A DNA stretch of 64,000 nt, from positions 4,216,001 through 4,280,000 of the forward strand of contig OX424564.1 in assembly GCA_949152475.1 (NCBI GenBank). The letters are read 5' to 3'. The notes beneath the pieces are model-generated. The model was not told the origin of the DNA, did no database searches, and worked only from the letters and a program-made list of their open reading frames with translations. Positions 1 to 64,000 of the stretch are shown here, piece by piece. A program made the translations under genes and the position numbers. Each line of letters starts with the position of its first letter. Positions within the stretch are counted from its first letter, which is position 1. This DNA is from Terebella lapidaria. Lineage: Eukaryota; Annelida; Polychaeta; Terebellida; Terebellidae.

Positions 1-11
1 TGTGTGTTTAC

Positions 12-1863
12 CAAATCCACATGGTGAGGACGTGTGAGCCGGCTAGGGTGGTGCCACAGATCAGGGTGGGTGTGTTCACGAAAATATTCTCCATGGGATG
101 GGCATAGAAAGAAGCCAATCCCACGGGAGCGATCCAGGAATGGTGCTGCTTGTGAAAACGTTTGTACAGGGGCGGATAGTGCATTAGTCTGTGCGTGTAG
201 TAGAAGACGATTTCGTTCGCCACCACACCGACGGCGAAGTCCCCCAGGATGCGCCAGAATGTAGGGAGGTCCCGCGGGTGGGCTGATGACCCCCGCCACT
301 GGGCCAGCGGGTACACCAGGGCCATCATAGGGAACGTGATCAAGAAATGATTCCTAGCAACCACGCGCACTGCGTCCCACAGGCGTGCAGGGTCCAACTG
401 AATACGTTGGGGAGATAACTCCATTTTAGGGGGTATACCAATGAAATATGAATATAAATGTACGACACTGTATGTATGAAGTGATAAACGTGGTCGAACT
501 AACACGAATCAAAGGTGATATTCTAAATTAAGACTTTTTTATTTAAAAGATAACGTGTTTACCAACGTCACGGTTGTTTGATGATGAAGTTTATTGAGTT
601 ACTATCGGAGTGGAATTGAATGACGCCATACAAAGTTGGCGATATGACATTTTTAATTTTCACAACATAATTCATCTCCGGTTCCATCGAATCATATTTT
701 AACATTGAAAATCACTGCTCCTGGAAATGGCACGGGCTAACATTTCAATTGCTGGTTGTTTGACTCTTGGTGTGTGGCTGTGAAGATCAATCTATTACCA
801 TCGATACCATTAGATTTTGATGATGCCAATAACAAATGTAAAACAAAAACATCTTGGAATAGAAACAAAGCCTGACAAAATAGTTTATCCAAAGACGATG
901 ACACAGTTCCACATTACAATTAGGCCTACCACTTTGTTGACGCCTGGAATATCAATAACGAGAATTACCCTCACAATTACTATTTGATTACCCCTTGAAC
1001 GTAAATGAGAAACATTAACCGTACAATTTCTGGTTGACGGATCCATGGGGGTATGAAACACAAACTATGCACTAACCAGTGGATTACCTACTGAAGTTTA
1101 AATAGCAAAATTAACCTATCAATAACTGAGTCCAAGCGTTCTAAATGACACAGATTAACCTTACAGTACAATTACCGATTGGTCGACTCGTTAGTCATTA
1201 TTATCACGAAGAAAAACGCTGTTATTACCTGTTGATTGACTCCTGAGTTTGAAAAATGACAGAAGTCATTACATCTACCATTTGACTGCTCACTTATATA
1301 ATAAAAAGTAACACTACAATTACGGACTGATTGACCCTAAATTGACATGAAATCTAAATGGCAAAGCTCAAATACCGGTTGGTTGTTTACAATTACCGGT
1401 TTATTGACTCTAGGCGTTTAGATAACTTTGAACTCACCGGCTGGTTGACTCCGGGAGTCATCTTGTACCTCAGCATCCAGGCCGGTTTCCCAGTCAGATC
1501 CACGACCATAAACATACCGGATACGGCCCAGAACACAATCGTTATCACTATTGGCGACCCTGTGTTGTAATTCGTAATTTAGAAAATATAATCTAAATTA
1601 CTGAGGTTTCTTTATCAGTTACAGACCGGTGATAAATGATTGATTGTGCCCATTTCTGTTAATTTCAATCTTGTGTATTTCAAAGGTAGACTAGAACTTA
1701 TAAAAGCACTCATTTGAAAAACATTCATTTTTCAATGGGTATAACATAAAATTTTCCGGATGACACAAACGACAAAAATACCTATTGAATACATCGCCCA
1801 ATCGTTCTCCCGGAACACATCATGATATAGCCAGGTCCAGTAATACTCCAAAGTCGAGGGCAT
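12..1863 (-). CDS. FAXDC2-like: FAXDC2-like fatty acid/sterol hydroxylase, copy 1 (3' end outside window)
   Basis: This is a membrane-bound di-iron hydroxylase of the fatty acid hydroxylase superfamily, expected in the ER membrane acting on a sterol or acyl substrate; the substrate is not readable from sequence. Exons on the minus strand: 1863-1782 (ATG at 1863), 1559-1438 and 397-12, with phases 1 and 0 matching the paralogs. The last exon ends at a TTTG|GTAAAC donor at the window edge, so two exons with the third histidine box are missing. Histidine boxes HRLMH (about residues 137-141) and HKQHH (150-154) are present. The third exon is 386 nt, exactly the sum of the 209- and 177-nt exons of copies 2 and 3, so one intron is absent here. 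Family identity comes from similarity to human FAXDC2 (LDP..L, FYYTHR, APIG/APVG, YAHP). Intron 2 (398-1437) holds a decayed FDDANKK-type repeat at 785-905. Confidence 0.85.
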
Positions 1864-2644
1864 TGTCAGCTTTTGTTAGTTTACACTAAAACATTGTTCA
1901 ATTCATCCTTGCAGCTATCTTGGCCTTGTATTCCCCACATTCCTTGATTTCCTACTTTCAACATTTGACAATTTCCTTCTTTAAGTATTTGACAATGCAG
2001 TTTATACTTTTGTACGTGGTGTGACGCTAAAAGTGTGTGTGTATTCGTTGTGTATTGAATTAGAACACAGTCTCTGTTCACTTTGTAATCTGAACTCTGA
2101 AACTGGGCAAATGTTCAAAAGCCATGCGCAGCGTTACACATTGCATCTGTCTGTGTGGTTCATGGTGAAGTGCACTTGTATGGCATATCTGATTAGATTA
2201 TCTTTACAGAGACTGATACACTATGTATTTGCAAAACGAGATTATGGACGTCATCACATTCCACAGTTGTAATCACTGGATGTGATTTTTGTTGTTTTTG
2301 TTTTTGTCCAATCTTGAAGTTGTTTGTCATCACGTTCAATGATCAGGAAACATGGTCTGGCTTTTGTTTATCAACACATATATTCATCACAAAACATTTT
2401 TATTTGTCTTCACTTGATAGACATGAAATGAGTTCTCGAACTCGAACAAATGACATAAATTAGGATGCTTTAGTGTCAAATTGGAAATGAATCGATCATT
2501 CAGTTTCAGGCGTATCTTGTTTTCTATTGTCTTTCAGACATATACATGTGCTTTGTTAATATTTATGATATGTGAATTTGAACACACCAGTGACCAGTGA
2601 GGCATGTAAATTCCAATTTGATGTCAATAGTTCAGGAATACTTA

Positions 2645-4344
2645 GGGGCCGGTCATTATTTATCAGGTGGGGGGGTTGGGTAAAAACTGGGGGGGTCACA
2701 CTTTCATTTTCAACATTATTGGGGGGGGGTCATACTTTTATTTTCGATGGGACTGGGGGGGTCAGAGTTTGAAATTGAGTAATTTTGAGAAAATCTGAAT
2801 AGTAAACTAGTTAAATAATTAGATGGAAACAATCAACTCAATATCAGTACATAGACTGATTGGAGTAGGCGATGGAATTTCATAACATTTTCAGTAAAAC
2901 CATAATCTCACTGAAACCGGATCCCGCAGAGTACCATTCAGGAACACCAACATCGAGAGATACCGCAATCCGTGTGCATCAGGGCTCAAAATTTATAATT
3001 TTATCCAGGAGCCAAAGGCTCCTATTTCGCTTCTATTCAACAATTTTTAGGAACCAATTGGCTTCTAGAAGCATATTCCAAATGAGGGCAAAACCAGATT
3101 GGATTAGGCGATGGAATTTCATAACATTTTCAGTAAAACCATAATCTCACTGAAACCGGATCCCGCAGAGTACCATTCAGGAACACCAACATCGAGAGAT
3201 ACCGCAATCCGTGTGCATCAGGGCTCAAAATTTATAATTTTATCCAGGAGCCAAAGGCTCCTATTTCGCTTCTATTCAACAATTTTTAGGAACCAATTGG
3301 CTTCTAGAAGCATATTCCAAATGAGGGCAAAACCAGACTCCTGAGATTTTAAGAAAAATTTTGTTGTTATTAAGGTGATTTTGAAGAATTTTGGGGTACA
3401 ATGTACTGAGGGAACCTGAGATTTTGAGAAAATGTTGTTGTTGTTATTAAGATGATTTTGAAGAATTTTGGGGTACAATGAACTGAGGGAACCTGAGATT
3501 TTAAGAAAATTTTGTTGTTATTAAGGTGATTTTGAAGAATTTTGGGGTACAATATACTGAAGGAACCTGAGTGGGTCTGGTTTTGCCCTCAAACACCTGT
3601 CATAATTAAGTGTCCATATATAGTATGCATACAAGTAATAATTGTTGTAATGGGATTCACACTTGAAGCGAAGGAATGGTGGATACATGAAGAGCACAAA
3701 TCATAAAATTCACTGACCTTATAGTATCATAAATTTGCGACAAAAGTCATAATTGTTTCAATAGAAATGTAAATAAAGCGTAAAAAGCCTTCAAGTATCA
3801 TATATATAATATGATACTGGTGCGTTATAATTGTCATCAATTGTGAAGCATAGCCTTATATTCATACATGGGGATTGGGGGGGTCATACTTTTATTTTTG
3901 CCCTCAAACACCTGTCATAATTAAGTGTCCATATATAGTATGCATACAAGTAATAATTGTTGTAATGGGATTCACACTTGAAGCGAAGGAATGGTGGATA
4001 CATGAAGAGCACAAATCATAAAATTCACTGACCTTATAGTATCATAAATTTGCGACAAAAGTCATAATTGTTTCAATAGAAATGTAAATAAAGCGTAAAA
4101 AGCCTTCAAGTATCATATATATAATATGATACTGGTGCGTTATAATTGTCATCAATTGTGAAGCATAGCCTTATATTCATACATGGGGATTGGGGGGGTC
4201 ATACTTTTATTTTGGATCTTGGTGGGGGGGTCATAGATTGGTTTTCGATATCGGTGGGGGGGTCAAACTTTGAAAACTCATTTCTCGGAAAAACCATCCA
4301 ACCCCCCCCCCCCCCCCCCCACCCAGTAAATAATGACCGGCGCC
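2645..4344. mobile_element. Non-autonomous DNA transposon with G-rich ends (Harbinger-like by TSD)
   Basis: Terminal inverted repeats GGGGCCGGTCATTATTT (left) and AAATAATGACCGGCGCC (right) are flanked by TTA on both sides (2642-2644 and 4345-4347), the target duplication typical of PIF/Harbinger. G-rich 'GGGGGGGTCA' motifs lie inside both ends and a C run sits at about 4300-4321. The interior has three duplication layers: a 239-bp direct repeat (2872-3110 and 3111-3349), four starts of a 74-77-bp unit (3340, 3415, 3492, 3566) and a 315-bp direct repeat (3584-3898 and 3899-4213). No transposase is seen. The short ORFs inside are by-products of the duplications. Confidence 0.72.
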
Positions 4345-4421
4345 TTAAACAAACGAGGAATGATTTCTGAAACAAGTTTAATTAATTCACCGTATCATTA
4401 GATACGTGATAACAGAAAAAA

Positions 4422-5706
4422 TTAGGCCAAGGGCCAAAGATAGGTTACCGGACAATGTTTAATATTTTGGATGTTAGCCAGGTCACTGGTTGAATTCAAG
4501 GTCAAGAGAATATTCAGCATATATAACATTAAGCATACATCATATCCACAGTTGATTGCTAAGCTGTAAATTCAATAATCAGAGAGATATTAGCAATTTT
4601 GTGCTGTGGCCTTGAAAATGAAGGGGCAAAGGTCAAATTCAAGGTCATCAAAATATTCATTGTATATCATTTTCTATATCATGTCCACAATTGATTCCCA
4701 AGCCATACAGTCAATGAAGGAGCAAGATATGAGCCAGTTTGTCCTTGGACCTTGGAAATGAGGTCAGAGGTCAAATTCAAGGTCACGAGAATATTCAGCA
4801 TATATCATTTTCTATATGTTCACAATTGATTCCTAAGCTGTAAAATCGATAATAAGTGAGATATTAGCCATTTGGTCCTGTGACCTTGAAAATGAGGTCA
4901 AAGGTCAAATTCAAGGTCATGACAATAATCTGCATATATCATTTCCTATATGTTTATAACTGATTGCTAAGCTGTAAAGTCGATAACAAGCGAGATATTA
5001 GCCATTTTGTCATGTGACCTTGAAAATGAGGTCGAAGGTCAAATTCAAGGTCATCAGAATATTCAGCATATATCATTTCCTATATGTCCACAATTGATTC
5101 CTAAGCTGTAGAGTCGATAATAAGCGAGATATAAGCCATTTTGTGCTCTGACCTTGAAACTGAGGTCAGAGGTCAAATTCAAGGTCACGAGAATATTCAG
5201 CATATATCATTTCCTATAGGTCCACAATTGATTCCTAGTCTCTAATCTCAATATCAAGTGAGATATTAGGCATAATGTGTCCCATTATAAAGCATAGGAG
5301 AATTTAACATGGGAAAGTCCCATATGGACCGAGTGCTTGAATATGGACGATTCAAGCACAACGAAATTTATAGACATCATAGGAGTACATATGAGGAGTG
5401 TTATGTATCAAAAAGAAAAAAAGTTACTGAACAGATTTTGAGAAAATGGCCGCCAAAGTCCAAAATCAGGCAGTTTTCGTCGAAAACGGCCGCCATTTTG
5501 AAAAAAATGCGAAAATCAAAAAACTAAAAAATACCTCCTTCTTGAATTATTTTTAAGTATTTTTGTGCAAAATTTCAGAAAAATTCGCCCGTAAACAAAA
5601 AAGATGAAAATGTGGACGACGACGACGACGGACGACGACGACGACGACGGACGACGGACGCAACGCCATACCAATAGGTTATCGGACCATAGGTCCGGTA
5701 ACCTAA
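4422..5706 (+). mobile_element. Helentron/HINE-like element with nuclear-receptor motif tandem repeats, copy A
   Basis: The left end has a small hairpin (TTAGGCC-AAG-GGCCAA), then TAGGTTACCGGAC (4441-4453). The centre is about six ~130-bp tandem units, each with a GAGGTCA-AAGGTCA direct repeat, TCAAGGTCA and a TGACCTTGAA half-site. A GACGACGGAC microsatellite (5615-5660) follows. The right end is a stem-loop, GGTTATCGGACC-ATA-GGTCCGGTAACC (5677-5703), ending CTAA. The left TAGGTTACCGGAC is the inverted copy of the right GTCCGGTAACCTA. No long ORF; the 72-codon frame at 5309 recurs in other copies but has no recognised domain. Confidence 0.65.
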
Positions 5707-5852
5707 CAAACAAACATGAAAATGCATTTGAATTGCTCTTTGGCGAAAGGTACATATATATAATAAAAAAATAATATAATAAAAAAACACTTTTACATTT
5801 ATATAATCCTTAAATCATAAGGATCATAAGGACCGATTGGTGATTATGTCAT

Positions 5853-5951
5853 GGATAAAGCACGAGAAACAGTGAATTCGTGCCTACGAATTCACGAGCG
5901 CAACGCGCGAGTGAATTCGTGAACGAATTCACTGTTTCGAGTGTTTTATCC
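5853..5951. repeat. Imperfect palindrome, GAATTC-rich
   Basis: Arms 5853-5881 and 5923-5951 are inverted repeats with about 26 of 29 positions matching, both containing AGTGAATTCGT/ACGAATTCACT. A second hairpin with the related motif GTGGATTCGT-GCGG-ACGAATCCAC lies near 6990. Together they may mark the ends of one decayed element of about 1.15 kb. Confidence 0.55.
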
Positions 5952-6419
5952 GACTTAGAATATTGCGCTTACAATCACAATGCGACCAACAGATTACTCG
6001 TACACATATATATTGTTTCTGTTAGACTTATTGCAAGTCAAGCATGACAAAGATGTATTCATAAATAGCCGGCAACCGAGTGAATTTAGATTGCTCAACT
6101 CAACATGGTTTTCAACACGGGTTACATGCATTCATTTAGTGAGCGAGTAGTATTAGTGAGCAGGGTTTGATGCGTGGAACGTGTTTCAATGGACATCTCC
6201 ATTGGATGATGGTGAGTTTTAATATATTGTACTCAAAACACAGCGAAACAGTGACCTATACCACACACATTATCGCATTTCTGTTACTGGACATCGACTG
6301 GTTGACATTAAATTTCAACAAATACAGGTTCAAAATTCTAGTCAAAACATACCTTTGGGATCGATTTTCTGCAAAGTCTTCTAGTCATTTTGTATAACTG
6401 GTTTGGTGCTTTCCTTATT

Positions 6420-6460
6420 ACTATTCTGTACTTATTTTGTACTCTCTTTTGTTCTCATTC

Positions 6461-6491
<31 letters not shown>

Positions 6492-6795
6492 TTTATTATT
6501 TTATAATTATTATTATCATCTATTTATTCAACAGTATTATTAGCCTTTTTTCATATGTCTATTTTGTTATTATTGTTAATATTATTCCATTGTACAATTG
6601 TCTTTATTAATTTATTTGTTGTGCCCAAATTCAACTCTTGTTGCCATTCAGTCTTGTTTTCTATACAGAGGACCACATTGGAAATAAGTGTTTTTACTAA
6701 TACTTTTATGTGCTATCCTCGGTGATTGTTATACATCATTTTACATGTACTTGTATAATTTGTACCCAAATAAATCAAATCAAATCAAATCAAAT
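6420..6795 (+). mobile_element. Probable non-LTR retrotransposon 3' tail with microsatellites
   Basis: An AT-rich stretch with a (TTA)n tract at 6462-6500 runs into TTTGTACCCAAATAAATCAAA and a (TCAAA)n tail at 6772-6794. Such A-rich simple tails are typical of CR1/L2-type LINE 3' ends. No coding part is recognisable, so the call rests only on the tail. Confidence 0.35.
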
Positions 6796-7442
6796 GGCAG
6801 ATAATTTGGACACATTTTTAAATAAAATCGTGGATAGTATGGTCGCATTTAATGCTGCAAACATTCTGAACGATGTTGGAAATTCAACATTAGATGATCT
6901 TGAGTTTACTTATAATGCACTAGTGCAACATGACATTAAATGCATCAGTGAACCAATGAATTCGTATGGGGCAAACGGTGGATTCGTGCGGACGAATCCA
7001 CTGTTCAGACAATGGTGTGACGTCACAACAATATTTTATAGAAAAACAACTTGGTTGGTCTGGTAAATATGCACTTTTATACATTGACACGTGGCCAGCT
7101 TTGAATCAATGACTACGTAGGAATGCTTAGTAACACATATAATAAACAACATTATGCATTATGTGTCAATAGGATTCAATATTGTGATTTTCTCCATTAT
7201 AGCCATATTTTGCAGCATTATTTCCCAAGGTTCAACACACCAAATTTGAGAAAACGATTCCAACGAAAGGAAATAATGGCAAATCATATGCATTCAGTAA
7301 TGGAGTACAAAGGGACATAAGAATTGAATAGTATGGGAATACACAGGTAAATGTCTACGATTGATACCATTATGTTATCACACGGTAAGGAATACAAGAA
7401 CAGTCCTGTCTCTGGTAGAGGCTCCTCCAGAAGAACTTCAGT

Positions 7443-8383
7443 TTATTGCCTTTTCTTTTCGTTGTCGTCCGGAATAAGTTCTCTCATTGGGGTGAAGCCG
7501 AGCAGGACTTTGTGTCTTCTCCGCTGTTTGGTTTTCCGGAATTGTGCGTTCGTCCCATGTAACCAGTCCAGTATACCACTCGAGCCGTAATTCACATTGA
7601 ACCTGGGTAAATAGTATAAAAACTATGGTATTAGCTGCCAACAATTTGTTAACTGAAGCTGGATACGTATTATGGCATAGTACGTGAATGCAGATTAACA
7701 CACCATACGTGTATGAGATAGCAATTTGATTTGTTTCCTGGATATTCTCTGATTACGAATACACTGTAGCTTGTTTCGGAGGTTTATTACTAACTTGAGA
7801 TGATGGAAGTCATGGGCTTCCGGTGACAACATGAAGGGGAGGTGGTAGTTACTGTGCTGAATAATCGTCCCAGTCAGGCCTATAAGATACCTGCGAATAT
7901 ATTATAACATATACTGCACAAACCGCCAATAATTTAATGTAGTAATAAAACTCATATTACGTGAAATACTTGCGCAAACTGAATATTTCAAGTGTTCTCT
8001 GTCTTAAAATTCCCTTACGATGATACTTCTTAACAGGCAAGTAATGTATTAATTGTATTTAATATCGTATTAGATCTAGTGTTGCCATATGGTGCTTGTA
8101 TGTTCAGAAGTGGTTTTACACCAGTGTCATGTACATGTTTACAGTTCAACACCCAAATTGTTGACCATAACCGCGAAGGCTCCTCCACAGAAACTTCAGT
8201 TTTTTTTTTCTTTTTCTATGTCCACTCTCTATATGTTTTTTATCAATTAATTTTTTCAGGGGGTAGCAGGAAGACAACCTTCTTAGGTTATGCTACTCCC
8301 CTCATCTCCACAGTCATGATATTTGTTGTATATAAAGTTTTGAGTTGAATAATTTGTAAAATGTATGTGGTTTTGAGAAATAA

Positions 8384-8415
<32 letters not shown>

Positions 8416-9782
8416 ACCACTACTGACCAGATCCACTGTGTGACGAGGTGGGACTTCATGACGATGCCGCCGGCCGCGAAGGGTAGGATGTTACAGACGA
8501 TGTGCTCCAGGGGGTGGGCGTAGACACACGTGATCCCGATAGGGGCCGTCCACTCGTGGTGCTGCTTGTGTACGTGTTTGTACAGAGGGCCCCAATGTGC
8601 AAGTCTGGCGGGGGAGGCGTGCGTGTCCATGGAAACGAGTTGTGTCCGGGGCGGGGCAGGAAAATATGGCTTTCGTAACTCACAAAAAAAATTATATAGA
8701 CAATGCAACTTGAACGATGAAGTGAATTTCTTTTTTTTCCAGGAAAAAAAATTTCTACATGACATGCGCTTCACAGTATATGAAATGATATATTGAGTGT
8801 GATTGACTCTTCTAAAATATATCACAATTTCTCCCTGATAAATAATATTCATATAATACAGCTCATTATTAATAATTTATTCCAGCAAACCTGTGTGTAT
8901 AATAGAAGCCGATCTCCTGGACAATATAGCACACTGCAATATCCCGGAGGATCTGGAGACCACTTGGGATGTCCTCGGGGCGCATGGAGCACCCCCGGGC
9001 CACCCTCAGGGGGTAGAGCAGCAGCAACACTGGGGCTGCCACGAGGGTCTGGTTGATCAGGGCAACTTTGATCGCACGCCGCAGCTTCACCGGGTCCAAC
9101 TTACGGGGAAAAGTAAATAGAGTTCATCAAGGCATTTTGTAGACTGAATTCTTTGATGCCTATTTCGATTTCTACTTAATCATATTAGAGTGTATTTTGG
9201 TTGAAGTATTTTATTAAAGATTGAATATTGAAATTTATTCGCTGACAATATCAAATTTCATAGAAAAATGGAATTTTTGCAAGACGATGTCGACGAATTC
9301 AACCCAATCGTCAAAATTTGTTGGCCTATGTCTGAGTCGTCTACAGAATTAATCATTCCATGGCTATTTGCCGGCATAGAGTTGTTCTCTGTGTTGTCAG
9401 TATGCCCAATATTCAAAGATTTCCTCGCAATATCAACTCTACGGTACCTCTAAGTCAGACAACCCCTTCCCACCCCCACAACACGTACCGGCTGGTTCTG
9501 TCCGGGCTGTACTTTATACTTGAGCATCCACTTGGGCCATCCTTTGAGGTCCACGTACATGAACAACCCACACAGGAGCCAGAAGTATGTCTGTATCATA
9601 ACAATCGTGCCTGTAGGTGGAAGATTTCTATCGATCACCTTGAAAATTTGTTTTGATTAAAATACAGTTTACCAAATATCCACAGTAGAAGACAGCTCAC
9701 CGACTCCCCCGAAGAGGAGATCCTTGCCCTTGAAGACATCGTAGTACAGGTGACTGTATAGAGTCTTGAGGGAAGCGCCCAT
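7443..9782 (-). CDS. FAXDC2-like: FAXDC2-like fatty acid/sterol hydroxylase, copy 2 (complete)
   Basis: Complete six-exon gene predicted to encode 281 residues. Minus-strand exons: 9782-9701, 9610-9489, 9099-8891, 8604-8428, 7890-7795 and 7602-7443 (TAA). All junctions are GT-AG and all phases close. The four histidine clusters of the family are intact: HRLAH 137-141, HKQHH 150-154, HSNYH 209-213 and HDFHH 223-227, so the di-iron site should be functional. The C-terminus (FNVNYG...LDWLHGT...HKVLLGFTPM) closely resembles human FAXDC2. Hydrophobic stretches near residues 30-50 and 80-100 suggest membrane segments. The exon 4 donor (GTCAGT) is followed within about 10 bases by an (ATCT)n microsatellite that seems to be the tail of an inserted retroelement, so the start of intron 4 is heavily modified. 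Confidence 0.92.
8250..8416 (+). mobile_element. Retroelement-like 3' end with (ATCT)n tail in intron 4 of FAXDC2-like copy 2
   Basis: GGGGTAGCAGGAAGAC...CTACTCCCC forms an inverted pair at 8259-8300. AAATAAATT and an (ATCT)n run (8388-8415) follow and end about 10 bases from the exon 4 donor. Tail-type microsatellites of this kind usually mark LINE or SINE insertions. Confidence 0.35.
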
Positions 9783-11025
9783 CCTGGTGTGGGAGATCGG
9801 GCGGGGAAATCAGGGAGGGTCGGGATACCCGGTAACTCCTCGGGGTAATTGACAATGCCTCGAGACAACGCCAGAGGTAGGGACTAAATGATGTAAACAA
9901 AGATCGTCCCGCAAACTGACTGCGTGACCTGCTCTGACAAAGTCCACCTTTCTCGTTCCGATTGATAACAGGTCGTTCAAAGATCATAAGACGACACATA
10001 TGTATGAGTCGCATACACAAAAACATATATGTCAATAAGCATATTGAATGTGTTTTGTTGTGATGATATATTGCTATGTCGATTATCACTACTTTTTACC
10101 CACCTCAACATGGACCATTACTAATTGTACATATTTTGGACGCACTACAGGGCTTTCAAATGAAATGAATATGAGGTTTATATCCATGATCTAAATGAAA
10201 GAAAACATGACTCAACTCCATAATTTGTCGATCGTCGAGAGTTGTCTATTAAATTGAATCGATGTCACGTCTTGTATTCACAAAATGATGAATGGCGTGA
10301 TGCACAAAATCCACGTTCAAAAAACAATATTCACAGGAAACGTCCATTTCAAAAGTTGGTCGTAATTATGTATAAACCGTAATCAAAATTATTAACCAGT
10401 AGATCTAGGCATTTATCCTATAAGTCCGGATCTAGATCGTAGCAAAAAGATACTTAGTGCTGATATTGAACTCGAGTGACAATGTAAGAGTATATCAATG
10501 TTGTTGTATGCTAACAAGCTACGTAGTAGTATAAATGGTACTGAATTGTACTAAATGACCCAACTTAATGGTACTACGATATCCAGCCTAGCGTCAAACA
10601 GCCCATAAATCAGTATGCCGATGGTCTGTGGGAGAATTTATATTAATTTTGGGGCTTTTTCTGGTAAAAACAATGTACAAAATGGTCCATGTGGTAAATA
10701 GTTAGTGAAAATTCAGTAAAATAAAAATATGGAATATATTTGGTTTGTTATTGTCATCATCAATATCTGGTTCTCTCGGTGGTAACAGGTTGATACAGAT
10801 ATTTCAATTGAAGGAGAACAACACAGATCGGTTCATCTCGTTCTGTTTTATTTCAATTTGTTTATTTCAAGAATATTACATGTGTATAATTATAAAACTT
10901 TCGCATAATTCTCAACAAAAATCAGACAGCAAACCATGACTTAATTCACAATAGTCTCATTTTCTGCAGGAAACTGACAGCAACCTTGCACAAAAAGGCC
11001 TGACAGGAATGAGTTTGTATTTGTG
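9783..11025. other. Spacer between FAXDC2-like copies 2 and 3
   Basis: This 1.2-kb AT-rich stretch separates the start of copy 2 from the end of copy 3. It should contain the copy 2 promoter and copy 3 3' UTR, but I can point to no specific motif. The short frames here are not supported. Confidence 0.5.
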
Positions 11026-12827
11026 CTAAGCGGCCTTGGCCTTGACTTCCGGGACCCTAATGCGCATGGGCGTGAGACTGAGCAGGATCTTGTGGCGTTT
11101 GCTGGCCACGTTCTCCCGGTACATGACGTCAGTGCCGTGTAGCCAATCAAGGAAGCCGAACACAGAACAGTAGTTCACGTTGAATCTGAAAGCAAAATAT
11201 ATATATCACAAAACATTCGTTTGTGTTATTGCCGATTCAGTTTAAGAAATATATCGTCGATATGAATGAATATTTTACGAAGTAATTGGCATTGACAGGA
11301 GTGGACGTATACTTGAGGTGGTGGAAGTCATGAGCCTCTGGGGAAGGCAAAAACGGCAGGTGGTAGTTGCTATGGGCGATGATCGTGAAAGTCAACCCCA
11401 AAGTGTACCTACAAATGAGTAACCACGCACGGTGAATCGACTGGTACAGAAGTGCATCCAGATATTGAGTATTCACTTACTTCCAAAATTCCTAATTTCC
11501 AATCAGAGAGACCGCTATGAATCCAATCACAAGTCATTCACCAATATCAATATCACATAAATTATATTATTTTACAATTCTGAACTGTTTTGGCAATATT
11601 TCTATGATGAAATATAGGTAATGATATCAACGAAGTTAATACTTTAACGAAGCTAAATCCAGCTGGTTTTTGTACTATATTCCGCTCCAAGAACCTGACC
11701 ATATAAGGGTAGTGAACATGTGAGAACCCGCCAAGACCACTCCGAATGTGAAGGGCATCAGGTTACAGACGATGTGCTCCAGGGGGTGGGCGTATACACA
11801 CGCGATCCCGATAGGCGCCGTCCACTCGTGGTGCTGCTTGTGTATGTGTTTGTACAGGGGGCCCCAATGTGCCAGTCTGCCGGGCAAGTATCAGGCTAAT
11901 GATGGGTCAGTATTTGAAATAATGGATACTCTTGATGAATGAAATATATGTACTCAAATAAATGGAGGTGAAATAAATCTTTGAACCTGTGTGTATAGTA
12001 GAATCCTATCTCCTGAACAACTGCACAGGTGAGAATGTCCTTGAAGACTGTTGCTACGGAGGGCAGATCCTGGGGGAGGAGGGAACAGCCCATGTACTGC
12101 CGAAGGGGGTAGATTAACACTAGGTACGGGGTACTGATGAACATCTGGTTGATAAAGGCCACCTGAACTGCCCGCCTGGTTCGTTCAGAATCCAGCTGTA
12201 GCGAGAAACATATTTTTGGGGACGTATTGTTTCTTATAATGTAATGTTTCACTTCGAGAAGAACTGCTCTTTCAGCTCAGCAATCTGAGCATTGACTTTC
12301 CAAAAATTTCATTATTCAAAACCTAACACAAAGATGGCCCGTGATGTGGGATAAAAGGTCAAATTTCGTTTTAGGTGATTATGAATCGGCATAATGTCAC
12401 ATGGAATTAGTAATCCCAACAGAACTTTTCATAACCAACCGGTTGGTTGACTCCGGGTTGAACTTTATACTTCAACATCCATCTGGGTTTTCCCGTGATG
12501 TCAGGAATCATGAAGAGACCTGATACGCCCCAGAACACGAAGTTCATCCATACCAAAGTTACTGGAATGCATACAACGTATGGCAAACTTAATATCCGTA
12601 GTTGAAGTTAAACTGTTAAAAGTAAACGGCTAAAACTGATGAGGATATGATGATATATTTGTATGAACCGAGTTGGTAACGCTCCTTAGACTGATCTCAA
12701 TTATTCTTATTTAGTTGTTTTCCCCTCTCCAATCTGATATTATGGACATACCAACAATATAGAACATGAACTGATCTCTTCCAAACACATCCTCATACAG
12801 GTAACTCCAGAACTCCGTCAAACCCAT
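11026..12827 (-). CDS. FAXDC2-like: FAXDC2-like fatty acid/sterol hydroxylase, copy 3 (complete)
   Basis: Complete six-exon paralog of 279 residues. Minus-strand exons: 12827-12752, 12561-12440, 12195-11987, 11876-11700, 11408-11313 and 11185-11026 (TAG). Exons 2-5 have the same lengths as in copy 2 (122, 209, 177, 96 nt) and the same phases, so the two copies share one ancestral structure. Di-iron ligand boxes are HRLAH 135-139, HKQHH 148-152, HSNYH 207-211 and HDFHH 221-225. The C-terminal exon encodes LDWLHGTD and HKILLSLTPM, as in human FAXDC2. It is the upstream member of the head-to-tail array. Donors GTTGGT (intron 2) and GTCAGG (intron 4) are weaker than consensus but lie at the conserved positions. 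Confidence 0.93.
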
Positions 12828-13847
12828 TTTGTTGTGACTGTCTCTGTGTTGTACTACAAGAAACCTGCTCCTTGGCGTGTATACTTTGATAACATTTTGC
12901 GGTGCTCAGGACAAAGATTAAGGTACATATATCAAAGTTTTCTCTGCTAGATAGAGGACAGCCAATTGGTAATCGCTCAACGGGTATACGTTTGTTGTCA
13001 AGAGTTCTGGGTTGACAACAAACTGTATTATCTTGAAAATGTAAGCCACGTATTGTTAATATCACCATAGGTCTAGTATTTATCCTTCTTACGTAAATTC
13101 CTGGTGCATACTGACGTGAGAATCATTAGATATTAGATCAGCATTTTTGGCGGGATGTTGTATACAAGAGATACTTCACAGCACAGGCATAAGCATACAC
13201 CTGGTAACAGGTCAAACTTTTAATAAACATTGGTTGGAGTTTTCTCGACACTCTTTTCATGTGTACGTCACGTACCCCGAAGCCGGTTCAAAAACAATAT
13301 AAACAGGTTTCTTTCACATCATATATCAAGGCAAACTAAAACTGTGGCTCAGAAAATCGACAAAATGGAGGAAAAGAGACATTTCGTACCGAAACGTCAA
13401 TAAAGAACTTTTGGCCACCAGGATCGCTATGAACAGGTCAGATATAATCATACCACTGTAAGTAAGAGTCAACTGTGTCAAATACTTCTGTGACGTAATT
13501 TTGATGAAACATAATTGAATCTCTTTGGTGGTATTTTTTTTCAATGTTTGACGAACATACTAGTATCACCAATACAATCAGCTTTTGATGATGCCAAGGG
13601 ACGATATAAAATACAACTTTTTGGGAATAAAAATAATCCCGATTTCAATATCACTCTTTCGATGACAAAATTTTCTCTCATCATGGACACCGGTGTTGTC
13701 CAGGCTCTTTGATGGAACTATACTCCTTTAATAGAAGGACGTTACTGAACATATCCCGAATAGCTACATGTGGGGTGTTGTTCCGACATATTGTTCCACG
13801 CGAATTTACCTACCAGATCTATAGATTTATATTCATACAAACACAGG
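12828..13847. other. Upstream spacer of FAXDC2-like copy 3
   Basis: No gene is visible. At about 13553-13640 a decayed copy of the FDDANKK-type repeat occurs (CAATACAATCAGCTTTTGATG and following), related to 39355-39490, 39720-39850 and 785-905. Confidence 0.45.
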
Positions 13848-14523
13848 CCCAGTCAACAATTTGACCTCCCATTTACCTCACAGTTACCTCAAATTCAGAG
13901 AACAGCAAAGTCACAGTGTGACATCGTGGTGACCTCAAACTGTCACCCCTCATCAAACTCACACTGACCTCACAGGTGTGACGTCTCTAGCGGCGCAAAA
14001 TAGAGAAACGTCATTTCATGTGATATGGATGCAGATTCGGAAAAAATAATAACAAATATAATATTATGTGCCACACATTACGCATATAGCGTCAAAAAGT
14101 CTGCACAAATGGTATTTCATGGCTGATTTAATGTAAAACTAACCCATAATGCACGCCCATCTCAAAGTCCGAGTTTTCCTATTAATTATTATATTAATTA
14201 AATATCGGCCATTTTTATTATATCATAGTGACATCATATTGACAATATCACATTTGTAATGACATATCTGAGATGTCATCGTGTTATCATATCGACCTCA
14301 CACATTTGAGGTCACAGTTGTGAGGTCCCTGTGATGTCACAACTATATCACCTTTGTCATGTCATTATGTCTGAGGTCATAGTGACATCACATCGATCTC
14401 ACACGATAGAGGTCACAGTTGTGAGGTCATTGTATATCCCTGTGGTATCACAAATGTGACATCAAAGGTGTGAGGCGTACGTGATATCACTGTGAGGTTG
14501 CGTGACGTCATGTGTTGACTGGG
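13848..14523. mobile_element. MITE with CCCAGTCAACA inverted ends
   Basis: The perfect 11-bp inverted ends CCCAGTCAACA (13848-13858) and TGTTGACTGGG (14513-14523) enclose about 676 bp. Inside, GTGAGGTCA/TGACCTCAC-type motifs alternate in both orientations, giving a potential for extended secondary structure. No coding capacity. A target-site duplication is not clear, so the superfamily is undetermined. Confidence 0.6.
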
Positions 14524-15002
14524 GGAACACGTAGCTTCTGTTATATTATTTATTTTTGACGTCGTTGTGTTCTGTAAAGCAGTAGTTGCAACAATTTGTA
14601 TTCTGTACTAGGACTATTATTGAGTACAAATCCGATATCTATCTTGGAAGTTTCAACAGTAGCGAGTTAACCCATATAAAACTATGGATTCATATTTGTG
14701 CGTATCACAGTCTAACTGCCATCATCCAAGAAATAAGTCTGGTTACTTCAACACAACGTTCACCATGTTGTATCGTGAGTACGGTTATAACGTGATAAAG
14801 ACGTCACTTCCGAAAGTTGATTGCCCGCGAATTTCGATCATGCTACAGTTGTCATACAGATCCATCAGAGCTCGGTCAGGAATGAGGGGAGTATATTTCC
14901 CTTTATCCATAGTGTTCAACCTGAATGCCGACCTGAATGCAATACACACAAATGGAGCTCTGAATTTCGACGAAGAAAAAAAACCCCTAAAATCGGCGGT
15001 CA

Positions 15003-16911
15003 TCATACGGCGTCTAGATCCTGATCAGTAAGTCCATTCCACGTCATGACGTAGTCTAGTCTGGCCTTGTACTCCTCGAGATCGGCCATGAATCCGGGAA
15101 TCCGGGTGTTCTGGAAGTCGGCGATCTCTCGAAGCCGGTCCACGTCCCGGTAGTCCACCTTGCCACACTGAACGAGCGAGTGAAAATCGATGACGTGACG
15201 ATGTTTGAGGATCTCCATAGCACCTCGGAGGTAGACCTGGTCCTTGCAGAACGAACCTGGAGAGGGAAGTTCGAACCACATGTACTTGGATTCCATACAA
15301 CTGGATATATTGGCTCGCGACTTCGTAATAAACTGCAGTAGTGGGCCTCTCAATTAATGACATATTGTCCCAAGTGGGGATTTCAAATCATTGTGGGCAT
15401 CGCTTCCAAGTTAATCAGTATAGGGCGTGGTGTGAATATACAGGAAAAGTACATGTACCCAGTTTGTAGTTGGCCAGTGTATCATGTGCTACCTGGTTGT
15501 TCCGTATCCAGCTGACCACGCTTGGCTCTCATACAGTAGTCCCACCGTACGTCAGGATCCTTGACGAACCGTCCCAGGTCGCGAAACAGGTCCACGAACG
15601 ACATCCTCGAGGCCTGGTACACGGTGTAGTAGAGGAGAGCGCTGCGGAAGAGAGCCGGCTCGCGGTAGTACAGGATACTGTGCAGCGAGGCCAGGCCCTC
15701 CTCGGTGGGGTTCACCGGACCCAGACCCATCGCCCGCCTTCTCTTCCCTCGACACCAAATCTGCTGTCTGTTGTTACAGCTCCGCGTATAGTGTGTGCCT
15801 TGTGTTTTACAATTTTCAATACAGTTATAGGAATCATTTTGTTGTGTGTTCAACATTGAATGTCATAAACACTTTGTGTATATTTATTGTTCAGAATTGT
15901 TACCTATCTCGTGTCGGAGGATGCCACCCATCCATAGCTCCCTGATGTCGGAGGTACGGACTTGTATCGTGGGCTGTCCTCGCACGCGCGTCATGCAGGC
16001 ACGTGCCAGGATATTGTCCGTCAGGCAGATGGCCACCTCCTTCAAGAGACCCTCCTGCCGGAGGTATTGCTTGGCGGAGTCCAGGATCTCACAGCGAGTC
16101 AGCTTCTTTCCGGCAGTGCGCTCTACAAACTTCTCAAACGTTCCGTACCGAGTGATCACATTACCGATAATCTTCTCTGCCTGGAGAACAAGAATTATTA
16201 CGGGCTTAGTGTTTTATATGGAACGAGGCTCCACAACTTACGAAAATACACATGCTGACAAAGTACAAACGTCAGATTAGGCTTGCAAAACTGGGAAAAC
16301 AATGGGACACTCACCACGTGTATCAATGAGGAAGACGGTTTTGAAAACTTTGCTAACGATGATTCACTGGGCGGGCACTTGTAGGTGAGTTGTGGGTTGT
16401 AGAGAAAAGAAGACTTGATGAACTTGTCCTTCTCTGATTCTGCATTGTCTGGTCTGATGGCCACCAACAGTGCGGGCCTCCTGACTTTCTTCCCTTCCGA
16501 CTGTTTGGCTGCGGGCTTCTGGGGCAAGTTTGGCAGTTTGAGGCTTTCCTCCTTGCCGGCGGGAGCCTTGGAAGACAATTTGTTGTCTCTTTCCATTGTC
16601 GAGGCTAGACTGGACTTTTTACTGCCTTCGACAACAACATTGGAATTGCTTGGCAGTGAGCTGGACCTGAAATTTCTCCGGCCAACATTGGTTCTCTCAG
16701 TAACTACCATCACGTCCACTTTCTTGTCGATGGTTTTGGGTTTTGCTGGAGGATTGGGCACTGAGTGAAGCGGTGTAACTGGGGCCGAACTCGTCTGGAT
16801 TTGAGGGAGAGGCGATTGCGCAATGCGTATATCACGTGATCTGGGGTAGGTCTCGCTTAGACTCACGAGAGTTGCATTCAGCGATAACTCTGGGTCAATC
16901 TCACAAGGCAT
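15003..16911 (-). CDS. MATCAP: Microtubule-associated tyrosine carboxypeptidase (MATCAP/KIAA0895L family, DUF1704)
   Basis: Predicted metallopeptidase that removes the C-terminal tyrosine of alpha-tubulin; known for vertebrate MATCAP (KIAA0895L), inferred here. Four minus-strand exons give 477 residues: 16911-16315, 16180-15904, 15798-15493 and 15256-15003 (TGA). All phases agree, and the length fits the roughly 470-residue human protein. Residues 1 to about 135 are low-complexity, basic and Ser/Pro-rich, as expected of a disordered microtubule-binding tail. Similarity starts at PALLVAIRPDN, followed by FLYNPQLTYKCP. The catalytic HEIGTH motif (289-294, HExxxH type) is split by intron 2 after its Gly. 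NPTEEG (321-326) follows with a likely further metal ligand. The block LLYYTVYQASRMSF and the DLGRFVKDP...RWDYC block are near-identical to vertebrate sequences. No defect is visible; KIAA0895 itself is the other possible family assignment. Confidence 0.95.
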
Positions 16912-19900
16912 TTTAGTCCTTTCCCAGTATGGTTTGCTTCGCGAAATGGGAATTGTAGTACTATAAATCCGAAAAAAACGGATCTTGTGTCAGTTGGTCA
17001 GCTCCAATAGTTCCTATATATCCAGACTCGTGACAGAAAACGTCACTGGTAGTTTTTATGCCCATGCGTCACGGTGGGGTGCAATGCCATTTTAATCTTC
17101 GATAGAGACCACAACACTGTCAGTTCATAGAATAATGAGAGCTATTTATCCTTCAAAACCTACTATCGCTATTGACTCGCGGGGTCACTGATCGCTGGTG
17201 GTTAAGTTTTTGTCAGTGTAAATCCGACCGTGTGTCAAACATGAATTCTGACCTCAATATCAATGACCATATAATCCGCTCCAAGTCACTGCAAGGGTCC
17301 ATTCTCTTTAGGCGCTTAGGGGCCTAATATAGCTATGTTACTGCTAATCTCACGAACGTCATATGTAAATCGATTTATATTTACATCTGTGTACCTATCA
17401 TACAGGCAGGCTTTTGAAGCATGAAAACTATAAAATCCGTCAGTAATCATGTGGTAGCAATTGTAGATAGATGATTGTCATTTCCAGCTATTCATAGGTT
17501 GCAGCCAACACTCTCTGAATAAATTTATTGACTTCAAGGTAAATCTCGTGTCCTTCTGCAGTGTTTCCAAGGGCTCTATATGGCTTTTGCTATGATAAAT
17601 TTTGTTGATACCATCATTCCTATGGTGGGCTCGTTTGATGTCCTATATATTTATTTGTTAAGTACGGTACCCATGGCAACAACAATATAAGACTCACACC
17701 TGCAGAATTCCTGTCCATCTTGAGTGTCGGATTAAAATGTGTCCACACGAATCTTTGCTTGAATAAACAACGACATCATCCAATGATCCATGACAGTTCT
17801 CCATGATATAGTGCTTACTTGCTGTCTCACACGATGTATAAATAACTCACATCGTGGACATAGGTGAGAGATCTATGTCTATGGTTCGCATGTATGTCTC
17901 CAGGAAGATACAGCACAACAAATCATTTCACGTATAATTATCAGCTAAATATATGTGCTCCAGACAACCTTACACAATACATCATTGCTCATGTGTACAT
18001 ACAGTATCCACCACAGATCGAATATTGAATGTGTGCACCAGCTATACACATACATACACGGTGCACAAACAGTACACAAGGTGTTGAAAATGACACCCAA
18101 GCCGTAACGAAGGAGGCACGAGATTTATCGATCGATCACAGCAGGCCTGTGATCAAACAGATCGATAAAGTGTCCTCAGTCACATTAATATTGCGTGTAT
18201 CACAACCCTTCATCTACCAGTGCCCCGTGAACGGTGTGGTAGCAGAGAGTATACTCTCTGGTGGTAGTCTTCATCATGCAGTTCGCGATCTTCGGTTGGG
18301 CGAGGGGGGGGGGGGGGGGGGGGGTGGTCCCGGGAACTGGGAAGGATTGCGTAACAACTATTCTATTCTGGATCCGCGAGAAGTAACTTTGTAATGTATA
18401 GCATAGAGACATAGGCCGTACGAGTTGCAGAACATGTAATCTTGCTACTACATGAGTAGACCTAGGCCTGTTAGTGCGTTTATTTACTGTTACTTTCGCT
18501 GATAAGTCTAAATAGGGTTCCACTCTGATCATGGTTTCCGGCCAAGTGATTGGTCTGTGTTGGCTTACCTTTTAGGAAATATTATTAACGGTGAGGTGAA
18601 CCGTGAAACCACGAATAGAAGTTGCATGCACGACCATTGTGATAACGTACTCACTTGCAATAAAAACGGGACATAAGGGGGTTCTCCAGCATTTACTTAT
18701 AGCATCTATGGGACCTATATACTATCGGACCTGCATGACCAATCGCCATATCAGAAATAGCAATGAGTTTCGATTGCGTTCCATTATGATGCATATCGTT
18801 CATCATCGACTTTACAAGCCAACACAAATTACTGAATATGTAACACCCAAACGGTCCTTTCTTAAAATAAAAATCGCGTATAAATGCATTGATGCTATCA
18901 ACATCAGCAGTATCTCATAATAAATCTGTTCCTTCAAAGGAACCATGGATTTACTGATACGGGTGTGGTTACTCCGTCGGTTTCCTACTAATATTTTTTA
19001 CTAAGCTTATTGCATCCAATATATTCAATCACAAACAAACATTGAATTATTTATATAATGATGACCTCTTACAATCCCCACAGAATGGGTAAAACAAGTT
19101 AGGTTATTGGTAGGTAGGTCAACGCATTCGTCGTCGGTTTTGTAGAAATCAGTCAGTACTGATAACAACCCTGTTTTTGAGGATCCGGTGGTTGCTCATA
19201 GTTCAGTGTTGACACTCCGAGAGAAATTGTGTAATATATTTGTTGAGTATCTGTTCGAGTGATCGACACAGTGTCAGTGATAGTGTCGTTTTGCTCGGAA
19301 ATGACTAATATTTCTTACAAAAGAAATGAGCTATGTGTCAAGTGTTTTATAGATGCCAGAGCCGCCGCAATTTTTGGCATTAGAGCAACCCTCTACATGT
19401 CTATGTGCTGACTTTTTCATGGAAGTTTCATGCCAAACTATCGACGCCGGTTTTGGCAGGTAAACGTTTAGACACCTATTCCAAATGAGGATTTTCTTCG
19501 TCTTTGACATAAAATCTGTCGAACTGATGGCAAACTTTGAATATTCCACAGATGTATAATGCATAAATCGATGTGTTCGGATTGAGAAAATAACGTAAAA
19601 TCCTCAAATTATCCAAAAACGTCCAAAATGGCGGAGCCCATGGAAATTGACGTTCCCAGAATGCAAAGCAAATTTTACCGCTATGACGCGTACTTTGGAA
19701 CACACAATTTTCTGTGCAGCAATACGTGCATGCATACATCATCTTGCGTGTAACATTCTCTGGCGTTATGATGAAGTAAACACGATGATTCGTCTGCGAC
19801 GCCACGGCTAAATTTACCGTAATTTGACGTATTGTATCACATGACAATTAAGGTGTTCCGTGCGGGGTTGCGAATTTTTATTCTAAACTGGCCTTTCAAT

Positions 19901-21444
19901 TCGCCCAGTAGGCATATGTATCATGATATCATATGCAGATATTTCTCATGGTTTCCAATATTTTCTTTTATTTTTTTTCTTTCAAAATGAAATAGGCCTA
20001 CCATTTTAGTAGGCGTATCTGTTACATTGAGTTCAAAATAAATGTTTACTTATTAGGAATATGAATGAAGTAGGCCTATGTTTTTCATCATCATATACTG
20101 TCGTGGTGATGTGCTCGAGCTCTAATGTCGTCCCCCGCAGTTAGCTGCATTTTCTTGTTGTCAAAACGCTCAGGGTCTAATGCCTTTAAATGGCTATATT
20201 TGGTGCCCCCAGGGTATGTACCAAACGAATAGTCGTATCTAGGGCTAGATTCATCTAGATTCCACCTATTACCGATCTCGCTTCAGATGGGGTCGGTACA
20301 CAATTGATTTTCCCATAAGCGACTATTATGACATATATCCATGTTGCACAAAAATGTGACGGTAGATGTTGTTCGTTTTCGACACAGTGAATGAACACTA
20401 TAAGAAACATAACATAATCAACATTCGTGCAAATTCGCCTTTGCGAAAAATTTTTATCACTCCATATACAGAGGCACCCTCAAAATCTGACTGAGTTTGC
20501 CACATTATGACATCACGCATGCTGCCATACAAAAAAAGTCCCCATAAGGTGAACAAACATATATGAAAATTGTTCAATTCACCTATATCAATCAGAATAT
20601 ATTGTATTTTAAGCATAATATTCTTTTGGACACTTAGCAGCATCCTTTCGCAAGGAATTACATCATTTCGATACTCAAACTTACACATTTACACATGAAC
20701 TTTTGTTCAACGGCGGATGGATACATCAATAGTGGTCCGACTCCAGGTTATGGACCTGTATTGATTTCCTTATATGGTCAAAATGAGGCATCAAAGTACT
20801 ATATTATTTAAAAACTCCCAGTTTCTCCTCCAAATGCACATGTATCACTTTAAAATGTCTCTGTTTTGGTTTGTATAGTGGTATTATGGGTATTCCTCTA
20901 TGTACATGTGAATTTTCATGTTGATTGGAGCTGTTACTGTGCGCATGAATACATATAAACAAACCGGCCCTTTCTGGGAGTTTGCTTTCTGAGGAATTCG
21001 CCAGGTGTCAGCAGCTAACAGTCAAATGCTTGTAGCGTTTGATCTATTCCAACAACATGTGCTGATTTTTTAATATTTTGTAAGTTATATATATTGCTTC
21101 AACATACTGAAATTTTATGAAAATTGAAACATTTTGAAAGTGATTTCTCTCATAAAACGTTATAATGGAGTTAAATGGCAATCCTATATGTGTTTGTATA
21201 CCTCCAGATGGCGGTCAAGAAAACCCATTTGAGTTTTGACTAAACTCGTGCCTCATACTGATAATAAACAACGGTCAACGACCGGGGGGTGAAAAACTAG
21301 ACCGCTACGATCCTGTGACTTGATATTTCACATGATCATCATGATGACGGCTAACGAAATTTTGCCTGCATAGCATCGTGTGGATAATCGAGACAGTGTC
21401 ATAGATTCCTGCGAGGAGATCATCAAATTTGAATTGATTTCAAC
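16912..21444. other. 4.5-kb intergenic region
   Basis: This separates the divergent MATCAP and thioesterase-like starts and probably holds both promoters. A run of about 22 G lies at 18305-18325. No ORF here shows family similarity or splice structure; the 96- to 123-codon frames are unsupported. No repeat family recurring elsewhere in the window is obvious. Confidence 0.5.
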
Positions 21445-24287
21445 ATGTCCAACAAAGCAGCGACCGCGGGCGTTGTGACTGGAAGACTGGCCAGGTCAGT
21501 TTTATATCTCATCATTTATCGAATGTTCGTATTCAGTATTCCTTTCAAGTTATATACAAACGGGGCATGATGACCGGTTATAAAATTGAAGCGGTCCGCA
21601 TCCCACAAAATTATGTTCCGTAAATTAGTCAACACCAGTAATATGGCTGGCTATGTTTATCAATATTACTTCATTGACGGTCTCGGTTTGTTAGTGAAAT
21701 CAGTAAGTAAGATCGTGAATACTTTCTATTTCATACAAGTACATGTAAAGGCACTGGGACCTTATCATCTATATAGGCAACCATTCGTGTAAACAATGGG
21801 CAGTTGTCTTTAATTCTACTTTCTCTGACCAGTTAGGTCCAATTAAGTGTCAATTGGTCTTATTGTTTTGTGACTTTTACTTGAACCAGTTCATCTGTTC
21901 ATATGAACATTTTCTATGAAACGCACAGGTTTATATGAGTCATTTCATATTCCACTGTACATATTCCACTGTTGGAGCGAGAAAACACTTATCATGCTTA
22001 TCCTGCTTCTGCGGCTCCACCAATCAAAGGAGTTACACAGAACCAGTCGGATGCGAGGCTTTCTCAGCCCTATTCAACTTAGTAACCGCCTATTCATGGC
22101 GCGGCTACGATCTGGTAGGCATGGAAGGATCCGAGAAGGGAATCAAGAAGCCTGTTGGGACAACAACCGCCAGAGAAGGTAATCGAAAAGCCTGTTGGGA
22201 CAACCGCCAGAGCAGGGAATCAAGAAGCCTGTTGGGGCAACAACCGCCAGAGGAGGGATTCGAGAAGCCTGTTGGGACAACAACCGCCAGAGAAGGGATT
22301 CGAGAAGCCTGTTGGGACAGCAACCGCCAGAGACGGGAATCGAAAAGCCGGTTGGGACAACAACCACCAGAGAAGATGATCGAAAAGCATGTTGGGATAA
22401 CAACCGCCAGAGAAGGGAATCGAGAAGCCGGTTGGACAACAACCACCAGAGGAGATAATCGAAAAGCATGTTGGGATAACAAGCGCCAGGGGCAATTGAG
22501 AAGCCTGTTGGGACATAAACCACCAGATAAAGCAATTGAGATGCCGATTGGGACAACAACCACAAGAGAAGGTAATCGAAATGCATTTTCGGACAACAAC
22601 TGCCAAAGAAGGCAATCGAGAAGCCTGTTGGGACAACAACCACCAGAAGGTTAGAAGTCTAAGTACCCGAGGACCCTGTAGTGGGGAGGAGGGACCAAAC
22701 CTAGACCATTAAGCACTGACAAGACAAAGGAGGTGAGTACCTCCTGGGACAACCCTGGTGCAGGTTTGAAAAACAGTTCCCAAATTGTTCAGGTCTACAA
22801 CATGCGAGAAACCCAGGGCAAGAAAAAGTGTAACAGTGAGCAGACAGCGCATAGGCTACTCAAAACGGTTTCGGGCCGCGGGAAATCAAGAATGACACTC
22901 ATATCAGGCACCTATTCTCGTGTTTATCGTCGGTCTAGCTCGGTTCAGGAAATGAGCATGTACTATTTCAGATCTATGGAGTGAGCCAATATGCAATTGT
23001 ACTACAGACAGGTGGGAATTTTGATATGTTTATTGTGTGGATAGGCTATATGGAGGCAATAAACACTCGGGTTTCATGAGATGTTAGGCTCATCCTATCA
23101 CGTATTGCCCATGTCACACCAGTCCAGAAAATATAAAACACATCGGTATTTACGAAATAATATCAATATGACATAGATATGCAGCTCAAGTATCAGAGTG
23201 CAGCTTCCTCGTTCATGTTTTCTTTGCCAGACTGGCGAAGCTGGCAGATCTCAAGGTGACCGTGGAAGCAAAAGGAAATAGCGCCTACGTCTTTCTGCCC
23301 CACCTCAGCTTCGATGACGTCGATAGGACAGGTAAAGTCATTTTAGCCATACTGACGTGACTGTTGAAAAGCCCAATTAGTTACAAAGTTCATTCCGATT
23401 AAAATTTTCTCATCCAATTCATCGTGAAAGTCCTCGTTAAATATATGTCCATAAAAATATGAAACTTCTTATAAACGTTCACTCATGGATGTTAACTCAC
23501 TTAGGCCTCTTTCTTGGTAATACTATGGTTTGCAGGGAACATTAACGCATGGCGTCTACAGAAGATGATGACGACAGCGAGGCTGGCTGCCTACCACGTC
23601 CCGAACATGGAAACCGGTGAAACCTTCCTGGAGTATAACAAGTTCACATCCTCCTTTTACACATACATGGCCTCGGTGGAGACAGAGGTGGCACGGGAGT
23701 TCTATGACCTAATCCAACAGGACACGTGGCCGGGGGTCGGGATCTCTTTCCATCTGGGCTACATGGGCTCTGCATCCCTCAACACGGTGGCCACGCTCAA
23801 GGATCCGACCACGGACCATCCGCTGGCGTGGAACACCAACACGGTGGTCTGCGTGGACAAGACAACGCGGCGACCGGCCACGATCCCAGACTGGTGGCGG
23901 AAGAAGTACGCTGGTGCGGTCGTTGGAGGCAAGAAGCTGATGATCTCGCCAATGGAAGTCCCAGAGTACACCTGTAACTATCAGCTGAAGGTCCCCTGGT
24001 GTGATGTGGATGGGTACAAGCACACAAACTACCTCGCCTACGTTCGCTACTGTCTAGACGCCGCCATGGACGCCATCACCAAGAGCGAATACACCAAGTT
24101 TAAGGATGATATCTTCAATTATCACGTCAAGAAACTGCGGATTTTGTACATCGGGGAAACTCTCGGTGGCGATATTATTGATGTGAAGTCATGGCAACAG
24201 ACGAATGACCCTTACACCCTGCACTTCACAATGAAACGAGGGGACAAGGATGTATTCCAGAGTTCCATGCAATTCTACGACTCTTAG
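21445..24287 (+). CDS. Hotdog-fold thioesterase-like protein (4HBT superfamily)
   Basis: Three plus-strand exons, 21445-21494, 23231-23331 and 23536-24287 (TAG), encode 300 residues with matching phases (R17 and G51 are split codons). The second half contains DVDGYKHTNYLAYVRY (about 207-222), which fits the D-x-G-x-x-H-x-N-x-x-Y active-site region of 4-hydroxybenzoyl-CoA/acyl-ACP thioesterases. A weaker echo, DVDRTGNINAWR, spans the exon 2/3 junction (about residues 45-57), so a double-hotdog fold is likely. Predicted role: hydrolysis of an acyl thioester; the substrate is unknown. There is no obvious signal peptide, although the Ala/Arg-rich start could be a weak mitochondrial presequence. 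The 1.7-kb intron 1 holds a 39-bp minisatellite. A polyadenylation signal lies 33 bases after the stop. I do not recognise a vertebrate orthologue. Confidence 0.87.
22115..22655. repeat. 39-bp minisatellite in intron 1 of the thioesterase-like gene
   Basis: About 13 diverged units of 36-41 bp with core AAGCCTGTTGGGACAACAAC and CGCCAGAGAAGG start near 22150, 22190, 22226, 22268, 22307, 22347, 22387, 22428, 22467, 22504, 22543, 22582 and 22623. Because 39 is 13 codons, several frames on both strands stay open for up to 239 codons. These are not genes. Confidence 0.9.
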
Positions 24288-24319
24288 TTTGTTACTGTTC
24301 TGTCTGTTTCCATTAAATG

Positions 24320-24325
24320 AATAAA
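24320..24325 (+). promoter_or_regulatory. Polyadenylation signal of the thioesterase-like gene
   Basis: AATAAA hexamer 33 bases after the stop codon at 24287, implying a very short 3' UTR. Confidence 0.6.
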
Positions 24326-24576
24326 TTATTGTGCAATTTGGTAGGTCGTACACTGGAGTTTTCTATTTTTGCCAACAAACTCATCTCTATCCGCTATAAA
24401 AGCTATGTTATATAGGTCAAAACGAGATTTCATGAATCGGTGATAAAACAGGTTACAGGTCCCATACTGTCTAGAGGGGGTGCACGGTGGGTCTACCTAG
24501 CATATGGGCTGATATGGTTCTTCATCTCTTGAACAATTTAGCTGAGCAGACTTGTAATAACATAAGATATAATATC

Positions 24577-24835
24577 TTAGAATCGGCTTGTCATAGAGGA
24601 TGACGTTTGAACTCGACCTAAAAATTTTTGCTGAATCTGCATTGTTTCATTTTTTATCAATATCTCAGGAATGATGTTTTTTTCGGACTTATTTAGGTGG
24701 GCAGATGTGTAAACATGTGTCACAGAGGATGACATTTGACCTCGGCCTAAATTTAATGGCTGAATCTGCATTTTTCATTTTTTTATCAATATCTCAGAAA
24801 TGATGTTATTTTCGGACTTATTTATGGGGGCAGAT
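24577..24835. repeat. Tandem units with TATCAATATCTCAG core
   Basis: Two units of about 130-140 bp, each with GAGGATGAC.TTTGA, GCTGAATCTGCAT, TTATCAATATCTCAG and TTTTCGGACTTATTTA. Related units recur at 25970-26530. Confidence 0.6.
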
Positions 24836-24889
24836 CAGTTTTGATATTTTAGTTTCAAAATGTTCCCCTCATGTATCTTTATAATGTGA

Positions 24890-25967
24890 AAAAGTTTCGA
24901 TGCTTTTGAATCGCCGGTCTGCGTGTGGCGGCCATTTTGATGTTTTTTACGGGGCCCAAATAGTTCTTTCCCATGTTAAATTGTCCTATGCTTTATAATG
25001 GTCCACGATGTTCTTGATATCTCACTAGAGATTAGAGACTAGGAATCAATTGTGGACATATAGGAAATGATATATGCTAAATATTCTCGTAACCTTGAAT
25101 TTGACATTTAACCTCATTTTCAAAGTCAGAGCACAAAATGGCCAATATCTCGCTTATTATTGACTTCACAGCTTAGGAATCAATTGTGGACATATAGGAA
25201 GTGATATATGCTGAATATTCTCGTGACCTTGAATTTGACCTTTGACCTCATTTTCAAGGTCAGAGCACAAAATGGCTAATATCTAGCTTATTATCGACTT
25301 TACAGCTTAGAAATCTATTGTGACCATATAGGAAATGATATATGCCGAATCTTCTGATGACCTTGAATTTGACCTTTGACCCCATTTCCAAGGTCAGAGC
25401 ACAAATTGCTAATATCTCGCTTATTATTCACTTTACAGCTTGGGAATCAATTGTGGACATATAGAAAATGATATATGCTTAATATCCTCGTGACATTGAG
25501 TTTGACCTTTAACCTCATTTTCAAGGTCAGAGCACAAAATGGCCAATATCTCGCTTATTATTGACTTTACAGCTTAGGAATCAATTGTGAACATATAGGA
25601 AGTGATATATGCTGAATATTCTCGTGACCTTGAATTTGACCTTTGACCTCATTTTCAAGGTCACAGCACAAAATCGCTAATATCTCGCTTATTATTCACT
25701 TTACAGCTTGGGAATGAATTGTGGACATATAAGAAATGATATAAGCTTAATATTCTAATGACCTTGAATTTGACCTTATTTTCAAAGTCAAAGCACAAAA
25801 TTGCTATTATCTCGCTTATTATCGATTTTACAGCTTAGATATCAAATGTGGACATATAGGAAATGATATACTAGTATGCTGAATATACTTGTAACCTTGG
25901 AAGTTACCTATTTGCTAGCCGGTAATCACCTATTTGCTAGCCGGTGAGCTACAGGTCCCTTGGACCT
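24890..25967 (-). mobile_element. Helentron/HINE-like element, reverse orientation, copy B
   Basis: About eight reverse-oriented ~130-bp units with TTGAATTTGACCTTTGACCTC and GCTTATTATCGACTTTACAG. The left terminus, at the high-coordinate end, is CTAGCCGGTGAGCTAC followed by an AGGTCC-AAG-GGACCT hairpin (25953-25967, read on the minus strand). The low-coordinate end contains the GGCGGCCATTTTGA segment seen before the right end of other copies; the terminal hairpin itself is not preserved. Confidence 0.55.
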
Positions 25968-25969
25968 AT

Positions 25970-26530
25970 GTTTTGTCAATATCTCAGAAATCGTAGGGAA
26001 AATGATGTTATTTTCGGACTCTTCACCTGAAATAAACATGTCTAAAAAGTATGTTGAGTAATGTCTGAACTTGGGCCAAAATTTTTCAACTGAGTCGGCA
26101 TCTTTCATTTTCATCGATATCTCAGAAACTGTGCATCCTGGATCGAAATGGACATAATTTTCGGACACGTGGCCCTAGACATTTCTTCGAGGTACATCGG
26201 GTGAACTTTGGCATCAGCCTAATTTGTTTTCGCTGAGTCGGCGTTATCCATTTTCGTTAATATCTCGGAAGTCATTGAGCGAAACATACATTATTTTAAG
26301 AGTTGTCACACTAGACTAATATGATTATCGGGCATGTTGGGTTACATTTGACCTCGGCCTAAAGTTTTCACACGAAGTTGACACTTTTCATTCATGCGGA
26401 TATATCCAAAACCGTGAGTCGTAGAGTTAACCGGACGTTATTTGCAGACTCTTCCCCCTTCACAAACATGTCTAAGAGGTATGTCAGGTGAAGTTTGCAC
26501 TTAGCCCAAAATTTTTGAGCTGATTCTGCA
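25970..26530. repeat. Decayed tandem array, ~145-bp units
   Basis: Four to five diverged units with TATCTCAGAAA, TTATTTTCGGACTCTTC, AACATGTCTAA.AGGTATGT and GGCCTAAA.TTTT. They are related to 24577-24835, so copy B and the following LINE appear to be embedded in or beside this array. Confidence 0.5.
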
Positions 26531-26689
26531 TTTTCACTCGTGGCACCAGCGTGGCTTTGGTGATAAATGTTAAGTCGGGCTTTGTTTCTATTCCGAAGTC
26601 ATTGGGTACATCATGGAGCAGGAAACTGTACGACCCAAATGGTAACCCATAAGGAGACCATTTTGCAACCTGTTCCTGGATAAAACTAC

Positions 26690-28655
26690 GGAAACCAAAG
26701 TGAGCAAAGCGAGAGGTTCTTTTCCGCAAGTATCGCGACATCTGTGTTGCTGACTTCACTGCGGACATAGAAGCGGCTTCTGCATTGAGAGACCATGAGA
26801 ACAATGCTGACTCACTGGTCGATGCTTACAACTCTTGCATCCGTGAAATTATAGACAAACATGCACCACACGGCAAACAATCCATGACGATCAGACCACA
26901 TGCACCGTGGTCCATGGTACAGGAAAACAATTAGGTCTGCAAAGCAAGAGCGCAGACGACAGTGGCGCGCGCGTCTCTCTGTTCATCATTTGCAGTACAC
27001 AGTCACACTGCTACTTCAGGCAAAACGTGACTACTATGCCGAGAAGATAGAATAATGCAATAAAGATATACGGGCCTTTTCAAACTGACGAATGAGCTTA
27101 TGGGTATGAACTCGGATGTCAAGCTGCCGACAAGGTCCTCATCTGAACAGCTGGCAAACGAATTCAACGGCTTCTTCATAAATAAACTTACAGACATCCG
27201 CTCCAAACTTTCACTGTCCCCTGTGCAGGTGGGATCAAACAAGCTCCAAGCATGAGCTTGACAATTTCACGATATCCACCAATTCTGCCCTGGCAGATGA
27301 CGTCATGTTCGAGGGAATGTCACTTGCAAACTTCGTCCCCTACTACGGAGATTGAGGTGGCCACCTTGATTGCGAAGACACCCTAGGCCTAAAAGTCATC
27401 CAACCTGGATCCGCTGCCAACATGGCTGCTAAAGAAGTGCTCTACTGCGCTGGTCCCCATGATTACAGCGCTTGTAAACAAATCACTCGAGGAATCATAT
27501 GTGCCAGAAAGCCTCAAATCAGCAGTCATACGACCATTACTCAAAAAGCCTGGCATGGATGTTGAAAGATGACATCCAACCTGGCATGGATGTTGAAACA
27601 ATAGGCCGGTTTCAAACCTTCGGTGGTACCAAATCGCCTGGAGACCCATATTGTTAACAATGTACTTCATGACAGTCTGCAGTCGTCTTATCGCCCTATG
27701 CATTCGACAGAAACGGCCCTGTTGAGGGTACATAATGATTACTGAAGCTTTGGACCAGAGATCGATGGCAGCACTGGTACTCCACGATATTTCTGCCACC
27801 TTTTACGTTATAGCAATGATTTTACGATCTTTGGTTATAGACCACAATATTCTTACTCAACGTCTCGATAATTCTTTTGGTGTCACTTCACATACGCTCA
27901 AGTGGTTGACCTCCTACCTGAGTAATAGGACACAATGTGTTTCAATTGACGACACCTTGACTTCTGACCAGTTGCTCCATTATGGAGTACCACAAGGATC
28001 AGTCCTTGGACCTCGTATATACTGTATGTACACACGCCCCATTGGTGAGATCGTCAAAAGACATAACCTACAGTATCATTGTTATGCCGATGACATCCAG
28101 ATATATGTCACCATTAAGCGGACTCATGGGAATAAGTGTTACAGAGAATCGAAGCCCGTGTCTCAGAGGTAAGTATTTGGATTGCTGTCAATATGTTGTA
28201 GCTGACTCAGAGTAAGACTGAACTTTGTGTTTTCTCCCAGGCACCATGAGAGCATGCAGAACCCTACCGTTACTATAGGTGACAATGTCATAAAGGCTGT
28301 TCACTCTGAAAAACCTTGATGTCATTTTGGATGACAAACTAACAATGGAGTAACAGGTCAATGATGTTTCACGGCGTTATTTTCAAATTCGGAAGATTGG
28401 CCACATCCGACGCTATCTTACACAGGACTCTTGCAAGACGCTGGTTCACGCGTTGGTTACTTAGCGTCTTGACTATGGAAATGTTCTGTTGCATGGAATC
28501 CCCCAAACGCTTACAGAGCGTCTCCAACGCGTCCAGAATATGGCTGCTCGCCTCATCACTCGAACTAGAAAACGAGCTTTCTATGGCAACAGGTGCCTCG
28601 CAAAGTCAGCAGCCATCATGTGGAACGAGTTGTTATAAATGTTGTATATTATTAT
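26690..28655 (+). mobile_element. Decayed CR1/jockey-type LINE (endonuclease end to reverse transcriptase)
   Basis: Reading across several frames and stops, the plus strand gives RKYRDICVADFTAD, LVDAYNSCIREIIDKHAP, RPHAPWSMV, LFKLTNELMG, LANEFNGFFINKL, SAVIRPLLKKPGMD, VLHDISA(T)F, DHNILTQRL, WLTSYLSNRTQCVSI, YGVPQGSVLGPRIY (about 27975-28020) and YHCYADDIQIYV (about 28074-28110). The end resembles FYGNRCLAKSAAIMWNEL. These match the linker, RT motifs and C-terminus of CR1/jockey-clade LINEs. Stops and frameshifts make it inactive. A (TTA)n tract at about 28645 is the likely tail. Confidence 0.85.
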
Positions 28656-28659
28656 TATT

Positions 28660-29700
28660 ATTTGTGAACCCCCTAGGTCGTCTCTCCGGCGGGGTCTCCT
28701 CCAAGGGCTTTAGCCCGGAGGAGTGTTTTGTTTTGTGGCAGGTTCCACATGCGAGCTGGTCGGGGTCGTGGGACCAGTCCCTTGGCTTTTCGATCGCCCT
28801 GCTTGGGGTCTACTGATCGTGCTGGTCAGGATCATGGGTCCGGGGGTTGTCTTGGCAGTCGTCTCCAATCATCAGGCGAGCGAGGTTCTGTGGCTGGCTT
28901 GGCAGCCTCAGACCCAAACCCCGACAAGGGTAACGTCAGTCGACGGGTGGCCGCAGTTTGTGTTCAGGCGGGTTCCCTGCCTGCGTTTGGTATCCCCAGG
29001 ATCAATTGGCAGCAACAGGGGACTGACGATCGTGATTCGGACTCTGACCAGGGGATCATAAAGAGCTTGTTAGCAGCCAAATCCTCGTTAAACTAAAGAA
29101 TCCTCGTTAGTATTGAGCATGTTTCTATTACTAAGATTTCCATCGTTGGAAATGTTCCAACTTTCGGTGGGCGATGGAGTCGATCACCACATGTATAAGT
29201 CTAGCGGCTGAGGCTCCGAACCCTTCTGAGGGTAAAGGGAGGTTCGCTGCCAGTGTTCAGCAGCAGCACATCTCTTTGCTTGTCCCCCCCCCCCCCCCCC
29301 CCTGATGTCGGCAGTGCAGTGCGTCAAAAAGAAGGTCACCTCCACACTTCCTGATTTGGAAGCATTCTTTGCTGGAAAGCTTTGGCCGCTGCATTGGACA
29401 CGTATCGCTCGTCTGGCAATACTGGGGTCCAATCTGCCGTCCCTGTGGAAGATTCCCATGTGCGCTTACTGTCTCGCAAGCCAGGCATTGTCTGGTGGGC
29501 TTACGTTAAGAAGGGCTGCCTTCAAACGTGGCAGACTATGACTCATCAAGTGATGGGTCAACTCTCGCTTGCAGACCACATGACCACTCTGATTCAAAAA
29601 TTTGTGGCCGAGAGTAGCTTGCCTGATAGGGAACGCCTGCGAGCCTTTTGGAGTGACCTTGAAGAAGGCTTCAAACTGCTATCTCCATGCAGGGTGTCCT
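28660..29700 (+). mobile_element. Possible retroelement ORF1/gag-like remnant
   Basis: This G/C-richer segment follows the LINE. A frame at 28728-29096 encodes a basic, Ser/Asp-ending product. After a run of about 20 C at 29286-29302, a frame at 29382-29702 gives AAALDTYRSSGNTG, VKKGCLQTWQTMTHQV and DRERLRAFWSDLEEGFKLL. The composition resembles gag-like ORFs of DIRS/Ngaro-type elements, but I cannot assign a family. No RT or recombinase follows. Confidence 0.3.
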
Positions 29701-30424
29701 GACATAAAGAAAATCATACCAATTTTACAACAAACATTCAAAATCACGTTCAGGTCATTCTTTATTTCGTTCTCACAAACATCAAAAGTAAAACACATTA
29801 TGAAGATATCCAACATTTTCTTTCTAACTTTAAGTAAGTTTTCCAGGCTTTTTGCGGAAATTTATAGAGAGTATTCAATCACACATTCTCTCATTAGTGG
29901 TTAAAAAGCCACCAAAGTTATTCATTTTGATAAATGTACACATTCACACATACAGGCCAACAAAAACATGGTGACAACATGAAACAATCAACAGATTATC
30001 AATAAACTAGACATAAAAGCCTATAGGCTTTGTGGCATCCCCCATTTTGTTCTTATCATTTCAAATGGTCATACTGGACTGAGAAAAAAGGATACATAGG
30101 CCATTGTATGTGGGTAAGAGTGAGAGCTCATCAGACAGTTTCTTACCAGAACTGCTTTTTATCATCTTGACAACTTGGCCCACCAGACATTTGCCACCCC
30201 AAATGAATGGACAATTACCCAGCCAATATTATTCAGCGTACTAGTATATTTAATCAGAATGTTCGTGATATTTTTCAGGTGCTCCTGTCAAATATAAAAT
30301 GATACGTGACTAAAAGAATGCTGTGTAAAAGAATGCTGTGTCATCTTGGCCAATTTTGTGATTTCAAAACTTGTATAATACAGCGGAATTTTCGCATTCA
30401 TATTATAACCAAAGCCAAACATTT

Positions 30425-31311
30425 GCCAGCTAACTAAAACAATGATGATTTGGTCATTGCATGTGAAATAGAGTTGAATAACAAAACATTCAAACAATAC
30501 ATGTTTGTACAATATAAATGCAGACAGGGCAAATCATCCCCCAAGCATGTTGTGTCATGTGTGTTGGCTTATTAACCAACTATTGTATTCTGTGGGATGT
30601 AACTTCATTCTTTTACCATGTACACACACTAGTAAACCAGGCTTTGGAGGGGGGAGTGAGGGATAATGCATGGATATGAGCCTAGGGTCATGTTGGACAT
30701 GCTAGCTGTATCACTTGTCAGGCATGACTGAGCAGGGCTGGCTGAGAGGGGTGGAGCCTATTTCTGTGCTGGACAGACTGGCTGATCTTGTCAGGCATGA
30801 CTGAGCAGGGCTGGCTGAGAGGGGCGGAGCCTATTTCTGAGCTGGACAGACTGGCTGATCTTGTAAGGCATGACCGAGCAGGGCTGGCTGAGAGGGGCAG
30901 AGCCCATTGCTGTGCTGGACAGACTGGCTGATCTCCTGCACTGGCTGAGAGGGCAGAGCCTAGCCTCATGCTGGACATGCAGGCTGCAGTAAGTGAATAC
31001 AGTAGCATGGCTCAGTTACAGTATTACATCTGCATGGGCGCAGGCGAGGGAAAAATTCTAAGTCCAAAAAAAAAAAAAAATGCACCTACAAAATTTTTTT
31101 TCCTCTGGAAATTGCCTGAATCAAATTATGACATTGACAGGAATCGCCCGATTTTTTTTTCCAAAATGGCCGCTGGCGGCCATCTTGGATTTCGGATCTC
31201 GACGAAAAACAATAGGGGTTAGAAGCAAAGTATTTCGGATGAGCTGTGAAAATTTCGGAAAGATAGATCGAGGCGTTCAAGAGTTATGATCCGGAAACCA
31301 AACGGCGGAAG

Positions 31312-31345
<34 letters not shown>

Positions 31346-31479
31346 GGCCATCTTGGATTTCGGATCTCGACGAAAAACAATAGGGGTTAGAAGCAAAGTA
31401 TTTCGGATGAGCTGTGAAAATTTCGGAAAGATAGATCGAGGCGTTCAAGAGTTATGATCCGGAAACCAAACGGCGGAAG

Positions 31480-31531
<52 letters not shown>

Positions 31532-31545
31532 AAAAAAACAGACAA
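30425..31545. repeat. Long dispersed repeat, copy 1
   Basis: From ACTAAAACAATGATGATTTGG near 30434 through the minisatellite to the GGCCGCTGGCGGCCATCTTG segment, the sequence is repeated with few changes at about 63090-64000. Inside is a 74-bp minisatellite (starts near 30729, 30803, 30877). The 3' module GCCATCTTGGATTTCGG ... CGGCGGAAG plus poly(A) occurs twice in tandem (about 31180-31344 and 31345-31540), each copy ending in a long A run. Confidence 0.75.
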
Positions 31546-32806
31546 AAACATAAGGCCTCCCGATTTTCAATCGGGATGCCTAATAACAATAGGTATAGCT
31601 CTATTCCAAAGCTATACACCACATGCATACTTAAACATGGAATGTCGATACCATCACACACACACTCTGGCACATACTTCTTCGGAAATATACCCTAGGG
31701 GACAAGTATTGTAATTCACTGGTAGGCTAAGATACAAAAACAATCATGGTATAAACAAAATGCAATAGAGTGGAAAATAAAAAGCAGTCCAAAAATACTA
31801 TTCGATGGCAGTTTCCAACACAGTCACAGCACAAAACAAGGAGAATATGTTGATTACCACTAGTGGTGTAGATATGTACATGTGTAAGCACAAGGATGGA
31901 CGGTGATTTATCACATTATTGCATTGGAGGCAGCAGTATGTTCAAACTGAAAAGTTTGTATTTTAGTCTTGGAGAACAATCAGTGCTTCAGTTGTTCCTT
32001 CATAAAGTTGACAACATCAATATAGATTGGTGCACCTGATGAATACGGATAAATCAATGGGATATTTCATCTGATTCAAAGAGCAGTTTTTAGAGTGTAC
32101 GCACACAACAGAAATATTTCTACCAAAATTGCTATGTCAAAACATGATATTATGTGTTCTCACAAACTTGGTCGAAGAATAAGACCGACATGAACTCTGA
32201 ATATTGGTCCATCCATCATCAGCTGAATTTGACTTGATCAATAACATGATTATAAAGTATTCCAAATATCCACAATCCGACCGGTTCAAGATTCTATCTA
32301 ACATACCAAAAGTTCACTAGTGAATAACAAATATACGGTAAACAACTACTGAAAGACTGATGTCCAAGTACCTACAAAAACAGTACTACCCAGAATGGTA
32401 AACTCACTTTTATATCAGTTTCTGGCACAACTCCGTGTTCTTTACAATAGTCAATATTTAACTGATAGTACAACTAAGTATTAGGATACCTCAGGCAATC
32501 ACAGAAATCTCAGACATAACTCATTCACATCGCCGTGTGCCCAGCTTGATATAAGTAGTACAAATACTGATAAACACAAAGCATGTTGTCCACAAGATAT
32601 TGCAACTCCAATATTTTCCAGGGTAATATCAGACAAATTTTCAATAAATACAAAACAAATAAACACAACCACTGATCGCCGAACCCAGCAACCTTTCACG
32701 AACATCCACCAGGTGTCCTCAGCTCCAGTGATGTGACACGAAAACATCCAGGGCTAAATACTGCTGTAGTGCTGATTGGCTGAATTTCAGGACAGAAAGC
32801 TTCCAG
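31546..32806. other. Spacer downstream of NEK11
   Basis: AT-rich DNA between the dispersed repeat and the NEK11 stop codon. It presumably contains the NEK11 3' UTR. The short frames show no similarity. Confidence 0.45.
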
Positions 32807-35800
32807 TTAAGACGGTAGTTCTGATTGTGCTTCTAAAAATAACAACTGGTCTACGATGAAGCAGTCATTAGGGTTTTTCACGATTTTCTTGAGTCCTATC
32901 ATAATGTCGTTCTCGTCAATGCTCTTGGCACCTGTCCCGCTGAACCCACGCGCCTCCTTCAGGTATTTGTAGGCCTTTTCAAAACTTGACTTGCCAAACT
33001 TCTTCTCAGCCTCGCTGGAGGTCAAAGTCAAGGTTAACACGCAATGGCAAAACATGAGTATAGTATAGCAGTGACTACCAGTAATTACATGTAGTTTGTA
33101 TCAGTAACAGAGTCTCTTTGTTGTCAATTATATTGGTCAATTATATTAGTCAATTAATTTTGAAATATAATCAAATTCAATGAATATATCAATTCAGATA
33201 GATATTGGAAAACGAGATCAAATTTTGTGATCCTCCAAAACGTAGCATTTTATTCACACTTAGAAGTGACAGTCAAGGATACACCCTGAGGTTCTTGATC
33301 CTCATTTCTCTAGCCACGGGCCCAAAGGCTCCCGATTGTGTGTCATCCACCAGCGTCTGGCCTTTTACTGTCGAAGAAGTAAAACAACCACATCAAGAAC
33401 AGCTGATTGGTACTCACACCCACATCTCATGGATACAAACACAAGACCCACGTACTGGTGTCGCCCTTGTCGAGGGCAGTCTCCATGAAGTGGATGAGGT
33501 CCTCTATCTCGGAGTCCTTAGAGACGACCGTGTTGACCAGTGTGCCGCCTGCCTCGTCGTCATCGCTGCCAGAGGCGCCATTCTCGAAGTCATCATACTG
33601 CGAGTAGTAAGTTTCTGCCAATTCTGGGTTGCTGGGAATACCTGACATTGGAGGAAACAGCTGGGGGTGAAATACTGCTTGCAAATATCTTTCATAAAGA
33701 AAGGACAATCATATTTCAATTCATTGTTGTGTTGCAAATTTTTGTGAAACCTGATGATTTGCACAACATTTCTACCTTAAATGTCATTGACTCAACATTC
33801 ACAAAAAAAACTATCAATTTACAGACCGTCTTTGAAGTCAAGCGAGGAGTTTTTCGGGTCGTAGATCATCTTGTCTCTCATGGGTGTGATTGGCCGGTCA
33901 TCAGCAGACAGGTGGTGTCGTCTGTGTCCCCCGCGAGCCCCCTTGGCGCCGTGGGCCCCCTGTAACGGGGACTCCAGGCTGTAGGAGAAGTGTTCCTTCG
34001 CGGTGTGGAATCCCACAATGTCGTCATCGCTGTCCTCCTCCTCTGAGGATGCAGGCTCCGGTTCCTCTTCAATCCGGCCGTCCGCGTCATAGCTCGGCAT
34101 ATCTGAGTGCCGTCGCACTGAGTGGAGATGAATACTACACGTGCTTTAAATTCGGGAGGATAGCTTGGATTCTTAACACTGGTAAGACTTTATACTGAGT
34201 GGTCAACAAAACCTCAAGATACCATCTTGATGTGTTGAAATTGTTGCTGGTAATGTAAGATCAATGTTCTGGTTTTCATGCAAGTAATTTAATTGATTTC
34301 TGGTCAGCTTGAACTTTATTCTACATTATTATTCCACTTTATTAAAGTTGTGGAGCCACGATAACTTCAGGAATAAATCATGATCAGATTAACATACTTG
34401 GAGCTGTGTAGGGTCGAGTATTCAGGTTATAATCCAGGTCATCACTTTTCGTGCGCCTGTGTGCCTTATCTTCCCTTGCCCATGGGGGATCACCCTGTCG
34501 GACATAAAGTGTCATCATGAGTACAGTCTGGTAACATATTTTATTCAAATCATTCCCAAGCACAGCAGAAGCACTTTTAATAGGAAATTGACTGCTTGTA
34601 GTAGTAGTAAAACACTCGGGCTCACACTCGGACTCAACAGCTTGTCATCAAGCACTCACTGTTTTTGCGTATGGATTCATCGTTTCCCGTAGTTCGTCAT
34701 ATTTGGCCTTGTTTTCTCGGAGCTGAACTTTAGCTGCCGCTCTGCAAACGAATGATCATACTCAATAACTACTAGTAACCATGGTAACTAAACAGATAAT
34801 ATTGATGACGACATTGATGATATTATCTTTATTACTGAATGAAAGTTACAATAAGCAACTGACGCTAGTTTCTTGGCGTGTTCATCTGCCCGTTTCTGCT
34901 TTTCTATCCTCATTCGTTCCCGAGGGTTCAGATTTCTCCATCGCTTCTCTTCGGCTTCCTTCTGCAGTTGTTCTTTTGTTTTCTTCTCTTTACTGGAAAA
35001 AAAAAAATTAGCCCAAAGGCTAAGATAGGTTACCAGACAATTTTGGTTTGGCCATGGCAGCATTGGCAGGTAACAGAGCTTTTACCAATCAAGGTTCGCA
35101 GTGTAAACATATGATCTTGGGATTTACCAATCAAGGTCATCCGTATGAACTTCGATGTTACCATAACATGTATGTGTGCGGGATTTGATATTCTATATGT
35201 TGGGTGGAATCGTTTAGGGTCATCATTAGTTGTGCCATATATGTCTTCCTATATGTTCATAATGCAAACATGAGCTCTATCTGCAAGCATTTCATCTATA
35301 GAGGCCAATCTGGGCATTTTTTTGACCCCAAAATGGCTGTTTTGACCTTTCAAGGTCATCGAAGGTCAAATTCAAGGTCACCACACAAGTCGCCATATAT
35401 GACTTCCCATTTGAAAATGCGAATTTCTGAGCTCTATCTTTAAGCGTTCTATGAGTACAGTCCGGACAGCTCCCATTATGAAGGAAAAAAGTGCCAAAAA
35501 TTTTCCAAGTCCAAAATTTTTTTCAAAGGGTGAAAAAATTTTTTTGCATAGAAATGGCCCAAAATGGATAGTAATGCGATTTGGGGCGAAAAAAATTTGT
35601 TTTCGCCGACTCGTCAAAAATTCAAAATGGCCGCCACACGGAGATCGGCGTTTCAAGGGCAACAAAACTTATACGTGTCACAGAGGTATATAAGAGGAAT
35701 CTTTTTAAGCAAAAATCTCAAAACTGATCAGACAGTTTTTGAGAAAATACAGACCAGGTGCAAATTTGAGCATTTTTCGACCCAAAAATGGCTGTTTTGA

Positions 35801-38800
35801 CCTTTCAAGGTCATCCAAGGTCAAATTCAAGGTCACCACACAAGTCGCCATATATGACTTTCCATTTGAAAGTGCCAATTTCTAAGCTCTATCTTCAAGC
35901 GTTCTATGAGTACAGTCCTGACAGCTCCCATTAAGAAGGAAAAAAGTGCCGAAAATTGTCCAAGTCCAAAATTTTCTTCAAAGGGTGAAAAAAAATTTTT
36001 GCCCTAGAAATGGCCCAAAATGGATAGTAATGCGATTTGGGGCGAAAAAAAAATTTTTCGCCGACCCAACAAAAATTCAACATAGCACCAAGGGTGCTGT
36101 AGCTTACCGGCAATCATGAGAAACGCAGAGTATTGATTTTCCAACATATACATTGTTACACTGATCTTGAACTCTAATCGTCAAAAAATGTTCGTAAATG
36201 TTGCTGGAAACACATTTTCTGTATGGACTATAGTACGAAATCAAATTACACATCACAAAGGTACATAAAGAGAATCTTATACATGATTTTGAGAAAAACT
36301 GTCTGAATAGATTTAGACAAAATGGCCACCAAAGACAAATTTCATCGTTTTTGACCTTCCAAGGTCATTATAATAATGAGCATTTTATAGTCTAGGATCA
36401 CCAACTCAAGTCGGTCTCTCTGACTGCACAATTATTATCCCCGGCAGACCTGTTCACTCCGACACATACTCAACCTCCTGGGAGGCATACAGCTCCATGT
36501 GCAGCCATTATTTGGCGCAGGGAAACTGTGCATACACAATTGCCATCTCTGTCTATTGCCAGGTGCCCAATTATACTGTTTGGGTGAACAGCATACAGCA
36601 GCGCAGGTGAATGCACAAACAGGGTCACCCATCCATGTATTACCCACGCCTAGCGTTGCTTAACTTCGGTGATCTTGCGGGTACCGGTGTGTCATGCGCT
36701 ACAAGGCCGTCATTGAAGGTCAAATTCAAGGTCATCACTCAAACCGCATTATATGATTTCCCATTTGAATGTGCCAATACTTAGGCTCTATTTTGAAGTC
36801 TTCTATGAGTTTACTCCGCACAGCTCCCATTATGAAGGAAAAATTGAGTGAAATTTTCTAAGTCCAAAAAATTTCTCAATGGCCAAAAAAATTTTTTTTT
36901 TGCTGGAAATGGCTCAAAACGAATAGTGACTTGATTTTGGACAAAAAAAATTTTTTTTGCTGACCCGTCAAAAATTTAAAATGGCCGCCACACGCAGACA
37001 GGCGATTCAAGGGTAACTAAACTTATACACGTCATAGAGGTACATGAGGGGAATGTTTTAAAACAAAAATCTCGAAACTGATCACACAGTTTTTGAGAAA
37101 ATGGCCATCAAGTCCAGAATTGGTCATTTTTCGACAAAAAAAGGTCGTTTTGACCTTCCAAGGTCATTGAAGGTCAAATTCAAGGTCATCACTCAAACCG
37201 CAATATATGGTTTCCCATTTGAATGTGCCATTACTTAGGCTCTATCTTCAAGTGTTCTATGAGTTTACTCTGCACAGCTCCCATTATGAAGGAAAATTGG
37301 GTGAAATTTTCTAAGTCCAAAAAATTTTTCAATGGCCAAAAAAAAATTTTTTTTTTTTTGCTGGAAATGGCTCAAAACGAATAGTGACTTGATTTGGGAC
37401 AAAAAAATTTTTTTTCGCCGACCTGTCAAAAAATCAAAATGGCCGCCACACGCAGACCGGCAATTCAAGGGCAACGAAACTTATACACATCATAGAGGTA
37501 CATGAGGGGAATGTTTTAAAACAAAAATCTCAAAACTGATCAGACAGTTTTTGAGAAAATGGCCATCAAGTCCAAAATTGGTCATTTTTCGACAAAAAAA
37601 GGTCGTTTTGACCTTCCAAGGTCATTGAAGGTCAAATTCAAGGTCATCACTCAAACCGCAATATATGGTTTCCCATTTGAATGTGCCATTACTTAGGCTC
37701 TATCTTCAAGTGTTCTATGAGTTTACTCTGCACAGCTCCCATTATGAAGGAAAATTGGGTGAAATTTTCTAAGTCCAAAAAATTTTTCAATGGGCAAAAA
37801 AATTATTTTTTTTTTTTTTGCTGGAAATGGCTCAAAACGAATAGTGACTTGATTTGGGACAAAAAAAATTTTTTTCACCGACCCGTCAAAAAATCAAAAT
37901 GGCCGCCACACGCAGACCGGCGATTCAAGGGCAACGAAACTTATACACATCATAAAGGTACATAAGAGGAATGTTTTGAAACAAAAATCTCAAAACTGAT
38001 CAGATAGTTTTTGAGAAAATGGCCTCCAAAGTCCAAAATTGGCAATTTTTCGTCAAAAATGGCCGCCAAATCGGCAAAAACGATTCAATCAAAAAAATTA
38101 AAAAAACGTCTTTAGATACTGGCCCAAGGTATGTTCTGACAAATTGATGGGGAAATTCATCACGTCAAAAAAAAGTTACAGACCCGGACGGACGACGGAC
38201 GGACGACGGACGACGGACGAAATACCACGACAATAGCTTATCGGCCCAAAGGGCCGGTAAGCTAAAATTAGCCCAAGGGCTAAGAAAGGTTACCGGACAA
38301 TATACATTTTAGATATTAGCCTTTTGTCCAGTGACCTTGAAAATAAAGTCACTGATAAATTCAAGGTCATGAAATTTTCAACAAATATATCACTTCTAGT
38401 ATGTCCACAATAAATTTCTAAGCTGTAAAGTCGATAATAAGTGAGACATTAGCCATTCTGTGATGTGACCTTGAAAATGAGGTCAAAGTTCAAGTTCAAG
38501 GTTATGAAAATATTCAGTATACAGGAGAACTCCAGCCTGCGGTCACTCCAGAAATGTGGTCAACCCATGCATTGTGGTCAGATGCATTGGTCCCGAACGC
38601 CAGCATAGGCATTTACATGTTAAGGTTACGCCTATAATGTGGCCACTCCCCTTATCCACAATGCGGTCAGTGTATCTGGTCACAAAAGCCCATAAAATCA
38701 CACAATACGGCCACCAAGCAGCCAACGTCCCCCCCCCCCCCCCAAACTCACTGATGCGGTCAATTGAACATTAGCCTCAAGCGGCCAGCCGTCTGCAAGT

Positions 38801-41800
38801 CTTCATTCACCGATGCGGTCAGCTGAACATTTACATTAGCCAAGAGCAGCAAGCCGACCGGCTGTCTGCGTGTCACTTCTTCACACCTTTCTTCTCTTGG
38901 CTTACCCAAACGTTGATAAACACACCTCGTACTCGCATCATGTTGATCATGATTTGGCTAAACGCCACCAAACAACAATCACATCTTTCTTCAAAAAGTG
39001 ACATTCAGTTGTTCTAAATATTCTGTTAGTAAACTGTATTGACATTTTAGTATTTGTGTTTCAAATATTACATTTATGATATAACTTGGTTCAATAAAAT
39101 GCTATTCACATATAAACTACATGTACATGTTTTATTTAACTCATACACATGTACAAATTGTATAATATATGTTGATTTTCGCTTGAGTTAACATCAGATA
39201 AACAATATGGCCGGTGCAAAATATGGCTTGAGTCCTATAATGTGGCCACTCCTATAATGTGGCCAAAATCACTGGTACGATGGGTGACCACATTACTGGA
39301 GTTCTACTGTATATCATTCCTCTATATTCGCAATTGATTCCTATGCTGTAAATGTAAGTATCAATCTATTACCACCAATACAATCAGATTTTGATGATGC
39401 CAATAAGAAACGTAAAATACTACATTTTGCAATAGAAACAAACAAAGCCCGACCAAATAGTTTATCCAAAGACACACTGGCATCTTCAGGGGCAGACAAT
39501 GTGTTAAATGTAGTTGTTTCTACTGTACACCAGATGGAATTAGTATACAACTGCCCAACAACCTATGAAAATAATTTAGAAATCCGAATCTAACCCCATG
39601 GAATAGATACATGACAAGTACAAAAGTACCCAATCACAAGCCCGAAGGCTACTGAGTTGATGGTATCCTCGGGGACAGATTTAACGTCCGCCAGTAGTGA
39701 CACCGACTCAGTGGTACAAATGTAAGTATCAATCTATTACCACCAATACAATCAAATTTTGATGATGCCAATAAGAAAGGTAAAATACAACATTTTGCAA
39801 TAGAAACAAAGCCCGACCAAATAGTTTATCCAAAGACACACTGGCGTCATCAGGGGCAGATGTAAAGATGATAATAAGCGACATATTAGCCATTTTGTTC
39901 TCTGACCTTGAAAATGAGATCAAAGGTCAAATTCTAGAACACCAAAATATTCAGCATACATCATTTCCTATATGTTCACTATGGACCTCTAAGCTGTAAA
40001 TTTGATAATAAGCGAGATATAAGCCATTTTGTATTCTGACCTTGAAAATAAAATGACTAACCTTGAAATTTAGGGCAAGGGTCAAATTCAAGGTCACTAG
40101 AATATTCAGCATATATCATTTCCTATATGTTCACAATTGATTCCTAAGCTGCAAAGTCGCTAATAAGCAAGATATTGGCCATTTTGTCCTGTGACCTTGA
40201 AAATGAGGTCAAAGGTCAAATTCAAGGTCACGAGAATATTCAGCATATATCATTTCCTATATGTTCACAATTGATTCCTAAGCCATAAAGTCGATAATAA
40301 GCGAGATATTAGCAATTTTGTCCTGTGACCTTGGAAATGAGGTTAAAGGTCAAATTCAAGGTCACGAGAATATTCAGCATATATCATTTCCTATATGTTC
40401 ACAATTGACTCCTAAGCCGTAAAGTCGATAATAAGCGAGATATTAGCAATTTTGTGCCATGACCTTGAAAATAAGGTCAAAGGTCAAATTTGAGGTCATC
40501 AGAATATTCAGCGTATATCCTTTCCTGTATGTCCATATTTGATTCCTAAGCTGTAAAGTCGATAATAAGCGAGATATTAGCCATTTTGTCCCATGACCTT
40601 GAAAATGAGGTCAAAGGTCAAATTCAAGGTCACGTGAATATTCAGCATATATCATTTCCTACATGTCAACAATTGATCACTATGCTGTAAAATCGATAAT
40701 AAGTGAGATATTAGCCATTTTGTCCCGTGACCTTGAAAATGAGGTCGAAGGTCAAATTCAAGGTCATGACAATAATCTGCATATATCATTTCCTATATGT
40801 TCATAATTGATTCCTAAGCTGTAAAGTCGATAAGAAGTGAGATATTAGCCATTTTGTCCTGTGACCTTGAAAATGAGGTCAAAGGTCAAATTCAAGGTCT
40901 TCAGAATATTCGGTATATATCATTTCTTATATGTCCACAATTGATTTCTAAGCTGTAAAGTCGATAATAAGCGAGATATTAGCCATTTTGTTCTTTGACC
41001 TTGAAACTGAGGTCAGAGGTCAAACTCAAGGTCACGAGAATATTCAGCATATATCATTTCCTATATGTCCACAATTGATTCCTAGTCTCTAATCTCAATA
41101 TTAAGTGAGATATAAGGCATAATGTGTCCCATTATAAAGCATAGGAAAATTTAACATGGGAAAGTCCCATTTGGGCCAAGTTTGGCCCAAAATGGCCCAC
41201 TTCGAGCGATTCAAGCGCAACGAAACTTATACACATCACAGGAGTACATATGAGGAGTGTTGTGTATCAAAAAGAAAAAAAGTTACTGAACAGTTTTTGA
41301 GAAAATGGCCGCCAAAGTCCAAAATCAGGCATTTTTCGTCGAAAACGGCCGCCATTTTGAAACAAATGCGAAAATCGAAAAACAAAAAAAAACCTTTCCT
41401 TGAAATATTTTTAGGTATTTTTGTGCAAAATTTCAGAAAGATTCGATCATATACTTTAAAGATAAAAATGTGAACGGACGACGGACGGACGACGGACGAC
41501 GGACGCAACGCCATGCCAATAGGTTATCGGACCATAGGTCCGGTAACCTAAAAATGGCCGCCACACGGAAACCGGCGAATTTAGGGCAACCAAACTTATA
41601 CATATCACAGAGGTATATGAGGGGAATCTTTTGAAACCAAAAACTCAAAACTGATCAGACAGTTTTTGAGAAAATGGCCATCAAAGTCCAAAATTGAGCG
41701 TTTTTCAACAAAAACGGCCGCCATTTTGAAAAAAATGCGAAAATCAAAAAACAAAAAAATACCTCCTTCTCAAAATATTTTTAGGCATTTTTGTGCAAAA

Positions 41801-44800
41801 TTTCAGAAAGATTTGATCGCTAACTTTAATGATACAAATGTTAACGCCGGCCGGCCGGACGGACGGACGCAACGCCATGCCAATAGGTTATCGGACCAAA
41901 CATGACACAAAGTGGGTGTATGATGGTGCAGGTCAGTATGATTACCACACCATGGAATTTGTAACATAATTTTCATTTTTTTTTTTTTCTATTAATATAG
42001 TAGAACACAAGTTCTTACAAGCCTTTTTCAACAGTTTAAAGCCACACAAATACTATTATTACAATCACTTCTTGATCTGAACACCCCCGCACTCACGTTG
42101 CCTTGACGATGCGTGCCGAGTCTTCACTGATGCTTTCTCTCTGTTCTTTAGACTGGTGTTTCTTCATCATCGTATTCTTCAGCAGCTGTGAGGGCAAAAC
42201 GATACAACATCGCTTTCAACTTGTTTTTATTTTCTGATATACAGTACCAAATGGTATGACCCTGAAAATTAACAATACTTTTTTCGTGGTAGCCCAATGG
42301 TTTAGCTTGTAATATTTCAGATTGGTAACGTTTAACTGCTCTAGAAATCACAACAACAAGTGTCAAAGTATAATAATGCCATGACATTACCTCTATCTGC
42401 TTGGCAATGAAAGGCATCTTTAAAACTTCCGCGGCCGTTGGTCGTTTGGCTGGGTCCTTCTCCATAATCCTGTAACAACAAAGACAGTGGCACCGGTAAA
42501 ATCTTCAGACCACTCAGAAGCACTGGTTTTTGTTTGCGCTGCTATATTTGCATGAACCATCACACATGAACACATCCCAACTACGCCAATTATTGCAGAC
42601 AGTCTGTATGCGTCAAACGACCAGTGTACAAATCAAGTACAAAGCATACAATGGCACAAAGCCATGGTGTCCCATAAAGGTATGCCAACATTCACGAGCA
42701 CAAGCCCGGAATTCTACCCACACACCTGGTGAAGACGCCGCGGAGGTTCTCCGAGTAGTGTTTGGGCCACGGCGGCAGTTCTCCTTCCACGATCTTGTAC
42801 ATGACACCCATGAGACTCTGTCCCTCGAAGGCGTGCTCCAGCGATACCATCTCGTACAGCATACAGCCAACTGACCTATTGAGCAAGGTTACTGAAGGAG
42901 TTGTAAGCATACTGGTCAGGCAGCCAAACCTGATTCCTCGGCTAAACTTTAACTTGATATATATATATTCTCATCCGATTCTCATATTCTCATCCGATTC
43001 AAGTGCAAAATTGAGTACCCACTCCACTCCGATTCAAGTGCGGAGTGGAGTGGGTAGCGCAGTGGATAAGGCGCTGGTCTCGTAACGCAAAGGTCATGGG
43101 TTCGAGACTCAGGCTGGACCACTGGGTTATTTCGCTAACATCCTTAGGCAAGGTGTGCACCACTAATTGTCTATCTCTACCCAGGATTAAATGGGTACCG
43201 GTCATTCAATAGGATGCTATAGTGTAGCGCCGGATTGTGAAAGCTGTGTAGTCATTCTAGACTGGGGTAAAGTGTACAGGGCCCTTGCTTAGAACTACGT
43301 TCTATAAAGGAGCGCTTAATAAATGTTAACTTTATTTATTATTATTATTTATTTATTTAAAATGCTTTATAAACATACAATGATGGGTAAATACAGGTGA
43401 TAAATTCGGATGCTAGTTCTGTAACCATGGAATGATAATATCATGTGATCTGAGATGGCACATAATTTTTCTGCCAAATCAAGTTGCAACTATTCTTTGA
43501 AACCAAAACAATATTCTGCATTGATATACATCATTCATGACTCATTCCTTCCTGACATTCATGACTAGGATAAAGGCAATCGAAAGGCACTGACCAGACA
43601 TCAGACTTGGCGTTGTAGCCCTCGTGTTTCAGCACCTCTGGACTCATGTAGTACGGAGTCCCCACAAACGTTGACGCCATGTCCGTCGTCCCCATCAAAA
43701 TCCGGGAGATCCCAAAGTCTCCGATCTTCAGCATGTTGTTACGCAGGAATATGTTCCTGGAATGAAAAGGTCACGCAGAGTTTGAGAATGTTACTGATTC
43801 CAGAAGGCACACAGGGCTCTACACAGACCAAGCGAACCCACTTGTCATGTCGGACAAGTTCCTTTCAATTTTTACTTGTCCTCAGGAAATATCATTTGCC
43901 CCATCATTACAATGATTATCTCATTATGATTGAATAGATTGACATCCTTTTACTTTAAATATTTATGCCAAACTCAGTAAATGTTAATCGGTTCAATATT
44001 CTGAATACTCGAGCACACATTCATGCGCATTGACACGTCATCACGGTCACCTGCACTGCCAGTCAACCGGTCTTGATCGATGCTAGATAGAGAGCGTGGT
44101 CATAACGGCACTAATTCAAGACCCCTGGGAGAAACTTCTTTTCGTTTCACTTGTGCATCAGTAAATGACAGGAGTTCAATTATTTGTCTTCTAACAGTTT
44201 TTAAGTCTAGGTATCTAGTAAACTGATTTGGACTCGGAGTTACTGCAAAATATGGTATGGAATTCACGTAGAATTTCAACTGTTTCGTACATGCAGCATG
44301 CCAATTTGCAACTGAGCATCTGCTTGGTAACTTTGAATGCGCATGCGTGTCGCACTGCGGATGTCTGTGATTTCGTTGTAACGGCTATCATCAGTAAACA
44401 TTGCATCGGGTGCATGTTTTAGCATTTCACGATAATTCTTTGACATCGGATGAATCGACAATCGACACGAAATGAATGCGACATGTTTTGGACATGTAAT
44501 TGTGTGTATGGCGCAGAAATCATCGATTCAACAACACGTGGCCCAATTTCAATGACTTGTCCTGTCAGGCAAGTGTTTCCAGTCTGACATGTACCACACT
44601 TGTCCCACACTTCATTTCACCTGTCCCAGACAGGCGGACAAGCGGCTGTGTCGAGCCCTGGCACACTGAAAACAACAGGACTATGCCATGTATATTGAGC
44701 AAATATCTCATACTCACCTTGTCTTCAGATCTCTGTGTAATACTCGTCTACAGAGAAAAACAAAAAGTTAGAAAGTTTGAGATATCTGTTATGAAATGTG

Positions 44801-45848
44801 TCTGAGAATCACTCAATACTTATGCATGAAAAATTCAAACAGACCATCTTCAATTTTTGAAGGTCATCAAGCGCCTTGGGAAGTATCACTCTGTTTGCAA
44901 GATTTTTTCCAAAAAGAACATGATATTCGCGACAAGCTATAGGCAGGAGGTTACCTGTCGTGCATGTACTGTACAGCCAAAAGTAGTTCTATGAGCCATT
45001 CCACGACCTGCGGCTCAGGAATCAGTTTCTTGTTCTTCTTGTACTCATGAATCTTCATGTCCAAGTCTCCGCCCTGCGACAGAAAAATATACATCACTCA
45101 GAGCACAACCAGGATAATGAAAATACCTTTCAGATTTGAGCTGCTAGCAGCAATATATAAGCAGGTTCATATTATGAGATCATGCGTCTTGTATTCATAT
45201 TTTTTGCGACTGCAAAATTGATTAACTACCCCCACCCCTCTACTCTATAACCATGGTTACATGTACCTCGCAGAATTCGGTGACCAGACAGAAGAAGTCG
45301 CCCTCGACGAAACAGTCCTGGAAGCGCACGATGCTGGGGTGGTCGAGGTTACGCTGAAGGTCAGCCTCGTGTTTGACATCAAGAGCCTCATCGTGCTGGA
45401 GGTCACCGACTGGAATCTCCTTCAGCACCTTCCTGTCAACATCAGGACAACCACGTGTGATCAGCAAACAGCACTGTTTTAAACTATCATGTAGTGTCAC
45501 AAACTATTTAATAAGCACTAGAGAAGTCATAACTGTTCGTCTCATCTTCAACACGGACTGAGGAATCTTAATAATATGTTTTCATAGTATTGGATTATAA
45601 TGCTAGTTAAAAATTGGGATGTATTACTTCACAAGTTACTAGTATACTTGCATTTCACCAAATGTAATGTCAGGTCACAGAGATACTTACAGCACTTCCT
45701 TCTCATCCTTGGCACGTTTATCTTTGACGAGCCAAGCTGTACCATAGTTCCCATGTCCCAGTTTGCGCTGGATCTCATAGCGGTTGACGATCACGCGCTT
45801 CTCCTTCTTGTTGCTCGGAGTCCTCGGGATTTTTTTCGGCAGTGGCAT
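32807..45848 (-). CDS. NEK11: NEK11 serine/threonine kinase
   Basis: Complete 15-exon minus-strand gene, 676 residues (human NEK11 is about 645). Exons: 45848-45691, 45432-45267, 45073-44955, 44747-44718, 43756-43595, 42875-42726, 42469-42391, 42185-42097, 34992-34864, 34741-34660, 34494-34398, 34117-33827, 33641-33456, 33367-33283 and 33014-32807 (TAA). All phases are consistent. The kinase domain covers about residues 24-288: Gly loop GHGNYG (31-36), VAIK-type Lys57 in VLKEI, HRDLK (152-156), DFG (171-173) and [21 protein letters not shown] and ADEHAKKL match the NEK11 post-kinase region. An acidic segment ([17 protein letters not shown]) follows, and the last exon ([12 protein letters not shown]...[14 protein letters not shown]) matches the NEK11 C-terminus. 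NEK11 is known to act in the G2/M DNA-damage checkpoint; that role is inferred here. The 30-nt exon 4 carries the catalytic HRD. Intron 8 is 7.1 kb of transposons. The exon 14 donor (GTATCC) is the least certain junction. Confidence 0.95.
35008..36080 (+). mobile_element. Helentron/HINE-like element, copy C (left end intact)
   Basis: It begins TTAGCCC-AAA-GGCTAA then TAGGTTACCAGAC (35026-35038), 16 bases from the NEK11 exon 9 acceptor and within that acceptor's T-rich tract. The interior has two longer units (about 460 bp) combining AAGGTCATC.AAGGTCAAATTCAAGGTCACC, GTCC..ACAGCTCCCATTA.GAAGG and AAAATGGCCGCC. The right end is missing where copy D starts. Confidence 0.55.
36084..38265 (+). mobile_element. 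Helentron/HINE-like element, copy D (complete, variant ends)
   Basis: The left hairpin AGCACC-AAG-GGTGCT (36084-36098) is followed by TAGCTTACCGGC (36100-36111). The right stem-loop is GCTTATCGGCCC-AAA-GGGCCGGTAAGC (38236-38262), ending CTAA. The left TAGCTTACCGGC is the exact inverse of GCCGGTAAGCTA. Three ~450-bp units with the ACAGCTCCCATTATGAAGG and AAAATGGCCGCCACACG modules and a (GGACGACGGAC)n tract (about 38182-38220) lie inside. A 5S-derived SINE interrupts it at 36422-36708. Confidence 0.68.
36422..36708 (-). mobile_element. 5S rRNA-derived SINE (SINE3 type)
   Basis: Read on the minus strand, the head gives GATCACCGAAGTTAAGCAAC, GGCGTGGGTAATA and CATGGATGGGTGACC (about 36625-36675). 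This parallels the 5S rRNA internal promoter region (GATCTCGGAAGCTAAGCA ... GTACTTGGATGGGAGACC). The 3' body (GGGCACCTGGCAATAGAC ... GGTCTGCCGGGGATAAT) is not 5S-related. It lies inside Helentron-like copy D. Confidence 0.72.
38268..41551 (+). mobile_element. Helentron/HINE-like element, copy E (complete, with nested MITE)
   Basis: The left end is TTAGCCC-AA-GGGCTAA (38268-38283) then AGGTTACCGGAC. About ten ~130-bp central units carry GAGGTCAAAGGTCAAATTC and AAGGTCACGAGAATATTCAG. A GGACGACGGACGG tract (41474-41503) follows. The right stem-loop is GGTTATCGGACC-ATA-GGTCCGGTAACC (41522-41548), ending CTAA. A pogo-like MITE splits one unit at 38522-39309. Two copies of the FDDANKK module lie at 39355-39490 and 39720-39850. 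It abuts copy D directly. Confidence 0.68.
38522..39309. mobile_element. Pogo/Tc1-mariner-like MITE nested in copy E
   Basis: Ends CAGGAGAACTCCAG and CTGGAGTTCTACTG are near-perfect inverted repeats of about 14 bp, flanked by TA on each side (38520-38521, 39310-39311). The insertion splits the host repeat motif ATTCAGTATATATCATT, confirming the boundaries. Subterminal ATGTGG-CCACAT motifs (TATAATGTGGCCACTCC, ATGTGGTCA) repeat inside. CAGTAGAACTCC-type ends occur in pogo/Tigger elements. No transposase. Confidence 0.75.
41552..41900 (+). mobile_element. Helentron/HINE-like element, copy F (3' fragment)
   Basis: Starts AAAATGGCCGCCACACGG, includes AGTTTTTGAGAAAATGGCC and a GGCCGGACGGACGGACG tract. 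It stops at GGTTATCGGACC, the first arm of the terminal hairpin, so only a truncated right part remains. Confidence 0.55.
43016..43350 (+). mobile_element. tRNA-derived SINE in NEK11 intron 5
   Basis: GGTAGCGCAGTGGATAAGG (A box, about 43054) and GGGTTCGAGACTC (B box, about 43098) are spaced as in a tRNA, with a CGT (Thr-like) anticodon position near 43081. The anticodon stem no longer pairs well. The body ends GGAGCGCTTAATAAATG and a (TTA)n tail near 43330-43350. The head is preceded by an inverted copy of its own first 16 bases (43016-43031 against 43041-43056). This is a retroposon, not a functional tRNA gene. Confidence 0.75.
43813..44659. mobile_element. hAT-like MITE in NEK11 intron 4
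   Basis: Inverted ends AGGGCTCTACACAG and CTGTGTCGAGCCCT differ at one position. GGCACAC flanks both sides (43806-43812 and 44660-44666), close to the 8-bp duplication of hAT elements, whose ends typically read CAGGG. Inside, the ends carry related TTGTC.GAC and CTTGTCC motifs. It has no transposase ORF. Confidence 0.72.
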
Positions 45849-47741
45849 TGTGTCGACGTCTGACGTCTGGTTGGCTCTCTGAGCTCAGAGGTCCAACGAC
45901 ACAACCATCGGGAACGTGGTGTTCCTTCTATGGGATCAACACTGCGCGGTCAACACTGCCACCTGTATAGATTTCCAGAGATTTGAGAACGATACGATAT
46001 GATAACAGATCGTACGCAGTATAATGTATTTGTAATGTCAATTTCCATCTGTACATTGTCTTGCTCAGATCAATTGTGATCCAGACATGTCCAATCTGCA
46101 GGAGATTTGAAATTAAGGGTTCTGATCATCTATTGTTAAATTCCTGAATTTCCAATTGAACAAAAATATGGCTTAAATGTGTGAAACATGAAGCAGTCAA
46201 CTACTGATCAAGATGATATATATTCAAAATGTAGCAACGAAAGGCATACTAGACTACTGGTTGAACTCCTTGAGGTCAGTGTAATCAAACCACCCATGCG
46301 TATCAGTAGAGAGGTCAGACACATTGTGGTCTATATTGTCCATACACATGTCATTTGGCATCACTCCAACACATGTGGGCTGATCGCACCAGTTTATGTT
46401 TTGAAAAACCTACTAATTCAGTGACATCAGCCGGACACCTTTATCAGATTGAAACCTTTGTAATAAAATCTCAACACGAAATGAAAAAGAACAGAACTAG
46501 TAGGGCCAAGTAATTGGCCCTAGTAAAAAATGCACACTGAACCCAACGCATCGCCGTGGTTTTGCTTGCTCCGTTCCTCTAATCAAGATTAGTATATAAA
46601 TCGTTTAAGCTTGGGTACCCGTTCAAAACCCAACCCACCCACTCTGGGCCTTTGACTAAACTTTTAAATATATGTGCATCACTGCACAAAAAAACAGTGA
46701 TAAAATTGACAGGCTGACAGCTGTCACTCGACTACAAGAAAAGTATCATACATGTAATCCAGATTCACATTCATACTTTTGTTCAAACTTAGATGAAAGA
46801 GTTTGTCACTCAGTACTGATAGAATTATCAGCTGAAAAATTATCATTATCCTAATATATCATGGATGGTTGAAGCTTAAACACTTAGTCGGTAGGATTTA
46901 CGCACACCAAAAAAGCAGAGAAATTTGGTAAAGTCTGCTCTTTCCCGGTGTGGGGCTGTGGGTAGACCCAATGTCATCCAGGTGCTGACATGTCCCCCGC
47001 GCTCGGAAGTGCTAGCAACTCCAGGGATCTAAGGCAAATATTGCAAACCTTTTTACCCAGGTAGACCCTATTTAATATGTTATATGTTGTATATTAGGCA
47101 TAGCACACACCTTACAGCATAATTCCTACCATTAAAAAGCATACTCGTTTAGAAGAATTGGTTTTCCAGGACATATTTATCCTGGAAAATATTGTGTGTC
47201 GTCTTTTGGAAATGAACAACGAACAACTGCTGAAATATATTCTGTGTGAAGTTTTCAAAATATTTTTGGCAAAATGTGCACTGAACAATCGCTAATCAGT
47301 TCATCACTAATCAGTTCATCGACTAACAGGCATTGCCAGCCACACAGCGGGTGTGGGCCATAGCCTTCTCAGGGCCATACTCTAGCGCATGCATGGGTAC
47401 CCCATCTACTCAGTTGCTAGCGCCAGAAGTGGCTCTTCAACCTGGTGATCGATATGGACGGTTGATGGAGCCACATGACACCCTTGGTTAGAAATCAGAA
47501 ATCACAAGTCTTCATCCGCATGGCTCTAAACTAACTGGTGTGGCAACTCATGATGGGTGTATTTTGTTTCCTTGACCACTTCTGAAGAGTGTGGCACAGG
47601 CACTGTTCTTGAGTTGCCACACCAGGTTGAAGAGCCACACGGAGCCACTTTTGGGGCTACTCAGTTGCATGAATGATTGTCTCAGTCTGTGCATGTGTCT
47701 GCTTCACCAACCCACAGGCATTTGTCTCAGAGAGGATAGAG
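45849..47741. other. Region upstream of NEK11
   Basis: It probably contains the NEK11 promoter and 5' UTR just above 45848; no TATA box or other element stands out. 46900-47050 (TTTCCCGGTGTGGGGCTGTGG) and the inverted copies of GGCTCTTCAACCTGGTG around 47434 and 47630 look like repeat-derived DNA. Confidence 0.4.
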
Positions 47742-49342
47742 TGTAGAGTTCGGCGACCCCACGATAAAGAGGTATACCCCATTACTGGAGTGTCGCCGAA
47801 TGTCTTATAAACCTGTCCGCACGTTCACGCTATAACCGTGGTGTCACTACTAGGTAGCCACCACGTCATAACGCTACAGTGCTTTCCCCTTTCGGAGAGA
47901 CCTCGTCCCCGAGGTCAGCTATATCCCACTGCCCAGTCACATCACAGCACTGAAGATCAAGGGCGCCGCAGCTACCCGATCATGTACACATACTTGGCTG
48001 CGATGTGAATCTCAGTGAGGGGCTGACCCCAGGAACGACGCCGAGAGAACCCAGTGGTTCAGTGATTGGGAAGAGGAACTCGAAGTATGAGAGAATCCCC
48101 CCTTCAGTTTGAAATGTATGGGGGATTTTCAAAAGTTATGGGGGATTTTCAAAAAGTTATGGGGGATTTTCTAAAAGTTGTGGGACATTTTGGGTTTGTA
48201 CTTTTAAAAACGATTTTATTCAATCATCAACTGCGGTAGTCGTAGCTATAATTGTGTGCGTGAGAAACCTGTCATTGTCGTCAACACGATCTGAATCACC
48301 ACCGTGAATGCCTGCTGTCAGTGCGTATGTCAACAGTAACACGGGGTTGTTGCCGGTGACTGTGTGGGCTGCTTCCTGCCGCTGCAGCTCAGTTCAATCT
48401 TTCATCGCATGAAACAAAGTTTCTTTGTCATTGTGTTTTTTTTAAATAAATTGCCATGGATGCAGAATTTACGATAATCAACTTATTTGGAGGCACTGAC
48501 AACTCCCGAGAGCGGTGTCAAAAACTGTCAGTGGATGTTTGTAAATCTAGAAACCGTCAACTACGACGTCATGGGATACCCCAAATTATGCTCAGCCAGC
48601 CAATCTGTTCAGCAGTTTCTAGACTAACTCTAGAGACCGTATGACACTTGACATCAAGGGCGCCCCAACATAATGGAAGATCGTCATACGATTGATTTCC
48701 AAACTTTCGCAATAATTCCAATAAAAACATAACATTCGCAAATATTTACAGTGCGCGCATTGGGCGCACTGATAAACTGTTGTATGCGGGATATTTCGAA
48801 GTTATGCGCGATTCGCGCAATCCCGCACGTCTTCCTAATCACTGGTGGTTCGAAAGGTACGGCACCAATGTAGAGTTCGGCGACCCCACGATAAAGAGGT
48901 ATACCCCATTACTGGAGTGTCGCCAAATGTCTTATAAACCTGTTCGCACGTTCACGCTATAACCGTGGTGTCACTACTAGGTAGCCACCACGTCATAACG
49001 CTACAGTGCTTTCCCCTTTCGGAGAGACCTCGTCCCCGAGGTCAGCTATATCCCACTGCCCAGTCACATCACAGCACTGAAGATCAAGGGCCCCGCAGCT
49101 ACCCGATTATGTACACATACTTGGCTGCGATGTGAATCTCAGTGAGGGGCTGACCCCAGGAACGACGCCGAGAGAACCCAGTGGTTCGAAAGGTACGGCA
49201 CCAATGTAGAGTTCGGCGACCCCACGATAAAGAGGTATACCCCATTACTGGAGTGTCGCCGAATGTCTTATGAACCTGTCCGCACGTTCACGCTATAACC
49301 GTGGTGTCACTACTAGGTAGCCACCACGTCATAACGCTACAT
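47742..49342. repeat. 319-bp hairpin-rich repeat, two full copies and one partial copy
   Basis: Copies 47742-48060, 48869-49187 and 49205-49342 begin TGTAGAGTTCGGCGACCCC, and the full ones end GAGAACCCAGTGGTTC. The last two are joined by the 17-base spacer GAAAGGTACGGCACCAA, which also precedes copy 2. They are almost identical, so recent. Each full copy can form short hairpins: GACCTCG-TCCC-CGAGGTC, CGTGGTG...CACCACG and GGGGCTGACCCC. It is not a known RNA gene to me. Confidence 0.8.
48456..48644 (+). CDS. Unsupported short ORF with a good initiator context
   Basis: 62 codons starting in GCCATGG, preceded by an AT-rich leader. The product (FGGTDNSRERCQKLSVDVCKSR in its centre) matches nothing I know, and no downstream exon could be joined. 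It could be a first exon or chance; I give it low weight. Confidence 0.12.
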   Translation: MDAEFTIINLFGGTDNSRERCQKLSVDVCKSRNRQLRRHGIPQIMLSQPICSAVSRLTLETV

Positions 49343-49860
49343 AGAGTATATCTTTATATACCATTAAAGACATCACCGACCCACAGGCATTTGTCTCAGA
49401 GGATGGGGTTAACCCTGCTCCACGGCTGATCCTGCATTCTCGATCGATGTCTTAACAGTAGGTTCAGCCATGTAGGTTTTTTCTCTGAAGCCGGAACGGA
49501 TCAGACGATTTTGACACTTCGATTCAAGTGCGTGTAAAGAATTGTCACGCGTGAAATATGATGCAGATTGGTTTTAACTGACCTTTATGACATCAAGAGA
49601 GTGACATGTCATCGATTCAGAGGGTGTAAATGTGAAAATAAAGCACTGCAATTTAGCGCGTTCATTTTGTTTATTTTCCAACCTTTCAAGATAGCGGATG
49701 CTGCAGTGCCCATGCGCAGTAGATCATTTCGTCAACTTGGGAGACGAAGTGAATTGATCTTTATTTTTCTATCGGATTATTCAATGAAAGCAATTCGTAT
49801 GTTGCCTTTTTTCATTAAATAATATAATAATTTGGTCCATATTCCTTCGAAAAGGACTAC

Positions 49861-50302
49861 CCGGGGTGCGGCCGGAGTCGGGGTGCAGCCGCTACACAAA
49901 CGTATAGATCCAGCGCAGCCGAGGTGTGACCACCGGTCACACCGCCTACCGGCGGTCACACCTCGGCTGCGCTGTTTGTGGACTGGCTGCGGCCGCCTAT
50001 ACAAATCAATACAAGATGCCGGCGCCAAACGTGGTGAATGGTTGATTGATTAACTGTTTGTTTTAACACAGTCTGATGTTTCACATAATTTTGACACGCC
50101 AGTATAAGCGTCACATGAAGATTTAATTGAAATTATCGATTGACATTTGACAACACAAAGCTTTTTCAACGAAAAACATTAATTAATTGCCGTAATATAC
50201 GGAATATATCAGACTACAGGCAATGAAATATTCCCACACGCAAGCGATCATTTAGTCTGGCTGCATGTTCGTTCTGTCTTTTGTCTAGCGGCCGCACCCC
50301 GG
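49861..50302. repeat. GC-rich inverted-repeat element with perfect 21-bp hairpin
   Basis: Arms 49911-49931 and 49954-49974 are perfect 21-bp inverted repeats (CAGCGCAGCCGAGGTG...). The 22-base loop contains a third arm, giving an alternative 9-bp hairpin (GGTGTGACC-ACC-GGTCACACC, 49923-49943). GGGGTGCGGCC near 49863 and GGCCGCACCCC at 50290-50300 form an outer inverted pair. Confidence 0.65.
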
Positions 50303-50943
50303 CTCCAACAGGCATCCGCACCCCGGCTATAACACGGGGGCCGCACCCCGTCGGCGGCCGGAGCCCGTATACCCCCTTCGAAAACATCGTCATGATAATG
50401 TCACGCAGGTGTCACGTTTCAACACAGTTTCAGACACGCCCACTTCTTACCCATGATTCTCTGCGAATCTCGCGTGACTGCCATGGCAAAATGGCGGCAA
50501 TATCAACATGAAGTTGGCAGATTTGACAGCTCGGGATATTTTGCTTGTTATTTACGATAAGTACATAGTAGTTTCGTTTTTGCACTAGAAAATGAACCAT
50601 TCCCTCTTGTGAATTACAGAGCTATATTCGGAATAAATGTCGTTTATTTGTGAAAAATGGCGAAGTACGCAGCCTGCGTACTGGGCCAAAATTCGGCCTG
50701 TAATCGGACGGCGAATACGCCATAGCGTAATCCCTGCCTTTGCCAGGCTTTGGGAGAATGGAATACGCTTGCCAGAGTTAGGATGGGGTATATCTTTATC
50801 AGTGTTTATATACCATTTATGCGCTCCACCCCCACCCCTCCACCGCCACCCTTCCAAGGTACCATCATCATTCATGAATCAATCACTGTCTGACACTGAT
50901 GTCAGTGAATGATGAATGGCATCCTGAGACAAATGAATAAGGG

Positions 50944-53080
50944 GCGATATCGTGATATAGTCCCCGCCGGGGACTATTTCCCATACACTTTTTTTATGCA
51001 ATTCTCCTTTTGTTTTCAGTCCCGCCGGGGACTATTTGCCATACACTTCTTGTTAGGCAATTTCCTTTGTTTTCATTACAATAACTTCCAAGTCCATTTA
51101 CCAACCGCAAATTGCATTTACGATCATTTACGTCCCCTGTAGGCCTAATATGGCGGATTTGTACCTAAACACCGACTCTACATATATACGTAGTTCATTT
51201 ATAACCAATATATGTATACATGCTGCTTATTCCGTTTGATTTCTTTACGCAATAAAGCGCACAATATATTGATATATTGATTTCATGCAATTAATTTATA
51301 TAAACCAATATAAACCATTATATGTAAACTTGCTGCTTATTCCGTTTGATTTTTTTACGGAATGAAGCACAATATATTGTCGCCCTCTTCAGCTTGTAAA
51401 GTGAACTTAGCCCCTTATATATACTCGTGATATAGTCCCCGCAATACTGTAATACCTACAATATATATAGTGTGGAAACAGTCCCCGGGGACTATTTCCA
51501 CAGCCCTTCAAATTACACACACGACCAATCCGATGTAGATATTCCCCCAAAAAAACATCTCCCCATTTTTTACTCTAACCCCATCATATCCGTCGCCCTC
51601 TTCAGCTTCTAAAGTGGAGTTAGCCCCTTATATATACTCGTGATATAGTCCCCGCAATACTGTAATACCTACAATATACATAGTGTGGAAACAGTCCCCG
51701 GGGACTATTTCCACAGCCCTTCAAATTACACACACGACCAATCCGACGTAGATATATGTATACATGCTGCTTATTCCGTTTGATTTCTTTACGCAATAAA
51801 GCGCACAATATATTGATTCTATGCAATTCATTTATATAAACCATTATATGTAAACTTCCTGCTTATTCCCTTTGATTTTTTTTACGGAATAAAGCACAAT
51901 ATATTGTCGCCCTCTTCAGCTTGTAAAGTGAACTTAGCCCCTTATATATACTCGTGATATAGTCCCCGCAATACTGTAATACCTACACTATATATAGTGT
52001 TGAAACAGTCCCCGGGGACTATTTCCACAGCCCTTCAAATTACACACACGATCAATCCGACGTAGATATTCCCCCCAAAAAACATCTCCCCATTTTTTAC
52101 TCTAACCCCATCATATCCGTCGCCCTCTTCAGCTTCTAGAGTGGAGTTAGCCCCTTATATATACTCGTGAAATAGTCCCCGCAATACTGTAATACCTACA
52201 CTATATATAGTGTGGAAACAGTCCCCGGGGACTATTTCCACAGCCCTTCAAATTACACACACGACCAATCCGACGTAGATATTCCCCCAAAAAAACATCT
52301 CCCCATTTTTTACTCTAACCCCATCATATCCGTCGCCCTCTTCAACTTCTAAAGTGGAGTTAGCCCCTTATATATACTCGTGATATAGTCCCCGCAATAC
52401 TGTAATACCTACAATATACATAGTGTGGAAACAGTCCCCGGGGACTATTTCCACAGCCCTTCAAATTACACACACGACCAATCCGACGTAGATATTCCCC
52501 AAAAAAAACATCTCCCCATTTTTTACTCTAACCCCATCATATCCGTCGCCCTCTTCAGGTTCTAAAGTGGAGTTAGCCCCTTATATATACTCGTGATATA
52601 GTCCCCGCAATACTGTAATACCTACAATATACATAGTGTAGAAACCGTCCCCGGGGACTATTTCCACAGCCCTTCAAATTACACACACGACCAATCCAAC
52701 GTAGATATTCCCCCCAAAAAACAACTCCCCATTTTTTTACTCTAACCCCATCATATCCGTCACCCTCTTCAGCTTGTAAAACGGAGTTAGCCCCTTATAT
52801 ATATACTCGTGATATAGTCCCCGCAATACTGTAATACCTACAATATACATAGTGTATAAACAGTCCCCGGGGACTATTTCCACAGCCCTTCAAATTACAC
52901 ACGAATCCGACGTAGATATTCCCCCCAAAAAACAACTCCCCATTTTTTTACTCTAACCCCATCATATCCCCTTATATATACTCGTGATATAGTCCCCGCA
53001 CCAAGGTTAAAAGTGTTGTATATGTAATGACCGGGGACTATTTCACGAGTATATACAGAGAGTTATACACTCTCTGGTAT
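50944..53080. repeat. ~213-bp tandem array centred on the palindrome AGTCCCCGGGGACT
   Basis: Units contain CTCGTGATATAGTCCCCGC, AATACTGTAATACCTACA, ACAGTCCCCGGGGACTATTT, CACAGCCCTTCAAATTACAC and CATCTCCCCATTTTTTACTC. The TATATACTCGTGATATAG mark occurs near 51414, 51628, 51944, 52153, 52367, 52580, 52795 and 52972, giving periods of about 213 except one unit with about 100 extra bases (51750-51860). The array opens with ATATCGTGATATAGTCCCCGC (50948) and closes with the inverse CCGGGGACTATTTCACGAG (53031). Confidence 0.85.
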
Positions 53081-53834
53081 ATATAGGGCCCACAAAATTA
53101 TTGACGTCGGTGTTTTCTCATGTTCTCATAATAACTTTCGGGACATTTTGGGAAAACGAAGACGAAAAAGGCACAGAAAAACAACGTTTCTGTCAGTTAC
53201 AAATACCCCTCCCCGCTGGGGATTATATCACGATTATGCCGAATAAGGTTGTGCACCGCACAATGAAACGTTCCATTGAATTTACCTATCCCTTGCCACA
53301 GAGTGTTAAGAGATAGCATGCTGTCAAATCGCCAATTTTCAAAGTGTGATAAAGCTACTTCAAATTTCTTCTCAATGGATGTGATATTTTTTTATCGTTC
53401 CCTGAGGGGATTTTCTTTGCTTTGGCAGTGATTACAGATGGTTCCTCAGTGCTGTTGAGCCGGCCGCGAGGAAGTTTCTTCCATAGATATCCCATAATAC
53501 ACTAGATGCCTCGAGCGCCCTCAGCGATACGTCAATACGGCGGCCATATTGGAACGGTCACTTGGCAAGCCCACACACTGTCATATAAACTGCCAAATAC
53601 GCTTCAATGTTGAGTGGCATGCGCTTGCCCAAACATATGGACATTACTAAATCAATTCCAAACCCACAGTGACAGAAACCAGCCGACTGACAAACTGACA
53701 GCTCATTTTCAGCCGGATTGTTTTCAGACCAACCCCATTATCGCCCATTCTGGCGCTGAATAAATAATAAAACGATGCACCTCCGCAGTTGCTGTTGAAA
53801 ATTATCCACGACACCGACGATCTTCGCTCACAAC

Positions 53835-56800
53835 ATGGAACTGCAGCAGCGTTTTACTATTATGCTCACACTGCTCACAGGGATGCCCCAAACAAACAGC
53901 AGCACTTCTCACAAGCGCCTGGGCCCTGACACACAGCCCAAATAATCCGCAGGTCATGCCGCAGGTAATCCCAAGTAGGTTATGCTGGTCCCCAATTATA
54001 CGAGCAATTGCTGTGACAGCTTGGTCCTGTTTTGCCTACCAGGCTACCAGATTAGTATTAAATTTATGTGTTGCCTACCACTCAAATCTTTTACACAAAG
54101 GCGTCTGGCCGTCACTGTTTGGAGTTTATTTTATAATTTCTCGTATACTACTCCATCTTCTAAATAAATACCATTTAATCCATCTGTCACTTTTTAAACC
54201 TGAAATAAAATATAAGAAATCGCAGCATAGCCACGGTACCCTACTTCATGAACTTGGGATGATAAAAAAAAGTACATCTATTTCTACAATACTTCATGGG
54301 TTTCACTTGTTGTGTGATAGCTGATTACTAGTAGGCTGACATGTAAGATAAAGTGGTAAAACGTTTACTTAAAATTGGGCTATGTCATAACATCACGAAT
54401 AAGTTGTACAGCAGAACCATAGTGGAACAATAGTTGTTTGAGTAGAACCTCACTATTCGATACATGTTCATGTTTACATTACAAATTACAGGTAATACCG
54501 GTACTCATGTGCAACATAACGTAACATGTAGTATTATTTTGCAGGTATTTGAAGATGCGGAATGATGCAAAAAAAGTGCCATTCCTGGGTTCTCATGACG
54601 TGGACCCGACCGGGGACGCTCAGGTGATAGGTCATCAGTATCACTGACGACACAGGTTCGTGACCAGAGTTATTGCAGTAAAAAAACTGATCTGAAGGTT
54701 TGATAACCTCTGGTATCTGTTGGAAATCACCAAAGATTCTTGATAAAAATAGCTCTTTTCACATTATTTTACACATACTCGAAACATGATTTATTCCTTG
54801 TTCTATTGTAGTGTGTTTATTGTGAAGTAGAAGCCACCAAAACAAAAGGCTACTGTCGCCTAATACATGTTGGTGCCTTATGGTGGTTGGTGCCTCAAGA
54901 CATTCGTGCAGCGCCACCCCTACAGGACTTGGATGGATAACATCTTAAAGGTGTTTTCTCATACCATTATTTATCAGTTTAAATTGCCCAGTTTACTGGA
55001 GGAGGAAATAAGAGAGGCTTATATCTTTGGTATGTCATTACTCTCTTATTAAATCCATCCTGTTGCATGTCATTGACCAGTTGCACGCCATACAAGTATG
55101 ATGTTTTGGGGTCAACTGCCATAGACTTCTTAAATGTTGGTTCTAACAATCACTAATTGTTATATTTACTAAATTTAGATATTAAAGCTGCATGCGATCA
55201 TGTGGTATTGAATAACAAAATTTAGCTTTGTTATTATAACAACCCATCATCTGAGTGTGGGATAACCTGTACGGATTTCTCCGTCAATGAGTGTTCAAGT
55301 CATAAATTACCTGATGGATATATGCGTCACTGACGCTACGGAACCACCAGTAGTTATTCTTGACGGATATTATCTGTCGATGACAGGTAAAGAATTTATG
55401 TTTTTGTCAAATTTGTTTTGGCCATTGAAAATTTTTTTTCACTTAGAAAACCTTACTAAATTTTTCTATCATAATGAGAGCTTCGCAGAGTAACTTCCTA
55501 GCACACTCCAACATAGAGCCTAAATATTGGCACATTCAAATTGGAAATCATATATTGCGGTTTGCATGGTAACTTTGAATTTGACCTTCAATGACCTTGG
55601 AAGTTCAAAACAACATTTTTTGTCTTAAAAAAAAAAAGATGTTTGTCTTTGATGACCATTTCAATTTCTCAAAATCTATTCATAAGATTCTCTTAATGTA
55701 CCTTTGTGGTGTTCATAAGTGTTGTCTTTGGCAGCCATTTTCTCAGAATCTATTCAGACGTTTTTCCTCAAAATGCACACTTAAGATTCTCCCTATGTAC
55801 CTTTGTGGTGTCTATAAGTTTTGTTGACTTTGAATCGATGGTATGTGAATATATGTCATTAACCCTTTCACATCGAAGATTTTTTCAGAAACTCCCACCA
55901 CCATCAGAATTAATTTCTGGAAAGTGTTTTGAATTGTCCCCAAAATTGACCAATATGTTCAATAGTGTGCAGAATAAATAGTATCAAACATACCCCACTG
56001 AAACCCATATGTATTTTCAAGGTAAAAGGACCAAATGGCTAATAATATTTTGCTCCGTTATTGACTTTATAGCTTGGGAACCGTTTGTGGACATAGAGAA
56101 AATGAAATACACTGAATATTTTGATGACCTTGGATTTGACTTTGAACTTATTTTCAAGGTCAGAGCACAAAATATCTAAAATCTTGCTTATGATAGACTT
56201 TACAGCTTAGGAATCCATAGTGAACATATAGGAAATGATATGTGCTGAATATTTTGGTGACCTTGAATTTGACCTTCAACCTCGATTTCCAGGTCAGAGA
56301 ACAAAATGGCTTATATCTTTTGCTTATTATCGACTTTACAGCGTAGGAATTGATTGTAAACATAGAGGAAATGATATATGCTGAATATTCTCATGATTTT
56401 GAACTTGATATTTGCCTCATTTTCAAGATCACAGGACAAAATGGCTAATATCTCACTTATTATCGACTTTACAGCTTACTAATCAATTGTGGACATACTA
56501 GAAATGATATATGCTGAACATTCTCGTGACCTTAGATTGACCAATGACCTTATTTTCAAGGTCACAGGACAAATGGCTAATATCTAAAATATATATTGTC
56601 TGGAAACCTTTCTTAGCCCTTGGGCTAATTTTTTTATTTTCACATTTTTTTTTCAAAATGAGTAAGGTGATGAGTATATATTATTATTCACATGATATTT
56701 CGGTTCAATTAACTCTTGTATTTTGAACTCATTTCTTTTCAGAATATGTATAGGTCAGGCAGTGTCTGACCTGACAAGACTATCCCCAGCTACAAGCAGG

Positions 56801-56965
56801 AAAAGCAACTGTGTGTTCAATGAAGCCCAACTCACTGTCATCGCCACTGGTCAAGCAGAACTAAAAGGAACTCACCATGCAATATATGATATCATGAAAT
56901 ATGGATGCTTTCATTGTCACCATACTCGTCATTACAAATTCCGATATACCACCCCTCAAATGTAA
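53835..56965 (+). other. Tentative spliced transcription unit, unknown product
   Basis: Between the inverted repeats several exon-like segments occur: 54549-54623 (after TTTTGCAG; YLKMRNDAKKVPFLGSHD..., ending at CAG|GTGATA) and a segment after TTCTATTGTAG near 54810 (CVYCEVEATKTKGYC, HVGALWWLVPQDIRAA). These two agree in phase. 55287-55385 (VINYLMDICVTDATEPP) and 56744-56965 after TTTTCAG (IGQAVSDLTRLSPATS...) are less certain. I recognise no family and cannot place a start codon. Confidence 0.2.
55490..56628 (-). mobile_element. Helentron/HINE-like element, reverse orientation, copy G
   Basis: The left end on the minus strand is TTAGCCC-AA-GGGCTAA (56613-56628) followed by AGGTTTCCAGACAATATAT. 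Units with TTGAATTTGACCTTCAACC and GCTTATTATCGACTTTACAG extend to about 56000. The low-coordinate part has the CATATATTGCGGTTTGCATGG / TTGACCTTCAATGACCTTGG modules typical of copy D, so it mixes both subfamilies. The terminal hairpin is not preserved. Confidence 0.55.
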
Positions 56966-59519
56966 TGTAGATAGGCTATTTAGAGCATTTTGTGAAATTG
57001 TGTGGAGTTTGGTTGAGATACTTGGAATACATATATAGTGGTATTTATGTGAGGCATTGTCAATATTTTGATGAGGTTAATCCTAGGCTAAACAATAACT
57101 GTATGGCATTCATTTGTTCATTCAATATTTGGACCTGAGGTGGACCATGTATATGTTAGAGAAGTCATGTTGGAGATCCAACATCAAGAAATGTTGTTGC
57201 TTTCATTGAACTTTAAATATAATCATGTATGTGATTTATATAGATCCTAGTATATTCTTTACAACTATGTCAACGTCACCAATAAATTGTTTTCATCTTT
57301 GTTGTTATTCCTGTCATTAATACTAGTTACAAAAATAATAAAACCATCAGTGAAATTTTTTTGGAATAAAAGTTCTGTTTCATGATACAAAATATCAGTA
57401 TAGCACATACAGGTGCAGATCACAACCACTAAATTACAGCTACTTTTTTCACTGAGAATGTAGACTTTTATCAATTTAATAGCTCTCTTATGGGTTTCTG
57501 ATAGCATGTATGTGATCAATTTGTCATTTCAGTATACTCCCTAAACTATGCAAATTATAAACATGTTTCGAACTTGTTAATAACTTTTTACAGTAACCAT
57601 AATGAGTTAGGCCTACTCGGGCATCAGGGATCCACATACATGTATGACTTAATCACCATGATCACATTTAAATGTGTCTTGCTCTAAACAGGAGTCTGAG
57701 AAATTTGAACAAAAATTTTCTGAAACAAAATTCAATAAGTATGAGCTTTCGCTTCGCTTAAAATTCCCAAAAAAATGTCACTTGGTTAACACAATTCAAA
57801 GAGAGAATAGTTCCTATGGTACATAATTATATTTTCAACTTTAAAAATGCCTATTTCATTGATCATGGGATAGTATATTTGGAGCACATGCATGAAGCAT
57901 TGCACACCTTTTTATCGTGATTTTATAATGTATCCTGCTCAAGCAAATCATAAATCATAATGCACCCAAATAGGCCCCAAGGCATCACATCTGAACATAA
58001 AATCAGCGTTTATTTTCACATGGTTGTGTTGCCCCAACACAACAATGTATGTATCTACTCCGAGTACTCCTAGAGGGGGTAGACTTGAAAAGGACTCAAT
58101 CAGAACAGGACTCGGCATCGTGAGAGGAATTATCGGCACATGACCAGTGATCTGGTGATGCACCACTGACTCAGTGACTGTCAACAACACGAAGTGCTGC
58201 TCGATGGACCGTATAAATGTTACGTTAGTGCGATAAATCAACATAAAAATATCTAAAATTTATTTAAAATGATATCTGCCGACCCAACCATCCCTGTCGT
58301 AGCTATAGGATGCAAGTGCAACTGTCATCAGGTCATCGTGTGCCAGTGCACAGCATGGCCAAACTCGATCGATGACCGCTCCAATATGGCGGCGATCATG
58401 ACGTATTCGTCACCCATTGGCCATATAGGACTCGAGGCATCTAGTGTATTATGGGATATCTATGGTTTCTTCATTCAATGGGGAGGATAGGAAACGTTTC
58501 ATTGTGCACCGGTGCACTGATCAGTGAGCGAGTGCTTTTAGCATCAGTTTTTATTCATCTTGAGAAGGTCACTGTTTGATCAACCTAAAATGAAATCTGG
58601 TGACAAATCACGGATATACGACTAGATTTATCGCTTGTTAGGGAACAAACCTGCGTGGTGGCGCCGGAAGTTTATGGTCTCCTAGTGGGCGCGTTGCATG
58701 CCGGGACATTTGCAGGCCCGCACATGTTTTTGCGTATCAAGAAATACTCGACGTAAGATGTAGTGACATTAGCCTACAACAGAGGGCAGCACCGCAGCGA
58801 AACAAATTTGGCGCCATTTTCCAAAAAACACTTCACCTTGTGCCAATCACCAAAAATATATATTGACAATGATGAATCAGTGTATTCTAGATTCCTTCAC
58901 AAGTAGAGCTAGGCTTTAGATCGATAAAGACGAATTATGGTCGACGTTTTTAGTTAGATAGAGAGTATCATGGTTCGATTGAAGCAGTCTTTTGCGAAAA
59001 TGGTAAATAAAGCTTAGCTCGACGGACTATTTAAAACAAACAAAAATCAATAACAATGAAAATAATTGTATCTCTTTATTATGCAATATAATTGTTTTGA
59101 AAGTTATAGATCTAGGTATTTGTACCATCTAGGTCTCTCTCTGTACCATCTAGTACCATCTAGGTCATCCAATATACTGAATCTTTGTGGGCATTCTCAA
59201 GAAGTAACCAATGCTATAATTCCTCTTAAACAAGGGGTGATTCAAAGATATATATACTAGAATTCACAGTAGGAGCTAATATAGCTTTTTAAAATTAAAT
59301 TAAATTAATAAATAACACGACGTAGGCCTACACGTACAGCCCTGCCTCAGTCGACTCGACAGTGTCTGAACACCTGTGTGTCGAAGAGGCATTGATCGAC
59401 ACAAACATGTCACATAAACACCAGAATAATTTACAGGTCCAACCGGTCAGTTCATGACAGTTATAACAATGAATGATTGATGTTATACACAATAAAATAA
59501 ACGAGGCCGTTTTAAAACA
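56966..59519. other. AT-rich region, no confident gene
   Basis: Apart from the right arm of the inverted repeat (58376-58520) I see no gene, RNA or named repeat. The 98-codon minus-strand frame at 57948-58244 lacks splice context or similarity. Confidence 0.4.
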
Positions 59520-61356
59520 TCAAGCTCTGATTGTGAGTTGACTTTTATCCACTTTGTTGAAAGGGTTATATGGATAAGTTAAGGTTACTGTGCTGGACAT
59601 AGGTGCTTTATGGTTATACATCTGGATCTTGGCGTGATGGGTCGGGAATCTTCTGCGAAAAAATACAACATAATACACATGTACAAAAAAGCAAAAAATT
59701 TGCAGCGTAATGTTAATGCCAAATGTTATAATTGAATTCAATACAATTCCTAAATACTCAATCGATGTGTATATTGCGTCGAAAACAAAACTATTATCCC
59801 GTAGACTACAAATGTATAAATACCTATAAGACTGCTTCATGATGGTGATGTGTGCGTTTTCGGTTTCAGAATCAGAACGCACCAAATCGGCTTCGATTGG
59901 CGATCTTGGTTGAAAGCCAGCGTACCCCGGACAAGATCGCTCGCTATACATACAATGTAGTAGATAAACTGTCACAATGTATCTCTATGACATTGCATGA
60001 ACTTTTAAGTTGTTCCTGATGAAGACCGTCATGAAAAACATAACTGACCTGGAATTGTAGAGTTCAATTGTAGTTCCATTAAGAATGTGAGACTCACTAC
60101 GACGCTGAGAGTTTTCCATTCTGGATTAATCTCGTTATTCTTCCGTCCAAAGACGTTCCATCATCACGCTGGTCCCTGGGAATACACCCGAAAGATTACA
60201 ATCATAACTCATAAAAGCACTTGCAAGTGGGGACCACTGTGCCTGACAAACCCCACAATTCAGCGATTTTGCTTACCTCTGCAGCAGTCTGGGTTCGCAG
60301 GTGAACGGCATTCTGGTCTCCACAGCCGACTCCTTCAGGACTCGGTCAATTCCTGGCCTGCTCTGGATCCGTTCCCACTGACGGGCTACCCTCTGCCATA
60401 GATCCGCCTCCGGTTCGTAGCGCACTGGTCGGTAGCGTACCAGGTCCGCATTCTCCTCGAATGTCGACAGCGGCGGCGGATCCTGGCGAAAAGATCCATG
60501 CTCTCATTTCACAAAATGCACCAATTCCTAGAGAATCGCCCCTGAAAACCACAATGATATATTTGCATTTTTTGTACTTCTCTTTATATGCGACCTGTTT
60601 CATGGGTAGTTCTGCTTCCTCTGTCAGCTGTCGTGTTGCGGACGTCCAGGGAACATGATCACTGAGGCTGTTGAAGATGTTGTCGGATTCCTGCGCCTGA
60701 CTCTCACTTCGGCTCGGCGGTCGCTTAAACTTGGCGGTCCTCGGACGCTTGCAGGGGCACTTGCTAGGCGGATTTAATACCAAATCCCGCGGAGGTTTCG
60801 TCCTCACGATAGGCTTCGTGTCTAACAGTCTAAATCAAAGAACATCTCTATTGGTTCTTAATTTTTCAAGACAACCCGTCATGTCAATACTTTGCGAGGG
60901 GATCAGCTTACCAGCTGCTTAAAATATATTTCAGCTTATTCATTGACAAGAGTGAAGAGACCAAAGTTCACATATTCAGGATTAGGCCTACATGTACTGT
61001 ACTGTACTGTAGTCCTACAGAGACTGAAAAAGGGATCAAAATTAGGTACCATACGTTGTATATGGCTTATTGCCACGCTTGTTCAATCGCAAGCTTGACT
61101 TTATTGTCTTATAATATGTGGCTTACTCTTCGGTTTCCACGTGTTTGGTGCCAAGTCCAGGTCCTATGAGGGTCGGTTGAACCAAGGGTCGATGGGGTCC
61201 GATGGGTATCACTGGAAACTGCCGTGGAGGCAGCTGGAGCAGATGCTGTTTATCAAAGCTGGGTGGGTGCCCATAAATTACAGGAGGAAAAACTGATGGT
61301 GGCGCATAAGTTCCAGAGTATGTTGTCTCATATAGCTGTGTTAGAGGTCTTGCCAT
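59520..61356 (-). CDS. Uncharacterised 333-residue protein, complete six-exon gene
   Basis: Minus-strand exons 61356-61127, 60829-60595, 60482-60277, 60175-60098, 59943-59824 and 59652-59520 (TGA) join with GT-AG ends and consistent phases (2, 0, 2, 2, 2), which strongly supports a real gene. The first roughly 77 residues are Pro-rich with many Tyr/His (ETTYSGTYAPPSVFPP). A basic CPCKRPRTAKFKRPPSRS segment could be a nuclear or microtubule-binding patch. The middle has PEADLWQRVARQWERIQSRPGIDR. The end has THHAKIQMYNHKAPM and TLTYPYNPFNKVD. I do not recognise the family. The short, Pro/Tyr-rich, low-complexity style is like many axonemal microtubule inner proteins, but that is only an impression. 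No signal peptide or membrane segment is visible. Confidence 0.82.
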
Positions 61357-61944
61357 ATTTGTGGTCCAAACTTTGAGAACATTAGATGAAAATGGATAAG
61401 ATGATCGATATAATGATAATATGATCGATGACGATTGCTGATCAAAAAGTTGTTGAACTCCGGTTCAAGCAGAGAGTGTGGTTCAAGTGAGGTTGCCTAC
61501 GGACAGTAGTGAAGTGACCATCGGGGATTTTGCGTTTTATAACGGTATTTTTACGTCAATTTTAGACCGCCATCCATGCAGTGGCCGCCTGTAGACTGGT
61601 AGAGGCATGAATTGATCGGAGAGGCTGGATCCGAGACAAATGCAGAACATTCTACATTCTACATAGGCTATGTATGTTTATGCATAAACATATATAATCC
61701 AATTAAAGATCCAATTTCCAAATATAGTAAAGCTAATATCTAAAACAAATGGGTGGAATAGGCTGCTGAGCGCCTAAAATGCAGCGTATAAGATAAGCCT
61801 ATACCTCAGAGACTAGATCCTCCTCAGCAGAGCCTTTGAACCTTCCACTCCTCACCCTTCTAGCCCTCCTGGATCCACCTTGTAAATACTTGCTCCACCC
61901 AGGAGAGGCCAGGAAGATACAGAATATAAAAAAGGCTCTGACTT

Positions 61945-62357
61945 TTTGGGTCAGAGCAAAAAATGGCTAATACCGGTATCTCGCTTATTATCGACTTTAC
62001 AGTTTAGGAATCAATTGGGACATATAGGAGATAATATTCGCCGAATATTCTGATGACCTTGAATTTGACTTTTGAACTTATTTTCAAGGTCATAGCACAA
62101 AATGGCTGATATCTCGCTTATCGACTTTACAGTTTAGGAATCAATTGTGGACATATAAGAAATGATATATGCTGAATATTGTCGTGACCTTCAATTTGAC
62201 CTGTGACTTCATTTTCAAGGTTAGAGCACAAAATGGCTAATATCTCGCTTATTATCGACTTCACAGCTTAGGAAACAATTGTGGACATGTAGGAAATGAT
62301 ATACGGCTAAAATGGCTAATATCTAAAATATAAACCATATATTGTCCGGTAACCTAC
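61945..62357 (-). mobile_element. Helentron/HINE-like element, reverse orientation, copy H (left part)
   Basis: Three reverse ~130-bp units with CTTGAATTTGACTTTTGA and GCTTATTATCGACTTTACAG end at TATTGTCCGGTAACCTA (about 62340-62356), the inverse of the family's TAGGTTACCGGACAATA left end. The left-end hairpin is missing. Confidence 0.55.
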
Positions 62358-62379
62358 GATGGCTGATTATCGACAATTA

Positions 62380-62890
62380 TATTCGTGCATATCTCACCCC
62401 ATCTATAACTAATACTTTTATAATATCCACCCCGTCTATCATCTCAGAATTATCACCCCATCTATAATTATCACCTCATAATTTTCACCTAGTTTATAAT
62501 ATCCACCCGTCTATAATTATCACCTCAGAATTATTACCGCGTTTATAATTTCCACCCGTCTATAATTATCACCTTATAATTTTCACCTAGTTTATAATAT
62601 CCACCCCGTCCATCATTATCACCTCATAATTTTCACCTCGTTTATAATATCCACCCCTATCACCTCAGAATTATCACCGCGTTCATAATTTCCACCTCGT
62701 CTATATTTATCACCTCATAAGTTTTATCTCGTTTATAATTTCCACCCCGTCCATAATTACCACCTCAGAATTATCACCGCGTTTATAATTTCCACCCCGT
62801 CCATAATTACCACCTCAGAATTATCACCGCGTTTATAATTTCCACCCCGTCTATAATTATCACCTCAGAATTATCACCGAGTTTGCAATT
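62380..62890. repeat. Minisatellite of TATAATT.TCACC units
   Basis: Alternating ~17-bp submotifs (TTTATAATATCCACCCCG, TCTATAATTATCACCTCA, GAATTATCACCGCG) are organised into higher-order units of about 65-70 bp over 0.5 kb. There are no open frames of note. Confidence 0.8.
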
Positions 62891-63087
62891 ATGAATTGAT
62901 CACAATCATTACTGGGTACAGAATTTCACGTGGTGCATTGAGTCTTAGGTATGAGCACTCTTGGTATTCTGTGTACCGTATTTGCGCGCATATAAGAGCA
63001 TGTCCTCTTATATGAGCACGTCCTTATATCCGGACACAAGAACATGTCCTTGTATGTGCACTTTTTTTTAGAAATTGCATCCAAAAG

Positions 63088-64000
63088 CTAACCAAAACAA
63101 TGATGATTTGGTCATTGCATGTGAAATAGAGTTGAATAACAAAACACTCAAACAATACATGTTTGTACAATATAAATGCAGACAGGGCAAATCATCCCCC
63201 AAGCATGTTGTGTCATGTGTGTGGCTTATTAACCAACTATTGTATTCTGTGGGGTGGAACTTCATTCTTTTACCATGTACACACACTAGTAAACCAGGCT
63301 TTGGAGGGGGGAGTGAGGGATTATGCATGGATATGAGCCTGGGGTCAAGTTGGACATGCTAGCTGTATCACTTGTCAGGCATGACTGAGCAGGGCTGGCT
63401 AAGAGGGGGGAGTGAGGGATTATGCATGGATATGAGCCTGGGGTCAAGTTGGACATGCTAGCTGTATCACTTGTCAGGCATGACTGAGCAGGGCTGGCTA
63501 AGAGGGCGGAGCCTATATTGCTGTGCTGGACAGACTGGCTGATCTTGTAAGGCTAACTGAGCAGGGCTGGCTGAGAGGGGCGGAGCCTATCGCTGTGCTG
63601 GACAGAGTGGCTGATCTTGTAAGGCATTACTGAGCAGGGCTCTCATATACTGCACTAGCTGAGAGGGCAGAGCCTAGCCTTATGCTGGACATGCAGGCTG
63701 CAGTCAGTGAATACAGTAGCATGGCTCAGTTACAGTATTACATCTGCATGGGGGCAGGCAAGGGAAAAATTCCAAGTCCAAAAAAAAAAAAAATACACCC
63801 AAAAAATTTTTTTCTCCTGGAAATTGCCTGAATCAAATTATGACATTGACAGGAATCGCCCGATTTTTTTTTCCAAAATGGCCGCTGGCGGCCATCTTGG
63901 ATTTCGGATCTCGACGAAAAACAATAGGGGTTAGGAGCAAAGTATTTCGGATGAGCTGTGAAAATTTCGGAAAGATAGATCAAGGCGTTCAAGAGTTATG
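63088..64000. repeat. Long dispersed repeat, copy 2 (runs off the window)
   Basis: Near-identical to 30434-31290 from ACAATGATGATTTGG onward, including the GCAGGGCTGGCTGAGAGG minisatellite and the GGCCGCTGGCGGCCATCTTG end. This copy has an extra duplication of GGGGGGAGTGAGGGATTATG (about 63306 and 63404). It continues past the window end. Confidence 0.75.

What the first reader, a model, noticed from the sequence alone, without database searches (positions are those of the whole stretch)
4422..41551. Repeat family with covarying terminal hairpins: candidate Helentron-associated (HINE/DINE-like) elements
Several copies share one architecture: a small left hairpin (CC-AAG-GG core), a short left motif, central tandem repeats, a GAC/GGAC microsatellite, and a right stem-loop followed by CTAA. 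The left motif equals the 3' arm of the right hairpin, inverted. Copies A and E use TAGGTTACCGGAC with GGTTATCGGACC-ATA-GGTCCGGTAACC; copy D uses TAGCTTACCGGC with GCTTATCGGCCC-AAA-GGGCCGGTAAGC. Left motif and both hairpin arms changed together. The left hairpins also vary with pairing kept (TTAGCCC/GGGCTAA, AGCACC/GGTGCT, AGGTCC/GGACCT). This matches published features of Helentron-type rolling-circle non-autonomous elements and suggests selection on structure.
Basis: partly seen in the sequence, partly recalled or inferred. Interest (0 to 1): 0.75.

Follow-up and report, generated by a model that had tools for sequence, protein, structure and literature searches.

The report
Non-autonomous Helentron transposons with mismatched hairpin
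These repeats are non-coding rolling-circle transposons (Helentron-associated elements, HINEs) of a kind already described in oysters and insects; the unusual part is that their front-end DNA hairpin keeps one unpaired position in families with unrelated hairpin sequences, a testable hint of how the transposase recognises them.

Summary
The copies are HINEs: non-autonomous Helentrons read on the window's minus strand. The genome (761.6 Mb) holds 11,418 F1-type 5' ends; stem pair 3 is changed on both sides in 1,132 and on the subTIR side alone in 130. Insertions lie in T-runs, with nothing outside the run duplicated at 10 usable empty sites. A Rep-coding Helentron shares the F1 3' end: 6 of 6 sampled copies end there, and 23 of 30 such ends have a Rep upstream on the same strand. 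Its 5' end was not reached. Not mentioned in the texts I read: the 5' hairpin has a central unpaired position (C/A in F1 and F2, C/C in F3, whose stem is unrelated). Re-paired C-G forms are about as rare as decay of dead copies predicts, while mismatched C/C in F1 is about 19 times commoner than in the control. Helentron Rep may read a mismatched hairpin; this is untested.

The parts
4422..5706 (-). HINE copy A (F1)
5675..5705 (-).
5615..5656 (-). A: GTC/GTCC microsatellite (GAC/GGAC on + strand)
4493..5273 (.). A: central 134-bp tandem repeats
4441..4453 (-). A: 3' subTIR
4422..4437 (-). A: 3' palindrome (TTAGGCC-AAG-GGCCAA on + strand), imperfect
35008..36080 (-). HINE copy B, 3' part (palindrome 35008-35023, subTIR from 35026)
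41552..41898 (-). HINE copy B, 5' part; ends inside the 5' hairpin, outer arm missing
36081..38265 (-). HINE copy D (F2), inserted in a T-run of B
38234..38264 (-). D: 5' hairpin; stem pairs 3 and 11 changed on both sides relative to F1
36084..36111 (-). D: 3' palindrome AGCACC-AAG-GGTGCT and 3' subTIR TAGCTTACCGGC
38266..41551 (-). HINE copy E (F1), head-to-tail against D
41520..41550 (-). E: 5' subTIR + inverted repeat
38268..38298 (-). E: 3' palindrome (38268-38283) and 3' subTIR (38286-38298)
40060..41120 (.). E: central 134-bp tandem repeats
56013..56628 (+). HINE copy F: tandem repeats and decayed F1 3' end (palindrome 56613-56628)
61977..62356 (+). HINE copy G: tandem repeats and 3' subTIR; no palindrome seen after it
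24833..25970 (+). HINE copy H of another family: 3' subTIR GCCGGTGAGCTA and palindrome AGGTCC-CTT-GGACCT; 5' end not found

Best explanation
The repeats are HINEs, non-autonomous Helentrons moved in trans by Rep-coding Helentrons of the same genome. Shown: the anatomy (5' subTIR + IR hairpin, microsatellite, tandem repeats, 3' subTIR, 3' palindrome), insertion in T-runs without duplication outside the run, and a Rep-coding family that ends in the same 3' terminus. Inferred: Rep binds both subTIRs, nicks at the T-rich 5' border, a single strand is displaced by rolling circle, the 3' palindrome ends the round (as the 3' hairpin does in the Helitron Helraiser, PMC4778049, passages), and the strand is joined into a T-run. 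Because one protein must read both ends, the two subTIRs and the IR change together. Also inferred, with much less certainty: Rep reads the 5' end as a folded hairpin whose central position must stay unpaired.
For: Anatomy. Copy number: 6,517 exact hairpins; 11,418 F1 5' ends. Covariation: stem pair 3 changed on both sides in 1,132 (98 of 100 listed are C-G), on the subTIR side only in 130 (change on the IR side only was not counted); 3 of 5 sampled 5' ends with the changed pair 3 are followed by an F2 3' end. T-run insertion: D+E inside B with paralogous empty sites in the window; 14 of 26 full elements have an empty-site match, 10 usable at 7 different targets, for example T5[element]T7 against T7, T5[element]T4 against T4, F3 T2[element]T4 against T4. 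Coding partner: 150 scored Helitron_like_N loci; 8 of 8 sampled Reps carry RGSPH, the Helentron residue according to PMC4067079; 6 of 6 sampled copies of one Rep class stay homologous up to CCGGTAACCTTTCTAGCCCTTGGGCTAA plus T-run and differ beyond; of 30 exact ends genome-wide 23 have a Rep of this class 6.2-12.6 kb upstream on the same strand, about 0.01 expected. Endonuclease-like sequence (PF03372) adjoins the end of the Rep frame in the C9 copy. Mismatch.
Against: The 5' end of the coding Helentron was not found in 7.1 kb upstream of the C9 copy's reading frame. In that copy the Rep frame closes where the endonuclease-like frame, one base over, runs on, so a fused protein is not shown. Two other coding loci (C14:32.6 Mb, C8:36.7 Mb) showed no F1-F3 terminus as their own end in what was fetched; the C14 stretch has two decayed F1 3' ends upstream of the frame. 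One locus of the same Rep type (C2:19.09 Mb) and 9 others of the 32 have no exact F1 3' end within 15 kb, and 7 of the 30 ends have no such Rep. The 3' palindromes of A, E and F fold no better than many shuffles. T-run length makes T|T insertion and a T-only duplication indistinguishable. The helicase was not scanned. Function of the mismatch is inference only; copies are related, so counts are not independent events.
Confidence: 0.93

Rival explanations
1. A DDE-type MITE (the old label of the oyster Pearl repeats) whose inverted ends are ordinary terminal inverted repeats.
For: Non-coding, high copy, inverted motifs at both ends.
Against: Ends are asymmetric (hairpin at one end, subTIR + palindrome at the other); no duplication outside the T-run at 10 usable empty sites; the coding element with the same 3' end has a Helitron_like_N Rep.
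Confidence: 0.02
2. Canonical Helitron (TC...CTRR inserted between A and T; definition recalled and as given for Helraiser in PMC4778049).
For: Helitron_like_N Reps abound; family F3 ends in CTAG before T.
Against: F1/F2 start AGSTTACC after Ts and end GGGCTAA or GTGCTATG; F3 starts GTATCC after TT; 8 of 8 sampled Reps are RGSPH rather than RGLPH; subTIRs and IR present.
Confidence: 0.03
3. The conserved central mismatch is only common descent: one founder had it and nothing selects it.
For: Most F1 copies are relatives; re-paired C-G (about 30) is close to the A-to-G number of a control position (34), so nothing acts on single dead copies; re-paired T-A (about 46 of 110 subTIR changes) has no control of its own; hairpin family F4, if it is a Helentron, has its mismatch elsewhere.
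Against: The unrelated stem of F3 has the unpaired position at the same place (100 of 100 listed not re-paired); one H-like hit has C/T there; C/C in F1 is about 268 against 14 in the control while C/A recurs in F3 (7 of 100 listed); stem pairs 3 and 11 have changed as Watson-Crick units.
Confidence: 0.4

Closest known systems
Cg_HINE elements of Pacific oyster Crassostrea gigas (PMC7492417; abstract and Results section read, passages elsewhere; no figures or supplements)
   Same: 5' subTIR with complementary IR, GTCY/GTCC microsatellite near the 5' end in several elements, central tandem repeats in one orientation, 3' subTIR followed by a palindrome, T-rich insertion without TSD, element-specific changes in subTIR, IR and stem
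   Different: Here 134-bp and 458-bp central repeats (oyster clusters 138-181 bp); a Rep-coding Helentron with the same 3' end is identified here; a fixed central stem mismatch is not mentioned in the text I read
HINE / Helentron of mite, mosquito and Drosophila, including DINE-1 (PMC4067079; passages read)
   Same: subTIRs, 3' palindrome, TT or T-rich insertion, variable terminal Ts described as part of the element, Rep with S between G and P
   Different: Different sequences; distances to termini differ; 5' IR forms one 13-position hairpin with a central unpaired position here; endonuclease fused to Rep there, in an adjoining frame in the one copy read here
Pearl, DTC84, MgE repeats of bivalves (named in PMC7492417)
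   Same: Tandem-repeat-bearing elements of comparable architecture; Pearl was later placed with non-autonomous Helentrons
   Different: Sequences not compared here
Bacterial REP hairpins read by the HUH enzyme TnpA_REP, and IS608/ISDra2 ends (PMC8266576; passages read)
   Same: Imperfect single-stranded hairpin with a conserved irregularity; in E. coli REPs restoring a regular stem eliminates or severely affects activity
   Different: Bacterial enzymes, and another group of REPs has perfect palindromes; analogy of mode of recognition only, no homology claimed

Membership tests
HINE (non-autonomous Helentron) | Subterminal inverted repeats of about 11-15 bp at both ends | tested here: met
HINE (non-autonomous Helentron) | Inverted repeat next to the 5' subTIR and palindrome near the 3' end | tested here: met
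   the 3' palindromes of A, E and F are weak folds
HINE (non-autonomous Helentron) | Insertion in T-rich/TT site without target-site duplication | tested here: met
   a duplication of Ts alone cannot be excluded
HINE (non-autonomous Helentron) | No coding capacity | tested here: met
   No stop-to-stop ORF of 120 aa or more inside A, D or E; no tblastn match at E 1e-3 of three Helentron ORF pieces in the window and 20 sampled stretches
HINE (non-autonomous Helentron) | Shares its 3' end with a Rep-coding Helentron of the same genome | tested here: met
HINE (non-autonomous Helentron) | Shares its 5' end with that Helentron | tested here: inconclusive
   5' end not reached; an F1-like 5' hairpin with pair 3 changed on one side lies at C9:36036710, same strand, surroundings unread
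Helentron (coding partner) | Rep motif with S between G and P | tested here: met
   8 of 8 sampled Reps, of 150 scored loci
[quoted passage not shown]
   PF03372 just over its cut-off in the C9 copy, but in the frame adjoining the end of the Rep frame; one copy tested
Helentron (coding partner) | Pif1-type helicase domain | not tested
   that stretch was not fetched
Canonical Helitron | 5'-TC ... CTRR-3', insertion between A and T | tested here: not met
   (F3 alone has CTAG at its 3' end)
DDE MITE | Terminal inverted repeats with fixed-length target-site duplication | tested here: not met

The most novel reading that the evidence does not exclude
Helentron 5' ends are recognised as a folded single-stranded hairpin whose central position must stay unpaired (C opposite A, C or T; no sign of an amplified lineage with the pair restored), in a 6-1-6 stem with a 3-nt loop, whatever the stem sequence. 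This would be a eukaryotic counterpart of the bulged hairpins read by bacterial single-strand HUH transposases.
Probability: 0.45. Interest if true: 0.62.

Novelty: new member of a known kind. Interest (0 to 1): 0.42.

Why it matters
The family itself is of a kind already described in other invertebrates. It matters because it links a very abundant HINE family (over eleven thousand 5' ends) to a Rep-coding Helentron by a shared 3' end, gives empty sites suggesting that a set number of Ts travels with the 5' end, and offers a sharp structural hypothesis (a central mismatch that must be kept) about how a Helentron Rep recognises its 5' end.

Tried and rejected
The viral and prokaryotic contig collections gave no exact match to the degenerate F1/F2 hairpin. 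Rfam at gathering threshold found only a 5S-like stretch in the window and nothing in five fetched loci. Pfam on 20 of the 32 window ORFs of 120 aa or more found no Rep, helicase or transposase; it did find a reverse transcriptase fragment. Coding loci C14:32.6 Mb and C8:36.7 Mb were followed first and showed no F1-F3 ends of their own; the C14 element is over 12 kb and its two copies stay 99.4-99.9% identical through all that was fetched from both. Hairpin family F4 (AGGCATCCCGATT-GAA-...) has its mismatch at pair 5, not 7, and no 3' end was found; it is left out of the mismatch argument and would speak against a general rule if it proves to be a Helentron. An F3-like old element upstream of the coding frame was first taken for the Helentron's own end; the C9 and C5 copies share the bases before it, so it looks nested.

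Rows dropped and biases: four of the 14 empty-site matches were not used (three match another insertion junction, one lies in a T/C tract); four of the ten used lie at one recurrent target. In one search the script dropped hairpins with G at IR pair 7 to fix orientation, so its pair-7 column cannot show re-pairing. The scans that could have shown paired stems are 55 rows, 3 not HINEs, 52 of 52 HINE hairpins unpaired at pair 7; 7 of 7 F3; but the 20 stretches were chosen around exact C/A hairpins, so many of the 52 are there by that choice. The genome counts do not have this bias. Letter counts were made by hand on the listed rows. The Fisher test treats copies as independent and is not used. 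After the filing check the confidence in the best explanation went from 0.94 to 0.93 because the endonuclease lies in an adjoining frame.
Full report
What is there. Three copies with both ends (A 4422-5706, D 36081-38265, E 38266-41551) share one order of parts. A fourth, B, starts at 35008, is interrupted by D and E, and resumes at 41552-41898, where it stops inside the end hairpin. Three partial copies, F, G and H, lie on the other strand. The window comes from a 761.6-Mb genome.

Orientation. The published oyster HINEs read, 5' to 3': subTIR, complementary IR, microsatellite (GTCY/GTCC in several), tandem repeats, 3' subTIR, palindrome (PMC7492417, Results section). The minus strand of the window reads so: TTAGGTTACCGGACC-TAT-GGTCCGATAACCTA, GTCC/GTC repeats, 134-bp array, GTCCGGTAACCT, a palindrome such as TTAGCCC-TT-GGGCTAA, T-run. 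In window copies A, E, F, G and H the 134-bp array has one orientation relative to the ends (read by eye), as reported for oyster.

Families. In 20 stretches of up to 10 kb taken around hairpin hits on contig C1, plus the window (283 kb in all, not a random sample), a structure-first search found three families with both kinds of end. F1: 5' AGGTTACCGGACC. F2: AGCTTACCGGCCC. F3: GTATCCCCCGAAC-AAA-GTTCGGCGGATAC, whose 3' end is CGGGGGATAC ... CGGTCG-TAGG-CGACCG ... GTCTAG before Ts. The F3 stem is unrelated in sequence to that of F1. Each family has its own matching 3' subTIR and palindrome.

Covariation. Genome-wide, stem pair 3 is changed on both sides in 1,132 hairpins; of the 100 listed, 98 are C-G there, one is T/G and one C/A. 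Changed on the subTIR side only: 130; on the IR side only: not counted. Pair 11 comes as C-G, mostly with loop TTT, or A-T, mostly with loop TAT, among the listed rows. Of five sampled 5' ends with the changed pair 3, three are followed by an F2 3' end. The counts are sequences, not independent events; there may be few founding changes.

Insertion. D and E lie head to tail inside B; joining B's flanks gives a sequence matched without the insert by repeat units of B and D, and the insert sits in an A/T run. In the sample, 26 elements had both ends and flanks; 14 had an empty-site match, of which 10 are usable, at 7 different targets. For F1 the filled site is T5 or T6, element, T4 to T7, against mostly T4 to T7 when empty; for F3 it is T2, element, T4 against T4. 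No base outside the T-run is duplicated in these. The 5' T number hardly depends on the target: F1 has 5 in 28 of 49 and 4 to 6 in 42 of 49, F3 has 2 in 7 of 7. With a 4-T target and 5 Ts on the 5' side (L028 +5915), the Ts are best seen as part of the element, as PMC4067079 says of mosquito Helentrons (passages). A T-only duplication is not excluded. Head-to-tail F1-F1 junctions occur 279 times as exact matches.

Coding partner. Helitron_like_N gives 150 scored loci, a lower bound, many in open frames above 2,000 aa. Eight of eight sampled Reps have RGSPH, the residue that PMC4067079 gives for Helentrons. Fetched frame pieces match DUF6570 and, in two other loci, OTU. In the C9 copy the Rep frame closes and an Exo_endo_phos match (just over its cut-off) lies in the frame one base over, overlapping that end; a fused protein is therefore not shown. 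Six of six sampled copies of one Rep class are homologous up to CCGGTAACCTTTCTAGCCCTTGGGCTAA followed by Ts, and differ beyond. Two of the six were read as RGSPHIH; the others belong by score. That end is the F1 3' subTIR, spacer and palindrome; in the last 1.4 kb of the C14 copy almost only this stretch of 33 to 51 bases is shared with the sampled HINEs, apart from one weak longer match. A longer version of this end occurs 30 times; 23 of 30 have a Rep of this class 6.2-12.6 kb upstream on the same strand, 22 of 32 such Reps are so placed, and about 0.01 pairs are expected. The 32 Reps are the matches with at most 106 bits, chosen by score. The 5' end of the coding element was not reached; an old F3-like element lies upstream of its frame.

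The unpaired position. In F1, F2 and F3 the 5' hairpin is six pairs, one unpaired position, six pairs and a 3-nt loop. A scan that would also have reported perfect stems gave 52 of 52 HINE hairpins unpaired there, though many were chosen by their exact C/A sequence. Genome-wide for F1: C/A 11,418. IR base not A: 304, of which the 100 listed are 88 C, 10 G, 2 T. SubTIR base not C: 110, of which the 100 listed are 42 T, 42 A, 16 G. So re-paired C-G or T-A make up about 76 of 11,832, roughly 0.6%. A control A in the same arm (pair 5) shows 66 changes: 34 G, 18 T, 14 C; a control C was not run. The re-paired C-G class, about 30, is what the control predicts, while C/C, about 268, is some 19 times the control's 14. 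So a mismatched variant was amplified and there is no sign of an amplified re-paired one. In F3 there are 2,582 ends; of the 100 listed the IR base is C in 92, A in 7, T in 1, G in 0. The single H-like hit has C/T at this place, in a shorter stem with a larger loop. Re-pairing would make the F1 hairpin about 4.8 kcal/mol more stable in a DNA model. The functional reading I favour is that Rep reads a hairpin with a distorted central base, as TnpA_REP does for bulged REPs (PMC8266576, passages). Common descent without function is the main rival, and F4 with its mismatch at pair 5 is an unresolved counter-example.

Known or new. The elements are new members of a known kind. I found no statement of a fixed central mismatch in the passages of PMC4067079 and PMC7492417 that I read, nor in the titles and abstract starts listed by searches; figures and supplements could not be read, so it may be visible there.

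Noticed in passing
window 36593-36714 (-): A 5S rRNA-like stretch (Rfam 42.8 bits) lies inside HINE copy D, perhaps a captured or inserted 5S-derived piece.
   Followed up: no
window 50955-52969: A tandem array (213-bp unit) with a repeated palindrome around GGAAACAGTCCCCGGGGACTATTTCC; part of the unit matches the empty target site of an F1 element in L026.
   Followed up: partly
window 31553-31581 and L012, L013, L019: Hairpin family F4 (AGGCATCCCGATT-GAA-AATCGGGAGGCCT on the minus strand of the window) after TT, with an A/G mismatch at pair 5; possibly another Helentron family, 3' end not found.
   Followed up: partly
window 41884-41898: Copy B ends inside its 5' hairpin: inner arm present, outer arm replaced by flank, as if truncated at the loop.
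   Followed up: no
L014, L016, L017, L020, L024: Five F1 elements are inserted at the same sequence (cagtaac followed by Ts), a T-run that occurs inside other F1 elements: a recurrent nested target.
   Followed up: partly
G000 C9:36036710-36036741 (+): An F1-like 5' hairpin with pair 3 changed on one side, about 12.6 kb upstream of the C9 Rep on the same strand; could be that Helentron's 5' end, letters not available.
   Followed up: no
L042/L057 (C9) and L059 (C5) upstream of the Rep frame: An old F3-like HINE lies at a shared place upstream of the coding frame of this Helentron class; its 3' end is also seen in the C14 and C15 copies.
   Followed up: partly
window 27726-28169 (+): Reverse transcriptase fragment (RVT_1), probably a retrotransposon remnant.
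   Followed up: no
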